Assembly: GCA_029378245.1 (NCBI GenBank)
Contig: JARKIF010000045.1
Span: forward strand, 248,001 to 312,000
DNA length: 64,000 nt
Origin: Roridomyces roridus
Lineage: Eukaryota > Basidiomycota > Agaricomycetes > Agaricales > Mycenaceae
Direction: 5' to 3'
The translations under genes and the position numbers were made by a program. Under the pieces are notes generated by a model. The model saw only the letters and a list, made by a program, of their open reading frames with translations, did not search any database and had not been told where the DNA came from. Of the stretch, positions 1 through 64,000 are shown piece by piece (positions within the stretch are counted from its first letter, which is position 1; every line of letters begins with the position of its first letter).

Positions 1-3000
1 AGTAGATCGTGGCCGTAGTACTGAGTGTTGATACGTACTAAGGTCGAGCTCCTTTTTGAACTGGGTTATCCATTTCAAATGGGCTGGATGGGATCGATAC
101 ATCTTGTAGAGTTAATTCTGGGTCCAATTTGCCGCGAAACGGAAATTGATCCCCGCCCACAGACAACCTCGAAACGAGCCACGCCATAAATGATAAGTGA
201 TTCGTGAATGAATGAAATCAAAGAGAATTCCGTCGTTTACGCAGAGGTCCAGCGCAATTTGAGTCAGATTCCAGTTTCGGACTCGCCGAGCGAATGTTTA
301 ACTTCAATGTTATGCTCAGACGGTGGCTGTTGTTCGCGAGTGGATAGTCCAGTAACCAGGAGTCATAAGCCGTCACGGTCGCTTCGGCAGAGGAGAAACT
401 AGCTACAGATAAGCTCCCAGCCTGGTTTGCCTGGGCGGAATCCGAAGTTGCTGGTTCATCCGCCGAGATGGATTCCAAACGGGCCGGAAAGATAGGACTA
501 CTTATGTTGTGTTTGAGGTCATTGGAACGGGGTAGACGAGCGAGCAGAATTGTGTTGTCGTTGGGTAGTAACGGATGACAGAGTAGGTGGACATTTGCGC
601 GAACGAGGTGTAAGTATTTCCAAGCGAAATGAGCTCGGATAGATGCCCGCGAATGGTTCCCGAGGGACGCCAGGCTGTGGTTGAGGACAAGTGAAAAGCT
701 CCACCAACGAAATTGAAGATAAGTCCCGTTTCTGCATCGAGAGATGGCGGCAATTGAGCCACAGTCCAGTGAGCCGCGCGAGTATTTGTATAAATACAGG
801 TATTAGTGGCTGTCGTTCGCGAGTCCAGTAGTCAGGAGTTGTCAGCCGTCGTTGCAGCGGAGGAGCGACTATGTAGATCAACCAGTGGTAGCTCCAAGCG
901 TGGTCGTCGGGGAGGAATTCCGAGTTGGTCGTTCGGCGACTCGTTCTTGCGTTGTCAAGGATCAATCGACAGATGTTTTTCTGTTGTATTTGACGGCATT
1001 GAAAAGATGGACGTGTATGATTGGATGTACCGGATGAGACCAAGTAGTAAGTAGATGAACGGGAAGTTGCCGCGAACGAATCGTAGCTTCAAGTCTGCGT
1101 CGTGTGACATTGATAATTTGATATGAGCACGACGAAGCATGTGGATCCACAATCTTAGCATGCGAGAGGGAGGAGTCTGAGGAGAAACGTCGGGCTTTGT
1201 GATGAGTGTCGGGAACAAAGTCATCGCAGATCAAAATGCCGGGTCACTACCACCCCGCCACCTTTCTCTTGCTCTCGACGCCATGGTCAATGCGAAGAGC
1301 GCAAGCGGACTGCTCCTTGGCACTCATCACCACACTCGCTCACTCACAAAGCCGTTTTCCGGCCACCAGACCACTGCGACTTTCGCTGGCTATTATCTCT
1401 CAAGGTCGACGAAATCGGGCCATGCTAAGGCTCACACTCTCTGCCACACGCACGAGCACTCCCTGACGACTGACGACACACTTCTGGTACCGAAGGTCTG
1501 ACCATTTATGTGACCACCCCTTCGGAATCTCACTGGCACCATGCCGACAGTATGAGCGCATTCGCTGCGGGAAAGGTCGGACACGAGGACGCCGCCAACA
1601 TGTGTTGGATCGACAGAGACCCGAGACGACGGAGCGGGAGCGATGCCAATGGGATGGAAACGAGGTGTGTCTATCTACTCCTGACTTATCCCGTTCTTTT
1701 CATGAACTTCTCAGCCGGCGTCTTTTCTGTAGTATGACCGGGCGGGCTACCACACCCGCGCAGCGCGCCCCTGATTATCGCCCATATCCCTCCCGTCGAC
1801 GCCGATGTCCCGCTACGTACGGCACCCACTCTCTCCTCCGACCGCCATCTCCACGGCACATACCTGGCAACCACCGCGAACGAGATGGTCCCTCCCGGCT
1901 CCTTCGATGTCGCCAATACGTCCATCGCGCTGCCAGCAAATGGTCTGCGTGTTCACGACATCCACTTCTTCTGCATCGCACGGGGACTCCCTGACGACTT
2001 ACGAGCCATGTCTGGTCCCAAAGGCTCGACCGACAATCTCTGGCCTCGCCGAGTCTCACTCTGACGCGCAGCATGCAGAAACGGAATTGAGCGGGGCTAA
2101 GACGTACGTGTGCCTACTCCTGGCTTGTCGACATCTTTTCATAAAATCCTACACCAGCTCCATGTCTTCGAGACGGAGACGCTCAGAGAGCTCTGGAGTG
2201 CCACCTAGCCACCACCCCCGTGCCGCGCGTCCCTGATTCTCGCGATCCTCAGTCGAGCGGCCCCAGCTTACGCACCGATGTCCCGCTCCATACGACCTGG
2301 GAACTAGACCGAGTGGGACGAGATGTTGCTCTCCACGGCCTTGATGATGATACGTCGTCGAATCCGTGCGTGCCAGCATAGCCTGCCCGCCGCCTCCCTC
2401 CCCATGTCTCCCGACTCCTTCGCGATTCTCACTTCTCGACCGGCCCGCAAAACCCAGCCCCGACTAAGCCCCGCCTCGGCGTCCGCGCGCCGACGGCACA
2501 CTGGGTGTGTCCACTGTATCGACGGTGCTTTCACACCCTGGGTATTCTGTCGCAGTATTCCCTCGACGAGGAGAAGCAAGTGAGCAGCCCCGGACATTGT
2601 CTTTTCTACCTCTTCCGCTGACGACGACGTCTCAAGCGCTGGGGAGGATGGAAATGCCCATGGACGGTGAGCGTCGCGTTCGTGGGCGAGTGCGGGCGGA
2701 TTGGTGGACAAGTCGGTGGAGGCATTTTCCGCAGCTTGCGTTCTCGGGCCCTGCGGGTGCTTATCAGGAACGGGGAAGCGGGTGTCGTCGATACGAGGAC
2801 ATGAAAAAGAGCGTGGAAGCGGAGATTCATGTGCGGCTGCTCCTCTCCGATATGTCGTCGAATGAGCCTATCGCGCTGCCAGCAAGCTCGAGCTCGTCGC
2901 GCGGACGACTCTGGGCGTCTCGGCGCTGCTCAATCTAGCTAATGCGATGACGCTGGACACGCATCGCATCGCAGAGCTGCGCCAGCTACTCCGCCTCCGT

Positions 3001-3600
3001 TTGCGCGTATCCCCATCTCCAATGACCACCGCCAATCGCCTGCCCGCCGCCTCCTGGCCTCGCCCGACTCCGACTCTCTCTTGCACGACGGAGTGCTGGG
3101 AGTAACAGTTTACAGCGGCGCTGCATCCGTTAACGGCGCTTTCACGCCCTGGGTGTTACCTCCCTCAGTACTCCCTCGACGACGAGGAGGAGACAAGTCG
3201 TGCGAGCAGCCGCCGAGTTTGTCTGCTCTCCTGCCGCTGATGCCGAGGCTCGAAACGCCGGGCACTATCATTGGAGGAATTCGGTGTTCGTGGACGGCGG
3301 GCGTGGCGTTCGTTGGGGAGTAGCCGCGGGTGTGCGGAGAAATCGAGGAATAAATCGAGGAATTTCCGTGCGTTCCCGGGTTCCGCCAGCGGGTGACGTT
3401 GACCACGACGGATTGGGATGAGTAGACTGACGAGAGGTGGGAGCAGCGCGAGGAGATTAGGAAGAGAAGCAAGGAAGCGGAGACTCATGTGCGGTTCTTC
3501 TCGTCCAGGTCCTCCCTAGCATACCGCTGATGTTTCTTCCAGGTTACTCGGCGTATCCAGCCCAGGTACTCGGCGGGACCAGCAATCACATCCTCTTGCT
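1..3600. repeat. Degenerate duplicated spacer, no convincing gene
   Basis: No open frame here reads like a conserved protein and the coding-looking stretches change frame constantly. The region contains imperfect internal duplication: about 2490-2830 (from the words CACCCTGGGTATTCTG, then a GAGCAGCC stretch, then GGCGTTCGT-like text) recurs at about 3130-3490. It also resembles the spacer upstream of the second NLR gene: the ACTCAC-AAGCCGTTTTC stretch near 1340 matches one near 42960, and the GTGTGTC/CTTTTCATGAA stretch near 1660-1700 matches one near 43255-43295. It is best read as decayed duplicated sequence. Confidence 0.5.
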
Positions 3601-3924
3601 TATCTAATATGAGTCAGTCGAGGAGACGTACATATGTTTTGTGGTCATATACAGATGATGGCTTATATGTTTTGCCGCCTGCACTGAGGTCGGCGCGCAG
3701 ACAGGTCGGAGGCCCCAGCTCGAATGTGCTCTGTTCGATATTGCCTATGTCATTTCGCGTGTCTCTTCCCCGTGGTACGGGCCCACTTGAGGCCTTGTAT
3801 ATCAACCCAAGTAACTGTTTAGAACAAGATTCTTACTTGTTGGACAGAGAAGGCCGGTGTGCCAGGGGCTGTGTTTGGGAGTGTTTGTACAGATTTAGTG
3901 CATGCACACGTTGCTTCCACGTTA

Positions 3925-4042
3925 CCTGCACGCTGGCATCCTCTTTGCTTCTTACCACCACCACACTGTCTGAACTCTCTGCCTGTGGTGAGCTACACTC
4001 ATTGCTGGTCTTCTCAGAGACTCATAACTATCTGCAGACCAG
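3925..4042 (+). promoter_or_regulatory. Conserved promoter-proximal block of NLR gene A
   Basis: The bases just before the proposed start codon of NLR gene A resemble those before NLR gene B (about 45280-45406). The shared words are GCTGGCATC, CTTTGCTTCTTACCACCACCAC and ATCTGCAGA. No clear TATA box is visible. Conservation across two diverged copies suggests a promoter or 5' UTR under constraint, or simply incomplete divergence. Confidence 0.4.
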
Positions 4043-7000
4043 ATGTCTCACCATCACCTATTAGGAGCCTCACCTGTGAATATCCAAGGTGTGTGAAACC
4101 TCTCCGGATGGAATCAAATCTAATTCTTCCCAAGCCTTAGGTGGCACGGGAGGTCCCGGTGGAGAAGGGCATTCAAAAGGGGGCCAGGGAGGTACTGGAG
4201 AAGGTGGCATCGTGAATGTGTATGTTCTTTTTTTGACATGATTCTATTGTATTCATTCTGTCATGTAGCAGTATCCATCAGGGTCCAAGGTTGATCATAT
4301 CTCCTGCTATCAATTTCTCAGCTTATATTCTTGCAGATTGGAACCTGATTTGTTCAAGTGGTTGGGAAATCCTCCTGATACTCAGGACAGACAGCATCAG
4401 CTGCAAGAGCTTCGGCATGAAGATACTGGGACCTGGTTGCTTGACAATGATCAGCTCATCAGTTGGAAAAATGTACCAGGCACCTTGTGGATCCAGGGAA
4501 TCTGTATGTTGGCCTTTTTCCCCCAATGCTCATCACATCTAATCTATTTCAGCTGGAACAGGGAAAAGTGTACTCAGGTACTTGATCATTTCATTCCACT
4601 ATCTCTACTGAAATGAACAGCTCAACAATCATTCGGCACCTCACTGAGACAGCAAACACAGTCTCATATTTCTTTTTTGACTTTAGAAATGACAGACAGA
4701 GCCTGGACATCATGTTGCGCTCTATTGTCTGGCAGCTTTCTAGGAAGTCACCGACTCCACATATTTCTCTGTCCCATCTTTATGAAAGGCTTGGAAATGG
4801 ATCCATACAGCCACAGGTCAATGATCTCCAAGAACTCCTTAAAACCTTGATTGGGGAACTGGCACCAACATATATTGTTCTCGATGGACTGGATGAATGC
4901 CAAAAAAATGACTGGACAAAGCTTGTTGTATTTGTGAACAAACTTTTCAGGGCTGCCACAAAAGGGCTGCATCTGCTTTTCACAAGTCAACTTTCCCAGG
5001 AATTCCAAACAGGGTTCAAGGACATTCCTTGCATACAGTTGCATGCATCAATCTTGCACGAGGACATAGAATCTTTTGTAGCAAGTGAGATTTTGGCGAT
5101 ATCACCTGATGTTCAGCATGCCAATGCAGTTACGGAACAAGTCGTGACAAAGAGCCGTGGAATGTGAGTGAAATCTGGCTTTGTAGGGTAAACTCAAAGC
5201 AGAAATAGGTTCCGCATGGCTGCCTGCCTCATTACTGAGTTAAAGCGATATCCCTGGGATGATGCCTGGGATAGTGTGGTGGCAGCCCTTCCAGCTGACC
5301 TCTTCAGTATCTATGGCCGTTTCATGAAACATGTCCTGGATACACCTGGAGTGTCACCAATTTTCATTGAAGCAATAATAAGATGGCTTTTGTTTTCTGC
5401 AGAAGAGCTTTCTCCAGAAGAGCTTGCAGATGCTATTGCTTTATGCTTGGACCTTCCAAGTTTTGACTTTTCCAACTTGGAGGCATCAATCCATGACCCA
5501 CGCAGACGCCAAGGAAATACACTGATTTTCAAGCTGTTGGATGGGCTCCTTGTTATTCACACCAAAAGAAATCACCAAAAATCAATCAGTTTTGCACACT
5601 CATCTGTGCGAGATTATGTCCTTTCCAAGGAGTTTTATGAAAAGTATGCATTGGATCTCAAGGAGAATAACTCACAAAAGTTCATCGCACAAACCTGTGT
5701 CCGTTACCTCCTCGTGTTCTCAGAAAATAATCAGTACATCCTGGGCAAGTATCCACTTGCACAATATGCAGCTAGACACTGGTTTGGCCACTTCCAGTCC
5801 TCTGATGCCACAGACCAGCAGCAGCTACTACCAACAACAATGCTTCTGTTTGAAGAGGGAAGTAGTCAATACAACACCCTGTGTGATTTACGGCCCGGGA
5901 ACTGGAACCAATACCCACCTATTTGTATGTGTGCAGAGATGAGGTTTCAAAGAGGGGTGCTGTCCTTGCTTGTTTCTGGGAAGGCATCAGTCAATGCTGT
6001 TACAGGGTCTGGACAAACACCACTGCACTGGGCCTCCTTGAATGGTGACCCCAATTGTGCCAAGCTGCTCCTTGAGCATGGGGCATCAGCCAATGCTGCT
6101 GATATAGATGGCCTGACTCCGGTGCACTGGGCCTGCTCATCTCACCACTACCCTTGTGCATACTCAAAGGGCCACCTTGATTGTGTAAAGCTGCTCATCG
6201 AACATGGGGCATCACTTAATGTTGCTGATAAGGATGGCCAGACTCCGCTGCACTGTGCCTCCCAATGCCACCAACGTCACAGATGTGCATACTCAAGGGG
6301 CCACCTCGATTGTGCAAGGATACTCATTGAACATGGGGCAGCACTCAATGCTGCTGATAATGATGGCGGGACTCCACTGTACAGTGCATACTTTTTCAGG
6401 GATGTAAATTATGTAAAGCTGCTCATTGACCATGGGGCATCACTTGATGCTGCTGATAAGGATGGCAAGACTCTGCTGCACATGGCCTCCTCTGATCACT
6501 ACCTTGATTTTGCAAAGCTGTTGAGGGAACATAGGGCATCAGTCCATGCTGTGAAGGTTGATGGCCAAACTGCGCTCCACTGTGCCTGCTTAATCGGTGA
6601 TGCACATGGTGCAGAACTGCTCATTGAGTATGGGGCAGCAGTCAATGCTGCTGATCAGGTTGGCCGGACTCCGCTGTACTGGGCATCATTAAATGGCCAC
6701 CTCAATTGTGCAAAGCTGCTCATTAAGTATGGGGCAGCAGTCAATGCTGCTGATCAGGTTGGCCGGGCTCCGCTGTACTGGGCATCATTAAATGGCCACC
6801 TTGATTGCACAAAGCTACTTATTGAAAATGGGGCATCAGTCAATGCTGCTGATAAGAATGGTTGGACACCACTGCACTGGGCCCCCTCACAGAACCATCT
6901 CAATTGTGCAAAGCTGCTGATTGAACATGGGGCATCAGTGCATGCTGTGAAGGACGATGGCCAAACCGTGCTCCACTGTGTCTGCTTAATTGGTGATGAA

Positions 7001-7693
7001 AATTGCGCAAAACTGCTGATTGACCATGGGGCATCAGTCAATGCTGCTGATAATGATAGCTGGACACCGCTCCACTATGCTTTCTCAAAGGGCCACATCG
7101 GTTGTGTAAAGCTGCTCATTGAACATGAGGCATCAGTCAATGTGGCTGACAAGAGTGGCAGAACACCACTGCATTGGGCGGCCTCAAATAGTGACCTGAA
7201 TTGTGGAAAGCTGCTCATTGAACATGGGGCATCAGTCAGTGCTGTTGATGAGAATGGCCTGACTCCACTGCACAATGCCTCTTTCACTGGCCATTGTGGT
7301 TGTGCAAAGATGCTGGTGGAGCATGGGGCATCAGTTGATGCTGCTGACATGATTGACAGGACTCCACTGCACTGGGCATCATTAAATGGCCACCTCAATT
7401 GTGCAAAGCTGCTCATTGAGTATGGGGCAGCAGTCAATGCTGCTGATCAGGTTGGCCGGACTCCGCTGTACTGGGCATCATTAAATGGCCACCTTGATTG
7501 TGCAAAGCTGCTTATTGGAAATGGGGCATCAGCCAATGCTGCTGATAGGAATGGCTGGACACCACTGCACTGTGCCTGCTCACAGAACCACCTTAATTGT
7601 GCAAAGCTGCTGATTGAACATGGGGCATCAGTCAGTGCTGCTGATAAGAATGGCCAGACTCCACTGCACAGATTGTGCAAAGCTACTCATTGA
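4043..7693 (+). CDS. NLR-like protein A: Gly-rich, NACHT, ankyrin repeats (C-terminally truncated)
   Basis: Predicted signal-transducing STAND NTPase of the fungal NLR type. Proposed exons are 4043-4088, 4141-4219, 4337-4503, 4553-4577, 4621-5163 and 5209-7693, which sum to 1115 codons. Order of parts: a short N terminus; a Gly-rich exon (GGTGGPGGEG...GGTGEGG); a linker (LFKWLGNPPDTQD, DTGTWLL, LWIQGI); a P-loop GTGKSVLS split over an intron; Walker B YIVLDGLDEC; a winged-helix-like part; then sixteen full ankyrin repeats from about 5970. Repeats 2 and 3 carry roughly ten-residue insertions (CAYSKGH type). The frame ends early inside repeat 17. A net 23-nt deletion near 7668 moves the remaining ankyrin and acidic C terminus (to 8036) into another frame, whereas gene B is continuous there. 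NACHT-ankyrin proteins sense ligands through the repeats and oligomerise through NACHT; ligand and partner are unknown. Confidence 0.85.
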
Positions 7694-8036
7694 CCATGGA
7701 GCGTCACTCGATGCCACTGATAAAGATGGCTGGACTCCTCTGCAACATGCCTCCTCACACAGCCATCTTTGCATTGCCAAGCTGCTCTTGGCTCATAATA
7801 CATCTCTGGACTTGATCCATGACCCTGCTTTGACTGTATTTCTGCTTGTTTTGAAATATCGGTATCTGGATATTGATTTGTTTCAGCCCGGCAATTATGC
7901 TCCAGATGTGTCTGATGCCTTTGACATTGATGATTCAGATTCATATGTCACTGCATTAGATCCAGATTCATCTGACACCGGTGATTCAGACTCATATTTC
8001 ACTGCGTTGGATACAGAATTGTTCCATTTTGAATAG
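7668..8036 (+). pseudogene. Frameshifted 3' end of NLR gene A
   Basis: After the shift, this frame encodes another one and a half ankyrin repeats (CAKLLIDHGAS, DKDGWTPLQHAS), then a C-terminal cap (LLLAHNTSLDLI, YRYLDIDLF) matching the natural end of NLR gene B (LLLDHNASINLI, GYLEIDLL). An acidic Asp/Ser tail with two imperfect DSDSY-TALD units follows. It is therefore the original C terminus of the same gene, now out of frame, and not a separate gene. Confidence 0.75.
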
Positions 8037-8834
8037 GTGTGTCTTGTCGACCACTTCTGTCTTTATCATTAACCTGAAGCTGCCCAGACATGTCAGCACC
8101 TAGGCCTAAGTCAGGTTCTAGTCGTGATCCAACAAGGCAACCAAGCGAGAGAGCAGCAGACGGGACTCAAGAGGTAGAGTAGACCACAGATTTCACTTCA
8201 CATCATTTCTTATCTTCTTGCTCCGTCTCACGCACATATTACACCCAGCACTTGAGAGCAACTTAGGCAAATCTTTGAATTGCCATTGCCACAGCTGGCA
8301 GTACAAGTCTACGTTGAACCCATTTTAGAAAACATCTGAGCTAGCCTGTCCATCGAGCAACATGGTAGTTATTTGTTCACGCTTAGAGCAAGTTTACACA
8401 CGCACGTACGTCGAAGTCAGGAAAATTTGAGCTAGCCTGTCCACGAAGCGATACAGTAGCTAACTGTTTGAACCAGTCAAGCTGAAGTACAAGTATCCGG
8501 AGATAATTGAACTATCCTGTCCATTGAGCGACACGGAAGTTAATTATTTCACAAGTCCGACTAGTTTCATGCATGAACCCGACCAGTTTAGTCCATCACT
8601 GATCCTCTTTTCTATTCAATGAAACAATTCAGCGCAAAAGAACACAGAAAAGACATCGAATTCAGGAAGTAAAGTAGAAAGTCCCTAGTTATCACTGGAG
8701 GTACGTAGTGATTTAAGGTGCCTGTAAATGAGCCAGAAATCGGTCGGAAATTAAACATATTCCTATGATTTACCGGTTGTTTACAGACCCCGTAAATGCT
8801 GGCGGAAATAAAAACATGCCGGTGATTTACAGTG
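8037..8834. other. Non-coding stretch with a three-unit imperfect repeat
   Basis: No gene is seen. A motif of about 45 bases, resembling TGAGCTAGCCTGTCCA followed by GAGCGACACGG-AGTTAATTGTTTCAC, occurs near 8337, 8427 and 8507, with spacing of about 80-90 bases and progressive decay. The stretch 8718-8840 holds related CTGTAAAT words in inverted orientation and may be a short decayed terminal-repeat element, but its ends are not clear. Confidence 0.35.
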
Positions 8835-9400
8835 GCCAGAAAATTTGTTCAGTGACTGCCTTGACATGTTCAACATCATCAGGCATTGCTAAAATCTTGC
8901 TGTAGACAAAAGACCTGATGTCCACCTGGACAATTGATGCATGCAACTTTATGAGAGGAAGGTGCTTGAACTTGGGTTAGAATTCCTGGACAGGTTGACT
9001 TGCGAGCAGAACATGCAGCCCTGTTGTGGAAGAACCACATAGTCTGTTCACAAATTCAACAAGACCTGTCCAATCCTCTTTGCGGCATTCATCCAATCCA
9101 TCTAGAACAATGTAAGTCTGGGCTAGTTCCCCAATCGAGGTTCCAAGGAGTTCTTGCAGATCAGTAACCTGTGGCTTTATGCTTCCACCTAGTCTTTCAC
9201 AAAGATGGGAAAGAGAATTATGTGGATCTGGTGACTTTGCAGAAAGCTGCCAGACAATAGAGTGGACCATAATATGCAGGCTCTGTCGGTTATTCTTGGG
9301 GTCAAAGTCAAAGTCAAAAAATCTTGACAAGATGGTCAATGATTGTTGAGCTACTCCAAATAGAAAAAGAACCAGCACCCAGCACAGACCTGAGACAAAG
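8835..9400 (-). pseudogene. NACHT-domain remnant, third NLR copy
   Basis: The minus strand encodes the core of the same NACHT domain as the two NLR genes: RQSLHIMVHSIVWQLS, then YIVLDGLDECRKEDW, then LHASIVQVDIRSFV and KILAMPDDVEHVKAVTEQI. It is closer to NLR B (CRKEDWTGLVEFV) than to A. The P-loop exon is gone: the sequence upstream of the STIIDHL-like start is a decayed intron. No winged-helix or ankyrin part follows. It is a broken fragment in the opposite orientation to NLR A. Confidence 0.8.
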
Positions 9401-9432
9401 GATGGAGGAGATAAGTCCATCATCTTTGACAT

Positions 9433-10057
9433 TTAGCTTGTGACTCTGTACACGGTCATTCAAGCCCGCCATCTCCTGCCAAATTGCCACAAATCTGCAA
9501 GCCCGCAAATCAAATTCCAGATTCCACGTCTACTGGGAAGTTCAATCCCTAGCAATGACATATTTACTGTGTTTTCCCGGCCGAACTAAGGTGAGCTTCA
9601 TTTCTTATTGGTGAAGCTTGTTGTGGGACAAGCTGTCAAAGCCACAAGATAATTGTCAAAATTTGGTCAAAATGCTGATGGGCTCCTCATTATTCTGGTG
9701 GCGAGTGGGTGGGTAGCCAACTCAGATTTGTGGAGGATCAGAGCTCATTCAATCAAGTGGAAGGGTTAATGTTATATGGGAAGGAGGGCGTGCGTGCTCT
9801 TGCCCTTTACTCGAGAATTTCGAGTCCCGGGCCGTTCATACCTTAGATCAACTACGTCTAGGGAATGTCAACGCAGGTTTGGGAAGGTAGGAGGACATTA
9901 AATTGGGACATCCCTTTTCCTAAAAACTTAGTGGACAGCCCAGAAGAGCGGGACCCATACGACTCGGATACTTGAGCCTTCAATTCCCGAGATGACATGG
10001 AGAATTGAGTGGTCAGTGTGGCTCACAAAGTTAGACGCCGAAGAATGACTGACGGTA
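9433..10057. other. Intergenic, nothing recognised
   Basis: No open frame or repeat with a recognisable identity. The left flank of the 3.3-kb element starts at its right edge. Confidence 0.4.
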
Positions 10058-13000
10058 CATACTGTACTATTACGACCATTCATTCAGGTGACGGGTGACG
10101 GCCACCTGTGAAATGAATGAATTTCTATGGCAGGTATAGTGTAGCAAAACCCTTTTTCGACACTACCCCCAGTTTTCAGCAAGTAAAACACCCAGCATAA
10201 GGCATTTTGCATGATAAAAAGCACAACCTCCTTCATGCAACAGGAAATAGGACTCAGCTTGAAAATGACACAAAAATCACCACAACCACTGTACTGCATC
10301 AGCACAACCAGCTTGTCACTCAAAATTTTGTGCCGGTTGCTGGCGGTTGTACAAAAATGACACAACCCACAGTTGGTGCAGAAACGACACAACCCAGTTT
10401 TTCCCAAATGACACAACCTCCTGTCTGCTGGCAAAAACAGCACAGGTGCAAAATGTTTCGAATACATGACACAGGTTGGACACCAAGTTTACCAGACAGA
10501 AATAGTGACTAGGATGTGACCCCTGGCGGGCCATCAAATCATCATCAGAGAATCAAACACTGGAAACAACTTTCATGATCGATTGATATCCCGATCAATT
10601 TCAATTGAATGATCACGCGATCATGCTCAGCACACTTCCTCTTGCCTTGCTCTCGCCTTATCCCCTCATCATGAATCCTTAAGAATCCTCGGTCATCTAC
10701 CTTTCTCATACAGACTCGGAACCATGGCCCATTTTGAATATTTCCGGGGATGATATGAGCCTTCAGCCAAGGGGCTTCAAAGATAAGAAAAATGTAACAT
10801 ACCTTCCAATTTTTTTTTTCAGAGGGTCGAGGGACCCTCCCTCCCTACGTAATGATTGATGCCATCAGATCTTCCCTTTTAGGCATTATCTCCGGGCAAC
10901 ATCGTCTCAGTACACTACACAAGAGCCCCAGTATTAAAGGAATATATATTTTATGTGTAGACAGTGCATGTTGAGTCTATCAGGCGACTCAGAAGGTGCT
11001 CAAGTAGCAGATAAAAAATGCTCCATGATTTTGCCGGCTCACTGAATCGAACTCCTGCCAACTCTCATTCCTGAAGTTACCGTATTTGGTAGTGGCTGTA
11101 CCTACCCTCCCCACCGATATTATCCGTTCTTTAAGATTATGGCTCCATCTTTGATTCTTCTGCAGATCTGTCCCCATTTGTGCAACACTCATTGCATACT
11201 AGTCCTCTCCCATCTAGCCCAGCAGCCAATGGTCTCCCTCGAGATTGATGTTCATTTTTTCCCATTGAAAGCCGGGACTCAACAGCTTCTCAGACCATGT
11301 GCCGCCGGCTTCAGGCCACGTATGCCTGCCGGAAGCTGCATAGGTGCGTTAATCAGAAATCTGAGAAGCTCTACAGCTTTGCTTGGCAGATCGCAGTTCC
11401 GCCGGTTCAACAGCCTCGAAAACCGAGACGCGCGTCCCTTCGGCGCAGCTGAATATATACTTGGCTTTGTTCTGTCCGCACTGGAATCATTCTTTCCCCT
11501 CCCTCCCGGCCCTCCCTCCCTCCGTCGTTTCCTCGGCGTAATTTGTTCTTACTCATTGCTTGGGGCCTCGCCCTTCAACACCAAATTGCGCGTTCTCTTC
11601 TTCCCTTTGATCCTCGCTGCTTGCCTACTACAACAAGCGAAATTGAGAACACCGGACGGCTTGCCTTAACCTCACTCCATTTACCCATTCACCCTCTCCA
11701 CAATTTGTCATTCAGCAATCTTCAAGAATCACCGTCAACTGTGCCGTCGCTTCAAGATCTGTGGTTTCATTTCTCCCTGCCTGGCCCCGTCGTTCGTCCA
11801 CAGCGAAACCTGCACATCAAGTAGCAAGGGTCGTTCTCCCTCGCAACCTACAGGCTACTGTCTGGGAGCCTCTGGGCAGCCTACGGCCTTCAATCTCCTC
11901 AAGATTGTAGACACCCCCAAGACCCTCCCTCCCCATCAAGTGAAATGTGAACCAAGCGATCTGTGATTTAATGTGCACCATAGACGACGCTGGATCGTCT
12001 GAATCTGGTGCGGTATCTACCGCTTTATTGAACCAAACATGCTAATTTGAAGTTTGAACGTCGGGATGAGGTCAACACTGCAAGTTCCCCGACTCTGAAG
12101 CCCCGTCTCTGTGCGGGAACTCGGCCAAATACTCAGCAGATGTACGCGCCGCCATTCTCGTCAAAATCCGATGCTCAGGAGCCTCCCTCCAATTCTGAGG
12201 CAGTAGTTGGCGGCCAGCGGTAAGTATCCTCCTGGCCACATTGAAATTGAGCGCAACCTGAATGCCTGTGCACCACAGTTCCAATTCAATTAGCATCTGT
12301 AGTTTGGGCCGCCGGCACCGGCATATCGACCCGGGAATTGTGCTGATCGCTTATGTGGATCATTCCGCCGTTGGCAAGGCCTGCGAGTGTTTCTCAGTCT
12401 TTTCATTCATCTACTACAAACTTCGCCGTACATAGCTTATAATGACCCTTGACTCCATGCATCTTAATATCTGAGATTTGAGATTCTCGGCATTGTGTAA
12501 ATACAACAACGCAACCAGTGCAAAATTTGACTGCCGGAGCGAAGCGCAGGCACGCCTTGTAGTAATAATATTTTTTCATTCTTCCTCGACGACCGCTGGG
12601 CCGATTAGCCTCAAATAATTTTTCCTATACTCCCAGGAGTCTACATCACACATTGGAGACCCCATACAAAAAATTCGCATTTTTGAAGCCCCTTGCCTTC
12701 AGCCTAATTGAATTTGTTGATCATATTGGTGGTTAATCAATGATTCATTATCTGATGTATCGGCATTCTCACGGCTGGCACCATACAGCATCAATCCATC
12801 AGACATTGTCAAGGCTGCCTCTGTCACGCCTCGTCCAACAAGGACCTGGAATCTGATCATGGGTTGTGTTGTTTCTTGACATGCCAGTGTATACCTGCTG
12901 CAATTCTTTTCCCCAACCACAGGGTTGTGCTGTTTTCTGAACACGAGGTGAGGTTGTGTCATTTCATGTTTCAAGGTTGTGTCATTTTTTTGATGCTACT

Positions 13001-13376
13001 GACACCTGTGTCATTGATGTTGCAGAGGTTGTGCTCTTTTCTTAGTGTCATCTGAAGTTGTGCTTTTGAAAGCTTTTCAACTCACCTGTGTTGACCCTCG
13101 GTGTGGAGTGGTGTTCTTTTTGGCAAAATCACATCCAGTTTTGCTACAGTATACCTGCCATAAATTTCAACCGGTGACGGGTGACGACCAAAATCTAGGG
13201 CCCGGCAGCTCGGAAAAATGTGATTTCCCGTCAATTATTGACGGTATGCGTGATCCGACTGATTCCATCGGTCCATATATGGCAATTTGATCTGATGGCC
13301 GCTCGGTGAACTTCTTATCCCGTGAACTTTTGCGGTGACGCGTGACACCCAGTGAATAAATGGTCGTAATAATACA
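10058..13376. mobile_element. 3.3-kb element with inverted ends and subterminal GGTTGTGTCA arrays
   Basis: The ends are inverted: TACTGTACTATTACGACC at about 10060 and its near-complement at 13362-13379, followed inwards by GTGACGGGTGACGG-like words. A second inverted pair (TATGGCAGGTATA-TGTAGCAAAAC) lies at about 10128 and 13140. Several copies of TGACACAACC cluster at 10270-10450, and the reverse complement GGTTGTGTCA clusters at 12850-13080, the usual layout of transposase-binding subterminal repeats. The paralogous flank at about 42505-42515 reads TGACGGTAGCG without the insert, and GTA is repeated at both junctions here (10055-10057, 13377-13379), consistent with a short target duplication. 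No transposase frame was recognised, so it is probably non-autonomous. Confidence 0.6.
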
Positions 13377-14593
13377 GTAGCGGGAAGACTCAAGAGCAGC
13401 CGGATCATCTCACGGGCACGCCTTGGTCTTGAGCACCACCAATTCCGAGAGCCAGCAAGGACAGTCTTTCCGGCGGCCCGACCCGATTTTGAACCGTTGT
13501 TGCCCTCGGGAGACATCGACCGTCTCCGAGTCAATGTCGCGTGCGAGCCTCGCCTACGCGTTACAATGCCGGTGAGCGCCTTGTCACGATGAATGGCACG
13601 AGGTCTCAGGGCGTCTTTGGATCGTGCGTAGCAAGAATCATCGCTGCCCTTGGGCTTTTGCACGTACATCCTACTTCCTAGTCAGCCACTCCTCGCCACG
13701 GCCCACCACCATGCACCTGGGAAAACTTATCCGCAAATTGATCCACCGACTCTCCGGGTCTCTACACCTGCGACGCCGCGCCAGCCACCCGAGTTCTCCC
13801 GCCAATGACGACCCAGGATCAACTTCGAACTGCATCTCACATGCAGATATAGGTGGTATCAAGAACCTGCTTTTGAGGGCCATTGCAGGTGCATGGCAAT
13901 CCGAGTCTGTAGGTTGAGCCTGGTGAAGTCTGTGATTCCCGTGGCCACAAGAAGTTGGGGATGATAACAGGAGGTGTTGCTTCTTCTTCGTACTACTTAG
14001 GCATTCGCACTGACAAAGTGAGGTGAGATGACGGGTCACGGCCCACGGGTGACAATGAGTCCCGGGGGATGGTTTACAAGCCAGATGCGAAAAAGATGCT
14101 AGAAAGGCGGTATTTCCTCCGCACACCACGAGAGAGGATGGGTACAAGTCACTATATTTACTGTCCGTCGTCCAAAGGGCCGTTGTAAGTGAGCTGAAAA
14201 CTTGCTGAAAACCAAGAAATTGGGTGAGATGCTAAGGAGAGAGACACAGGAGACGCACGCCAGGCCTACATACGTGAGACGAGGGAGTTGGAATGGGCTG
14301 TTGAAACAGTCGATGCGTGGCGGTGGGAACCCGAAGCTGGTGGAAAACCAAGAAAACAAGAGGCGTGCCTGTCAACGGAACTGTCGTCGGCTGTCAAACA
14401 GACCTCCGGTCCCGTTCCGCGTCCGACTCGCCGTCGGCAGAGATGTTAATGACACGGAGGCCGGCAGAAGTGAGCAGGCATAATAGTAATTGACTAAGAG
14501 CAACCAAATGGAGCCAGAACACCGCCAAAATTACCTTATAAGGAAGTTGTAAGAGGCAAACAACCAGGGCTCAAAGATGTCATCGGTAAAAAT

Positions 14594-14903
14594 TAAGGTT
14601 CACCAGGGGTAGAGGTCTACCTCCAAAGGTCAGAGGTAAGGTCAACGGAGGTAAGGGTAGAGGTCAACCCCATGCTCGACCTCTCATTTGTAAATGTAGG
14701 CTTTTGGGGCTGGTGACCAACCCATGGGTGAGTACAAGCCTGGAAAGGCCTAATTAACACAATATCTAAGAATTTTTAGCCCCCAGGCTCTTGCCAAGGC
14801 CTAAACCTCTGACTGTACCTCTGACCTTTGGAGGTAAGGGTAGAGGAGGTAGGGGTGGAGGTCAGGCCATTCCTACCTCTACCTCTACCCCTGGGGAACC
14901 TTA
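14594..14903. mobile_element. 310-bp MITE with 8-bp target duplication
   Basis: The termini are TAAGGTTCACCAGGGGTAGA and the inverted TAAGGTTCCCCAGGGGTAGA. The 8-bp word GTAAAAAT flanks both ends (14586-14593 and 14904-14911). The interior is rich in AGGTAGAGGTC-type short repeats in both orientations and has no open frame. An 8-bp duplication points to the hAT superfamily. It lies in the insert that separates the first exon of gene A from its body. Confidence 0.8.
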
Positions 14904-15629
14904 GTAAAAATTGGACCCCCACTTTGGCGGGAAACGGGCCGATAAGACCGAGCTTAAAAATAAATTTTCAAGACTCGGAACAAGCAGGATGGAGAAGCGC
15001 AAGCATCCCGCACCCACACTGGACGCAACGCCGTGAAATTCGTTCTCGAAACGCTGAGCAAGGTCTCGGACAACATTCCCCTCGGCAGTGTTGTAAACAG
15101 TGTCATCGACCCGCTCTTGGACGTCGCTGACCGGATCGAGGTGCGTACGTGTTGTGGGGGTGTCGTGAATTCCTGGGATCTTCATGGGACATTTAGGAAA
15201 CCGAAGCGAACCGCGAAGGATTGGTTCAGTTGGCGGCGAGGATCGGACGACTTCTTCACATCATTGGGGAGAAGAGATCTACTCCGTTTGAAGAGGAATC
15301 TGCGTCGGTTGTTGAGGATGTCTTGCGCAAGTCCGTATCTCAGCTTGCCATATGAACATCGATTTACATCTTACCGACCCGCGCAGGGAGCTCCAATCCA
15401 TTGCAGCCGATCTCAACGCAGCGCGCTCTCAAGGAAAGATTCAACAATTCTTCAACAGCAGGGATACCGCTGGTTCGCTCGCGGCGCACAACGACACCCT
15501 TGCACGCCTCATTTTCGAGTTTAGTGTACGCACTTGCTTGGAGCGTATCTACTTGAACACTGATTGGGAGGATTCTGCAGCTCGAGAAAATGCAAGATGT
15601 CCAAAAGTCTTTGAAGGTGATCGAAGAGA

Positions 15630-17574
15630 AGCGCTATACGGTAGGCCGGAAGGCCAAGGATGAAATTTGAATTGTGGCATCGGACATCGGCAGAGTTCGG
15701 CTCAGTTTCGGTTATCCCATCACGGTCTGGACCCCGACACGACCACACGCACACCGTGACGGGTCGCGTCAGGTTGTCCTCGTCGCCGTCTCTCTATTGG
15801 ACTGTAAAAGTGCGGGATAAAGATAGCATTTTCAAATGATTGTCAGCTCGGAGCACATGTATTTTTCAAAGCCTCTCTAGTGTCTACCGAAGAAGTGAAA
15901 GCATACGAGTATATGTATCCCAGCCAGACGATATAGTCAGCTTTGGCTTTCCCAATTGATCATAGACACCAGCTGCCCGAACATCAAACTCCTCAGGCAC
16001 CCATCTCATGCATTCTTCCCGCGTTTTGGGCAGCATAGCGCGAAGCTCGTCTACCACCTCCTTCGTAACTTCAGCTCCAGCACGTTGCAGACCAAAGTTA
16101 GTGGGATTGTGGAAAACCTCTCTCGGAGAGACACCCGATGGCAGGCACTTCTCTTTCTTGTTTCGAGTCTTGTGGTGATTCCAGTACTTGACAAAGTTGT
16201 CCATGGCTGTCTTGACAATCTTGGACCACAGCCATTGGAACAACAGACTGCCAAAAGAGGTGTAAAGAGACCAAAGTATATTATTGGGCAGGAACATACA
16301 TGTCAAGCTCGAGACCAATGTTGATCAGATTCTCACTCTTGCCTGAAAGGATTGTTGCCTTGAGATCGTGGCCGGTGAACTGGAGAAAGTAGCTCCAGAT
16401 GAATTCGATCGGAAGGTTATCCGTGCTCTTGAGGGCGACGACGCCGGGGGCGGGACCTGGGATGAATTTGGCACTGAAATATGGATTAGTTGAAGCAAAA
16501 TAAGTAGCCTGTGGGTGCGCACCGAAGAAAATCATGCAAATCTTTCATATATTTGGTCTCCGTACCACCGTCAACAGTAAGTTGCACAGGCATCCCTGTG
16601 AGAGAGAAAATGTAATGACAACAAGTTTGAGTAAGGGTAGAAAGCCACTTACATCCCATCTTCTCGACAAGGTCAAGATATAGGTGCCCACACGTAATAC
16701 CACAGCGAGCGTTCGGTACCACCTCCATCAAGACTATGAATCCACTGCCGTGGCATCGACCACCGTAGACAGGTCGTGTCGGCAACAAAGCTTTCGACAT
16801 CCTGTTTGATTTGACCACTCACACTCCCGATGGGTAAGACTTGATTCAACTAATACCACGTCCTACTGAACCTGCATCTGCCCCACAGAGCAAGTGGTGT
16901 CAGTGATCATGGTCAACAAGGGCTCCGGGAGTTTATCAAACAACATGAATGTGTTGCTCGTTGCGAGAAGCTTGGCTTGGGGGAACTTGAGAGTCCTGAG
17001 ATGCCGAACGAAGAGGGGGAACAGTAGTTTTTAAAATCCCGTCCTTTGGACTCTTTTAGGCTGGGTGCCAATTGAAAGAGTCTATGTGTGTCTCCGGAAA
17101 CTGCTGAAAATCTGTGCATCATACCGGGGAGCTCCACCCGGTATGTATCGTGGTGGGCGAATACTGCCAAAAAAAAAGAAACCCCCTGAATGGATCAAAC
17201 ACTGTTAAAGTCACAAAGAGGCTAACGGGCAGCTACCGGTAGACCATTATACCAATACAGAGAATGAATGGCCTTCCGGCCTACCGTAGATCCGGAGTGT
17301 GAGTGGTCAATTTCACTTCTTCGGTAGATACTAGAGAGGCTTTGAAAAATACATGTCCAATTGGTGGAAAATGCTGTCTTTATCCATCGAGAGACGACGA
17401 CGACGACGATGACAATGACGAGCTCACGCGACGCGTCACGGTCCCAGTGGAGGTGCATGTGGTCGTGTCGGGGCCCAGACCGTGATGGGATAGCCGAAGC
17501 CTAGCCGAACTCAGCCGATGTCCGATGCCACAATTCAAAATTCATCCTTGGCCTTCCGGCCTACGGTAAGCGCT
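15630..17574. mobile_element. 1.9-kb TIR element carrying an integrase-like gene
   Basis: Long imperfect terminal inverted repeats of roughly 170-190 bp, beginning AGCGCT-TAC-GTAGGCCGG, bound this insert. The AGCGCT tips are self-complementary, so the target duplication cannot be fixed (0-3 bp). Comparison with copy B (codons for Lys-Leu at 41240-41250) defines the empty site GAGA/AGCTCC precisely. It contains a minus-strand integrase-like gene. I cannot name the superfamily from sequence alone. Confidence 0.75.
15884..16818 (-). CDS. Integrase-core-like protein, partial, inside TIR element
   Basis: Several minus-strand frames, interrupted by what look like short introns, together match a DDE integrase-like protein family that is widespread in agaricomycetes. 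In order: an N-terminal part (VYGGRCHGSGFIVLME); a catalytic-like segment (GMPVQLTVDGGTETKYM) with the Asp-Gly-Gly-Thr-Glu core; DNLPIEFIWSYFLQFTGHDL; then WLWSKIVKTAMDNFVKYWN, LPSGVSPREVF and LPKTREECMRWVPEEFD. The order is that of an integrase core with its C-terminal region, but the N terminus before 16818 is missing or decayed, so activity is doubtful. It could be the element's transposase or a passenger. Confidence 0.55.
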
Positions 17575-18731
17575 AGCTCCAAACCTCGGCGCAGAATGGG
17601 AATATTGACGACGTCCGCCCGGAGCTCTTCGGTAAGTCTCTTACCAGTCGTACCCTCCTCGTCAATAAATCTTTCAACTCGAAGGTGGCAAGAGCGGCAA
17701 CGGTGGTCCGAGCGACGACGTCGGTGGGGATGGCGGTCTCGGCCAGGGAACACGGCTGCCGATCGAAGACATCAATGGATTCAAGCGGATTTTTGGTACG
17801 TGAGGACAGTTTATCTCCCAAACCAACTAATGTTCCTTTCAGGTGGGATTGGAGGCGAAGGAGGATTTGGGCCTAACAAAGGCGGTATCGACGGGGAGGG
17901 GCAAGCAACACAATTCGGAAGCCGGCTTCTCCCTGCCTCTTGCAAGGGCCTGCCTAGCCTACCCATGGTGGAATTTTGCCTTGCATACGATCTGGATGAG
18001 GATGTCCTTAAACGGCTGAGAGAGCAGGGGTTCAAGATGTCTGGGGCGCTGTATGGGCTGAAGGATGAAGATTTGATGAAAGTCGGGTTCAAGCTGGGGC
18101 ATGTTGCGGAGGTGAAGCGGGCGCTGAGGGAGTTTGTGGACGCAGCGGAGGCGGGATCTCAGAGAGCGGGTTGAGTCCGGCGTATGCGTTACGATTTAGG
18201 ACTCATCCTTTAGGACCGGCGGTGACTTTCGGTTGAAATGTGTGCATGCGGCTATTTCCTTGACAGTCGGCATTTTGAACTTCAACTTCAAAGAAGTTCC
18301 ATCCCATCCGCCAGATCCGACAACAAGGGAGCTGCTCACCCTGCCTAGGAAAAACCTCAAAGTCAATGCTGTTCGATCTGGTTTCTTTCATCTGGCACCG
18401 ACGCTACCGGCACCATGTGGTTGGGATTCCTTGATAGGGTATCGTGGGCCTCTTGAATCTTGCATTTAACTGCTCATAATTTCAGGACGGCAACAAATAT
18501 TCACTCAACTGTCATTCACAGTCCAAGTTGCCAAGGGTTATTGCAGACTGCGAGTATTTTTCTTCTTGAGACAATACCGGCTGTCGAAGAATACAACGAC
18601 AATACCGACTGTCTGAATACAAGCGCGCGACCCAAATATATGCTGCATGGTACTGGACAATAGGAGATAGCACTTGAGAGCCTCGTGTACCTATAAGTAC
18701 CACCAAGCGAGCGCGATATACCAGCGCTACA

Positions 18732-19327
18732 ATGCTATCAATTTCAGTCGCCGGTACGTCTTGCGTCCCCACACCCACATCTTCTGCTCCCGGCCGTCCT
18801 AGGAGGAATAGGTGGTGCAGGCGGAGTCAGTCCCAAAATAGGGGGGGAAAGGTGTGATGCCGGAGGGGCGCAGGTCGATTCTGAGGCTGCCAAACTGACA
18901 CAGAATCTGGCCCTGGTCGGTACGTACAACATATGTTCACCTCGAGTTCAAGTAGTTGAATTGGGTTCCAGGTGGAACAGCCGGTGCCGGTGGCCAAGGA
19001 GGAGACCAGGGCGGCGACGGAGGATACGGCAACACCGCTGCCCTACTGCTGCCGCTCCTCACTGCGGAAGACATCCACTTGTTGCCACCACGCCTGGCCC
19101 TCAAGGAATTTTGCGACAACTGCGGGCTGGAGGATGTATATCTAAAGCTCAATGCCCAAGGATATAGAAGGGTCGCTGCCGTGGCAGTCGCTTCTCCGCA
19201 GAAGCTGATGGATGCATGCAAGTTGAGAGAGGGTGATATTGACGAGTTGAAGGTCGAGATGCAGGCGTTGATCGGGAGCAGGAATGTGCCGATAGTCCAG
19301 GCCAGTGTGACTATAGATCTGCCTTGA
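18732..19327 (+). CDS. Gly-rich / SAM-like small protein A
   Basis: Three exons are proposed: a short first exon (MLSISVAG), a Gly-rich exon (GIGGAGGVSPKIGG..., then a short helix EAAKLTQNLALVG), and a last exon beginning GTAGAGGQGGDQGGDGG that ends at 19327. Both Gly-rich exons are entered in phase 1. The last exon carries a helical domain (LKEFCDNCGLEDVYLKL, KLREGDIDELKVEMQAL) related in layout to the SAM-like end of the neighbouring four-helix gene. There is no catalytic motif or membrane segment, so an adaptor role is the simplest guess. It lies 0.56 kb downstream of the broken four-helix gene on the same strand, as in copy B. Confidence 0.7.
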
Positions 19328-19479
19328 ACGTTTGTAAATTCAATGGGTCCGGACATATTACTGAGCGACATCAATATGGTGAACAGTTGGATCCAGAAAG
19401 CACCGATGTGGGACGGGGGAATTATGGAGATGTCGTTGCTGAGTGAACAGGTAAATCCAATGAGTAAATTGTAAGGTGA

Positions 19480-19740
19480 TTTATTAAGTAGATACAGGCG
19501 AAGGGGCCCGAGGATGCTTGATGAACAGACAAGCCCTTCAAGCGCGTCTACCGAACGCACGCCGTACGATGCCCCAAAAGGCGGTCTTCCCTGCTTCTTC
19601 GAGTCGGGATCGTCCTTCGTCCAAGCGCCAGGAGTATCGCTCCCCTTGATGCCCCACGCTGTGGTGGGTGCGATGCGTCGGAAGACCATCCTGTCTCCGA
19701 CCTTGTCCGCTACCGCCAAATTCGTGGAAAATCAAGACTA
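19480..19740 (-). pseudogene. C-terminal fragment of F-box-like protein
   Basis: The minus strand encodes KVGDRMVFRRIAPTTAWGI and, after a one-base frame change, FWGIVRRAFGRRA, matching the C terminus of the intact gene at 34480-35484 (KVGDRMVFRRIAPTAEWGI, FWRIVRRAFRRRA). Everything upstream of this piece is missing. The corresponding place in copy B (38440-38760) instead keeps an N-terminal piece, so a full copy once lay between the SAM-like and PIG-F genes. Confidence 0.75.
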
Positions 19741-19941
19741 GTACTGTTGGAGGATAGGATCCAGGAGTTCGGACATGAAGATCGAGGAGCTCCTCGAGTT
19801 GTCTTGGAGGGACGCTGACCGAGCGGAGCTGATGGCGGTGAGTGTCAGGATCAACGACGACGGCGCACCAAACACCTTCCTCCTCTCCCCAACCTCTCCC
19901 ATTCTTTCAATCCACTCCCTTCATTCTACTCCCTCTTTTTC

Positions 19942-20948
19942 ATGGGCAAAAAATCCAAGACGAAACCCGCGGTCGTCGCCCAACAAAACAGCAGTCCCGC
20001 AGTGCCACCCGACTTTTTCCCATTTGCACGCTACACGTCCATCGTCGGTGTCCACACCACTCTACTCGGCTTCACAGCCCTCTTCCTACCGCGTACAACC
20101 GATGTACCGATTCTCGAGTTTCTCAAGCCCACCATCGACGAAAGCCTGCTCACTTCGCGTGACCGACCACAACATCCGTTCCTCGACGCTCTGACGCAGA
20201 GTCCCGTAGCAACGCTGGCATGGATCTGCATTGGCGCGGTGGTGCTTCAAAGGTGGTGGGGAGGCTGGGTGCGAAGCTGGTCGATTGACTTGGCGCTCCA
20301 GAGTGCTGGTATTCAGCGTGCTGCAGACTCGCCCAAGCTGGCGGTGCGTGCTCTCTTCTTCATTACTAAACGACGCTAAAGTACTTTACAGCACTTGGGA
20401 AGTGCCGGGCTGACGACAGCCGTCTTCTCTGCTCTTTTTTACACTGTCATCGTCCTCCTGGGCGCCCCACTCCTCACACATATTCCGCAAACTGCACTTC
20501 TCGCCGTCCTTCTCGCACTCCTCGTCGTCTTTCCTCCTGCCTACACATATGGTGTACCCATGACGGCCGAGACGTCCACAGTCTGGGTTCGCATCTTTGT
20601 CGAATTCACGTACGTCTTGTCCTTCAGCTCACCGACTACATTCTGACTTTGCCCAGTATCCGAACGCCAATTGAGCGCGCGCTGCTCTACTCAGCCGTTG
20701 GTACGCTCGTCGGTGCATGGCTTGGAACCATCCCCATAGCTTTAGACTGGGATCGTCCGTGGCAGGTGCGTCGCGTGCCCTCCTTAGGTTCTCAAACTAA
20801 CCGGTTGTAGGCCTGGCCCCTCACCCCTGCGTTTGGCGCCATCCTTGGCTACATATTGGCCTCCCTCGGCGCTCTTACCGTCACCGCCATACATTTTTCC
20901 GCTACCGAGCACCTACGCTCTCTGTCTGCAAAGATAAAGACGAATTGA
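19942..20948 (+). CDS. GPI11: PIG-F / Gpi11-like GPI-anchor synthesis protein (copy A)
   Basis: This family is a multi-pass ER membrane protein that stabilises GPI-ethanolamine phosphate transferases late in GPI-anchor synthesis. Exons 19942-20343, 20392-20609, 20657-20765 and 20811-20948 give 288 residues with all junctions canonical. Hydrophobic segments are seen around ARYTSIVGVHTTLLGFTALF, SPVATLAWICIGAVVL, AVFSALFYTVIVLLGAPLL and LLAVLLALLVVFPPAY. The family hallmark [23 protein letters not shown] spans the last intron. This is the only one of the three copies in the window with an undamaged frame and all splice sites, and so the best candidate for the working gene. Confidence 0.88.
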
Positions 20949-21492
20949 CCCGCCCATGGAGGAACGATCTCGCCCGTCAAGAACGGTGCGTCTCGGCTTG
21001 CTCGTTCAGCTGCATATCTGGGAAAAGGTCCGCGCTCAGTCGCGTGTACCGCCACGTGGCAGAGGCGCTCATGACCCCGCGGCTCATGACCCCACCGGGG
21101 CCCATGTCGGGACTTGTTATTTTTTCTCTGCATCGGATTCGCTGTACCTTTGCAATGCGAATTGATTGTTGTTACCTTCCGGACTCTATCACAAGCTCCT
21201 TCGTCTTTATCTTCCACTCAGCTCAATTCAATGCAGATAAAGATGCTTCCGGCGCACGAGCTCTGCGGTGTTGGCCGCCGTCTGCAGCACATGTGGAAGG
21301 CGCTGCTGGTATCTGATGGTTGTGACTATTCCGGGACACCGCTTAGCCCGAGCATGCTCTGATGTCTCCTGGTCTCCACCTTTCACACATCTCTTCTCAC
21401 CGGGGGAGTTCTTATTCGTCGGCACATGGATGGGACGATGGGATAGCGCGACGTTTCGGACTCGCCCTCGACTCGGACCTCTGCTGTAGACC
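20949..21492. other. Intergenic, nothing recognised
   Basis: No coherent frame, RNA gene or repeat was seen. It would hold the 3' UTR of PIG-F A and the promoter of the Ser/Thr-rich membrane protein. Confidence 0.4.
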
Positions 21493-23291
21493 ATGTCTTA
21501 TGACGCACAGCGCAGTCCGATTCGCCGCGTAGACAGCGATAGCGCTGCCTCAAGTGCTTCAAGAAGACTCGGAGCTGGTACCTCGTACGTTTCTGGGCTC
21601 TCTTCATCGAGTTTGCATTCAAGTTTGGGCAGAGCTGGGTCGAGCGCCTCCGGGTCTATGTGCTTGACTTCTGCGTCCACGTCCACCTCCGGGTCTGCGT
21701 TATCGTCCTCGTCTGTGGGCACTACAGCCCCGTCCACGCTCCCGATACCTTCTGCTACGACCACAGCATCGTCCACTACCTCTGCCATCGTCCCCACCTT
21801 CATTGATAGTCCCGTCTTCAATATGACGATAACGCTGGGCTCCGCCTCGACGGCTGTCATCAACGGGACGACCACGACCTCCGTAGTCGCCCCCGCCCTC
21901 ATTCATAATCCAGTCTTCAATATGACGATCCCCGTATCGACGGCTGTCGGGATCGCGACCGGCACCACCTTGCTCACATCTCCTTCATCGAGCCCCGCAG
22001 CTGTTCCCTCTGCGTTTCCCGGAGTGCTTGATAGCAATCCCTCGGCGACGGAAGGCGGGATAGCCAGCCCGTCATCTGCTTCCCTTTCTGCGAGCGGGCC
22101 CGCCCCTGGATTTCTCGATAGCCCGTTATTCAATGTCACGGCCACGCTGGGCGCGCTTCATACGATTATACATGGAGGTTCGACGTCTGGCTTTGCGAGT
22201 GTACCATCTTCTGCGTCCCAGACGTCGGGCAGGTGCGTATCTTTTCTGGCTGTTCCTGCAATGCCTGCCGCTGACGTTCTCTGTGAATAGCACTGGCAGC
22301 GGATCCTCGTCCTCTTCGAGCGTCCAGACTCGGTGGCCGGCACCCAATCCGCCGAATCCTTCTGAATCCTCAGTGGCCGGAGGTCTATCGCCAGCTGGGA
22401 GTTCTAGCCCTAGCTCAGCGACGAGGGCTAGCGTTCTTCTGCCGTCTTTCACCGCGTCTTCGAGTTCATCGACGACGGCCGCGGGGACGACGACTGCGGA
22501 GACGACAGCTGTGGTTAGTGGCTCGCCGGGAACGGCAGAGCCCACCTCCGGAGCATCGTGAGTTCATGCAATCAAGACTCTAGAAGCCTACTGACTGGAG
22601 CTATACTAGATCCTTGCACCAAGCCGATAATATCGGTCTCGCTGTTGGCCTTACCTCCGTCTTGCTGTTGGGCATTCTGGCTACGGCTTTCGTTTGTTTC
22701 CGACGTCGGAGGAGTAGGAGGTCGCAGGCGCGGAACGTGCATGTCGGTGACGGGGGAATGTGGGTATCGCCGCCTTTGTTGCGAGGCGATGACGGGCCCG
22801 GGATGGATGACCCGTATTCGCCGATTAGCAGGACGAGAAGAGGCTTGGATTCTAGCAGATCAGTTACGCCACCGGATACGGAAACTCCACCGGCTGGAGA
22901 TGTGCATGGGATGGAGGTCGGGGCGCACTATGATGCTGATACGTGGGGTGCGCTACCTCCTTCTCCTACGACGTGGTCAGAGGAGTCGGCGTCAGCGTCT
23001 CGATCCCCAGCCCCCTCGTACCTTCCATCACTGCCACTGCCACTGCCACCAGCAACGCCTGACCGTCGGCCGATTAGCGCCAAGGGATTCATGCGTCGCT
23101 TGAAGGGAGGCCAGGCGTCGCGCGGGCTCATGACGACGCTACATCCCGTGCGCGAATCCGAGTCGCCTGTACCTGAGATGCTGGAGATTAATAGCCGCCC
23201 GCCGAGCTCGGTGGCGGTATTGGAGCCGCAGGCGGTCGAAAGCAATTCGCGTCCGTGGATTCATCGGACGCGGAGTGGTTCTATTCCTTAG
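21493..23291 (+). CDS. Ser/Thr-rich single-pass membrane protein
   Basis: Exons 21493-22232, 22291-22557 and 22610-23291. The first two exons encode a long region dominated by Ser, Thr, Ala and Pro, with three copies of a short motif (DSPVFNMTITLG, HNPVFNMTIPV, DSPLFNVTATLG), a sign of internal duplication and probable O-glycosylation. Exon 3 encodes one transmembrane helix (NIGLAVGLTSVLLLGILATAFVCF, quoted in part) followed by a basic stop-transfer stretch (RRRRSRRSQ) and a Pro/Ser-rich cytoplasmic tail of about 190 residues. This architecture (extracellular mucin-like stalk, one helix, polar tail) is common in basidiomycetes and resembles wall-stress sensors in outline only. No signal peptide is obvious at the chosen start, so the true first exon may lie upstream. 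Confidence 0.72.
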
Positions 23292-23378
23292 TGGGGTATG
23301 TACATCTGCATGTACTCTGCAAGTTGTTTCAAGGAACGATTTATGTATTTGTTAGACGAATGAAATGAATTCATGGTG

Positions 23379-25552
23379 CTAGTACAGCTCGGGCAAGGAC
23401 GCAACGCTATGCTTGATGACCTCGACGGCTGCTTTGTTTCTCGGGGTGATAGAGCATTTGAAAGGTAGAGGCCGACTTGCCTGAAAGACCAATCATCTCT
23501 TGGAATTTCAAAGTGAAAGTGAAAGTAACTGACCATGCCAGATGTATATTCTCTCGGCGGGATGACCTCCTTCCCGTCAGGACCGACGACGCGAGAGATG
23601 TCGAAGCATGCAAGCATCGTGGCGATGTGCAGCCAGAGAGAATTTTCGGCGAGGAAACGGCCTGGGCAGATTCTATCCATCCGAGTCGTTGGAGGTCATT
23701 TATTTTATTTCACAAAAGGGAGGACAGTGAACGCACCGTCTACCCCATCCAAAGGCGATCGTGTTTGGTTCGGGAGGGGTGTTCTCTTTGTCGAGGAACC
23801 GCTCGGGTCGGAATGCGAATGGGTCGGGGAATACTTGTTCGTCGTGGGACTGAATTTAACCATTAGATTTACACGATTTGAACGAGATGAAAGGCGAGAC
23901 TTACGATTCCCCACTGGTTGGCAATCATAATCGTACCAGCCGGGATGAAATACCCTTCATACACATCGTCCTCCATGACACGATGCGGGACGCCCAAGGG
24001 TATGACGAGCTCCCACCTCAACGTCTCTTTCACTATGGCGTTGATGTACGGTAGTGCTTCTTGGTCGGTGTATGTGGGCAATCGGTCGGGTCCTACGACG
24101 CGGTCGAGTTCTTCTTGAGCTTTCTGGTTGTGAAGTTGAATTTGAAGTCGAAGAGAGGAAGGTTGATGCTGACTTTCTGGACCTCTGGAGCGTGTAGCAT
24201 GGCCAACATAAACGTCAATGCCGACGACAGGATTGTATCAGCCCCAGCTTCAGAAATTCAAACAAAATCAGCGAAACTCAACAACGAAGCCCAAGACTCA
24301 CTCGCATACATCACAGCCGTCGCACACCGAATAATATGCCTCGCCTCCCCCAGATCCTCACTCGCCACCTCCCAATTATCCATCAACTCCTTGAAAAAAC
24401 TCGGCAGTGCATTGCCCTCCTCAAACTGCTTCATCGCCCACGCAAAGGGCTTGGTCTGCAGTTCCTCGGAGAGCGCGCGGCCTTGACTTGCTACCTTTTG
24501 AAATGCCGCGCCGGGGACCCAGGAGGGGATGTATTTGAGGATGGGGAGGAGGTCGACGAGGTAGGCGCCAGGCCGGGCGGCGGAGACCATTGCTAGTTGG
24601 GCGGCTTCGGCGATGCGTACGAATTCGTCGTTTTCTTTGATTGGGTATCCGAGCTGTTGGGCTTTCGCTAATAGAACGATTTGGGAAGAGGAAAGCTTAC
24701 ACCTATCATCATGATAATTGCACCGGTCGTACTTGAACGCCAATCAGCCTAGTTCAGTTGGATGCACATACATACATACATTCTGAGATGTTGGCCGTAC
24801 TTCTTTGGATCGTTGAGTAGCTTCTCCAGGAGGAGAGTATTTTCCCGCTACACATAGTAAGTAAGCTGCATAGTCCGAGTTGTAGATACAGTATACTCAC
24901 AATCTGAACGTGCTGATAACCATTCGACTCGCGACGGTTGAACCCATGTTGGAAGGCGCGTCGATGTTTCTTGTAGTTAGAGTCGTCTGCGATGGAATTA
25001 GACCAGCCGTGAAGACCGAAAAAACGCACATGGTTGAAGGCCCATATTGAATTTCTTTCGACGGAATGAGCAAACACGAGATTCCTGAAAACAAACCAAC
25101 CCAATCCATTCTGTCGTGGATTAGACTCGTCGAGAGAAATCAAAGGGAACGCACAGGTCGTTGACCATCGGCATCGCCGGTCTGTCACTGCATATCGCGC
25201 TCCGATCGTTGAGCAGTTCGTTGGCGACTTTGTACGAGTTGATTATGCACATCCTCTGGCCCATGACTTGAATCATAAGGAGCGGGCCGTGAACGAGTCC
25301 CCACTCGTAGAAAGTCTTCCACTCTAGATACTTGTTGACAGCGATTAGCGGGAGGCAAGTGGGCGTACCTTGGGAACTCGGCATATCTGCGATATTGCCT
25401 ACGAATGGGATAGCGCTCGGTTTGGGTCCGGGTGGGTAGGACAGATTGAGAGGATTCTTCGGTCGTTTGAAGATGGCGCGCAAACAGAGGACGAGTACCA
25501 TCCCAAGAACAAGGGCCGAAGAGTACGGGGAGATCATGGTGCTCGAGGGCAT
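23379..25552 (-). CDS. Microsomal cytochrome P450 monooxygenase
   Basis: Multi-exon gene with all P450 landmarks. An N-terminal anchor (SSALVLGMVLVLCLRAIF) is followed by the Pro-rich hinge (YPPGPKPSAIPFVGNI), an I-helix (GADTILSSALTFML), the ExxR motif (KETLRW), the PERF region (FRPERFL) and the Cys-ligand loop FGWGRR-ICPGRFLAEN, which is split by an intron. The last exon (RPLPFKCSITPRNKAAVEVI) ends at the TAG at 23379-23381. It should sit on the cytoplasmic face of the ER and need a P450 reductase. Sequence style is that of fungal CYP families annotated as O-methylsterigmatocystin oxidoreductase-like, but the substrate cannot be read. No biosynthetic backbone gene lies nearby. Exact borders of the middle exons (about 24250-25130) are approximate. 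Confidence 0.88.
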
Positions 25553-26282
25553 GGGATGTTATCTCGACACATCTTATAGGAAGACCGGTGTTCCGACTCC
25601 CTGACACTGACGGCAGCCCCGTTTGTGGAGAGTTCTCCCGACGCGTCCACTGAGACAGAGCGTGGGGTAGAATTGAGTCCAAATCATTGGTGGACTTGGC
25701 GCACACTTGGCATGATTTGTAGTGTCTTGGGCCTTTTGCGGAATTTTGAGCGGCGAGTACCTCCTGGAGGAACGAGAGTCGTTCAAGACAGTAAGTATCC
25801 GGGGGGTTAGCAGGCCTGGCAGATAGAACTTTGAACAATCCTTCTCCGTCTCCAGCCAATCGCTTTACAAGGAGTAAAGACGGCGCTAAGTGGGCGCTCA
25901 TTAGTGGCGCAGAGCCCGATTGAGGATGGGGTGAAACAGCAGGCCATTGTAGGCTTGAATTTTCCTGGTGGAAGGGTTTCTTGCAGAGGAACAAGTTGGA
26001 TGTGGAAGTTCGGAACAAGCCCGATTGTTTGTTTGTTGTTTGTGGTTGACTAAGTAATCGCGGTTTCCTTCTTCCCATCATCATCTTGAACCACAACACA
26101 GAAATGCAACTCGGCCGATTCACATGGACCCGTAAACACGCTACTCGGATCCCCAGCCACGTATCTAATTCAATCTCGAATATGCGAACAGTCACCGAAG
26201 GGTCCGAGTCGAGGACCCGACGAAGAAAAGTAACCTCACACCAGGCTCGCGATCGTCTTGCTCTCGCCTGAGTCGCCTCACC
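25553..26282. other. Intergenic; long antisense frame not credible
   Basis: It separates the divergent P450 and DUF6534-like genes, so it should contain both promoters. A long minus-strand open frame crosses it and runs into the P450 first exon, but has no recognisable domain. Confidence 0.45.
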
Positions 26283-27692
26283 ATGTCCTCGAACTGCACC
26301 TCCAACCCCACACAGGCGGTCATCAACGAAACCTTCGGAGCTCTGGTCGCCGGACTCATGGTGCAACAATTCTTTCTGGGAATCATCGCTCTTCAGTTTG
26401 GGCTTTACTATCGGCGCTTTGTGGGACGCGATCCGAGGCTCTACTTGTGAGTCCTCACGCTTCTCTGTGTGGGTCCTGGAAGATATGCGAATAGGTATCT
26501 CGTCGGAGCCCTCTTCGTACTCAACGTCTTCGAAGCCGTCACGGATTTGTGAGTGTACCATCGCGGGTCGCTTCCCGCTGAATAATTTGCAGCCACGTCC
26601 TATATCGCACCACCGTCGTCCATTTTGGCGATTACGATTTCTTCGACCTTCAAACCTGGACGATGTGGGCCGAACCTGGTCTCACGGTGGGTGAAATTCA
26701 AGCTAGACTCGATAGCTGCAAACGAGCTCTCCAGGCGCTCGTAGGCTGCGTGGCCCAGATTTTCTTCATGGAACGGTGCTGGAAGCTCACCAAGAAATCG
26801 TGCACCGTCTTCATACTCCTGTCTTTTCGTGAGTGCAACGAGTAACGACGAGAGGCATCCACTCACCTTGCGATAAAGTGGTCCTCCTCTCTCTCGGGTC
26901 TGGGCTTGCGTTGGTGTCCAGTCGCGCTCTACTCGATAAACCACCTGTGCTTACTCTCTCGCAGGGTCTCCGTCTCGTTCTTCAGAGTCAAACTATTCAG
27001 CCAGTTGGCCAAGATACCCATCCCAATTACATTCTGGCTTTCCTCTGTACGTGCTTTTTCGAGGCTTTCCGAACGTTATCTCATCTCGGAACAGACTGCA
27101 GTAACCGACATGACGATCGCAGCAATTCTCTCCGTAGCTTTGTGGCGCTCGAAAACAGCTTTCAAGAAGACTGAGACGGTGATCAATCGGCTGGTCATTC
27201 TGACGGTCGAGACGAGTCTCGTCACGGCGTTGATTGCATTGTTGAACCTTGTGCTGGTGCATCCTGAATTTCCTCCCAGTTTACTTGACTAAAGTTCGAT
27301 AGTACTTTGCGAGGATCAGCACGGCGTATCAGTACGTCCCTGCCTCCCTGCCTCCCTGCCAGTCAGTCTAACGCACGTCCAGCCTCTACCCGCAATTCTC
27401 CATATGCCGCATATACACCATCACAGTCCTCACAACCCTCCTTGCGCGCGATGAAATTCGAGTCGATCTCGATGGCAGAACATATTGGAGCTCGGGTGGG
27501 CTTGGTATTGGGACGGGAGCGCAGGAGGGTGAGATTGGGATGGGCATGGGTGTGAAAGTCAAGGTGAACACCGTCATCGAGCACGATAGCCCGAGCCCCG
27601 CTCCATCCATCATCGAATGCGAGGAGGAGCCTGCAAAGATCCCGGATGGCAACTTGAGGAAATCGATTGTTAGTTGGGATGAAGCTGTTTGA
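26283..27692 (+). CDS. DUF6534-like multi-pass membrane protein 1
   Basis: Member of a large basidiomycete family of predicted seven-helix membrane proteins of unknown function. The gene is split by about eight short introns. Landmarks in order: INETFGALVAGLMVQQFF, LYYRRFVGRDPRLYL, YLVGALFVLNVFEAVTDL, HVLYRTTVVHFGDYDF, WTMWAEPGLT, GCVAQIFFMERCWKL, IPIPITFWL, FKKTETVINRLVI and, near the end, YPQFSICRIYTITVLTTLLARDE. A charged, Gly-rich cytoplasmic tail ends at 27692. The paralogue at 32474-33730 has the same order of parts. The last splice site (acceptor near 27305) is inferred from that paralogue. Function unknown; receptor-like membership has been suggested only from topology. Confidence 0.75.
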
Positions 27693-27896
27693 GGTGAAGA
27701 TTGGTTCATTTGATGTCGTTTTGCGTAGAGTTCCCTTGGCTTTAAAATTGCGTGTTTGCCATCGAAACTGTACGCATTTACTTGAACGGTGAATGCGTTG
27801 CTTCATTGCGGAGGTTACGGAGCATCGAAGGTATGTAAGAGAGACTATTGCTTCGGATTATGTTTACAAGTAATACAATATTGATTGATGAACGAA

Positions 27897-28639
27897 TTAG
27901 AGGCCCGCAAGACCAAGGGCGGCCAAAAGCGAGCCAACGAGGCCACCAACAGGGATTAAACTGAAATAAAATCATCAGGACTGAGCATAACGAAGCAAGG
28001 AAGCAGGGAAACTCACACTGCACCGACCAAGGCAAGAACTCCTGGGACGATTCCGTTCAACCCCGTGAGGAGACCACTGAGAGCGCCGTCTACGGGTGCG
28101 AGCACGCCGTCGAGGCCGAGTTGAGGGATGAGGGTGTTAAGCGCCGTGTTGACGTCCTGGAATGAACTTGTGAGCTACAGTGAAAAGTTGGACACATTTG
28201 GAAATACTCACATCGAGGACGTTCTGAATGAGCTTGGCGAGGTCGACGTCGGCGGCACCCATGTCGCCGGGGCCGAGAGAAGCGAGGGACGCCGTTGCAG
28301 TGTTCAGATCCTCCACGAGTGACTCGATGAGGGGTGCCACTGCACCCGCCTGGCCTTCGGGACCCATGGACGCTGCGATGCTCTCTGAAGCAGAGTTCAG
28401 ACGTGGGATTGCAAATAAAATTGGTTCAACTCACCGAGACCAGGGGTGAGAGCGACGACCGCCTCTTCCAGCACTTTGAAGACGACAAAGATGGTGAGCG
28501 GGAGGACGGAGGTGTTGGGCACCGTGTCGCGCATGGCGAGATCGCTGGTGGTCATATCCCGAACGCCAACATCGGCGGGAAGAGGGTTGGCGCCGGCGAA
28601 GAGGCTGAGGGTGAGGAAGAAGGCGGTAGGGAACATCAT
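27897..28639 (-). CDS. Small secreted hydrophobic protein
   Basis: Four exons (28435-28639, 28212-28384, 28017-28156, 27897-27960) give 193 residues with canonical borders. A signal peptide is clear (MMFPTAFFLTLSLFAGANP). The mature part is rich in Leu, Ala, Gly and Val with amphipathic helices (ALTPGLESIAASMG, LIESLVEDLNTATASL, VDLAKLIQNVLDDVNTAL) and ends in a very hydrophobic Gly/Leu stretch (VGGLVGSLLAALGLAGL). There are no cysteines in the mature part, so it is not a hydrophobin. It has the general look of HsbA-like or sc15-like surface proteins of fungi, but I cannot assign it to a family with confidence. It lies between the two DUF6534-like genes. Confidence 0.7.
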
Positions 28640-29448
28640 TGTGAAGGAGATGATTCGAGTTCGAGGGAGGAAGTTGAGTATGAGGGTGGGCTCGATGAGA
28701 AATTGTGTCCAGTCGAGAAATCTTTTATACCTCTACAGGCGATCGTTGTGGGAGACTCGGATGACGCAGACTCCACTCGAGGGGTCCGCTGGTGGAGTCC
28801 TCGCGCCGCCGGCCCCACCGACAGACGAACGCCAGGAGAGGAAATATATGGCCATTCAGTGCTTCAACCTTTAGGCCTAGAATTGCGTATATCCTCCGTT
28901 CAATGGCCAAGGCCCAAGTGCAAAAGTAGACCTGTGTATCAGCAATGGACTGTACTCGAGCTTGAGGTCTACAGGTGGGTGCCGCGTCTCTGCCCTGGGG
29001 AGTCACCGAAACCTGAAAACGCAACCCTTTCTTTTAGCAAATGATCGACGGGATGAAACCAAGGAATCAATGATCGCCAAGCGCTCTTGAACCCCTGTAC
29101 TCTTGGAAAATCATTTCAGTCAGATTTGCAGTTGTCTCGCTGACGTCCCCTGATGTAAGCCCCGCACAAACGGACGGCCACCGCTGAGTTGGGCGCACAG
29201 ATGTGACTAGGCGGTCTCCGGGGTACGAACAAGCCACGGACAGATGGAACCAGAACTATTTCTTCTCCCGTTTCCAGCCAATCGCATAGCTGGGAGGGAA
29301 AGCGGCCGTGTCCAATGTCCAACCGGTCGGATTCACGGACTTGCGATCCGAGAACGTTCTCTTGGGAGGAAATCGAGTCGTTCTTGCGCGAAAGATATCA
29401 TTGGGAAAATGGAAAAACGAATCAATAAATCCCGCCTGCTTCTTTGAA
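28640..29448. other. Intergenic, nothing recognised
   Basis: The part from 28640 to about 28740 is the promoter of the secreted-protein gene. No conserved frame is seen in the remainder. Confidence 0.4.
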
Positions 29449-30667
29449 CTAATCCGCGCCTTCTCCGTCCCAGATTTTTCCAAACTGCCGATCTCGTTTA
29501 CCAAGAACGACAGACGACAGAGAGGGAAGTGCCGCACGCCACTGTGCCTCTGCACCACTGCTCGTAGGAGCGTCGTGAATCCACAGCTCCTCGAGGTTAC
29601 AGCGCGACCTGGACACCAGGTTGGTTATTAACGTGGTGGGGCTCGAAGCTGGGAAGAGGAAGAACGAGGAGATTTGGAGCCGAGTGAGCGCGGGGAGGGT
29701 CAGGCTGGTGATAAAGTCGCCCAGGCCTGTAGGCGCGAATTTAGGGGCCTGTACGTTCAAGCACAGAGTTTGGAGGTGCGGGAGGGTTACCGCTCTGCAT
29801 TGTCGATTAATTCTAACTGCAATCGTCGAGAAAATGTGTACGCACCCCACGGGTGCGTGTCTAACGAGAACCGTGAGTCTGCAGTAGATGAGATTCGGGG
29901 CCATGCCAAGGAACATGGTGCACTCGGCGAGGGTTGTTAGATCAACGACGAGCGCAGTCAGTTGAGACCACGGCAGGATGGGTTTGTACATCTCGCGGTA
30001 ACGTTCCGACAGAGTGACCCTTCGTAATAACGGCGCTGAGAGAAACGAACGGGTGAGGCAAGCCTCCGCATCCTGAGCCCCTGGTTCATAACACGCCAGA
30101 GTCAGGCTCTTGAGAGAGGGCAGGGGACCGGGGAGGGCTGGAAGGGAGCGGATGGGAAGGCAGAGGGAGAGGTGCTCCAGACGATCCGAACGCAATGCAA
30201 TCGCGTTGACGAAGGGCGCTGCGAAGGGCGAGGCGTCCTCCCGGCCGTGGACATCCGCTAGTGCTCCACAATTCAGTCGAATTGAGAGCGGCATGCAGCC
30301 TGACCGGGATAGGTAGGTCTTCAAGAGATCGAGTTCACGTCTGCCGCCCCTACAGCCGTCCAGAGTCACCGAGATGCCTCTCCAGAGTGCTGGAGTAGAG
30401 AGCGCGATCTCTCGCCATTTCCGACAGATGTGAGAAAGGGTGAAGGGTGATTCGAGACCGGTCACTGGAGGAAGGTCTGGATGCCGAGGAAGACAGTGAA
30501 GGAAAATCTCTGAGACGAGCTCGGGAGGCAGGGAGAATGCGGGGATGTCGACTCTGCCGCCCTACAGATGTTCAGTTAACGCAGCGAAAGGCCTGAATCT
30601 GGGCTCGCACGACGTCTGGCGATCCACAGAGCTGTTTCCTCATCTTTGATATTGGCGGGCGACGCAT
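29449..30667 (-). CDS. F-box protein with leucine-rich-like region
   Basis: A first exon starting at 30667 (MRRPPISKMRKQLC) is joined in phase 0 across a 49-nt intron (branch-like GTTAACTGA) to GGRVDIPAFSLPPELVSEIF. LPPELVSEIFLHCLP is an F-box, followed by ICRKWREIALSTPALWRGI, the standard continuation in agaricomycete F-box proteins. The rest has repeated Leu-rich stretches (LEHLSLCLPIRSLPALPG, PSLKSLTLACYE, LTALVVDLTTLAECTMFL) as in LRR-like substrate-binding regions. A probable in-frame intron lies near 29800-29870. F-box proteins select substrates for SCF ubiquitin ligases; this substrate is unknown. Confidence 0.75.
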
Positions 30668-32473
30668 CCCATACAGCGGAGATGAAGGAGATGAAGAGAG
30701 GACCGTCGGATCAAATCGATCAAATCGTCTTCTCTCGACTTCCATGCACAGCGCTTGACCTCCATCCTCCCGTTTCCTTGCCGTTTCCTACCATTTCAAA
30801 CCGGCGAAGAGGCATTATCTCGTGACGGCCATGATATCCCGATGACTCTCCCCAAACAATGGCCTTTCAAGCTTCGGTATAAAACCTGTGCGTCAGCTTA
30901 GGACCAAAGGCCACTCGCGTTTTACTCACCCCATGACCAGCCCAAACTTCGGTGGCGTAGCGGAGAAGCAGCCACCCCTTGAGATACAGGTGCGAAGCTT
31001 CTTTTCGCGGTGGCAGATGCTGAGTTGCCCGACAGGATTGCCACTTGCGCCCTGGGAGTATCTACAGACGCGCTAGCCCAGCAGGTAAGAGTCTGCATCT
31101 CTTTTGCCATGCACTCACCCGTCCTCTGCAGCTCCTCAACGAACGACCTGCGTCGATCCTCGTCTGACTTTCAATGGCTGCCTGACGGAGGTATACATCC
31201 GTCAAGCAGAGGACCTGATCAGCCAGCTTGCCTGGGACCTCTTTCGTCAGCCCCCGGGTCTTTCGCGAGTTGCGATCTCGAGTGGCAGGACTTCAAAAGG
31301 GATCAAGCCCTTCTCATTCTTCCCGCGCGTATCCACCACGCTCAGACCGCCTACCGCTAGTCCACGCACCCGACGCCCCGCTACATTTCTACGACATTCG
31401 CTGACGGCACCTCCCTCACCGCCCAAATCGTCCAACGTGTCGCTGGCCGGAGTGAATCGACCCGTGATGGCGACGCTCTTCACCCTTGGGCACGCGGAGG
31501 AGGACGAGGGTAGTCTGGAGAAGCCGACTTTGAATACTCCATCGACGAGGGCAAGCACCTGCCTTTCGACGGCCCAAGCGCACCCTGTCGCTTCAAGGCG
31601 TCAGCTACCAGCTCTATTGGCGCCATTGGAAGGTGGAGAGCCTCCACGGAAACGGCGACGGTGCGATTGGTAACGGTGCGTCCATGGTCCCGTCCTTCCC
31701 TTCCTTTCTTTTCCGCCTTCTCCGCCCGCTCTACTATCCTTAGTCCTCACTTACACCGATACACATTCCTCGCGATATACATACCTCTATTCTATACATC
31801 TGTCCCTCATTCCTCTCTCGCGGTTCTCAATCGTTCGTCGTCCATAGCGAGCCTCGGGAGTGCATGGCGCCTGCCGCTGCAATTCGGGTGCATTTGTCGG
31901 ACGACGGCGAACGATACCTCTCTTTTCTCTTTCTCACCGACGCACGCTCTCCGCTGTTCTTCGGGACTCGGGTTGTGGGTGTCGCCACTGCGTCGGTGAA
32001 GCCATACATACTTGCTTGCACATTTAATCTATCTCCCTTTTCGCTCCATGTCCCCGTGCCCGCCGATGTGATACGTCAACGCTTTCAGTCAAGTGCTCGA
32101 CTCGCAGAAACAGTTGATGCCCTCCTCCCTACTCTCATCGTTCCCGTTTGGATGGGAATGGAAGACGGCGGCCCATCCTCTGAAGCGGACCGAAACGTGC
32201 ATCAAACATGGACTACTCTTTCCTTCTTTTTGGAAGTCGTCGTGAGCCCAGATCCTCGCTCTTGTTTTGTGTTCGGCATCACGGCCGCGTATTGCATTGC
32301 ATTTTACTCCCTCATGGCTCAAAACCCTCAAAGTTAATCTGAAGGCGCCAGAAGATGATTTCCCCAAGCAAGTCGACCCTGCAGTCTTCCATAGCTACCG
32401 CAGCCTGCCTCCCTGCGCCTCATAAACCGCCACCTCCCACTGGCTTCTCAATCCCACTTTCTTTCCCTCAAAA
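30668..32473. other. Region with short frames, no recognised gene
   Basis: Possible exon-like frames exist: 30931-31075 (MTSPNFGGVAEKQPPLEIQ and, in another frame, DAELPDRIATCALGV), 31104-31673 (YIRQAEDLISQLAWDLF ... basic end PPRKRRR), and 31864-32337. They do not join in consistent phase under a simple splice model and match no family I know. A small hypothetical gene at about 30931-31673 is possible. The remainder should include the promoter of the second DUF6534-like gene. Confidence 0.3.
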
Positions 32474-33730
32474 ATGTCCGACTTCAACTCCACCATCCCC
32501 GATCCATCGACTATCAACGAAACCTTCGGGACCCTGGCCGCCGGTATCATGGTCCAGCCGCTTCTATTCGGTGTGGTCTTCGCCTTGACTGGCACTTACT
32601 ACTGGCACTTCGTCGGGAGGGACTCCAAGTTTTATCTCGGCCTCGTCGGTGTACTCCTCTTCCTGAATGTCGTTGAGGTGGCGATGGATTTGTGCGTCTC
32701 CTCTTCCCAGCCTTTCTCTTCCTGAGTGACTCATGAATACATATTGCAGCCACGTAGTATACCGCACCGTCGTCGTGCATTTTGGCGACTATCATGACTT
32801 TGACCTGCAAACATGGACGATGTGGGCCGAACCGGGCGTCACTGTGCGTCTTTCTTACTACTCGTCTGCTTGTCTTACATGCAACACAGGCTCTCGTGGG
32901 TTGCGTCGCCCAAGTGTTTTTCATGGAACGCTGCTGGAAGCTCACGGACAAGTCTTTCTCGGTGTTCATCGCCTTGGCGCTCCGTGAGTGAATTCTCGGG
33001 CTATGGGACTATTGTACCGACGATACTGTAGTTATCTTGCTCTCCCTCGGGTCCGGTCTGGCGTGAGTATTCTCAATTGGCGGGTTTCACGTCGTTAATT
33101 CTCTCCAGGGTGTCGGTCTCGTTCTTCCAAGTCAAGCTCTTCAAACTCGCACAAATTCCCATCCCGATATCGTTCTGGCTTTGCTCCGTACGTCCACCTC
33201 CCTACCCTCCTCTCCTCGAGCCAACACTCGAATAGACGGCGGCAACAGACCTCGCCATCGCCACCATCCTCTGCGTCAAACTGTGGCAGTCCAAAACGAC
33301 CTTCAAGAGAGCCGCGGCGGTGATCAACAAAATTATGGTCTTCACCATCGAGACGAGCGCCGTGACTGCGTTCATCACGGTGTTGAACCTCCTCCTCGTA
33401 TGTCTGTCCTTCTGCTCGACTCACAGACCGCTTAAAATGATTGTCAACTAGTATTCCATGCACATGAACGATGCGTACCATGTCTACCCCCAATTCTCCA
33501 TCTGCCGCGTCTACACCATCACTGTCCTCGCCACGCTCATCGCGCGCGATCAAGACATGGGCGTGGGGAGGGAGGAGATCAAGGTACGTTCTGGCGTTGG
33601 AGTTCGATTTTGTCGGACGAGGCTGATGAGTATGCAGGTGAACACCGTCGTGGAGAACGACCTCATCCGGAGCGCTGCAGATTCGATGAATGAGACGGAG
33701 CATGCGGAGGGCAAGTACCAGGCCGTCTGA
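32474..33730 (+). CDS. DUF6534-like multi-pass membrane protein 2
   Basis: Paralogue of the gene at 26283. Landmarks: INETFGTLAAGIMVQPLL, YYWHFVGRDSKFYL directly followed by GLVGVLLFLNVVEVAMDL with no intron, HVVYRTVVVHFGDYHDF, WTMWAEPGVT, GCVAQVFFMERCWKL, FQVKLFKLAQIPIPISFWL, FKRAAAVINKIMVFTIETS, AYHVYPQFSICRVYTITVL, then a shorter tail (VNTVVENDLIRSAAD) ending in stop at 33728-33730. It keeps seven hydrophobic segments. The gene is tandem with copy 1, separated by the secreted-protein and F-box genes. Confidence 0.78.
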
Positions 33731-34479
33731 GTTCTTGACAATACGACAATCTCGTACCACACTCGTTTTTTCTTGTTGATACATCCGACCACACGCCGTT
33801 GGTCGACTTATCTTGACCTCTCCTTCACCCTACGTATAATCAGTGTTCTTGATGTATGAATACTTGCCAGTACATAAATACTCCCCAATGTAAAAGAAAA
33901 TGTGCATTCGAAATTGAAACACGAGCCCAGGTTCGAAGGCCAAGGAAGAGAGGGGGGCTGGAATCGGTATTGTATCAACACGAAGGAACACACGAAAGCG
34001 ACCGATTAAGGCCATCGAGCATTGGAAGGCCACGGATAAAATCGAGAATTGAGAGAATCGAAAGACAATACAAGTATCTATAGCGCGACACACGAGGTAG
34101 GACGAGAAGGTCTGGGAAACAGAGGACGGAGATGACCGATAGTAAATGAATGCGATGTGTACAGGAGGCGATAATTGTCTCGCAAAGTGCGCTAGTCCTT
34201 CCGCTGGCGCTTGTGCGTGGGTTACAGTGAGTCGTCGTGCACAGTCCACTGCGCTGGAAGAATCTTGAGCTCAAAGCCAGGGACGAATGCCAACGGAGAA
34301 ACTAGGCGTCTTACCTCGGCCTCAGACAGGTTTGCCACCGAATTTACGACCGGTTCGCGCCCGATCTAACCTCTCTGAGGGGAAACATAAGTAGATCCTG
34401 TAATACGTTTGATGGAGAAGCACGGGACCGTGCTTCGTGCTTCCTCGAACGGCCACCATCAATTCTTTCGGTCCCCTGC
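33731..34479. other. Intergenic, nothing recognised
   Basis: AT-richer stretch without a conserved frame, RNA gene or repeat that I could recognise. Confidence 0.4.
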
Positions 34480-35484
34480 ATGTTCCCTCCTGAGTTGGTG
34501 GAGCTCATCGTGGGCTACGGCTGGAACAACCTGTCCACCAGCAGCCATCGACATGCATATTCTATGACGAGTTGGATGCTCGTCAGCCGCGAGTGGCTCA
34601 GCATCGTCGTCCCCATCTTCCTCCGTGACGTCTGGGCCACCTCGCAATCCCTCATGTTCCACCTCTTTGTGAACTGTCGCTCACCCGGCGGCCCTGGCCT
34701 TGCTTACAGACTCGCAGGCATCACAGACGTGCAACAGTACCTGGCTCAAAACTGCCGCTCCCTGACCGTCTCAATTTACCAAAGGCACAGGGGAGAGTAC
34801 AACCGTCAATGCACCGAGCTGGCCCAGTACGTGTCCGACCCGATTCGGGAAATGGTCGTCGCACGCTGGTGGAATGAAAGGGCACCCTACTGCAGCATCC
34901 CCCTCGGCAAGATCAGGACCGTCATAAATGACTGGCTCCCCAAGATAACATCCCTCCATTTCGTCCTCGTCGACTGCCTCCCGACGCTGTGGTACTGGAA
35001 CATGGAACCTGGGTTTGTGGCTTTCTTCGAAAGGGAGTACCCGGACTGCCTGGTTGATTTGCACATCACATTCGCCTATACCTCCCCCCCGCCGCCACTG
35101 CTCCTCGGCATCCCGCGAGGCACCTACTTTCCGCCGCGCCTTTCGTGGGATCTACCACACTTTTTCGACTTCACTACCGTCAAGCGACTGGTTGTGCGCG
35201 AGGCCACCGCCGACTTTATCGCGTTCTTGACTATCAAGTGCCCAAAGTTGGAGTGCATCGAGTCGACAGCAGAATTCGGCGTCCAGGATCTCCCGCCCGA
35301 AGTAGCCGCCAAGGTCGGAGACAGGATGGTCTTCCGACGCATCGCGCCCACTGCAGAATGGGGCATTACGGGCAGCGATATCCTACTTACCCGTCCCAAA
35401 GAGGATCCTCCTCCTGCAACGAAGAATCGGGGGAAGCCCTCCTTCTGGCGCATCGTACGGCGTGCGTTCCGTAGACGCGCTTGA
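34480..35484 (+). CDS. F-box-like protein, single exon
   Basis: Uninterrupted 334-residue frame. It starts with a truncated F-box-like motif (FPPELVELIVGYGWNNL) and a SREWLSIVVPIFLRDVW continuation that replaces the usual helix 3. The middle has Leu/aromatic-rich segments (ITSLHFVLVDCLPTLWYW, FFDFTTVKRLVVREATADFI) and the end is strongly basic (FWRIVRRAFRRRA). No catalytic motif is visible. Two broken relatives lie beside the PIG-F copies (19480-19740 and 38440-38760), so it belongs to the same duplicated neighbourhood. It is probably an adaptor for ubiquitination or a degenerate member of that family. Confidence 0.68.
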   Translation: MFPPELVELIVGYGWNNLSTSSHRHAYSMTSWMLVSREWLSIVVPIFLRDVWATSQSLMFHLFVNCRSPGGPGLAYRLAGITDVQQYLAQNCRSLTVSIYQRHRGEYNRQCTELAQYVSDPIREMVVARWWNERAPYCSIPLGKIRTVINDWLPKITSLHFVLVDCLPTLWYWNMEPGFVAFFEREYPDCLVDLHITFAYTSPPPPLLLGIPRGTYFPPRLSWDLPHFFDFTTVKRLVVREATADFIAFLTIKCPKLECIESTAEFGVQDLPPEVAAKVGDRMVFRRIAPTAEWGITGSDILLTRPKEDPPPATKNRGKPSFWRIVRRAFRRRA

Positions 35485-36965
35485 AGGGCTTGCCTGTTCG
35501 TCAAGCAGCCCATGGGCCCCTTTCCGCTGGATACACGCTAACTTAACAGATCTCCTCACACATTTACTCACTGGGACTTACTTATTCACTCATCCGACAT
35601 CTATATAATCCCCCCGTCCCATATCGGTACTTTCTCGCACTCGGATATCCCTGGAGTAGTCATCCAGAATTTCTATGCCCTCGTTATCGGATTCAATGGA
35701 ATATTTATACTCATCCCATCCGTGCATTACAAGTACTTTTCATTTTACTTCGCAATCAAGAATATGACGAGATTGACCGTGAGGATATGGAGGGGCGAGA
35801 AGGCATAAGACGCGGTCGAGGTAAAGAGAAAGACGATTTCATGATCCTATTAGCCGCTATACTAGGACTCGGCACCGATGCACACGGCCGTGCTCTTGGG
35901 CTTGCCAGCCTGCAAGCCAGACCAGAAGCCAGACCAGAAGCTGGACTAGTCGTAGATGGCGACCTTTCTCCGCGTACAGGACCCCAAGCCCCAGCGAGCA
36001 GTCTCTCCCAGAAGGACCGGCGCCCCTGGTGAGCGAGTACCGGAATAGACGACGCCTGTCGCACCGGAAGCCCTCGAAGAGAGTCTTCATTCCCGTGCCG
36101 TTCGCAGTGCGGAGGGTCGAGAGTGACGTCGGCCCGTCAAAGCCTCCACTGGAGCATGTGGAGCACTCGACCGTCGCCCCGTCGCCCATCGTACTCGGCG
36201 GCATGAGCGGGAGGTCCGACGAGCGTTCCAGCCGTGAATTGGGAGTGCTGACGAGCAACGTGATACGGGATACCCGCCACCCATCACAAGCCTCCATCGC
36301 TTCTACGCCTGAGCGAGTGCAGAGATCGGGACAGAGCTGCTTCTCCAGCGACTGCTGCAGTCCCTGATCGTAATCACCAACACCCTTGGCGACACCAGAT
36401 AGAATGAGCGACACCCTCGCTCAGGGTCCTCGCTCCTGGAGCTTGGCACCCCATCCGTAATGATGCATCCGCCAGCAGATCGCGGGATTGAAGCTCGGGA
36501 GACGATGTTCCGCATGGTCTTCGTGAGGAGAAGGTGTGATTACGGTGAGCTCGTCGGAGTCGTAGCGAGGAGCCAAGGTCATGGTTAAGCGGAGGACGGA
36601 CAACGCCAACGCCTTTCGACGAGCCCAGGGACCGCGCGGACCATCACAATAAGTACAGCGTACAGCCAAGACCCCCTTCACACACAGGTGGCTTGCCGGG
36701 AAGGTGTGGGCGTACCAGAAGCGACTGGTGTGACTTTTCCTCAGATCGCCCTTGGCCCCACACGATGACACCCTCTCCTGCAGGCGCCTCGCTTAAAGCA
36801 ATTGCTCTAGCCTCCAGACCCACCTCGGACGACGACGACATTTGGAAATTGAGTGGGATTACAGTCGCCCACACGAGGAGGGGGGAAAGCCTCAGGAGGT
36901 AGCGGTGCTCGGACACGTCCCACGCCCAAGCAGTTGGGACGAGCAGGCCCAGACGCATCGCCGTA
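35485..36965. other. Intergenic, uncertain short frames
   Basis: Short frames on both strands (for example 36029-36367 on + and 36421-36771 on -) overlap and lack recognisable domains or consistent splicing. A run of imperfect ArgProGluAla-type codons near 35910-35950 is a tiny tandem repeat. No gene is claimed. Confidence 0.3.
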
Positions 36966-37972
36966 TCAATTCGTCTTTATCTTTGCAGACAGAGACCGAA
37001 GGTGCTCGGCAGCGGAAAAATGTAGGGCGGTGACAGTGAGAGCGCCGAGGGGGGCCAATATGTAGCCCAGGATGGCACCAAACGCAGGGGTGAGGGGCCA
37101 CGCCTATAATTGGTCAGTTTGAGTTGTCTAAGGATATACACAAAGCGCACCTGCCACGGACGATCCCAGTCCAGCGCTATGGGGATGGCTCCAAGCCATG
37201 CGCCAAAGAGGGTACCGACGGTTGAGTAGAGCAGCGCGCGCTCTATGGGCGTTCGGATACCGGGCAAAGTCAGAATGTAGACTAGGAGCCCAGGGTAATG
37301 CACACACGTAAACTCGGCAAAGATGCGAACCCAGACTGCAGTAATTTCGGCCGTCATGGGTGCGCCATATGTGTAGGAAGGAGGAAAGACGACGAGGAGT
37401 GCGAGAAGAATGGCCAGAAGTGCAGTTTGCGGAATATGTGTGACGAGTGGGGCGCCGAGGAGGATGATGACGGTGTAAAAGACAGCAGAAAAGACGGCAG
37501 CCGTCAGCCCAGCACTGCCCAAGTGCTGAAGAATGCTTGAGCGTCGTGTAGTGAAGAAGAAGTAAAGAGCACGCACCGCCAGCTTGGGCGAGTCTGCAGC
37601 ACGCTGAATGCCAGCACTCTGGAGCGCCAAGTCAATTGACCAGCTTCGCATCCAGCTTCCCCACCAGCCTTGAAGCACCACCACTCCAATACAGATCCAC
37701 GCCAGCGTTGCTACGGGACTCAGCGTCAGAGCATCCAGAAACGGATGTTGTGGTCGGTCACGCGAAGTGAGCTGGCTTTCGTCGATGGTGGGCTTGAGGA
37801 ACTCGAGAATTGGTACATCCGTTGTACGCGGTAAGAAGAGCGTAGTGAAGCCGAGCAGAGTGGTGTGGACGCCGACGATGGACGTGTAGCGTGCAAATGG
37901 GAAAAAGTCGGGTGGTACTGTGGCGTTTTCTTGGGCGACAACAACGGGTTTCGCCTTGGACTTTTTGCCCAT
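36966..37972 (-). CDS. PIG-F / Gpi11-like protein (copy B), one splice acceptor lost
   Basis: Same protein as copy A, on the minus strand: exon 1 37577-37972, exon 2 37308-37525, then the ALDWDRPWQ and AWPLTPAFG parts, with stop TGA at 36966-36968. Intron 2 ends GCCCGG instead of GCCCAG, so its acceptor AG is gone. The 48-nt intron is a multiple of three and has no stop, so retention would add 16 residues (about VHYPGLLVYILTLPG) before [12 protein letters not shown]. The product may thus still be made with an insertion in a loop or helix. Otherwise the frame is intact. Confidence 0.75.
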
Positions 37973-38439
37973 GGAAAAGAGGGAGTAAAATGAAGGAATG
38001 GATTGAAAGAGTGGGAGATGAGATTGATATGAGAAGAGCGTGTTTGGCTCGCCGTCTCTTGATCCCGACCACCAACGACGCGGTCACCACTCCACTTAGT
38101 CTCTCCCCTTACGGGCCTGCGATACTCCGCATGAGCTCCGCAATGAACTCGCTCTGATTTGCATGAAAGATCTCTGAAGAAACTCGTGTAGACGGAAAAT
38201 ATTCGGGAGCAGCTGCGGCCAGCGCAAGCTATTCGATTCAAGAGATAGGTTCTATAGGTAGGTAATACAGACGAGCTTTTATACCTACACGAGAGAACAA
38301 TAAGACTGTCCAGCGTGTTCTACAATGTTCTACAATGTTCCGTTTCCTTCCATCCGGCTCCAACGGGATACTATGAGCATAGCCAGTATGCTGTGCATGG
38401 CGTGGTCGGCTTGGCAATACTCCAACAACTCGACCTTTC

Positions 38440-38770
38440 ACCGGCCTTGCATCCTCCTGAGCTGGTCGAGCTCATCGTGGGCTATTATGGCTGGCACTGT
38501 CCGAGTCTTTTGACCCGCGGTCATCAACCCAATTCGACCCTCGAACCTCACCAATGGTCTACTTACTCGCTCAATATCCTGTGCTTTCTTCGCTCTCGTT
38601 GATTTCGCACCCGACCTCCCAACATATTGTCCCGAGACTACGCATTCCGCACGGCGCAGACAAACTATACTTACGGCCGGTTGCTCTACTTTCTCCACTG
38701 GTACATCGACGGCTCGTGATTCACTCTCTGCTTGCGAAATTTTCTCGATCGACAGACCATAGTGCAATTT
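38440..38770 (+). pseudogene. N-terminal fragment of F-box-like protein
   Basis: LHPPELVELIVGYYGWHC matches the start of the protein at 34480 (FPPELVELIVGYGWNN). Downstream similarity fades quickly into frameshifted sequence. It lies between PIG-F B and SAM-like B, in the same relative orientation as the C-terminal fragment of copy A. Confidence 0.6.
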
Positions 38771-38879
38771 ATCCTACAAGGATTCATCGGAGACTGGAGT
38801 CGGGCTCAGTTTGCCTCCTTCACTCGTTTTTCACAAAATAATGGATTAGGCAAGAATTTCAGAAGCTGTTTACTAGCAT

Positions 38880-39517
38880 CTACCTCGACATCTTCTTCCC
38901 CAACATCTTCTTCTTAGTCTTAGTGTTGGCCATAGGAGGCGGCGCCCCAGCTGCCTCCTGGGCCTTGACGACCCACGCCTGCATCGCTGTCTTCAACTCG
39001 TCGATATGACCAACGCCCAAGCCGCATGTATCCTTCAGCGTCGTCCGAGAAGCGTTTGCCACTGCAGCAACCGTTCGATATCCTTGGCTTTTGAGCATGG
39101 GATAAATATCCTCAAGCTCCTCCTGGTGCTCTTCGCAAAATTCCTTGAGGCTCTTGCGTCCCAACCACTTGATCTCTTCCACAGTGAGGAGCGGCAGCAA
39201 AAGGTTGGCCGTTTCGCCGAGTCCTCCCCCGCCGCCCTGTTTTCCTCCTTGGCCACCGGCACCGCCCGCTCCACCTGATCCCAATTCAACGTGAGCTCGA
39301 GGTTGAATCGATGCATAAGTTCTACGTACCGATCCCCACCAACTGCTTTGTCAGTTTGACGGCAGCAGGCTCAAACTGCGGTCCCCCACCAAGACCACCT
39401 TGCCCCCCCAAGTTGGGGCTAGCTCCGCCTGGACCACCTTTCCCTCCTAAAACGCCCATGAGCATACGAGGGGTGGGGGATGCAAGACGTACCCTCCATT
39501 CTGATCAAGTCCGACAT
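38880..39517 (-). CDS. Gly-rich / SAM-like small protein B
   Basis: Three exons, as in copy A: start MSDLIRMEG at 39517; a Gly-rich exon (GKGGPGGASPNLGGQGGLGG, then the helix EPAAVKLTKQLVGIG); and a last exon opening GAGGAGGQGGKQGGGGG. The helical C-terminal part (KSLKEFCEEHQEELEDIY, HIDELKTAMQAWV) ends in a Lys-rich tail (KTKKKMLGKKMSR) absent from copy A. Introns flanking the Gly-rich exon are both phase 1. Likely a soluble adaptor; the basic tail could bind acidic lipid or protein surfaces (guess). Confidence 0.7.
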
Positions 39518-39790
39518 GATAGCGATACGATATGTCGTGGTTACACGGCGCCGGGGGTACTTACTTATAGGTACCCAAGGCGCTCAATTCTATTCCCAGT
39601 AGGATGCAGCGTCTATCGGGCACGTTCATGCGGTCGTTCTTCGACAGCCGGAACTCATTTCCAAGAATCCCCGCCGGTGGCGTCGGCGACAATCGTGGTG
39701 AGATGACAGAGTAGGTTGTAGCGTACATTTGGCACCAACATCTCGCAGTCTATAATATGCCAACCTTGAACCTGCAACGCTCAGAACTTT

Positions 39791-40219
39791 CACAGGGGGC
39801 AAACCCCGTGGCATTTTACCACGGGGCATCCGAACGGCATATGTCGCGGCGTCCGACACGGCGTCTGACATCGCGTTCCCACACCCCCAATTTTGCCTTC
39901 ATCCCAGTTTTATTCACCGCAATTTCATTGTACAACTCTAGTAGCAGGATGTCCAGTGCAGATGCAATGGAATGGCATACAACTTCCTGCGGATTTGGGG
40001 GCTCCTCGGTGCGGTGGCCATGGACTCATTTGCACATTGGTATGCAGGTGACCCACTGATTCACCGGTTGACGACATGCGCTAAGTCCACCTTGGCAGGG
40101 ATGGGAACTGTCGCGGGAAGTTCGGGCCGGCACAGCAAATGTCAGACGCCGTGTCGGACGCCGCGACATATGCCGTGCGGATGCCCCGTGGTAAAATGCC
40201 ACGGGGTTTGCCCCCTGTG
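39791..40219. mobile_element. 429-bp MITE with long near-perfect inverted repeats
   Basis: Terminal inverted repeats of about 85 bp start CACAGGGGGCAAACCCCGTG and are nearly identical at both ends, including an inner hairpin-forming CCCCGTGGCATTTTACCACGGGG. The unique centre of about 250 bp is non-coding. Flanking TTT is present on both sides, but a longer target duplication is not evident. It lies between SAM-like B and the four-helix gene B; copy A lacks it at the corresponding place. Confidence 0.75.
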
Positions 40220-40626
40220 TTTGAACTAGACCTGCAAATGATATTGCAGTCCTTGAATCCTTTCTCCCGTCCTTGAGATTGTGAGCAGTTAATTTAAGAT
40301 TTGCAACCCACGATAGCTTCGTCGGATCCAGGAACCGGACCACATGATGCCGGTGGCGTGGGTGGTGAGAGGTATCAATTTCCGTTCACGAATCACGAGC
40401 CACTCATTGTGGAACAAGTACATGATGGGGCTGAGTCCTGTGGCGTCGGTGGCAATCGCGGTGAGATGAAAGATGTTCAAAGACCCAGACGGAACAACTC
40501 GCATTTCATAAACACAGGCCTTTGCCCAGGAAAATGGCGACTGTCAAGGAAAGCAGCATGTCCTTGCAAATCAACCAATGTAACATTAGGAATGATTCTG
40601 AGATCGTAATGTATAATACGCCTGAC

Positions 40627-42046
40627 TCAACCCGCCCTCTGAGATCCCGCCTCCACAGCCTCCACAAACTCCCTCAACGCCCTCTTCATCTCTGCGACAT
40701 GACCCACCTTGAACCCGACACGCATCAAATCATCATCCTTCAGCCCATACAGCGCCCCAGACATTTTGAATCCCTGCTCTCTCAACCGTTCAAGGATGTC
40801 CTCATCGAGATCGTATGCAAGGCCAAATTCCACTATGGGTAGGCTAGGCAGCCCCCTATAAGAGGCAGGGAGGAGCCGGCTTCCGAGTTGTGTTGCTTGC
40901 CCCATTCCGCCGATACCGCCTTTGTTAGGCCCAAAACCTCCTTCGCCTCCGGTCCCACCTGAAACGGATATTAGTGGGCTTGGGAGATATATTGTATTCA
41001 AGTACCAAAAATCCGCTTGAATTCATGAATGTCTTGGATCGCCAGCCGTGTTCCCTCACCGAGACCGCCATCCCCGCCGATGTCGTCGCTCGCGCCACCT
41101 TTGCCGCCTTGACCGCCTTCCATTTGAACGATCTATTAACAATGAGGATATGAATGGCCAGAGACTCACCGAAGAGCTCCGGGCGGATGTCCTCAGAATT
41201 CCCATTCTGCGCCGATGTTTCGAGCTTCTCTTCGATAGCCTTCAATGACTTTCGGACATCTTGCGTTCCCTCGAGCTGCAGAATCATTCCAGTCAGTTTT
41301 CAAGCAGATAGGCGCCGAGAAAATGCCTACAGTCAACTCGGAAATGAGATATGCGAGGGTGTCGTTATGCGCCGCGAGCGAACCAGCAGTATCCCTGCTG
41401 TTGAAGAATTGTTTAATCCTCCCTTGCGAACGCGCTGCGTTGAGATCGGCTGAAATGAATTCGAGCTCCCTGCGAGGGTCGGTAAGACGTGAATGGATAC
41501 TCATAGCGTTAGCTGAGATACGTGCCTGTGCAAGACATCCTCAACCACCGACGCAGATTCCTCCTCAAGCGAAGTAGATCTCCTCTCCCCAATGATGTGA
41601 AGCAATCGCCCGATTCTCGCCCCCAACTGAACCAACCCTTCGCGGTTCGCTTCGGTTTCCTAAATATCCCATGAATATCCGGAGAATTCACAGCACCACA
41701 AGGTTGAAGGCGTACGCACCTCGATCCGGTCAGCGACCTCCAAGAGTGGGTCGATGACGCTGTTGATGACACCGCCGAGGGGGATGTTGTACGAGACCTT
41801 GCTCAGCGTCTCGAGAGCAAATTTCACGGCGTTGCGTCCAGTTTGGGCGCGGCATGCCTCTTTTTCTCCATCCCGCTTGCTCTTGATACTGCCTACATCT
41901 GAATGTGAGATGCAGCTCGAAGTCGACCCTGGGTCCTCATCCGCGGGAGAGGTCGGACGGCTGGCGTGGCGTCGCAGGTGCAGAGAATCGGGAAGTCGGC
42001 GGATGAATTTGGGAATAACTTGAAGGTTGTTGAGTGGGAGGTGCAT
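40627..42046 (-). CDS. Intact four-helix (MLKL/HeLo-like) / Gly-rich / SAM-like protein B
   Basis: Six exons or so from 42046: a basic N terminus (MHLPLNNLQVIPKFIRRL); a helical bundle region (FALETLSKVSYNIPLGGV, LVQLGARIGRLLHIIGE, FISADLNAARSQGRI, FFNSRDTAGSLAAHNDTL, VRKSLKAIEEKLE); a Gly-rich exon (GGQGGKGGASDDIGGDGG); and a final exon starting GGIGGEGGFGPNKGGIGG and ending in a SAM-like domain (ILERLREQGFKMSGAL, LMRVGFKVGHVAEMKRAL). The bundle resembles the N-terminal four-helix domain of MLKL-like and HeLo-like fungal proteins, which in known cases perforate or bind membranes once released by a partner. The second intron (41469-41525) has a GC donor. Divergently placed from NLR B with about 3.3 kb between starts. 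Function is inferred. Confidence 0.72.
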
Positions 42047-45000
42047 GGTCTCGGCGAAGAGTGGGCTGGCTGAGGAAGTAAGATATAAATACACAGGGAA
42101 GGGATAGTTCTTACTAACACACGATCCAAAAGAGGCCTGCCCGGAGCGGGGTTTTAAGTGGCACGCAATTTCAACGCCGACATCGTCCCATGCAGCACTT
42201 TGTTGGAATTGGAACAATGGAACTATACCTTGTATAAACCCGCCACCGGATGCTTCGTCCTGTATTAAATCAATGGCCTTTGTCTGTACGTATGAAGACG
42301 ATGTATCTTCACCTCACGCCATTCATGAGAAACAACACGCTCACCGGCATTGTAACGCGTTGCATTAGGGAAGGTTCTCGCACGCGATATGAGTGGCCCG
42401 ATTGCTCCAGAACAACAAGGTTTCAAAGTCGGGCCGGAAAGACTGTTTTCGGACTTGGTTCCACGATGTTGCAATTCCCGCCAGCGCTACCGTCATTATT
42501 TCTCGGCGCCTAATTTTGAGCGCTCAATTTTCGTGCAAAGTCGGAAGTGGGAATTGACAAGTTGTAACGTTCAACGCAAGTTTGTAGTTGATGAAAAGTG
42601 AATGGCTCCCAGAGCAAAATGAACCAGGGATTCCTTTGTGCCCTGCGGAATCCGAGGTTGTTCGCCGTCCGCCGGGCCCGAAAGACATGTTTGAGGTTAA
42701 TTGAAAGGATAAGTAGATGCGCCAGCGGGCGGAATTGATTCGTCGTAATTTCGAAGTCTGCGCCTTCTGCGCCGTGGGGCATGAGCTCAACGTCGGTGCA
42801 TCGACATGAGTGTCGGAAACAGAGTCTCGCGGATCAAATGCCATCACTGCCCTTCTCTCGCCGCGACCTCTCCGAACTTGGAAGCCTCGACCAATTCTCG
42901 ACGCTGTGGTGGGGCGGACTGAATCCCTGTGAGTCCCGCCTTCGTTAACCAAATTCATTGACTCACTAAGCCGTTTTCTCGCCACCAGTGAGCTGGGACG
43001 TTCTTCGGCTATGATATCTCAAAGTTGACGAACTAGGGCCACTGTGACACCCTCTCTGAACACCACGAAGTTTCCCTGACGACTTGCGACCCATCTGGCC
43101 CGAAAGGTTCGACCATCTCTATCCGACCCTTCAGAATCTTACTCGCGTTGTCAGACGTGATGAGCGGACTCCCCGACGAGGCCACGCAAGGTGCATTGGC
43201 ACGCCGAGACGACTGAACAGGAGGAATGTGACGTCGATGAGGATGCAAACAACGTGTGTCCGTCTGCTCTTGACTTGTCGCGGTCCTTTTCATGAATCTT
43301 TCACCCAAGCGCTCTAGCAAGACTCGAAGGCCAATATTCCATCCGCTATCTCAACCACATGGACCCGGAAGAGAGCACTAGACTCCCCGGAACTCGAGTA
43401 ACGGAGCAGGGCAACGACGTACGTGACTCCTGCGTTGCTTTTTTGTTTTTGAATCGTCCACCAGCTCAATATCCTCGCGACGGAGACGCTCAAGACAGCT
43501 CTGGGTGCTAACCACCACGCCCGTGTAGCACGTCCCTCAGCTCACTCCTATCGACGCCGAAATTCCAGCCCCCCTTTTCCGCGGAACGTCATCGTACTTG
43601 GCAACCACACAGATGTTGCCCTCCCGACCCCTCCAATGTCGATGAATAGGTGCATCATGCTGCCAACAAGACAACACTCGGTTCTCCGCATGTCCTCCCT
43701 CTGCCTACCCGGGGCTGAAGGACGAGACTGACAACGCGGGGGACTACGGCGCCCGTTTTGGAGTGGAAAAGCCGAGACGGACCTGAGCGTTTTTGGGTGT
43801 CGCTCAATCCAGCTCTCGGCCTGCTGACGCTGGACACGGCCGGCATTGCAGAACTGCCCGAGCTGACGTATTCGCCCCCGTCTGCACGCCACGTGTATCC
43901 AGTCGCCTCTGGTGCCTGTCGGATAGCCTACCGGTCGTCACCCTCCCCTCCCTCGCCGACTCCCGTCTTCGCAACCCTCCCGGTTCTCCCTCCTCCACCG
44001 ACACTTACTCTGCCACGCAAGATCAAGGCCCACCAAGCCTTGGCTTACACTCCGAGTGGTACTCACATGGCGGCGGCCATCGAGGCGAGATGCTGCTCCC
44101 CCCCCGGCTGCTCTGATATCGTCGAATCATCGAATAGCTCATCATGCTGTCAGCACGATCGACCGCGCTTACACCCTCTTCCGCACGCCCTTATTGCAAG
44201 TCGCCGGAGCAACATGGCGCGAAGGCCGTTGACGACGCGGCAGCCCACCGCGCAGCTCCTGAGTGGGAATTCGGGCGATGCTGGAGCGCTGAATCTTGCA
44301 CTCGGCGGGCCGGCTCTTCCCACTGCTGATCTATAACGAGGATCGTCCGGGAACGTATGCAGCAGCAGCCACTGGAGGTGCGTTTTGTGGGGCAACCTCC
44401 GTCTGCGCGGCACATCCTCCCGCCTCTCTCGTTTCTGCCAACGTCTTCTTCCCATCCTCCCCCTGCCATCACTCGCCAGACTCCCGTTGCAATGTTTCCG
44501 GCTCAAGCTCCTCGACCGACACATCATCCCCGCCGCGGTCCCTCTCGATCGGCACCAAGTCATGCCCACAAACCAGCGGCACACTGGGGGCGCTTATCGC
44601 GTGTACCGGGAACAACAGCGACGCGGCTGCACCCGTTAAAATCACACTCGCGCGTGCTGGGTGCGACTTCTCGCGATGCTCTTTCAGCGAGGAGGAGTCC
44701 ACGGCTCCGAAGCCCTGCGAGCAGTCGGTTTTTCTGGGTATACCGGGGAGTGTGATCAAACTGCCTGTGACGGCAAGTGTGGTGTCCTCGAGAGCAAGCA
44801 CAGCTGGGCAGAGAAGCTGGGGATCGGATGAGAGATGGGTGAATTAGAAGTAGTGAACGTCGGAAGATGAGGAAGAGGGCGGGCCTTATGTGCGTTCTTT
44901 CTGTCGTCCCTTGGCTTTCGCTCATACTTTGTGCAGATTACATACCCACCCCAGTGCGCCGACGATGCATCGGTTTGGGCTGATGACATTTGGCATGGTC

Positions 45001-45280
45001 TCGGCAAAGGGGTGTGTGTAGCACAACACTCCCCTCTCGTCCCTGTAGCCTTCGTGCGAAGAGAAATCTCACATCGCTTATGTAATCCCAGTGTGCATTA
45101 TTACCTGTTTATATGACGTCTGAAGGTGTTGCACCTGAGGCAGCAGTATACTACATTGCAGCTCATCTCATGTTCTGTATTTACTGTCCTACGTTCAGCG
45201 GCGAATCAGCGGCAGGATCTAATGGGAAAGTTTGTACATGTTTTCCCGCAAAGGAAGCTTGCATATATTTGTACCTGTGC
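42047..45280. other. Spacer between four-helix gene B and NLR B
   Basis: The first part (to about 42600) is the promoter of four-helix gene B and is collinear with 13430-13710 of copy A. From about 42800 to 44900 the sequence resembles the degenerate spacer at 1-3600 upstream of NLR A. Overlapping frames such as 43758-44336 and 44296-44847 lack recognisable domains. No gene is claimed. Confidence 0.45.
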
Positions 45281-45406
45281 GCTGGCATCTTCTTTGCTTC
45301 TTACCACCACCACCACCACCTTTCCGAGTTCTGTGCTTGCAGTGAGCAGCGCTCTTTGCTTTTTTGTATCGTCGGATGGGATAATGATCTGCAGATCGGT
45401 TTCACA
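45280..45406 (+). promoter_or_regulatory. Conserved promoter-proximal block of NLR gene B
   Basis: Counterpart of the block before NLR A, sharing GCTGGCATC, CTTTGCTTCTTACCACCACCAC and ATCTGCAGA, directly upstream of the start at 45407. The copy here has an extended CAC run. Confidence 0.4.
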
Positions 45407-48400
45407 ATGTCTAATACCCACCGGGTCAGAAGAGGCGGGGAAGTGCATATCCATGGTGTGTGAAATCCAGGAGATTGGGACCATGAGAAATCATGATCTT
45501 CGGCTATAGGTGGACCAGGAGGGCCGGGTGGAACAGGTGATGGAATCGGCGGTACTGGTGGCGCCGGAGGAAGTCCCAATGTCAAAATGTATGCTTTTTG
45601 ATATCCCTGCTGCCAATTTCATTCATCATTTCATGACAGTGTCCAAGGGTTCATCACATTTTCTCCTGCCATAGTTCTTGTAGCTCATCTTTGGTGTAGA
45701 TCAGATGAAGATTTGCTCAAGTGGTTGGGTAATCCCCCGGATACACAGGACAAACAGCGTGACCTACAAGGGTACCGCTATCAGGATACTGGGACCTGGC
45801 TGCTTGAGCATGATCAGTTCAAGAGTTGGGAAAAAACACCTGGCAGTTTGTGGATTCAGGGAGTCTGTATGTTGGCCAATTTTAGTCCATTTCATATCTG
45901 ATCAATTTTCAGCTGGAACAGGGAAAAGTGTACTCAGGTACTTCACTTATTTTACTGCACTATCTCCACTGACATCAATAGCTCAACAATCATCAGAGAC
46001 CTTGTTGACGCTGGCAACACAGTCTCGTATTTCTTTTTTGACTTCCGGATCCCCGAGAAACAGAGCCTGGATATCATGTTGTGCTCCCTTGTATGGCAGC
46101 TGGCTGGGCAGTCAGACCCTGCACATGACTGTCTCTCCAATCTTCACAAAAAGCTTGGAAATGGATCTGTACCTCCAGGTCGAGGAGATCTCCAACAAGT
46201 CCTTGATGACTTGATTGCGGAACTGGGACAGGTATACATTGTTCTGGATGGACTGGATGAATGCCGCAAAGAGGATTGGACAGGTCTTGTTGAATTTGTG
46301 CACAAACTATGTGGTTCCTCCAAGAAGTGCCCATATTTGCTGTTCACAAGTCAACATCGCCAGGAATTTCAGACTGGGTTCAAGGACATTCCTCTGATGC
46401 AGTTGCATGCATCAACCTTGAATGAGGACATAAAATCCTTTGTCTCCAGCAAGATTTTGGCAATGTCTGCAGATAGGGAACATGCCAATGTGGTCATTGA
46501 ACAAATTGTGAGCAAGAGCAATGGAATGTAAGCCCTATTCATATTTGCTTTTGGTGTAAACTCAAAAAGAAATTAATAGGTTCCGCATGGCAGATTGCTT
46601 GATCAAGGAATTGGGGCATTATCCATGGGAGGATGAATGGGATGATGTCCTTGCAGATCTGCTGCCTGCTGATCTCTTCAGCATCTACAGCCGTTTCCTT
46701 AACCGTGCGAAAGCAGAACCCAAAGTGCCATCAGTGTTCATTGAGGCAATACTACGGTGGCTTGTGTTTGCAGAGGGGAAGCTCTCACCAGAGGAGCTTG
46801 CAGATGCTATTGCCTTTCGCTTGGACATGCCCAATTTTGACTTCTCCAATCTGGATGCATCAATCTATTACCCTGGCAGGCGCAAGGGAAATTCTCAGAT
46901 CTTCAAGCTGCTTGATGGACTCGTTGTCATCAACACCCAGGATTACAGGCAAGGATCCATCAGTTTGGCACACTCATCTGTGCGAGACTATGTCCTTTCC
47001 CAAGAGTTTCATCAAGAGCATGGATCCAGTTTTGATCTCAGTGAGAATATCTCACAAAAGTTCATTGCACAAACATGTCTCCGTTATCTCCTTGTGTTTG
47101 CAGGAAATGATGAAATTACGATCCAGGACACCTGGTTTCAGTACCCACTTGCAGATTATGCAGCAGTATACTGGTTCACTCACTTGCAGCACTGTGATGA
47201 CATAAACCAGGAGCAGCTACTCCCAACAACAATGCATCTGCTGAAAGATCAAAGTAGCCAATACAACATGCTATACGACCTACAGAGGTACGCCAAATGG
47301 AGAGTGTATGAATGGCCCATACCAGCAGTTTGTATGTGTGCAGCGATAGGGTTTAAACGAGGGGTGTGGTCTTTGCTCAATGATAGGAAGGTGGTAGTGA
47401 ACACTTCGCAGGAGGATGGAGCAACGGCACTGCATGTAGCCTTACGGATGGGACATCCTGACATTGCAAAGTTGCTCATAGAACATGGGGCATCAGTCAA
47501 CAGTGGTGCAAACAATGGCTGGACTCCACTGCACTGGGCATCCTCAAAGGGTTACCTTGATATTGCAAAGCTGCTCATAGAACATGGGGCATCAGTCCAT
47601 CCTTTTGATGAGGATGGCCAGACTCCACTGCACAGGGCATCCTCAAATGGTTACCTTGATATTGCAAAGCTGCTCATTAAACATGAGGCATCAGTTGATG
47701 CTGCTTGGGAGCATGACCAGACTCCACTGCACATTGCATCCTCAAATGGTCACCTTGACATTGCAAAAATGCTCATTCAACATGGGGCATCAATTGATGG
47801 TGCTAAGGTGAATGGGAATGGTCCACTGATTTCAGCATCCTGGAATGGCCACCGTGATGTTGCAAAGATGCTCATAGACCATGGGGCCGCAGTCAATGCT
47901 TTCAATGAGTATGGCCAGAGTCCACTGGACAGTGCATCCTTGAATGGTCACCTTGACGTTGCAAAGCTGCTGATAGACTATGGGGCATCACTCAATGCTG
48001 GTGATAAGGATGGCTGGACTCCACTGCACAGTGTGTCGGTGCATGGCCACCTTGACACCGCAAAACTGCTCATAAAACATGGGGCTTCAGTAGATACTGC
48101 TGACAAGGATGGCCAGACTCCACTGCACTGTGCATCCTCACATGGTTACACTGACGTTGCAAGGCTGCTCATTGAACATGGGGCAGCGGTCAGTGCTGCT
48201 GACAAGAATGGTTGGACTCCGCTGCATCATGCTTCTGCAGAAGGCCACCTTGAAGTTGCAATGCTGCTCATAGAACATGGGGCACCAGTCAATGCTGCTG
48301 AGGCGGCTGGGTGGACTGCACTGCATCTTTCCTCAGGTAAACACCACCTTCGAATCACCAAACTGCTTTTGGACCATAATGCATCCATCAACCTAATCAA

Positions 48401-48473
48401 TGAACCTGGTTGGGTCGTCTTTCTCATTTTGTTACAACATGGGTATCTGGAAATTGATTTGCTTGTGTCATGA
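45407..48473 (+). CDS. NLR-like protein B: Gly-rich, NACHT, ankyrin repeats (intact)
   Basis: Exons 45407-45455, 45510-45588, 45700-45866, 45913-45937, 45982-46527 and 46580-48473 give 919 residues in a clean frame; exon lengths 3 and 4 equal those of gene A. The N terminus MSNTHRVRRGGEVHIH leads into a Gly-rich exon (GGPGGPGGTGDGIGGTGGAG). The linker (LLKWLGNPPDTQDKQ) precedes a P-loop GTGKSVLS, Walker B YIVLDGLDECRKEDW, a winged-helix-like part (LLPADLFSIYSRF, LAHSSVRDYVLSQEF) and ten ankyrin repeats with a C-terminal cap (GYLEIDLLVS). It should act as a cytosolic STAND NTPase switch. The Gly-rich start, rather than a classic effector domain, suggests signalling through partners that carry the same module. 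Confidence 0.9.
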
Positions 48474-49696
48474 AACAGAGCTGACCTCACAACCACTTTT
48501 TTTCTTTCTGTTTCTCTCTCTATATATATTTCCTTGCCTACATATGCTTCTCCCCCTTGATTCTATTTATTTCAAATTACTGTGAGATTGTGTCATATCC
48601 CACTATCCATATCAGGTTCACAGTGTTCACAGCCTGTCAGATATCTTTAGATCCCTCTGCCAGGAATGCCCTTCAATACCATTTGTACTTGTATTCGAGC
48701 TAATATATCATGGATTCATCTGCACAGTACATATTCACTTTGGTCGATACACGAGCCTGCAACTGAAGGCAGAGCCCCGGGGGGATATTGAGTTGGGCAG
48801 CCGGGCTTGGCTTGGTCTGGTTAAGGTGGATCCCGATTTGGCCAGCCTGGGGCTTTGATCCGTAGGCTGTAGCCAGCAAAACACTGGCTGAGGGACTAGG
48901 ATGCAGGTGCACAGGGAACTACATGGTTCTGACTAATGCATGATCCAAACAAAGATTTGTTCGGAGCCGCATTTTGAGATCAGAAGTAATGTTGATGTCA
49001 GCATCAAGGGGGCATCGGGATTGAAAAGAGCATGTTAGACACCCTTCTACCAGTTCAGATTGTGCTAGAAGCTGTCAGTGTAGCCTCCCAACCACCAAAA
49101 CGTCGAAGTGATGGAAATTTCCAAATCGGGACTGATATATTACATAATACAGCCTGTCTCACAAGACATTCCTGCAGAAAACAAGTGGGCCATTGCTCAA
49201 GCAGACATGCAATGGGTCTAATTGCCAAACAAGCTTGTGATACATATTTTCCACATGGTTGGGAGCCGTGGATGGCTCGGATCACTGGTAAATCACATGA
49301 CCATGGGAATGATCTGCCTTATATAGGGGGGGCAGCCAGGGTCGAAAAAAACTTTTCGACCCTATATCCGAAATTCAAATCCCGGTGCCCCCTTGGTCAG
49401 CATTGTCCCATGGAGCCAACATGGAGCACTTTGTCTGCATGTATGAAGCCGATTCATTTTCACCTCATGCCATCCAAAACAAAGTTCCAAAGTTAGACAG
49501 GAAAGACTGTTTTGCCTGGCTCTGGAACTCAGTTCCATTGTCATGAAACCAGCGCTTGCCGACTGATCCGTTGATGCGCCATCACCGCCATCAGTTACGA
49601 ATCACAAGATCAGTTGTCATCACCAAAGCGTACATTCGGTCTACGCACGACAAGTCCCTCGAGAGGGATGTCGCCCGCCCGAGTAAGGAGGACAGC
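48474..49696. other. Intergenic with a decayed copy of the four-helix gene promoter
   Basis: The stretch 48895-49550 follows the promoter of four-helix gene B in outline, read on the minus strand: TGATCCAAA near 48940, GGAGC-GCATTTTGAGAT near 48965, then CATGTATGAAG-CGATT-ATTTTCACCTCATGCCAT near 49440 and GACAGGAAAGACTGTTTT near 49495. No coding part of that gene follows. It is a promoter-only remnant, a third copy of that upstream region. Confidence 0.5.
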
Positions 49697-50334
49697 TAGT
49701 GAGCGGCACGAGTATACATTCGCGAGTATGAGTACTCGCAGAAGTTGGGAAAACCATACTCGCACTCGCACGAGTATTGATGGCGAATATTCGTGTATTA
49801 GTCAGCAATATTCGCGAGTATTTGCAACTCGCAACTATTTTTGTTCAGTCAGCTTGAATGCACTTTGGCAGTGCAGAATCCACAAGCACTCAATTGATAA
49901 GGTGTAATCTTTCAGTCACAATCGAGTCATCCCAATGAATTGACTGACAAGTAGTGTTTCTCGAGTCATCGGTCATCCAATGAGCAGTCCATCAAAAGTG
50001 AATTCAAATGGTCACACAGACAATGAACAGGTAGTGACTGATAGGTAAATTGAATTATGTACAGGAATAGACATACATTACAGAGTGATTGCCTCGTGCC
50101 TCGTGCCGACATGCCGACATGCCGAGTGATGCCGGTGATCAAATTGCCTATTTGGGTCTGTTCCGTGAGCTTACGGTAGCCAGGCGAATATTCGCGAGTA
50201 CCAAGGTTTTTGGAAACCAATACTCGCACTCGCACGAGTAGCACAGCCACCACCCACTCGCGAGTATAAATACTCGTACTCGCGAGTGAAATGCCGCGAG
50301 TATTCGCAGCACTTGATACTCGTGCCGCTCCCTA
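49697..50334. mobile_element. 638-bp hAT-like MITE rich in CGAGTA
   Basis: The ends are TAGTGAGCGGCACGAGTAT and inverted TAGGGAGCGGCACGAGTAT. The 8-bp target duplication AGGACAGC is perfect (49689-49696 and 50335-50342). Both subterminal regions are dense in CGAGTA/TACTCG words, likely transposase-binding sites. There is no open frame of note. The 8-bp duplication and TAG-type tips fit the hAT superfamily. Confidence 0.85.
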
Positions 50335-50423
50335 AGGACAGCTCAAGAGCTGTCACTCGAACAATAGGACAACAGTACTTGTCCAGCGCGGGAAGGGTTG
50401 CTAGGACAGAACCCGACGCGCCG

Positions 50424-50808
50424 TGTTAGAACCCGATGAGGGGTTTAAACACAGTCACACAACATCCTCGGCATGATCCAGTGATCATGCCAAGGAGGGG
50501 TAACCTATAGGGTTACAGGAGGCGCTCCACTTAACTCTATTAAGAGAGGAGCCGCGTAGGGGTAATTAAGGGTCAGTCACCGATCGCACAGGAGAACGCT
50601 CCTGAGGGATTCAGTATTTATACTTGGGTAGAATCTCATGTACAGTAGATTCTACCTCGTCTAATCTCCAGCGCTACTTTGGCTTACGGGTTACGTTCTC
50701 TTCCCTCACGGACACAACCTGACTCGCCTATTCGCCGAGACTTAACTCGTCTCTTCTCGACGTCCTCGAGCTCGTCGACCTTCTCGTCGTACCCGGCCGT
50801 GTCACCCA
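50424..50808. repeat. Solo LTR, second family
   Basis: The sequence starts TGTTAGAACCC and ends GTGTCACCCA, flanked by the 5-bp direct repeat CGCCG on both sides (50419-50423 and 50809-50813). It contains a TATTTATACTTGGG promoter-like word. The length of 385 bp, TG...CA ends and a 5-bp duplication mark a solo LTR of a family different from the full element next door. Confidence 0.75.
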
Positions 50809-51215
50809 CGCCGTTCCGCGTCTGATCCGATCACCCGGCAGGCCGGCCTAGACGCTGTCGTTGACATCCATGGTCACAATGTTGCAATTGGGGTGGTCAA
50901 GAGCAAGCCTCACACGTAATTGATGATCTGGCTGCACATCTCTCTCCACCCCCGTCATCATTGATTTAACTTTTCAGTTTCAACCCTCCCGGGCTCGCAA
51001 GCCCGCACTCGGATAGTTGATGTATCAGCCTTGCTGGGTGACAGAAAGTCAACCCGTAAGGCCTTTATCTTATCTCTCGGGGCTGCCAAATAGAAGATTG
51101 TTAATTGACAACCCCCGTACAGCTGGCACGAGGGTTGCCAAATAGAATTATCCCATGAAGCATAGTCATGATTAGTGTCTACATTCAAAGTACATTCGTT
51201 CTGAAAGAGCCAAGC

Positions 51216-51690
51216 TGTCACGACAAGACTTGTTTCACGCGTCCAACAGCGGTAAGATGCTGTGGATTGGGTAGTGCGCTACTAAAGCTCGTAAAATGAA
51301 CTGAATAAAAGTCTAGGAGAGGGTACAGAATACGACGACTAGCTACTGCTTTTATACTATGAGGAATAGATCTACGATGCTACACTAATTGTCCTGGCTT
51401 CCGACATGCACTATTGTCCTGCACCGTTGTCGTCTCCTATTGTCATGTCTACACCGTGTTCATCATAGAAGCCTGTCATGATCTGACAGTTCACTGATCG
51501 AAAACTCCTTCCCTCATCCACGCTGTCGTTCATAAATATGAAACTGTCCCACGTCTTTAAATAATGTCTTCCTCGGCTTCTTCCTCAATCCGATCGAGAC
51601 GGGGTTCCCAGGACCTTAGCGCTGTACGGCGCCAATGCTTATCTGGTTCGTTTGGCGTTGTCACGTGCGCAAATAGATCAGCGCGTGACA
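51216..51690 (-). repeat. 3' LTR of gypsy element
   Basis: 475 bp, TG...CA ends. The last codons of pol read into it. Also contains the short frame encoding SRADLFAHVTTPNEPDKH. Confidence 0.92.
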
Positions 51691-54600
51691 TTACCCCCTC
51701 TCTAGGATCGACGTCCTCGTCGATGTCGACAAAACGATTTTCATCGTGAATAAATAATTTCTTCTTTAAATATGGTTGGAATTCCATCTTTGGGACGAAT
51801 CTTTTGCATTCGCCGTCCCAAAATCCAGCCGGGAGCGTGGGTAGCGCCCTGACGTCAATGCTGTGTTCCCTGTTATATTTATCCAACAGCTTCTTCACAT
51901 GCGTCAAGTTACGCGATGGTTCCCACGTCCTTTCTCCCATCGGATAGTTCTTCCACTTTATTAAATATTGAAAACCGCGTCCCATCTTGCGGTGTTTAAG
52001 TATCTCCTCCACCTCATATTCCTCCTCACCGGATATGATCTTCGGCGGCGGCCGCTTCTCCCTTCGATTCTCGGGCGGTTCCGTATACGGTGTGAGAATC
52101 GCCTCGTTGAACACCGGATGTGACTTGTCCGTGCTCGGCAATTTCAACCTATAGGAAGACGCTCCGACTTTCTCCAGGACCTCGTACGGCCCGAGCCTCC
52201 TATCTCCCAGCTTCTTCGAGGGTCTATCCGTCTGGATATTCGTCGCCTCGATCCAGACCTTGTCTCCCTTTTTAAATACCGGCGCTGGTCGCCGTCGTAG
52301 ATTATATGTTTTTTCCATCGTTTTCTGTGTTTTTTCTAATGCCGCGGTCGCCTCATCGCGGATCTTTTTCATTTTCTTGCCGAACTCGTCGGCAGCCTCG
52401 TTCCTCGTCTCTACGGCGTTCTCGATCCCTTTCCAAGGGTGATAGCCGGTGTTTAAATAGAACGGCGAGGTCTTCGTTGCCGAACTGGCCTTGTCATTGT
52501 AACAGAACTCCGCTAGGGAGAGCCACTCGGCCCAGTCCGTCTGATGGTAATTTATAAATATGCGGAGATATTTCTCGATCTCCTGGTTCATCCGTTCCGT
52601 CTGCCCGTCGGTTATCGGATGGTGTGCCGTACTCGGGTTCATTTCGATCCCCAGGATCTTATTGAGCTCCCTCATAAAGCCTCCTACATATCTCGGATCC
52701 CGATCCGAGATGATCTTTCGGGGTACCCCATGATATCTAATCACACGGTCGCGTGTCAAACGCGCAACTCCTTCAGCTGTGATTTCCATGGTCGTGGGCT
52801 CCACGTGAATCATCTTGCTAAAAGTGTCCACCCAGACTTGAATCGCATTGTGACCGTTGCTAATTGGTAACGGTCCGATCAAGTCCATCGAAATGATCTG
52901 CCAGGGTCCTTCCGCAATCTTGTGCGGGTTCAGCTTGCCCTGCTTGTGCCGAAGAACTCGTGACCTCTGACACGCTTCGCACGACTTTACATACTCGGAA
53001 ACGTTGTTGCCGAGCTTCGGCCACCAGTAATTTCGTTCAACGAGTTCCTGTGTCCGGTTCCCTCCGGGGTGTCCCACGATCGCCGGATCGTGATGGAGTC
53101 CAATAATTTTATTTCTAAGTTCCGTGTTATGCGGAACGTAAATAAGGCCATTGTAGTAAACAATGCCGTCCTCCTCCTCCCATCTAGGGAGCTTCTTTAG
53201 TAAGGCAGACCTCACGCTGCCGTCCCTCTTGCGTTCCGCTCGGATCTCTTCCAGGAGATCCTTCTCGACGCCTTCGAGCGTGATTTCCTGTGCTCGGAAG
53301 TACTCGGGCTTAAGTAAGACAATTTCCTGGTTGTCTTCTTTTCCCTGGTCATGATCCGCCCTGCGGGATAACAAGTCGGCCTGCTTGTTCAAAGCTCCGG
53401 GCCGGTGCCGTAACGAGAAGTCGTACTGCGACAACTCGATGATCCATCGTGCCTGCCTACGATTGATCTTCTGCGGCTTTTTGAAGTATTGGAGGTTCTT
53501 GTGATCCGTCAGAACCTCGAACGTGTGCCTTGCACCGAGTAGGAACTGCCTCCACTCATCAAGAGCGAGCATAATTGCGAGCATCTCCTTGTCATAGATC
53601 TCGTAATTCCTCTCGGTGTCGCTCATGCCGTGAGACATGAAAGCAACAGGCCTCCATACTCCTTCTTGGAGCTGGCTGAGCACTGCTCCAACCGCTCCGT
53701 CCGACGCATCGGCCTCAAGCCGATATTCCCCGTCATCTGTTGGCAACGCCAAGATGACATCCTCCGTGATCCGTTCCTTCAATTGGCTGATCGCCTTCTC
53801 CTGTTCCGGTCCCCAGGACCACGCAACCTTCCCCGTCAACTTAGTGAGGGGCCTGGCGATGTCGGCAAAGCCGCGGACAAATCGCCGATAAAAGTTAACA
53901 AAGCCGAGGAACGCCTGCACTTGCTTGACGTTCTTCGGCACCGGCCACTCCATGATCCCTTTGATTTTCACCGGGTCCATCCGCATGGAGTTGTGGGAAA
54001 TAATAACCCCGAGGTATTCGATCTCTCTCTTCTCGAATTCGCACTTCTCGGGTTTCAAGAATAATTTATTCTTTTCTAACGTCTCCAGGACGCGTGACAC
54101 AATCCGTCTATGCTCCTCCAGGGAGTCCGTGTAAATTAAAATGTCATCTAGGTATACAATCACGTGGCCCTCGTTGATGAGATCCCGAAGAATGTCGTTC
54201 ATCATCGTTTGGAACGTGGCCGGTGAGTTGGTCAACCCAAAGAACATGACAAGCGGCTCGAACAATCCCCGATTGGTCCGAAAAGCCGCTTTCCACTCGT
54301 CTCCTTCCTTGATCCGTACATTGTTGTAACCCCAACGTATGTCAAGCTTGGAGAAGAATCGTGCTCCTCGGAGTTTGTTGACCAGCTCCGAGATTAGAGG
54401 CAACGGGTACTTGTTCTTCACCGTCATCTCGTTGAGCTTCCGGTAATCCTGTACCGGTCGAAGGGACCCGTCCTTCTTTTTAATAAAAAAGAACGCCGAA
54501 GCCATCGGCGACTTGGAAGGTCTGATCCGTCCACTCTTGAGATTCTCTTCAAGAAACTCATTCAGCTTTTCTTGTTCGCTTAACGAGAGTGGATAGATCT

Positions 54601-55789
54601 TGCAATCAACAGCCTTTGATCCGGGCTTTAATTCGATCGCATGATCCCAAGGCCGCTTTTCCGGCAATGAGTCGAATGACTCTTTTGCGAAAACCTTGAC
54701 GTGCTCCCGGTATTGCTCCGGGATCTTGTCTTCCGTCAATTTTTCCTTTTCTGCCAAAGCCTGTTCGGCCATCTGCTGTGCCTGCGTCGCCTTGCTTCGC
54801 AGCTCCACAACAGGCGCAAAGTCGACCAACAGGATCGACTCGCCTTCTTCCACCGCTTCCTCCCGTGTGACACCTTTTCCGGATTCCAGTCCGGTCATGC
54901 CACACTCAGCTGGACATCGGCTGAACTTCATGGTCTGGTCCCGCCAGTTGATCTCCGGGTTGTGTTTAAACAACCAGTCGTACCCAATAAACACACGTGC
55001 TTTGCCTAAGCCCGTGATCAGGAACTTTTGTCTTTCGACATGTGGGCCGATAGACATGATCATCTCTACGTAATGAGTGATCTTGCCTTTGGTGTTCTCG
55101 GTCCCGTCGGCATTCCTGGCCACAATCGGCATGTCGAGTTTTTTAAGCTCGAAGCCTTCGGCCTTGGCATAGTCCCTGTCCATGCACGTGGTGGTACACC
55201 CGTTGTCCAGCAACGCACGAATGGAACGTGTTTTCCCCGTGTCCAGTGCTTCCAGCTGGACTGCCACCAACATCTCGTGGTGGACACGTTGCCGTTGGAA
55301 CTCACGCAGCTCCTGAGCTAGGCGTTGTTCCGTTTCTCCCATAGCACGGCGTGCTAGCCATTGGGCGGCCTCTTTCTTCTTGAGACCGAACGGCACCCGT
55401 GTGTGCTTAGGCGCTACCTCCTCTTTCGAGGATTGAGCCTCCGCGGCATCGCCGCCCTTTTTCTTCTCACTATTTTTCTCACTGGTTTGGGTTCCAGGGG
55501 CCTTTTTAAAAGCGCTCCAGCGCTTGTTCTCTGCATCCATGCGTTGATTCTTTAAGTTATGTTTCCGATTCTGATTCTCCAAGATACGTATTTTTTTTGG
55601 CTTTTGTACTTCGCCTACAAGAAATTCTTGTATACTACGTTGTAGGCTAGTTTTTTCTACATAATTTACAGGTACGCTATTTTGCACATTGTTCGTGCTG
55701 TCCGTAACCGCCTCTAGCGGTGTAAACTGTCCATGGATTACAGATACGGGAGGGCACACCGGTTCGGCCTTGACCGGGCGCCCTAACAA
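51557..55789 (-). CDS. pol: Pol polyprotein of gypsy element
   Basis: About 1410 residues, reached by a -1 shift from gag. Order: a retropepsin-like region with ALLDNGCTTTCM in place of the usual Asp-Ser/Thr-Gly; reverse transcriptase with YLDDILIYT; RNase H (LEADASDGAVGAVLSQ); an integrase zinc domain (HHDPAIVGHPGG, CEACQRSR); a DDE core (VWVDTFSKMIHVEPT, IISDRDPRY, DGQTERMNQEIEKYL); and a C-terminal chromodomain (YEVEEILKHRK, YLIKWKNYP, TWEPSRNL). The chromodomain places it among chromoviruses, which can target heterochromatin. The frame is uninterrupted and continues through the purine tract into the LTR. Confidence 0.95.
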   Translation of the reverse strand: MLGRPVKAEPVCPPVSVIHGQFTPLEAVTDSTNNVQNSVPVNYVEKTSLQRSIQEFLVGEVQKPKKIRILENQNRKHNLKNQRMDAENKRWSAFKKAPGTQTSEKNSEKKKGGDAAEAQSSKEEVAPKHTRVPFGLKKKEAAQWLARRAMGETEQRLAQELREFQRQRVHHEMLVAVQLEALDTGKTRSIRALLDNGCTTTCMDRDYAKAEGFELKKLDMPIVARNADGTENTKGKITHYVEMIMSIGPHVERQKFLITGLGKARVFIGYDWLFKHNPEINWRDQTMKFSRCPAECGMTGLESGKGVTREEAVEEGESILLVDFAPVVELRSKATQAQQMAEQALAEKEKLTEDKIPEQYREHVKVFAKESFDSLPEKRPWDHAIELKPGSKAVDCKIYPLSLSEQEKLNEFLEENLKSGRIRPSKSPMASAFFFIKKKDGSLRPVQDYRKLNEMTVKNKYPLPLISELVNKLRGARFFSKLDIRWGYNNVRIKEGDEWKAAFRTNRGLFEPLVMFFGLTNSPATFQTMMNDILRDLINEGHVIVYLDDILIYTDSLEEHRRIVSRVLETLEKNKLFLKPEKCEFEKREIEYLGVIISHNSMRMDPVKIKGIMEWPVPKNVKQVQAFLGFVNFYRRFVRGFADIARPLTKLTGKVAWSWGPEQEKAISQLKERITEDVILALPTDDGEYRLEADASDGAVGAVLSQLQEGVWRPVAFMSHGMSDTERNYEIYDKEMLAIMLALDEWRQFLLGARHTFEVLTDHKNLQYFKKPQKINRRQARWIIELSQYDFSLRHRPGALNKQADLLSRRADHDQGKEDNQEIVLLKPEYFRAQEITLEGVEKDLLEEIRAERKRDGSVRSALLKKLPRWEEEDGIVYYNGLIYVPHNTELRNKIIGLHHDPAIVGHPGGNRTQELVERNYWWPKLGNNVSEYVKSCEACQRSRVLRHKQGKLNPHKIAEGPWQIISMDLIGPLPISNGHNAIQVWVDTFSKMIHVEPTTMEITAEGVARLTRDRVIRYHGVPRKIISDRDPRYVGGFMRELNKILGIEMNPSTAHHPITDGQTERMNQEIEKYLRIFINYHQTDWAEWLSLAEFCYNDKASSATKTSPFYLNTGYHPWKGIENAVETRNEAADEFGKKMKKIRDEATAALEKTQKTMEKTYNLRRRPAPVFKKGDKVWIEATNIQTDRPSKKLGDRRLGPYEVLEKVGASSYRLKLPSTDKSHPVFNEAILTPYTEPPENRREKRPPPKIISGEEEYEVEEILKHRKMGRGFQYLIKWKNYPMGERTWEPSRNLTHVKKLLDKYNREHSIDVRALPTLPAGFWDGECKRFVPKMEFQPYLKKKLFIHDENRFVDIDEDVDPREGVMSRADLFAHVTTPNEPDKHWRRTALRSWEPRLDRIEEEAEEDII

Positions 55790-56949
55790 AAACCCTTCTC
55801 TCGGAGTATGGTCGCGAGAGCCTGCAGGTCCTCCTGCGTATAGTCTTCGGTCTTGATCGACCGGATATTAAACTTCTTCTTGGGAGGCTCCGGGCACTCC
55901 CGCTTCATGTGGCCCTCCTTGCCACAGTTGTAACACTTGAACGCGGCCTGCCGCGTTCGGTCGACGTCCATCGGCGCCGGATTTCCAGGAGTGACCCGGG
56001 TGGCCAGATGGGGGGCTGTCCCCTGGGGCCTTGGCGGCGGCACCAGTGCCGTGGCCTTGGGGAATTTGGGCGGCGGCTGCTGCTGCGCCGGCGTCCAAAA
56101 CATTCCACCTCCCGCTCCCCAGCGAGAGTTGATGAGCTTCCCGCGCTCAATGATGCCGTTGATTGTCATCAACCGGCTTTTCAATCCCGGGTACGTCCCC
56201 GGGATCGCAACGCCACCAGCATAAAGCTGTTTGCGTACCTGGTCCGAGACCAGGATTTCCAGCGCCTGACACAAGAACGTGTCATGGAGCTCGTTTCCGG
56301 GCGCGTAGCCCGCCTGCTCAGCGTTCAGCTCGAACGACTGAAGGAAGTCGGCCAGGGTGGAGCTACCCTGCCGAGTGTTCATCAGGCGCAACAGCGCCGT
56401 CTCCTTGACATTCTGATCCGCGAACGTCGACTCCAACTCCGTCATAAACTCCTCGAAGGAGGGACGGAGTTGACCCAGGCGTAAGTGCTTCGCCTTCCAG
56501 TTCCGTGACCAGTTGGCGGCCGGACACGGAGAACTCTTCTCGTCGCCCAGCAACGAGAGCACGAAGAAAATACGTCTATGATCCGTATTAAAATCGTGTT
56601 CGTATGCCACAAGGTAGGTCATGACACTGTCGATCCAAGTTTCCCACTTGGATTTGTCATTGCCGTCAAACGGCGGGGGAAGCCGGGCCAGCGTCATTCT
56701 TGCTGGTGCCGGGCGTGGGGGGAGGGCCTGAAGTAACTCAGTCAGGCCAGGCTGGGCGGGGGGTTGTGAGTCGGGTCGTGTGGGAAGGGGGCGAGGGGGA
56801 GAACGGGTAGGAGGGCGGGAGGGGTAGATTTGTTGGGGAGGGTACGAGTAACCAGCCTGAGGCTGGTCATAGGGGATGGGGCTGCCGTGATGGGACATGG
56901 CAGGGGCGGCGGTATGGAAGGTGTGGTGGGTGGTGGCGGAAGCGGCCAA
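55783..56949 (-). CDS. gag: Gag protein of gypsy element
   Basis: 388 residues: a Pro/His-rich start, a capsid-like helical region (FDGNDKSKWETWIDSVMTYL, FMTELESTFADQNVKE), then one CCHC zinc knuckle (CYNCGKEGHMKREC) near the C terminus. It ends KGFC-stop and overlaps pol by seven bases in the -1 frame. Confidence 0.92.
   Translation of the reverse strand: MAASATTHHTFHTAAPAMSHHGSPIPYDQPQAGYSYPPQQIYPSRPPTRSPPRPLPTRPDSQPPAQPGLTELLQALPPRPAPARMTLARLPPPFDGNDKSKWETWIDSVMTYLVAYEHDFNTDHRRIFFVLSLLGDEKSSPCPAANWSRNWKAKHLRLGQLRPSFEEFMTELESTFADQNVKETALLRLMNTRQGSSTLADFLQSFELNAEQAGYAPGNELHDTFLCQALEILVSDQVRKQLYAGGVAIPGTYPGLKSRLMTINGIIERGKLINSRWGAGGGMFWTPAQQQPPPKFPKATALVPPPRPQGTAPHLATRVTPGNPAPMDVDRTRQAAFKCYNCGKEGHMKRECPEPPKKKFNIRSIKTEDYTQEDLQALATILREKGFC
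55789..55795 (-). promoter_or_regulatory. Candidate -1 ribosomal frameshift site GGGTTTT
   Basis: The heptamer G-GGT-TTT lies in the gag frame three codons before (and reading toward) the gag stop TAG at 55783-55785, and pol is open in the -1 frame there without a usable ATG. This fits the X-XXY-YYZ rule for simultaneous slippage. Confidence 0.6.
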
Positions 56950-57399
56950 GAGTTGGTCCGCTACGGAACGGGCTTCACGGCTAGAGGTGCCGGAAGAGGA
57001 GGATGATGGTGCGCGAAACGCCGTCGCGGCTTGGGTAGGAGCGGCACGAAGCCGGTGGTGGGTTTCTCGGTCAGAACGCTTGCCGATAGAACAGACCCGG
57101 GCCTTCTACGACTCTCCCGGTATCTGCGCGAGGGTACTCTCCGAAGATTGCCACCCGAACGCCAACGTCTGCTATTGTGCGGGGACGGACTCAACGTTTC
57201 CCGTAGCACAGCGACTGTCTATCAAAATAGTTCGACCAAAGATTGGCGCTTGTTTAACGTCGCGATTCAACGACGTGACGCTTGAGGTATGAGTGGATCT
57301 TCAATTACGAGAATCCAAGTAGTGGGGGAGGGACGCCGAGGCGTATGGAAAGGATATGTCGGGGGGAGGTAAGAGCGGTATGAGGGTAGACTTTTATTA

Positions 57400-57874
57400 T
57401 GTCACGACAAGACTTGTTTCACGCGTCCAACAGCGGTAAGATGCTGTGGATTGGGTAGTGCGCTACTAAAGCTCGTAAAATGAACTGAATAAAAGTCTAG
57501 GAGAGGGTACAGAATACGACGACTAGCTACTGCTTTTATACTATGAGGAATAGATCTACGATGCTACACTAATTGTCCTGGCTTCCGACATGCACTATTG
57601 TCCTGCACCGTTGTCGTCTCCTATTGTCATGTCTACACCGTGTTCATCATAGAAGCCTGTCATGATCTGACAGTTCACTGATCGAAAACTCCTTCCCTCA
57701 TCCACGCTGTCGTTCATAAATATGAAACTGTCCCACGTCTTTAAATAATGTCTTCCTCGGCTTCTTCCTCAATCCGATCGAGACGGGGTTCCCAGGACCT
57801 TAGCGCTGTACGGCGCCAATGCTTATCTGGTTCGTTTGGCGTTGTCACGTGCGCAAATAGATCAGCGCGTGACA
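57400..57874 (-). repeat. 5' LTR of gypsy element
   Basis: 475 bp, same sequence as the 3' LTR as far as I could compare by eye; bounded inside by gag leader sequence and outside by the CAAGC duplication. Confidence 0.92.
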
Positions 57875-58267
57875 CAAGCATTGCCTTCAGTTCATCAAAC
57901 TTCACCTCTAAAGCTTGCATTCTCCCCTCGAGTAATGAAACCGCCGGATCAACTGGCGCCGCTCGCATTTCATCCAGGGGCTCCCTGCTGTTGATCCACA
58001 ACAGAGGGTGGTCAAATGTGTGTTCCCGGTGCAACAAAACCAAAGGACTTGTGTTGGTAATACCACAAGGCTTGCAGATGAGAGTGTCCCAAGCTATCGG
58101 GGAACATGGGATTCAGGATTAACCACCTCACATAAAAGAGACATACCACATTTCATGCACACCCAAAGTGGAAACCTGATTGGGTCCTGGCAGTATTCGC
58201 AGTTTGCTATCAAAGGCACAGAGGCTTTGATCCGGCGTGCGACTTCCTTGGCCTCGGGCACCATCAC

Positions 58268-58743
58268 TGTCACGACAAGACTTGTTTCACGCGTCCAACA
58301 GCGGTAAGATGCTGTGGATTGGGTAGTGCGCTACTAAAGCTCATAAAATGAACTGAATAAAAGTCTAGGAGAGGGTACAGAATACGACGACTAGCTACTG
58401 CTTTTATACTATGAGGAATAGATCTACGATGCTACACTAATTGTCCTGGCTTCCGACATGCACTATTGTCCTGCACCTTTGTCGTCTCCTATTGTCGTGT
58501 CTACACCGTGTTCTTCATAGAAGCCTGTCATGATCTGACAGTTCACTGATCGAAAACTCTTTCCCTCATCCACGCTGTCGTTCATAATTATGAAACTGTT
58601 CCCACATCTTTAAATAATGTCTTCCTCGGCTTCTTCCTCAATCCGATCGAGACGGGGTTCCCATGACTTTAACGCTGTACGGCGCCAATGTATATCTGGT
58701 TTATTTGGCGTTGTCACGTGCGCAAATAGGTCAGCGCGTGACA
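58268..58743 (-). repeat. Solo LTR of the same gypsy family
   Basis: 476 bp with TG...CA ends and a 5-bp target duplication ATCAC (58263-58267 and 58744-58748). It differs from the full element's LTRs at a scattering of positions (for example CACCTTTGTCG for CACCGTTGTCG), so it is an older insertion. It interrupts the first zinc-finger region of the EF-hand/ZZ gene. Confidence 0.9.
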
Positions 58744-61700
58744 ATCACCGCTAATTCTCCATCGTGCATAGGGCGGGGTATCTTCAGGAGAAGATGGTTG
58801 CAGGTGTGAACAATGGGGGCAGGTACACGTGGAGATTCAAAGCATCCTGAACAAAAGTCCACGGTTTCTGTTCCATCGCGATCCATGCACTGAGCGCAGA
58901 GCACTTTTACTCTGGTGATCACCTTGTGACAGCCCAAGTCATCGCAATATCGGTTGCTGTGAGGCCACGGAACTCAGTGGCCATCAACAAAGAAGAGTAT
59001 TGCACGTACAATGAAAAATCTGGTGAGACTGGAATATTGGCTTCCTCCTGGATTGTACCATGTTCGAGGAAATCCACTGCCTTCTCCTTTGAACACTCTT
59101 TTGGAAACACAGGTTGAACATCCTCCTCGTTGAAGTCAAATTCAGGGTTCGGTGTGAATGTGCGGATGGTGTTCTTCAATGGATCCCTGGGGTGGGCCGC
59201 CGAAGTGAGCTGGAACTGGACCGACACCATGAGCTCAGGGAGGGAGCTGGCCTGAACACCCACCATTCCAAGTGCACATTGCGCCATCCAGGCATCTGTG
59301 CCCTGTGACTCACGAGCCTCAAAAATTTCTAGGAGTGATGTGAGCAGCCAACAGAGTTGATGAAAGCACACAGACCTCCCAATTTTTCGATTCTCTCATC
59401 AACGACAATGAATATTGCCATGATAGATTTTGCTAGTCTCTGGAATTCACTTGCAGAATCTTTCAGGCCATAAACAGCAGCCAGGCGCATCACATCAAAA
59501 TGGTGCTTCAAAAGTAGATAAAGGACGGGGTACACAAGCTGGCGATAAAGTCCCGTTAGTAGCCTTTCCAACCACTAGAAAGGAACACAGTGCTCACATG
59601 TTCGGCGCGCCGACTTTTTGCCAATACTGAAAGTGAGTTGTAATCCAAGTTATACTGCAGAACCTCTAGTCGCTGTTCAAACTTGTCGGTCTCTGTTCTC
59701 CGATATTCGTCGATAAGCTCGCGAAGCTTCTTTCCCTCGGGAATTGGCTTTGGACTGGGCCGTGTAGCACGGAGAAGCAACTCGATCCGGCGCATTTCAG
59801 GCCCACACAGGTATGAATTTGCAGCGGCCAAGTTTTCTGGGCGCACACGCTCCAAGACCCTCAGCATTGCCCTCAAAATGTTGTAGATGCGTGTTCTGTA
59901 CCACGTCACCGATGCTTGCCATCCGGCCGCGCAAAATGCGAGCCATTCAACGAGGCTAAGAGTAGTTGAACATCAGTGATCTGACATGGTTCACTGGGAA
60001 ATTATTTACCTCCAATTGTTCGGTTTCAAGGAGGCAAACTGGTTGGCTGCCCGAACACTGACATAGCCGGTACCGTCGCTATCAGCCGACTCCGCAATCT
60101 GTCGCAGGTAAGGGAAACCAAGGTAAGCCACAGTCCAGACATCTTTAACGGATTCCAATCGGCTGGATGGGATCACGATCCGTTGAGAATCCGCCGTGGG
60201 GACCCCAAGCTCTTCAAATTTTTCAACATAATAGTAGTTCAGGGCGAGCGCAAAATCCTGTGCCCTGACACTACCCCTCCATCCCTGCTTCATCCAAAGT
60301 ATACTGAGATCCTAAATTGGGGAATCAGAGGCCAAATGGACAAAGATGAAGAAGAGGCGCACCGCGTCCAACAGCTTCTTTGATTGACCACCTGTAACTG
60401 TGTCCTTGATCCGGTTCTCAGCCTCTGTGACTGCTGCCTTGACCGACCGCACTGGCCGAGGAAAGGTGGCCTCCAGATTTTTTCTGAGCAATTCAAGGGT
60501 GCGCTTGAACTGCGGATAATATTCTTGGCAAGCCTGGGTGGCATCCTGCTTCCAGGCATTGGTTAAAATGCCCTGGAGGTACTCGTCTGCGCGCTGGAGG
60601 TTCCCCAACTGAGTCATATCGAAGGACTCCAAGGAGTACCCTGCATGAGCCACGAGGTCGGCCCGAACATCTGCATGCACTATGCACATTTCGATAGAAT
60701 GGCCGCGGAGGAAACGGTGTACAAGACACTGTTTTGGTGTGTCCAGTCGGCGAAATAATTTATCCATCTTCTCTCGTAAGGAATCCGGGGTGATCCTCTC
60801 CCCGATAGGCGCCGTTGCCGGAACTTCACTCGTAAGTTGATGAAACTGAACCACAATGTCCGTGAACAGCTTTTCATAGTTTTTGCATTTGATGGTTCGA
60901 ACTATGGAATTGTGGATTGATGTGTGAATTTCGCAAAGGGAGGATTTACCGAGCTCATGCTTTTCCATATATACAATGCACACCTTGGCGCATTCTTCAA
61001 TGGCTGCTGCTATTCTGGGCATCACACCCAATTGCTCGACATTTGCAGCTTCGGCGTCACTGAGATTCCGAAGTCTGAGCACGGTCAATGATCAGAAGGA
61101 ATGGCCCAAAGGAAGAGCACAACTTGAGAAGCGCAGCCACTGCTGCCTGCATTTTCAGAGTCACCGCCATGACTTTTCTGCTGTTGACTCGCTGACTATC
61201 GAGCATCGTGATGAGTTTGAACGCCACCACGACGTCTGTATAAGTACGTGTTCCAATGAGGTAGAGCCGAACATCAGCATCACGCGCCTTGGACAAACTT
61301 GAATGCCTCAATTTCCACAAGCAGATCCAGGCCTTCGATGAGCATCGTGGACGTCCCATTGAACCTGGTGCACGCAATGTCAAATGCGCTCAAGCTCTCT
61401 TCGTTGATGGCACTGGCGAATGCCGTCCCGGGCCGATCGATGTGGGCCGCATTCCTTTCGGTGAAGATGTTGAGCAGCTCGGCCGGATCACCAATCTCCA
61501 TCGTGGGACCATTATTGACAGTGAAATAGGTGCCTCCACCGTCACCACCGGTGCCCCCCATGTCGGTAGCTGAGCCTCCAGTACCGCCTGAGCCACCTGT
61601 TGATGAATGAGCCGAGCGAGAAGTCGATGATTAACGTCGAAGAACTACCTGTGATATAGAAAGCCATATTAGCCATCCGCATCTGGGCATCTGACTTGGT

Positions 61701-61744
61701 ATGAGAATGTACGTGAGTTGCTTGGGCAGAAAGATAAAGGCTGA

Positions 61745-62537
61745 TCAACTTACCGGAAGAGTCATAGACTCTGTAATTGCCACAGCGTGCTCAGGGATAT
61801 CGTTCTCTTTTGTCCCACCTGTTGCGAATGATGAGTTGCCAACAGGAGTTAGAAAAATGATTCTCCTACTAGCCAACGGGGTCCGAGTCCAGGCCTTGGC
61901 GTTCTCCGCAATGTCAGCTGAAGTCGTTGGAGAGCCGAGGGGGCTCGTAGCACCGGCTGGGACCATCGGCTCATTCCTGCCCCTGATTAACGCCTGCATC
62001 TCGACCTTCAACTCTGCAATATCACCCTCTCTCAAGTCACATTCACTCATCAGCTTCTCGGGAGGAACGACTGCCACGGCAGCAACCGTTCTATATCCTC
62101 GGGCGGCGAGCTTGAGATACACATCCTCGAGCCCCCACTTTTCGCAAAATTGCCGGAGGTCCTGGCGGTTGTGTCTCAACCACTCGATCTCTTCCTCACT
62201 GAGGAGCGGCAGCGATACGTTAGCCGTTGCGCCATCTCCTCCCGCGCCGCCCCGGTTTCCTCCTTCGCCACCGGTACCTCCCTTGCCACCTGAGCCCAAT
62301 CAACGTGAGCTTGAGATGAAACCCATGAATAGGTTGTACGCACCGAACCCGAGCAACTTCTTGGTCAGTTTGACGACAGCAGCCTCGAACTGCGCTATCC
62401 CGCCACGGCCACCTCGGCCTCCTTCGTTGGCGCTGGCTCCGCCTGCACCACCTGGTCCTCCTGCAACGGCATAAGCATACAACGGGATACGGGATCCAAG
62501 ACGTACCAGTCATTGAAATTGATTCCATTGTAGGCAT
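61745..62537 (-). CDS. Gly-rich / SAM-like small protein C, longer C terminus
   Basis: Exon 1 62507-62537 (MPTMESISMTG), exon 2 62344-62460 (GPGGAGGASANEGGRGGRGG and the helix EAAVVKLTKKLLGFG), then an exon starting at 62289 with GKGGTGGEGGNRGGAGG and the helical domain (LRQFCEKWGLEDVYLKL, DLREGDIAELKVEMQAL). Beyond the point where copies A and B stop, the frame stays open for about 70 residues. That extension contains a likely 51-nt intron (branch CTAAC, acceptor AACAG) and a perfect GTAAGT donor at its end. It may therefore splice in frame into the EF-hand/ZZ gene that begins at 61682. Stop at 61745 if it does not. Confidence 0.65.
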
Positions 62538-63377
62538 CTGGATATGTCGTGCTCTATGCAGCACCGGGGGTACTTATAGGTACGCGAGGCTTGCGTGAGG
62601 CTCTCACAGCATATATTTATGCTTGGCTCGCACATCCGGTGGTGTTCTTTGACAACCTGTATTGTCAAGAACCGAAATCTCAGTCCCCGCAGGGCCGCAA
62701 CCCACTTGACTTGCGACTCGGAATGATACTTTGGTCTTTGAATATTCTTTCCTTGTCTTGGAATTGTGAGCATTTAATTTCAAGATTCAGGAAACCCACG
62801 ATACCTTCGTCAAGGCTTCGTGGGATCAAGGAACGTTAACCGTGCCGGTGGCGTCGGTGGCATATGAAGGGTAAAATCAATCATTTCCGCTCACGAGCCA
62901 ATTCCACCAACGAAACAGGTCTAAGTACGACGAGTGACTGAGACCGATGGCGTCAAGGTACTTGTAAGTTTCTCTGTACCGTACATAGAGATATCGAGGG
63001 AGAGGATGCTCGGCTGATCAGAACGTAAAACACACGAAGGCCAACCCGTGCGCGCCAGGAGCCTATTCTCGAGCAAGACTTCTCGTCCGAGAGCGATCGC
63101 CTCGGCGCGATACCCGAGTATCTCCCCGTCAAACACATGCAGCTTGCCCATAACTTGTGAGCGTGCCAGAAATGACTTGCGCACTCCGAGAGGTGCGAAA
63201 GAACAGCGACTTTTCTCCTTCTCCCCGCACGATGGCAGTCTCTGCTCCCGGCAGCTAGCCAGCAGCAGCTCGTTCAGGCCGACCTCGGTGTAGGGGGTAA
63301 AGACAGGTCATGAAGTAGGATTGAGGTAGTCGGAACGAGGGGGAGGAAAGCCTGAGATGAAAGCGGTGCACGCGCTC
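62538..63377. other. Intergenic, conserved promoter of Gly-rich/SAM-like C
   Basis: The stretch 62735-62900 (CTTGGAATTGTGAGCATTTAATTTCAAGATT, then GCCGGTGGCGTCGGTGG) matches 40250-40480 upstream of copy B and is recognisable, inverted, near 18400-18480 of copy A. It is an ancestral intergenic segment preserved in all three duplicates. The stretch 62920-63377 shows nothing recognisable. Confidence 0.5.
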
Positions 63378-64000
63378 AGCGTCCTGTTCTTCCATCGGCG
63401 TATCAATCGTCTTTATCTTGGCAGACGGAGAGCGGAGGTGCTCGGCAGCGGAAAAGTGGATGGCGCTGACGGTGAGAGCGCCGAGGGAGGCCAATATGTA
63501 GCCAAGGATGGCGCCAAACGCAGGGGTGAGGGGCCACGCCTACAATCGGTCAATTTGAGAGACTAAGGAAATGCACAAAACGCACCTGCCACGGACGATC
63601 CCAGTCTAAAGCTATGGGGATGGTTCCAAGCCATGCACCGACGAGCGTACCAACGGCTGAGTAGAGCAGCGCGCGCTCAATTGGCGTTCGGATACTGGGG
63701 AAAGTCAGAATGTAGTCGGTGAGCTGAAGGAAAGACGCACGTAAACTCGGCAAAGATGCGAATCCAGACTGCGGTAATTTCGGCCGTCATGGGCGCGCCA
63801 TATGTGTAGGCAGGAGGAAAGACGACGAGTAGGGCGAGAAGGATGGCCAGAAGTGCAGTTTGCGAAGTATGTGTGACGAGTGGGCTCCGAGGAGGACGAT
63901 GACGGTGTAAAAGGGGCTGAAAAGACGGCTGTTGCAAGCCAGCACTTGCCAAGTGCTGCAAAGTACTTTAGCGTCATATAGCGAAGAAGGAGAGAGCACG
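63378..64000 (-). pseudogene. Decayed PIG-F / Gpi11-like copy C, cut by window edge
   Basis: Exons equivalent to 2-4 of copy A are present ([42 protein letters not shown], then SLGALTVSAIHFSAAEHL). Three single-base deletions at about 63895-63955 scramble a stretch of roughly 25 residues before the frame is restored. A further single-base loss just before the normal stop (ACGATTGA for ACGAATTGA) abolishes it and adds about 40 foreign residues. Exon 1 lies outside the window. The intron 2 acceptor (CCCCAG) is intact here. Confidence 0.8.

Follow-up and report, generated by a model that had tools for sequence, protein, structure and literature searches.

The closest described arrangement is that of HET-S/NWD2 (Podospora anserina, HRAM), in which, as described in PMC12881547, the NLR has one N-terminal motif and two tandem copies lie behind a HeLo-type executioner. 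For basidiomycetes, the survey of Wojciechowski et al. 2022 (PMC9815663) reports large NLR repertoires, with N termini annotated for only 23% of the surveyed NLRs and few receptor-effector motif pairs; it describes the NLR05/08/22/29/44 motifs and the BaMLKL domains. As for glycine-rich folds, the PPII bundle proteins presented in PMC8409303 include snow flea/springtail antifreeze proteins (2pne, 3bog, 7jjv), Obg, and phage spike tips, each of them described there as one folded domain that serves ice binding, ribosome binding, or another function.

The locus studied here lies in a 64-kb window (the whole stretch of DNA that was analysed). It resembles HET-S/NWD2 in having a single motif at the NLR N terminus and tandem double copies on a separate four-helix putative effector, as well as in NLR homologues where a fused effector domain and a short motif replace one another. 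In contrast to HET-S/NWD2, the glycine module is also found on SAM proteins and an uncharacterised family, the receptors are many and their partners mostly unlinked, and the predicted structure is a glycine hairpin/polyglycine-II bundle instead of a beta-arch. Judged by eye, the module shows no visible resemblance to the HRAM, PP/RHIM, sigma, or PUASM motifs. It shares with the motifs of PMC9815663 the position at Agaricomycete NLR N termini, the in silico pairing with MLKL-like four-helix domains, and dozens of receptors per strain; the survey, however, characterises its motifs as HRAM-like and as having three hydrophobics plus a G[DN] pair. The difference from the PPII bundle proteins is that the assembly proposed here is made of short modules that lie apart on different proteins.

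Carriers of the module in the window

A six-frame scan combined with exon-edge checks found 13 Gly modules in the eight genes named by the first-pass annotation, whose module positions are thus real. NLR A, NLR B, and the site at 61596 have one module each, and two are present in each four-helix gene (n = 2) and each SAM gene (n = 3). The features of the two NLR genes are as follows:

4043..4088 (+): NLR A leader exon MSHHHLLGASPVNIQ-G, ending in phase 1
4141..4219 (+): exon with the Gly module of NLR A (GGTGGPGGEGHSKGGQGGTGEGG), entered in phase 1 and left in phase 2
4337..7693 (+): body of the NLR A receptor, with exons for an NPHP3_N-type NTPase and for ankyrin repeats (some introns left undrawn; first acceptor judged by eye)
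45407..45455 (+): NLR B leader exon MSNTHRVRRGGEVHIH-G
45510..45588 (+): exon with the Gly module of NLR B (GGPGGPGGTGDGIGGTGGAGGS)
45902..48473 (+): NLR B NPHP3_N domain (2.6e-21) and ankyrin repeats, from Pfam

Both receptors follow the order of a leader of ~16 residues, the module, and the NTPase, which places the motif at the extreme N terminus. In NLR A, ankyrin Pfam matches extend over 5192-7693, and the NPHP3_N match (1.9e-23) was obtained on L039:1950-2528, the same DNA as window positions 4586-5164. Module sites are also located upstream of NLR exons elsewhere in the genome, and among close NLR paralogues the N terminus carries either a four-helix domain or the module.

The four-helix genes comprise:

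41168..42046 (-): exons for the helical domain of four-helix protein B (P0042 as deposited, 99% identical to our gene model)
41006..41116 (-): first Gly module of four-helix B, a 111-nt exon with 1-1 symmetry
40627..40958 (-): four-helix B Gly module 2, SAM domain, and stop (SAM-type fold seen on homologue P0044)
13711..15664 (+): helical exons of four-helix protein A, with an interruption at ~13867-14975
17685..17795 (+): first Gly module of four-helix A (111 nt)
17843..18174 (+): second Gly module of four-helix A, with SAM

The four-helix A gene is broken by extra DNA of ~1.1 kb and ~1.9 kb. At least two modules are present in 21 of 27 four-helix/SAM relatives, and P0055-P0061 have two modules at the C-terminal end or a few tens of residues from it. 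According to Pfam, the four-helix protein of the window has no family at E <= 0.01; RPW8 and MLKL_N are among the weak relatives of its helical domain, all with scores below the cut-off. NCBIfam returned nothing useful, and when PDB sequences were searched with the four-helix profile, the 29 matches listed included neither an MLKL nor a HET-s chain (best E 0.035). Fold neighbours of the helical part include the MLKL/HeLo/RPW8-CC-R type, but these fold matches are not specific. The comparison of the four-helix profile with NLR-fused four-helix N-terminal domains of fungi (hhalign 95.1, with reversed and shuffled controls) supports kinship between the two. Weak Pfam relatives and fold neighbours liken the domain to the MLKL/HeLo/RPW8-CC-R executioners, whereas the sub-cut-off scores, the lack of a visible kinase domain, and the Gly modules, often followed by SAM, set it apart. 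Most likely, the four-helix proteins are HeLo/MLKL-like executioners.

The remaining modules belong to the SAM genes:

18803..18919 (+): first Gly module of SAM gene 1 (117 nt; its second arm is eroded)
18972..19273 (+): second Gly module of SAM gene 1, with the SAM domain
39330..39446 (-): first Gly module of SAM gene 2 (117 nt)
38973..39274 (-): second Gly module of SAM gene 2, with the SAM domain (exon start 39274)
62507..62537 (-): SAM gene 3 leader exon MPTMESISMT-G
62344..62460 (-): first Gly module of SAM gene 3 (117 nt, 1-1)
61754..62289 (-): second Gly module of SAM gene 3, with the SAM domain, then more exons
61508..61596 (-): third Gly module, within SAM gene 3 in deposited P0067

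A SAM fold is found at the C terminus, the SAM-type fold being that on homologue P0044. The third module had been assigned to a separate EF-hand/ZZ gene at 61682, which was not confirmed: the open frames examined there contain no EF-hand or ZZ and no Pfam family at E <= 0.01, two approximate spliced pieces have no Pfam family at E <= 1, and P0067 joins the module to the SAM gene at 62537.

Sequence pattern and exon phases

All 13 aligned window modules have seven invariant glycines at fixed spacing, and glycine occupies about half of the module's 28 positions. The module itself has no Pfam family match in the proteins scanned. In 13 of 13 window modules AG directly precedes the Gly exon, which is entered in phase 1 as GTGG, GAGG, or GCGG, exactly as first proposed. 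The 1-1 symmetry claimed for the SAM-like genes applies to their first Gly exon (117 nt in all three; 111 nt in both four-helix genes), but not to the second module, which is fused to the SAM exon in the SAM and four-helix genes alike. The NLR Gly exons (79 nt, phases 1-2) have no such symmetry.

Among the 30 module loci retrieved, which include NLR A itself and two alike, 28 have the phase-1 acceptor, the exceptions being L042 and L047. In contig C1 the bare GGxGGxGG pattern occurs at 20 distinct places, of which 5 are full two-arm modules. The phase-1 acceptor is present in 5/5 of these vs 2/15 of the other places, and both of the latter are GAGGAGG-type repeats. The phase-1 acceptor at module loci is not due to chance.

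Arm and linker lengths are mostly fixed, and the flanks and x positions are conserved in excess of shuffled controls. In the shuffle control relied on, mean scores are negative and only the excess over shuffles is informative; an earlier one was set aside as too harsh, with the conserved glycines moved as well. The reversed-pattern control is uninformative because the pattern is identical when read backwards. An origin of the module in random glycine-rich low complexity was set aside on the C1 acceptor comparison and the shuffle control relied on. The conserved lengths and positions also argue against a flexible glycine-rich linker or condensate-type low-complexity stretch that serves spacing only. 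Such a role would suit the glycine richness of the module and its place between domains in the four-helix genes; it is, however, disfavoured and very unlikely given the conserved phase-1 entry, the restricted set of carriers, and the partly ordered structure predicted.

Carriers across the genome and related mushrooms

Exons of the NLR A type have 116 matches in this genome. Carriers belong to at least four kinds (P-loop NLRs, four-helix, SAM, and WIR-type), and an uncharacterised family holds 15 of the 72 module sites examined. Among receptors, the module is carried by NPHP3_N/NACHT-ankyrin proteins, NB-ARC-like proteins with TPR, and others. The NB-ARC-like label is based on TPR/DUF7779 matches, sub-cut-off AAA_16 or NB-ARC on six P-loop pieces, and inspection by eye; DUF7779 has 2 members, one being L062 and the other taken as L067. 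The 22 NLR assignments include a less certain pair, C79:77627 with its twin C356:5318, based on a distance of 1980 bp, and four extra WIR-type loci (L053, L057, L066, and L079, the last with a partial motif) were assigned by eye. A kinase-like nature of the WIR-type family, also seen by eye, was dropped, as Pfam gave no support.

The first carrier classification covered 76/116 NLR A-type matches plus 17/150, 11/11, 17/20, and 13/16 from other genome searches, and the second ~97/116 plus one from another search; with this coverage both are lower bounds. The searches themselves give only the best candidates. The assembly contains apparent haplotype duplicates, which are included in the counts of 82 and 65.

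NLRs, four-helix genes, and SAM genes all lie within the window, for which the first-pass annotation suggested a receptor/adaptor/effector neighbourhood. Most genome carriers, however, are on other contigs, and the module therefore marks a genome-wide family more than one neighbourhood. A small-scale test did not yield the random occurrence of same-phase Gly exons in unrelated genes that had been named as counter-evidence. The 116 exon matches and the haplotype duplicates could reflect hitchhiking by mobile DNA or tandem duplication, the Gly exon having spread with a few amplified gene families; the diversity of carriers and the retention of the module in Mycena, Favolaschia, and Tetrapyrgos proteins make this highly improbable. 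Judged from sequence, in Mycena-type mushrooms the same module fronts many immune receptors and follows, generally as two copies, the four-helix proteins that likely kill cells.

Predicted fold and proposed signalling role

AF2 models show short strands on both flanks of the modules, suggest PPII-type arms, and are partly ordered, with modules of one chain packed against each other; the model resembles PPII bundles. The probable form of a single module is a glycine hairpin, with two polyglycine-II helices and a short strand on either flank to close it. A tentative further proposal is that modules pack next to one another into a polyglycine-II bundle and not into a cross-beta amyloid.

The predicted strands would also fit an amyloid signalling motif. 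Its hydrophobic flanks and Gly arms would then make up a beta-arch of the HET-s R1/R2 kind, and the bundle drawn by AF2 would be an artefact of the glycine-rich sequence. The single/double layout equal to that of NWD2/HET-S (PMC12881547) and the amyloid-like motifs reported at basidiomycete NLR N termini (PMC9815663) agree with this. The likeness of the model to PPII bundles, however, speaks against it. Published amyloid signalling motifs have a run of alternating hydrophobics, which the module, about half glycine, lacks. The main text of PMC9815663, an amyloid-grammar-filtered screen, does not contain the word 'glycine', while overlap via its figure logos or supplements is possible. On balance, amyloid signalling is unlikely.

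Packing within one chain, together with the ease with which 1-1 symmetric exons shuffle, is what would be expected of a stable cap or oligomerisation element inside each protein, spread by descent and exon shuffling and forming no link between proteins. This is quite unlikely: the NLRs seen have one module, which alone is unable to form a multi-helix bundle, and the alternation of four-helix domain and module at NLR N termini is expected of effectors in cis vs in trans.

It is rather probable that the module serves fungal innate immunity as a homotypic signalling element. The idea that a Gly-rich homotypic module, shared among these proteins, stands in for a known amyloid motif has strong circumstantial support because of the carrier association, the NWD2/HET-S layout, the NLR N-terminal alternation, and the predicted bundle fold. 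In the proposed mechanism, the NLR would present its single module where other fungal NLRs have an effector domain or amyloid signalling motif, and the four-helix protein mostly two tandem modules, C-terminal or ahead of the SAM domain. Ligand binding would lead to oligomerisation of the NLR and clustering of its modules. These would draw in the four-helix protein through its paired modules, raising its local concentration and activating it; the small module-bearing SAM proteins are probably adaptors or nucleators. Homotypic binding, activation, and cell death are steps that we infer. More speculatively still, a polyglycine-II bundle built in trans from NLR, SAM-adaptor, and four-helix hairpins might constitute a new class of immune assembly, a higher-order signalling platform that is neither amyloid, death-fold, nor TIR, with the module as the common wiring element at 144 or more sites of this one genome and also in relatives.

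A module common to several receptor kinds and likely executioners predicts which proteins communicate. If the bundle prediction is true, it would add a further physical principle for templated-assembly immune signalling, beside amyloids and helical death-fold filaments, and give Gly-rich PPII bundles a signalling role.

Sequence and exon structure of the Gly module

Glycine-dense stretches were sought by a six-frame scan of the window, which recovered the blocks of the first-pass annotation plus a few unrelated low-complexity stretches. When the blocks of the window are aligned, 13 of them follow the pattern GGxGGxGG-x5-GGxGGxG, in which seven glycines are invariant and their spacing is constant. 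Phase-1 entry with a split glycine codon, as originally proposed, holds throughout: at the exon edges in the window, all 13 module exons are preceded by AG and have their first glycine codon divided. As for the 1-1 symmetry ascribed to the Gly exon of the SAM genes (small proteins with a SAM domain), it applies to the first exon (117 nt) and not to the second module, which is joined to the SAM exon. The four-helix genes (putative HeLo/MLKL-like proteins) have the same arrangement, with a first 1-1 Gly exon of 111 nt and a second module sharing its exon with the SAM domain, while NLR Gly exons are 79 nt long and of phase 1-2. The splicing model of the four-helix gene at 42046, Gly exons included, agrees with the deposited protein P0042 (99% match) except for two residues at one junction; P0042 belongs to Roridomyces roridus (Agaricales, Mycenaceae), the species of the window.

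Other features of the window are as follows.

8839-9312 (minus strand): third fragment of the NLR A type, with an in-frame stop within the match
13867-14975 and 15661-17576: extra DNA (~1.1 kb and ~1.9 kb) splitting the four-helix copy at 13711
15637-15752 and 17453-17568: 116-nt inverted repeat (92%) flanking the second insert
51557-57105: long retrotransposon inside the cluster, with Gag zinc knuckle, reverse transcriptase, integrase, and chromodomain (by eye, from open frames)

The copy at 13711 may be broken by mobile elements, because its second insert has inverted-repeat flanks. The fragment at 8839-9312, near which the six-frame glycine scan of the window found no Gly module, is likely a decayed NLR A-type copy.

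Carriers across the genome

A query with one module matched 82 sites in the species' own genome (haplotype duplicates included), which were compared by position with NLR, four-helix, SAM, and WIR-type matches. The resulting class counts are lower bounds: at least 45 of the 82 sites were placed, comprising 22 NLR, 11 WIR-type, 8 four-helix (6 genes), and 4 SAM sites, with chance expectations of about 0.3 or less. Among the 37 remaining sites, 27 were read from fetched loci, giving 17 NB-ARC-like genes, which have a P-loop together with DUF7779 and/or TPR, 4 further NPHP3_N-type NLRs, 4 WIR-type genes, and 2 unclassified loci (L051 and L087); the 10 sites outside this reading are probably second haplotypes. 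A second query, from the receptor gene NLR B, matched 65 sites (haplotype duplicates included). At least 60 of them precede a same-strand NLR exon by 180-1658 bp, and for 56 of these the distance is 414-469 bp. Three sites were matched by both queries, which gives at least 144 in all. NPHP3_N-ankyrin genes of the NLR A type are strongly amplified in this genome (116 exon matches), and at least five are grouped close to an end of contig C1 (6-99 kb).

The WIR-type family, named by eye for a W-I-R motif followed by an STG-x-LC-like motif, has the same Gly module at the N terminus (L045, L048, L049, L052, L053, L055, L057, L058, L061, L066, and L079); the pieces scanned gave no Pfam match.

A control sample not selected by gene type was drawn from 3,288 GGxGGxGG places, the first 100 being listed and 30 fetched, which represent 20 distinct places. 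Full modules occur at 5 of these 20, each 414-469 bp from an NLR exon. All five have a phase-1 acceptor, compared with 2 of the 15 other places.

Across 30 loci, a phase-1 acceptor stands at the module exon in 28, and most have a short upstream leader ending in NIxG or similar. Conservation of the module goes beyond glycine. Scored with a position matrix built from 44 distinct modules (NLR, WIR-type, and the two unclassified loci), 34 effector/SAM modules outscore every one of 2000 shuffles in each of three parts taken separately: linker, x positions, and C-terminal flank.

Module or four-helix domain at the N terminus of NLRs

For one NLR class, 219 homologous proteins were found at E <= 0.001. 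Among the best 120, which were examined, three (P0069, P0072, and P0077, all from Roridomyces roridus) begin with the module; a four-helix-type N terminus was detected by a crude pattern in 24 of the 50 tested, and many others are truncated or begin at the NTPase. The models of P0070, P0071, and P0076, which begin at the NTPase, omit a Gly exon present upstream in genomic DNA (L043, L068, and L060, whose open frames start alike); annotation probably undercounts the module. In the NTPase domain, these six proteins share 75-82% identity with P0073 and P0074, two proteins that carry a four-helix domain, and P0076 groups with both in a quick tree (support 0.93). The order in loci L043 and L060 (contig C301) is four-helix exons, then a short second copy of the beginning of the NTPase, then the Gly-exon leader and module, and finally the NTPase; the short copy and the leader lie within one open frame. 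This order may represent either of two things: a snapshot of N-terminal domain exchange, or a candidate gene with both domains.

Relatives, layout, and reading of the module

NLR fragments deposited for Roridomyces and for several species of Mycena also have the N-terminal module, with the glycine-arm pattern in 8 of 41 matches. Relatives of the four-helix and SAM proteins come from Mycena, Roridomyces, Favolaschia, Tetrapyrgos (Campanellaceae), and one metagenome sequence; GGxGG is found in 27/27, the two-arm pattern in 25/27, and at least two modules in 21/27, in a set biased towards module carriers since the query itself contained modules. Some, e.g., P0056, P0058, and P0059, have two modules at or shortly before the protein end; in others, the modules are followed by a SAM domain.

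A published survey of NLR N termini in fungi (PMC9815663) does not use the word "glycine" in its main text; according to the same text, candidate motifs were filtered by amyloid grammar and motif pairs were found in few agaricomycetes. No such module was found in titles or abstracts of the other literature searched. According to PMC12881547, HET-S of Podospora anserina has a HeLo domain and two C-terminal repeats, and its NLR partner NWD2 has one repeat at the extreme N terminus. The layout here is the same, with one module at the NLR N terminus and usually two behind the four-helix domain. Polyglycine-II, a proposed bundle fold, is a tentative and somewhat doubtful mode of module assembly. 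The best-supported reading, which we consider reasonably probable, is that the Gly module is a signalling module.
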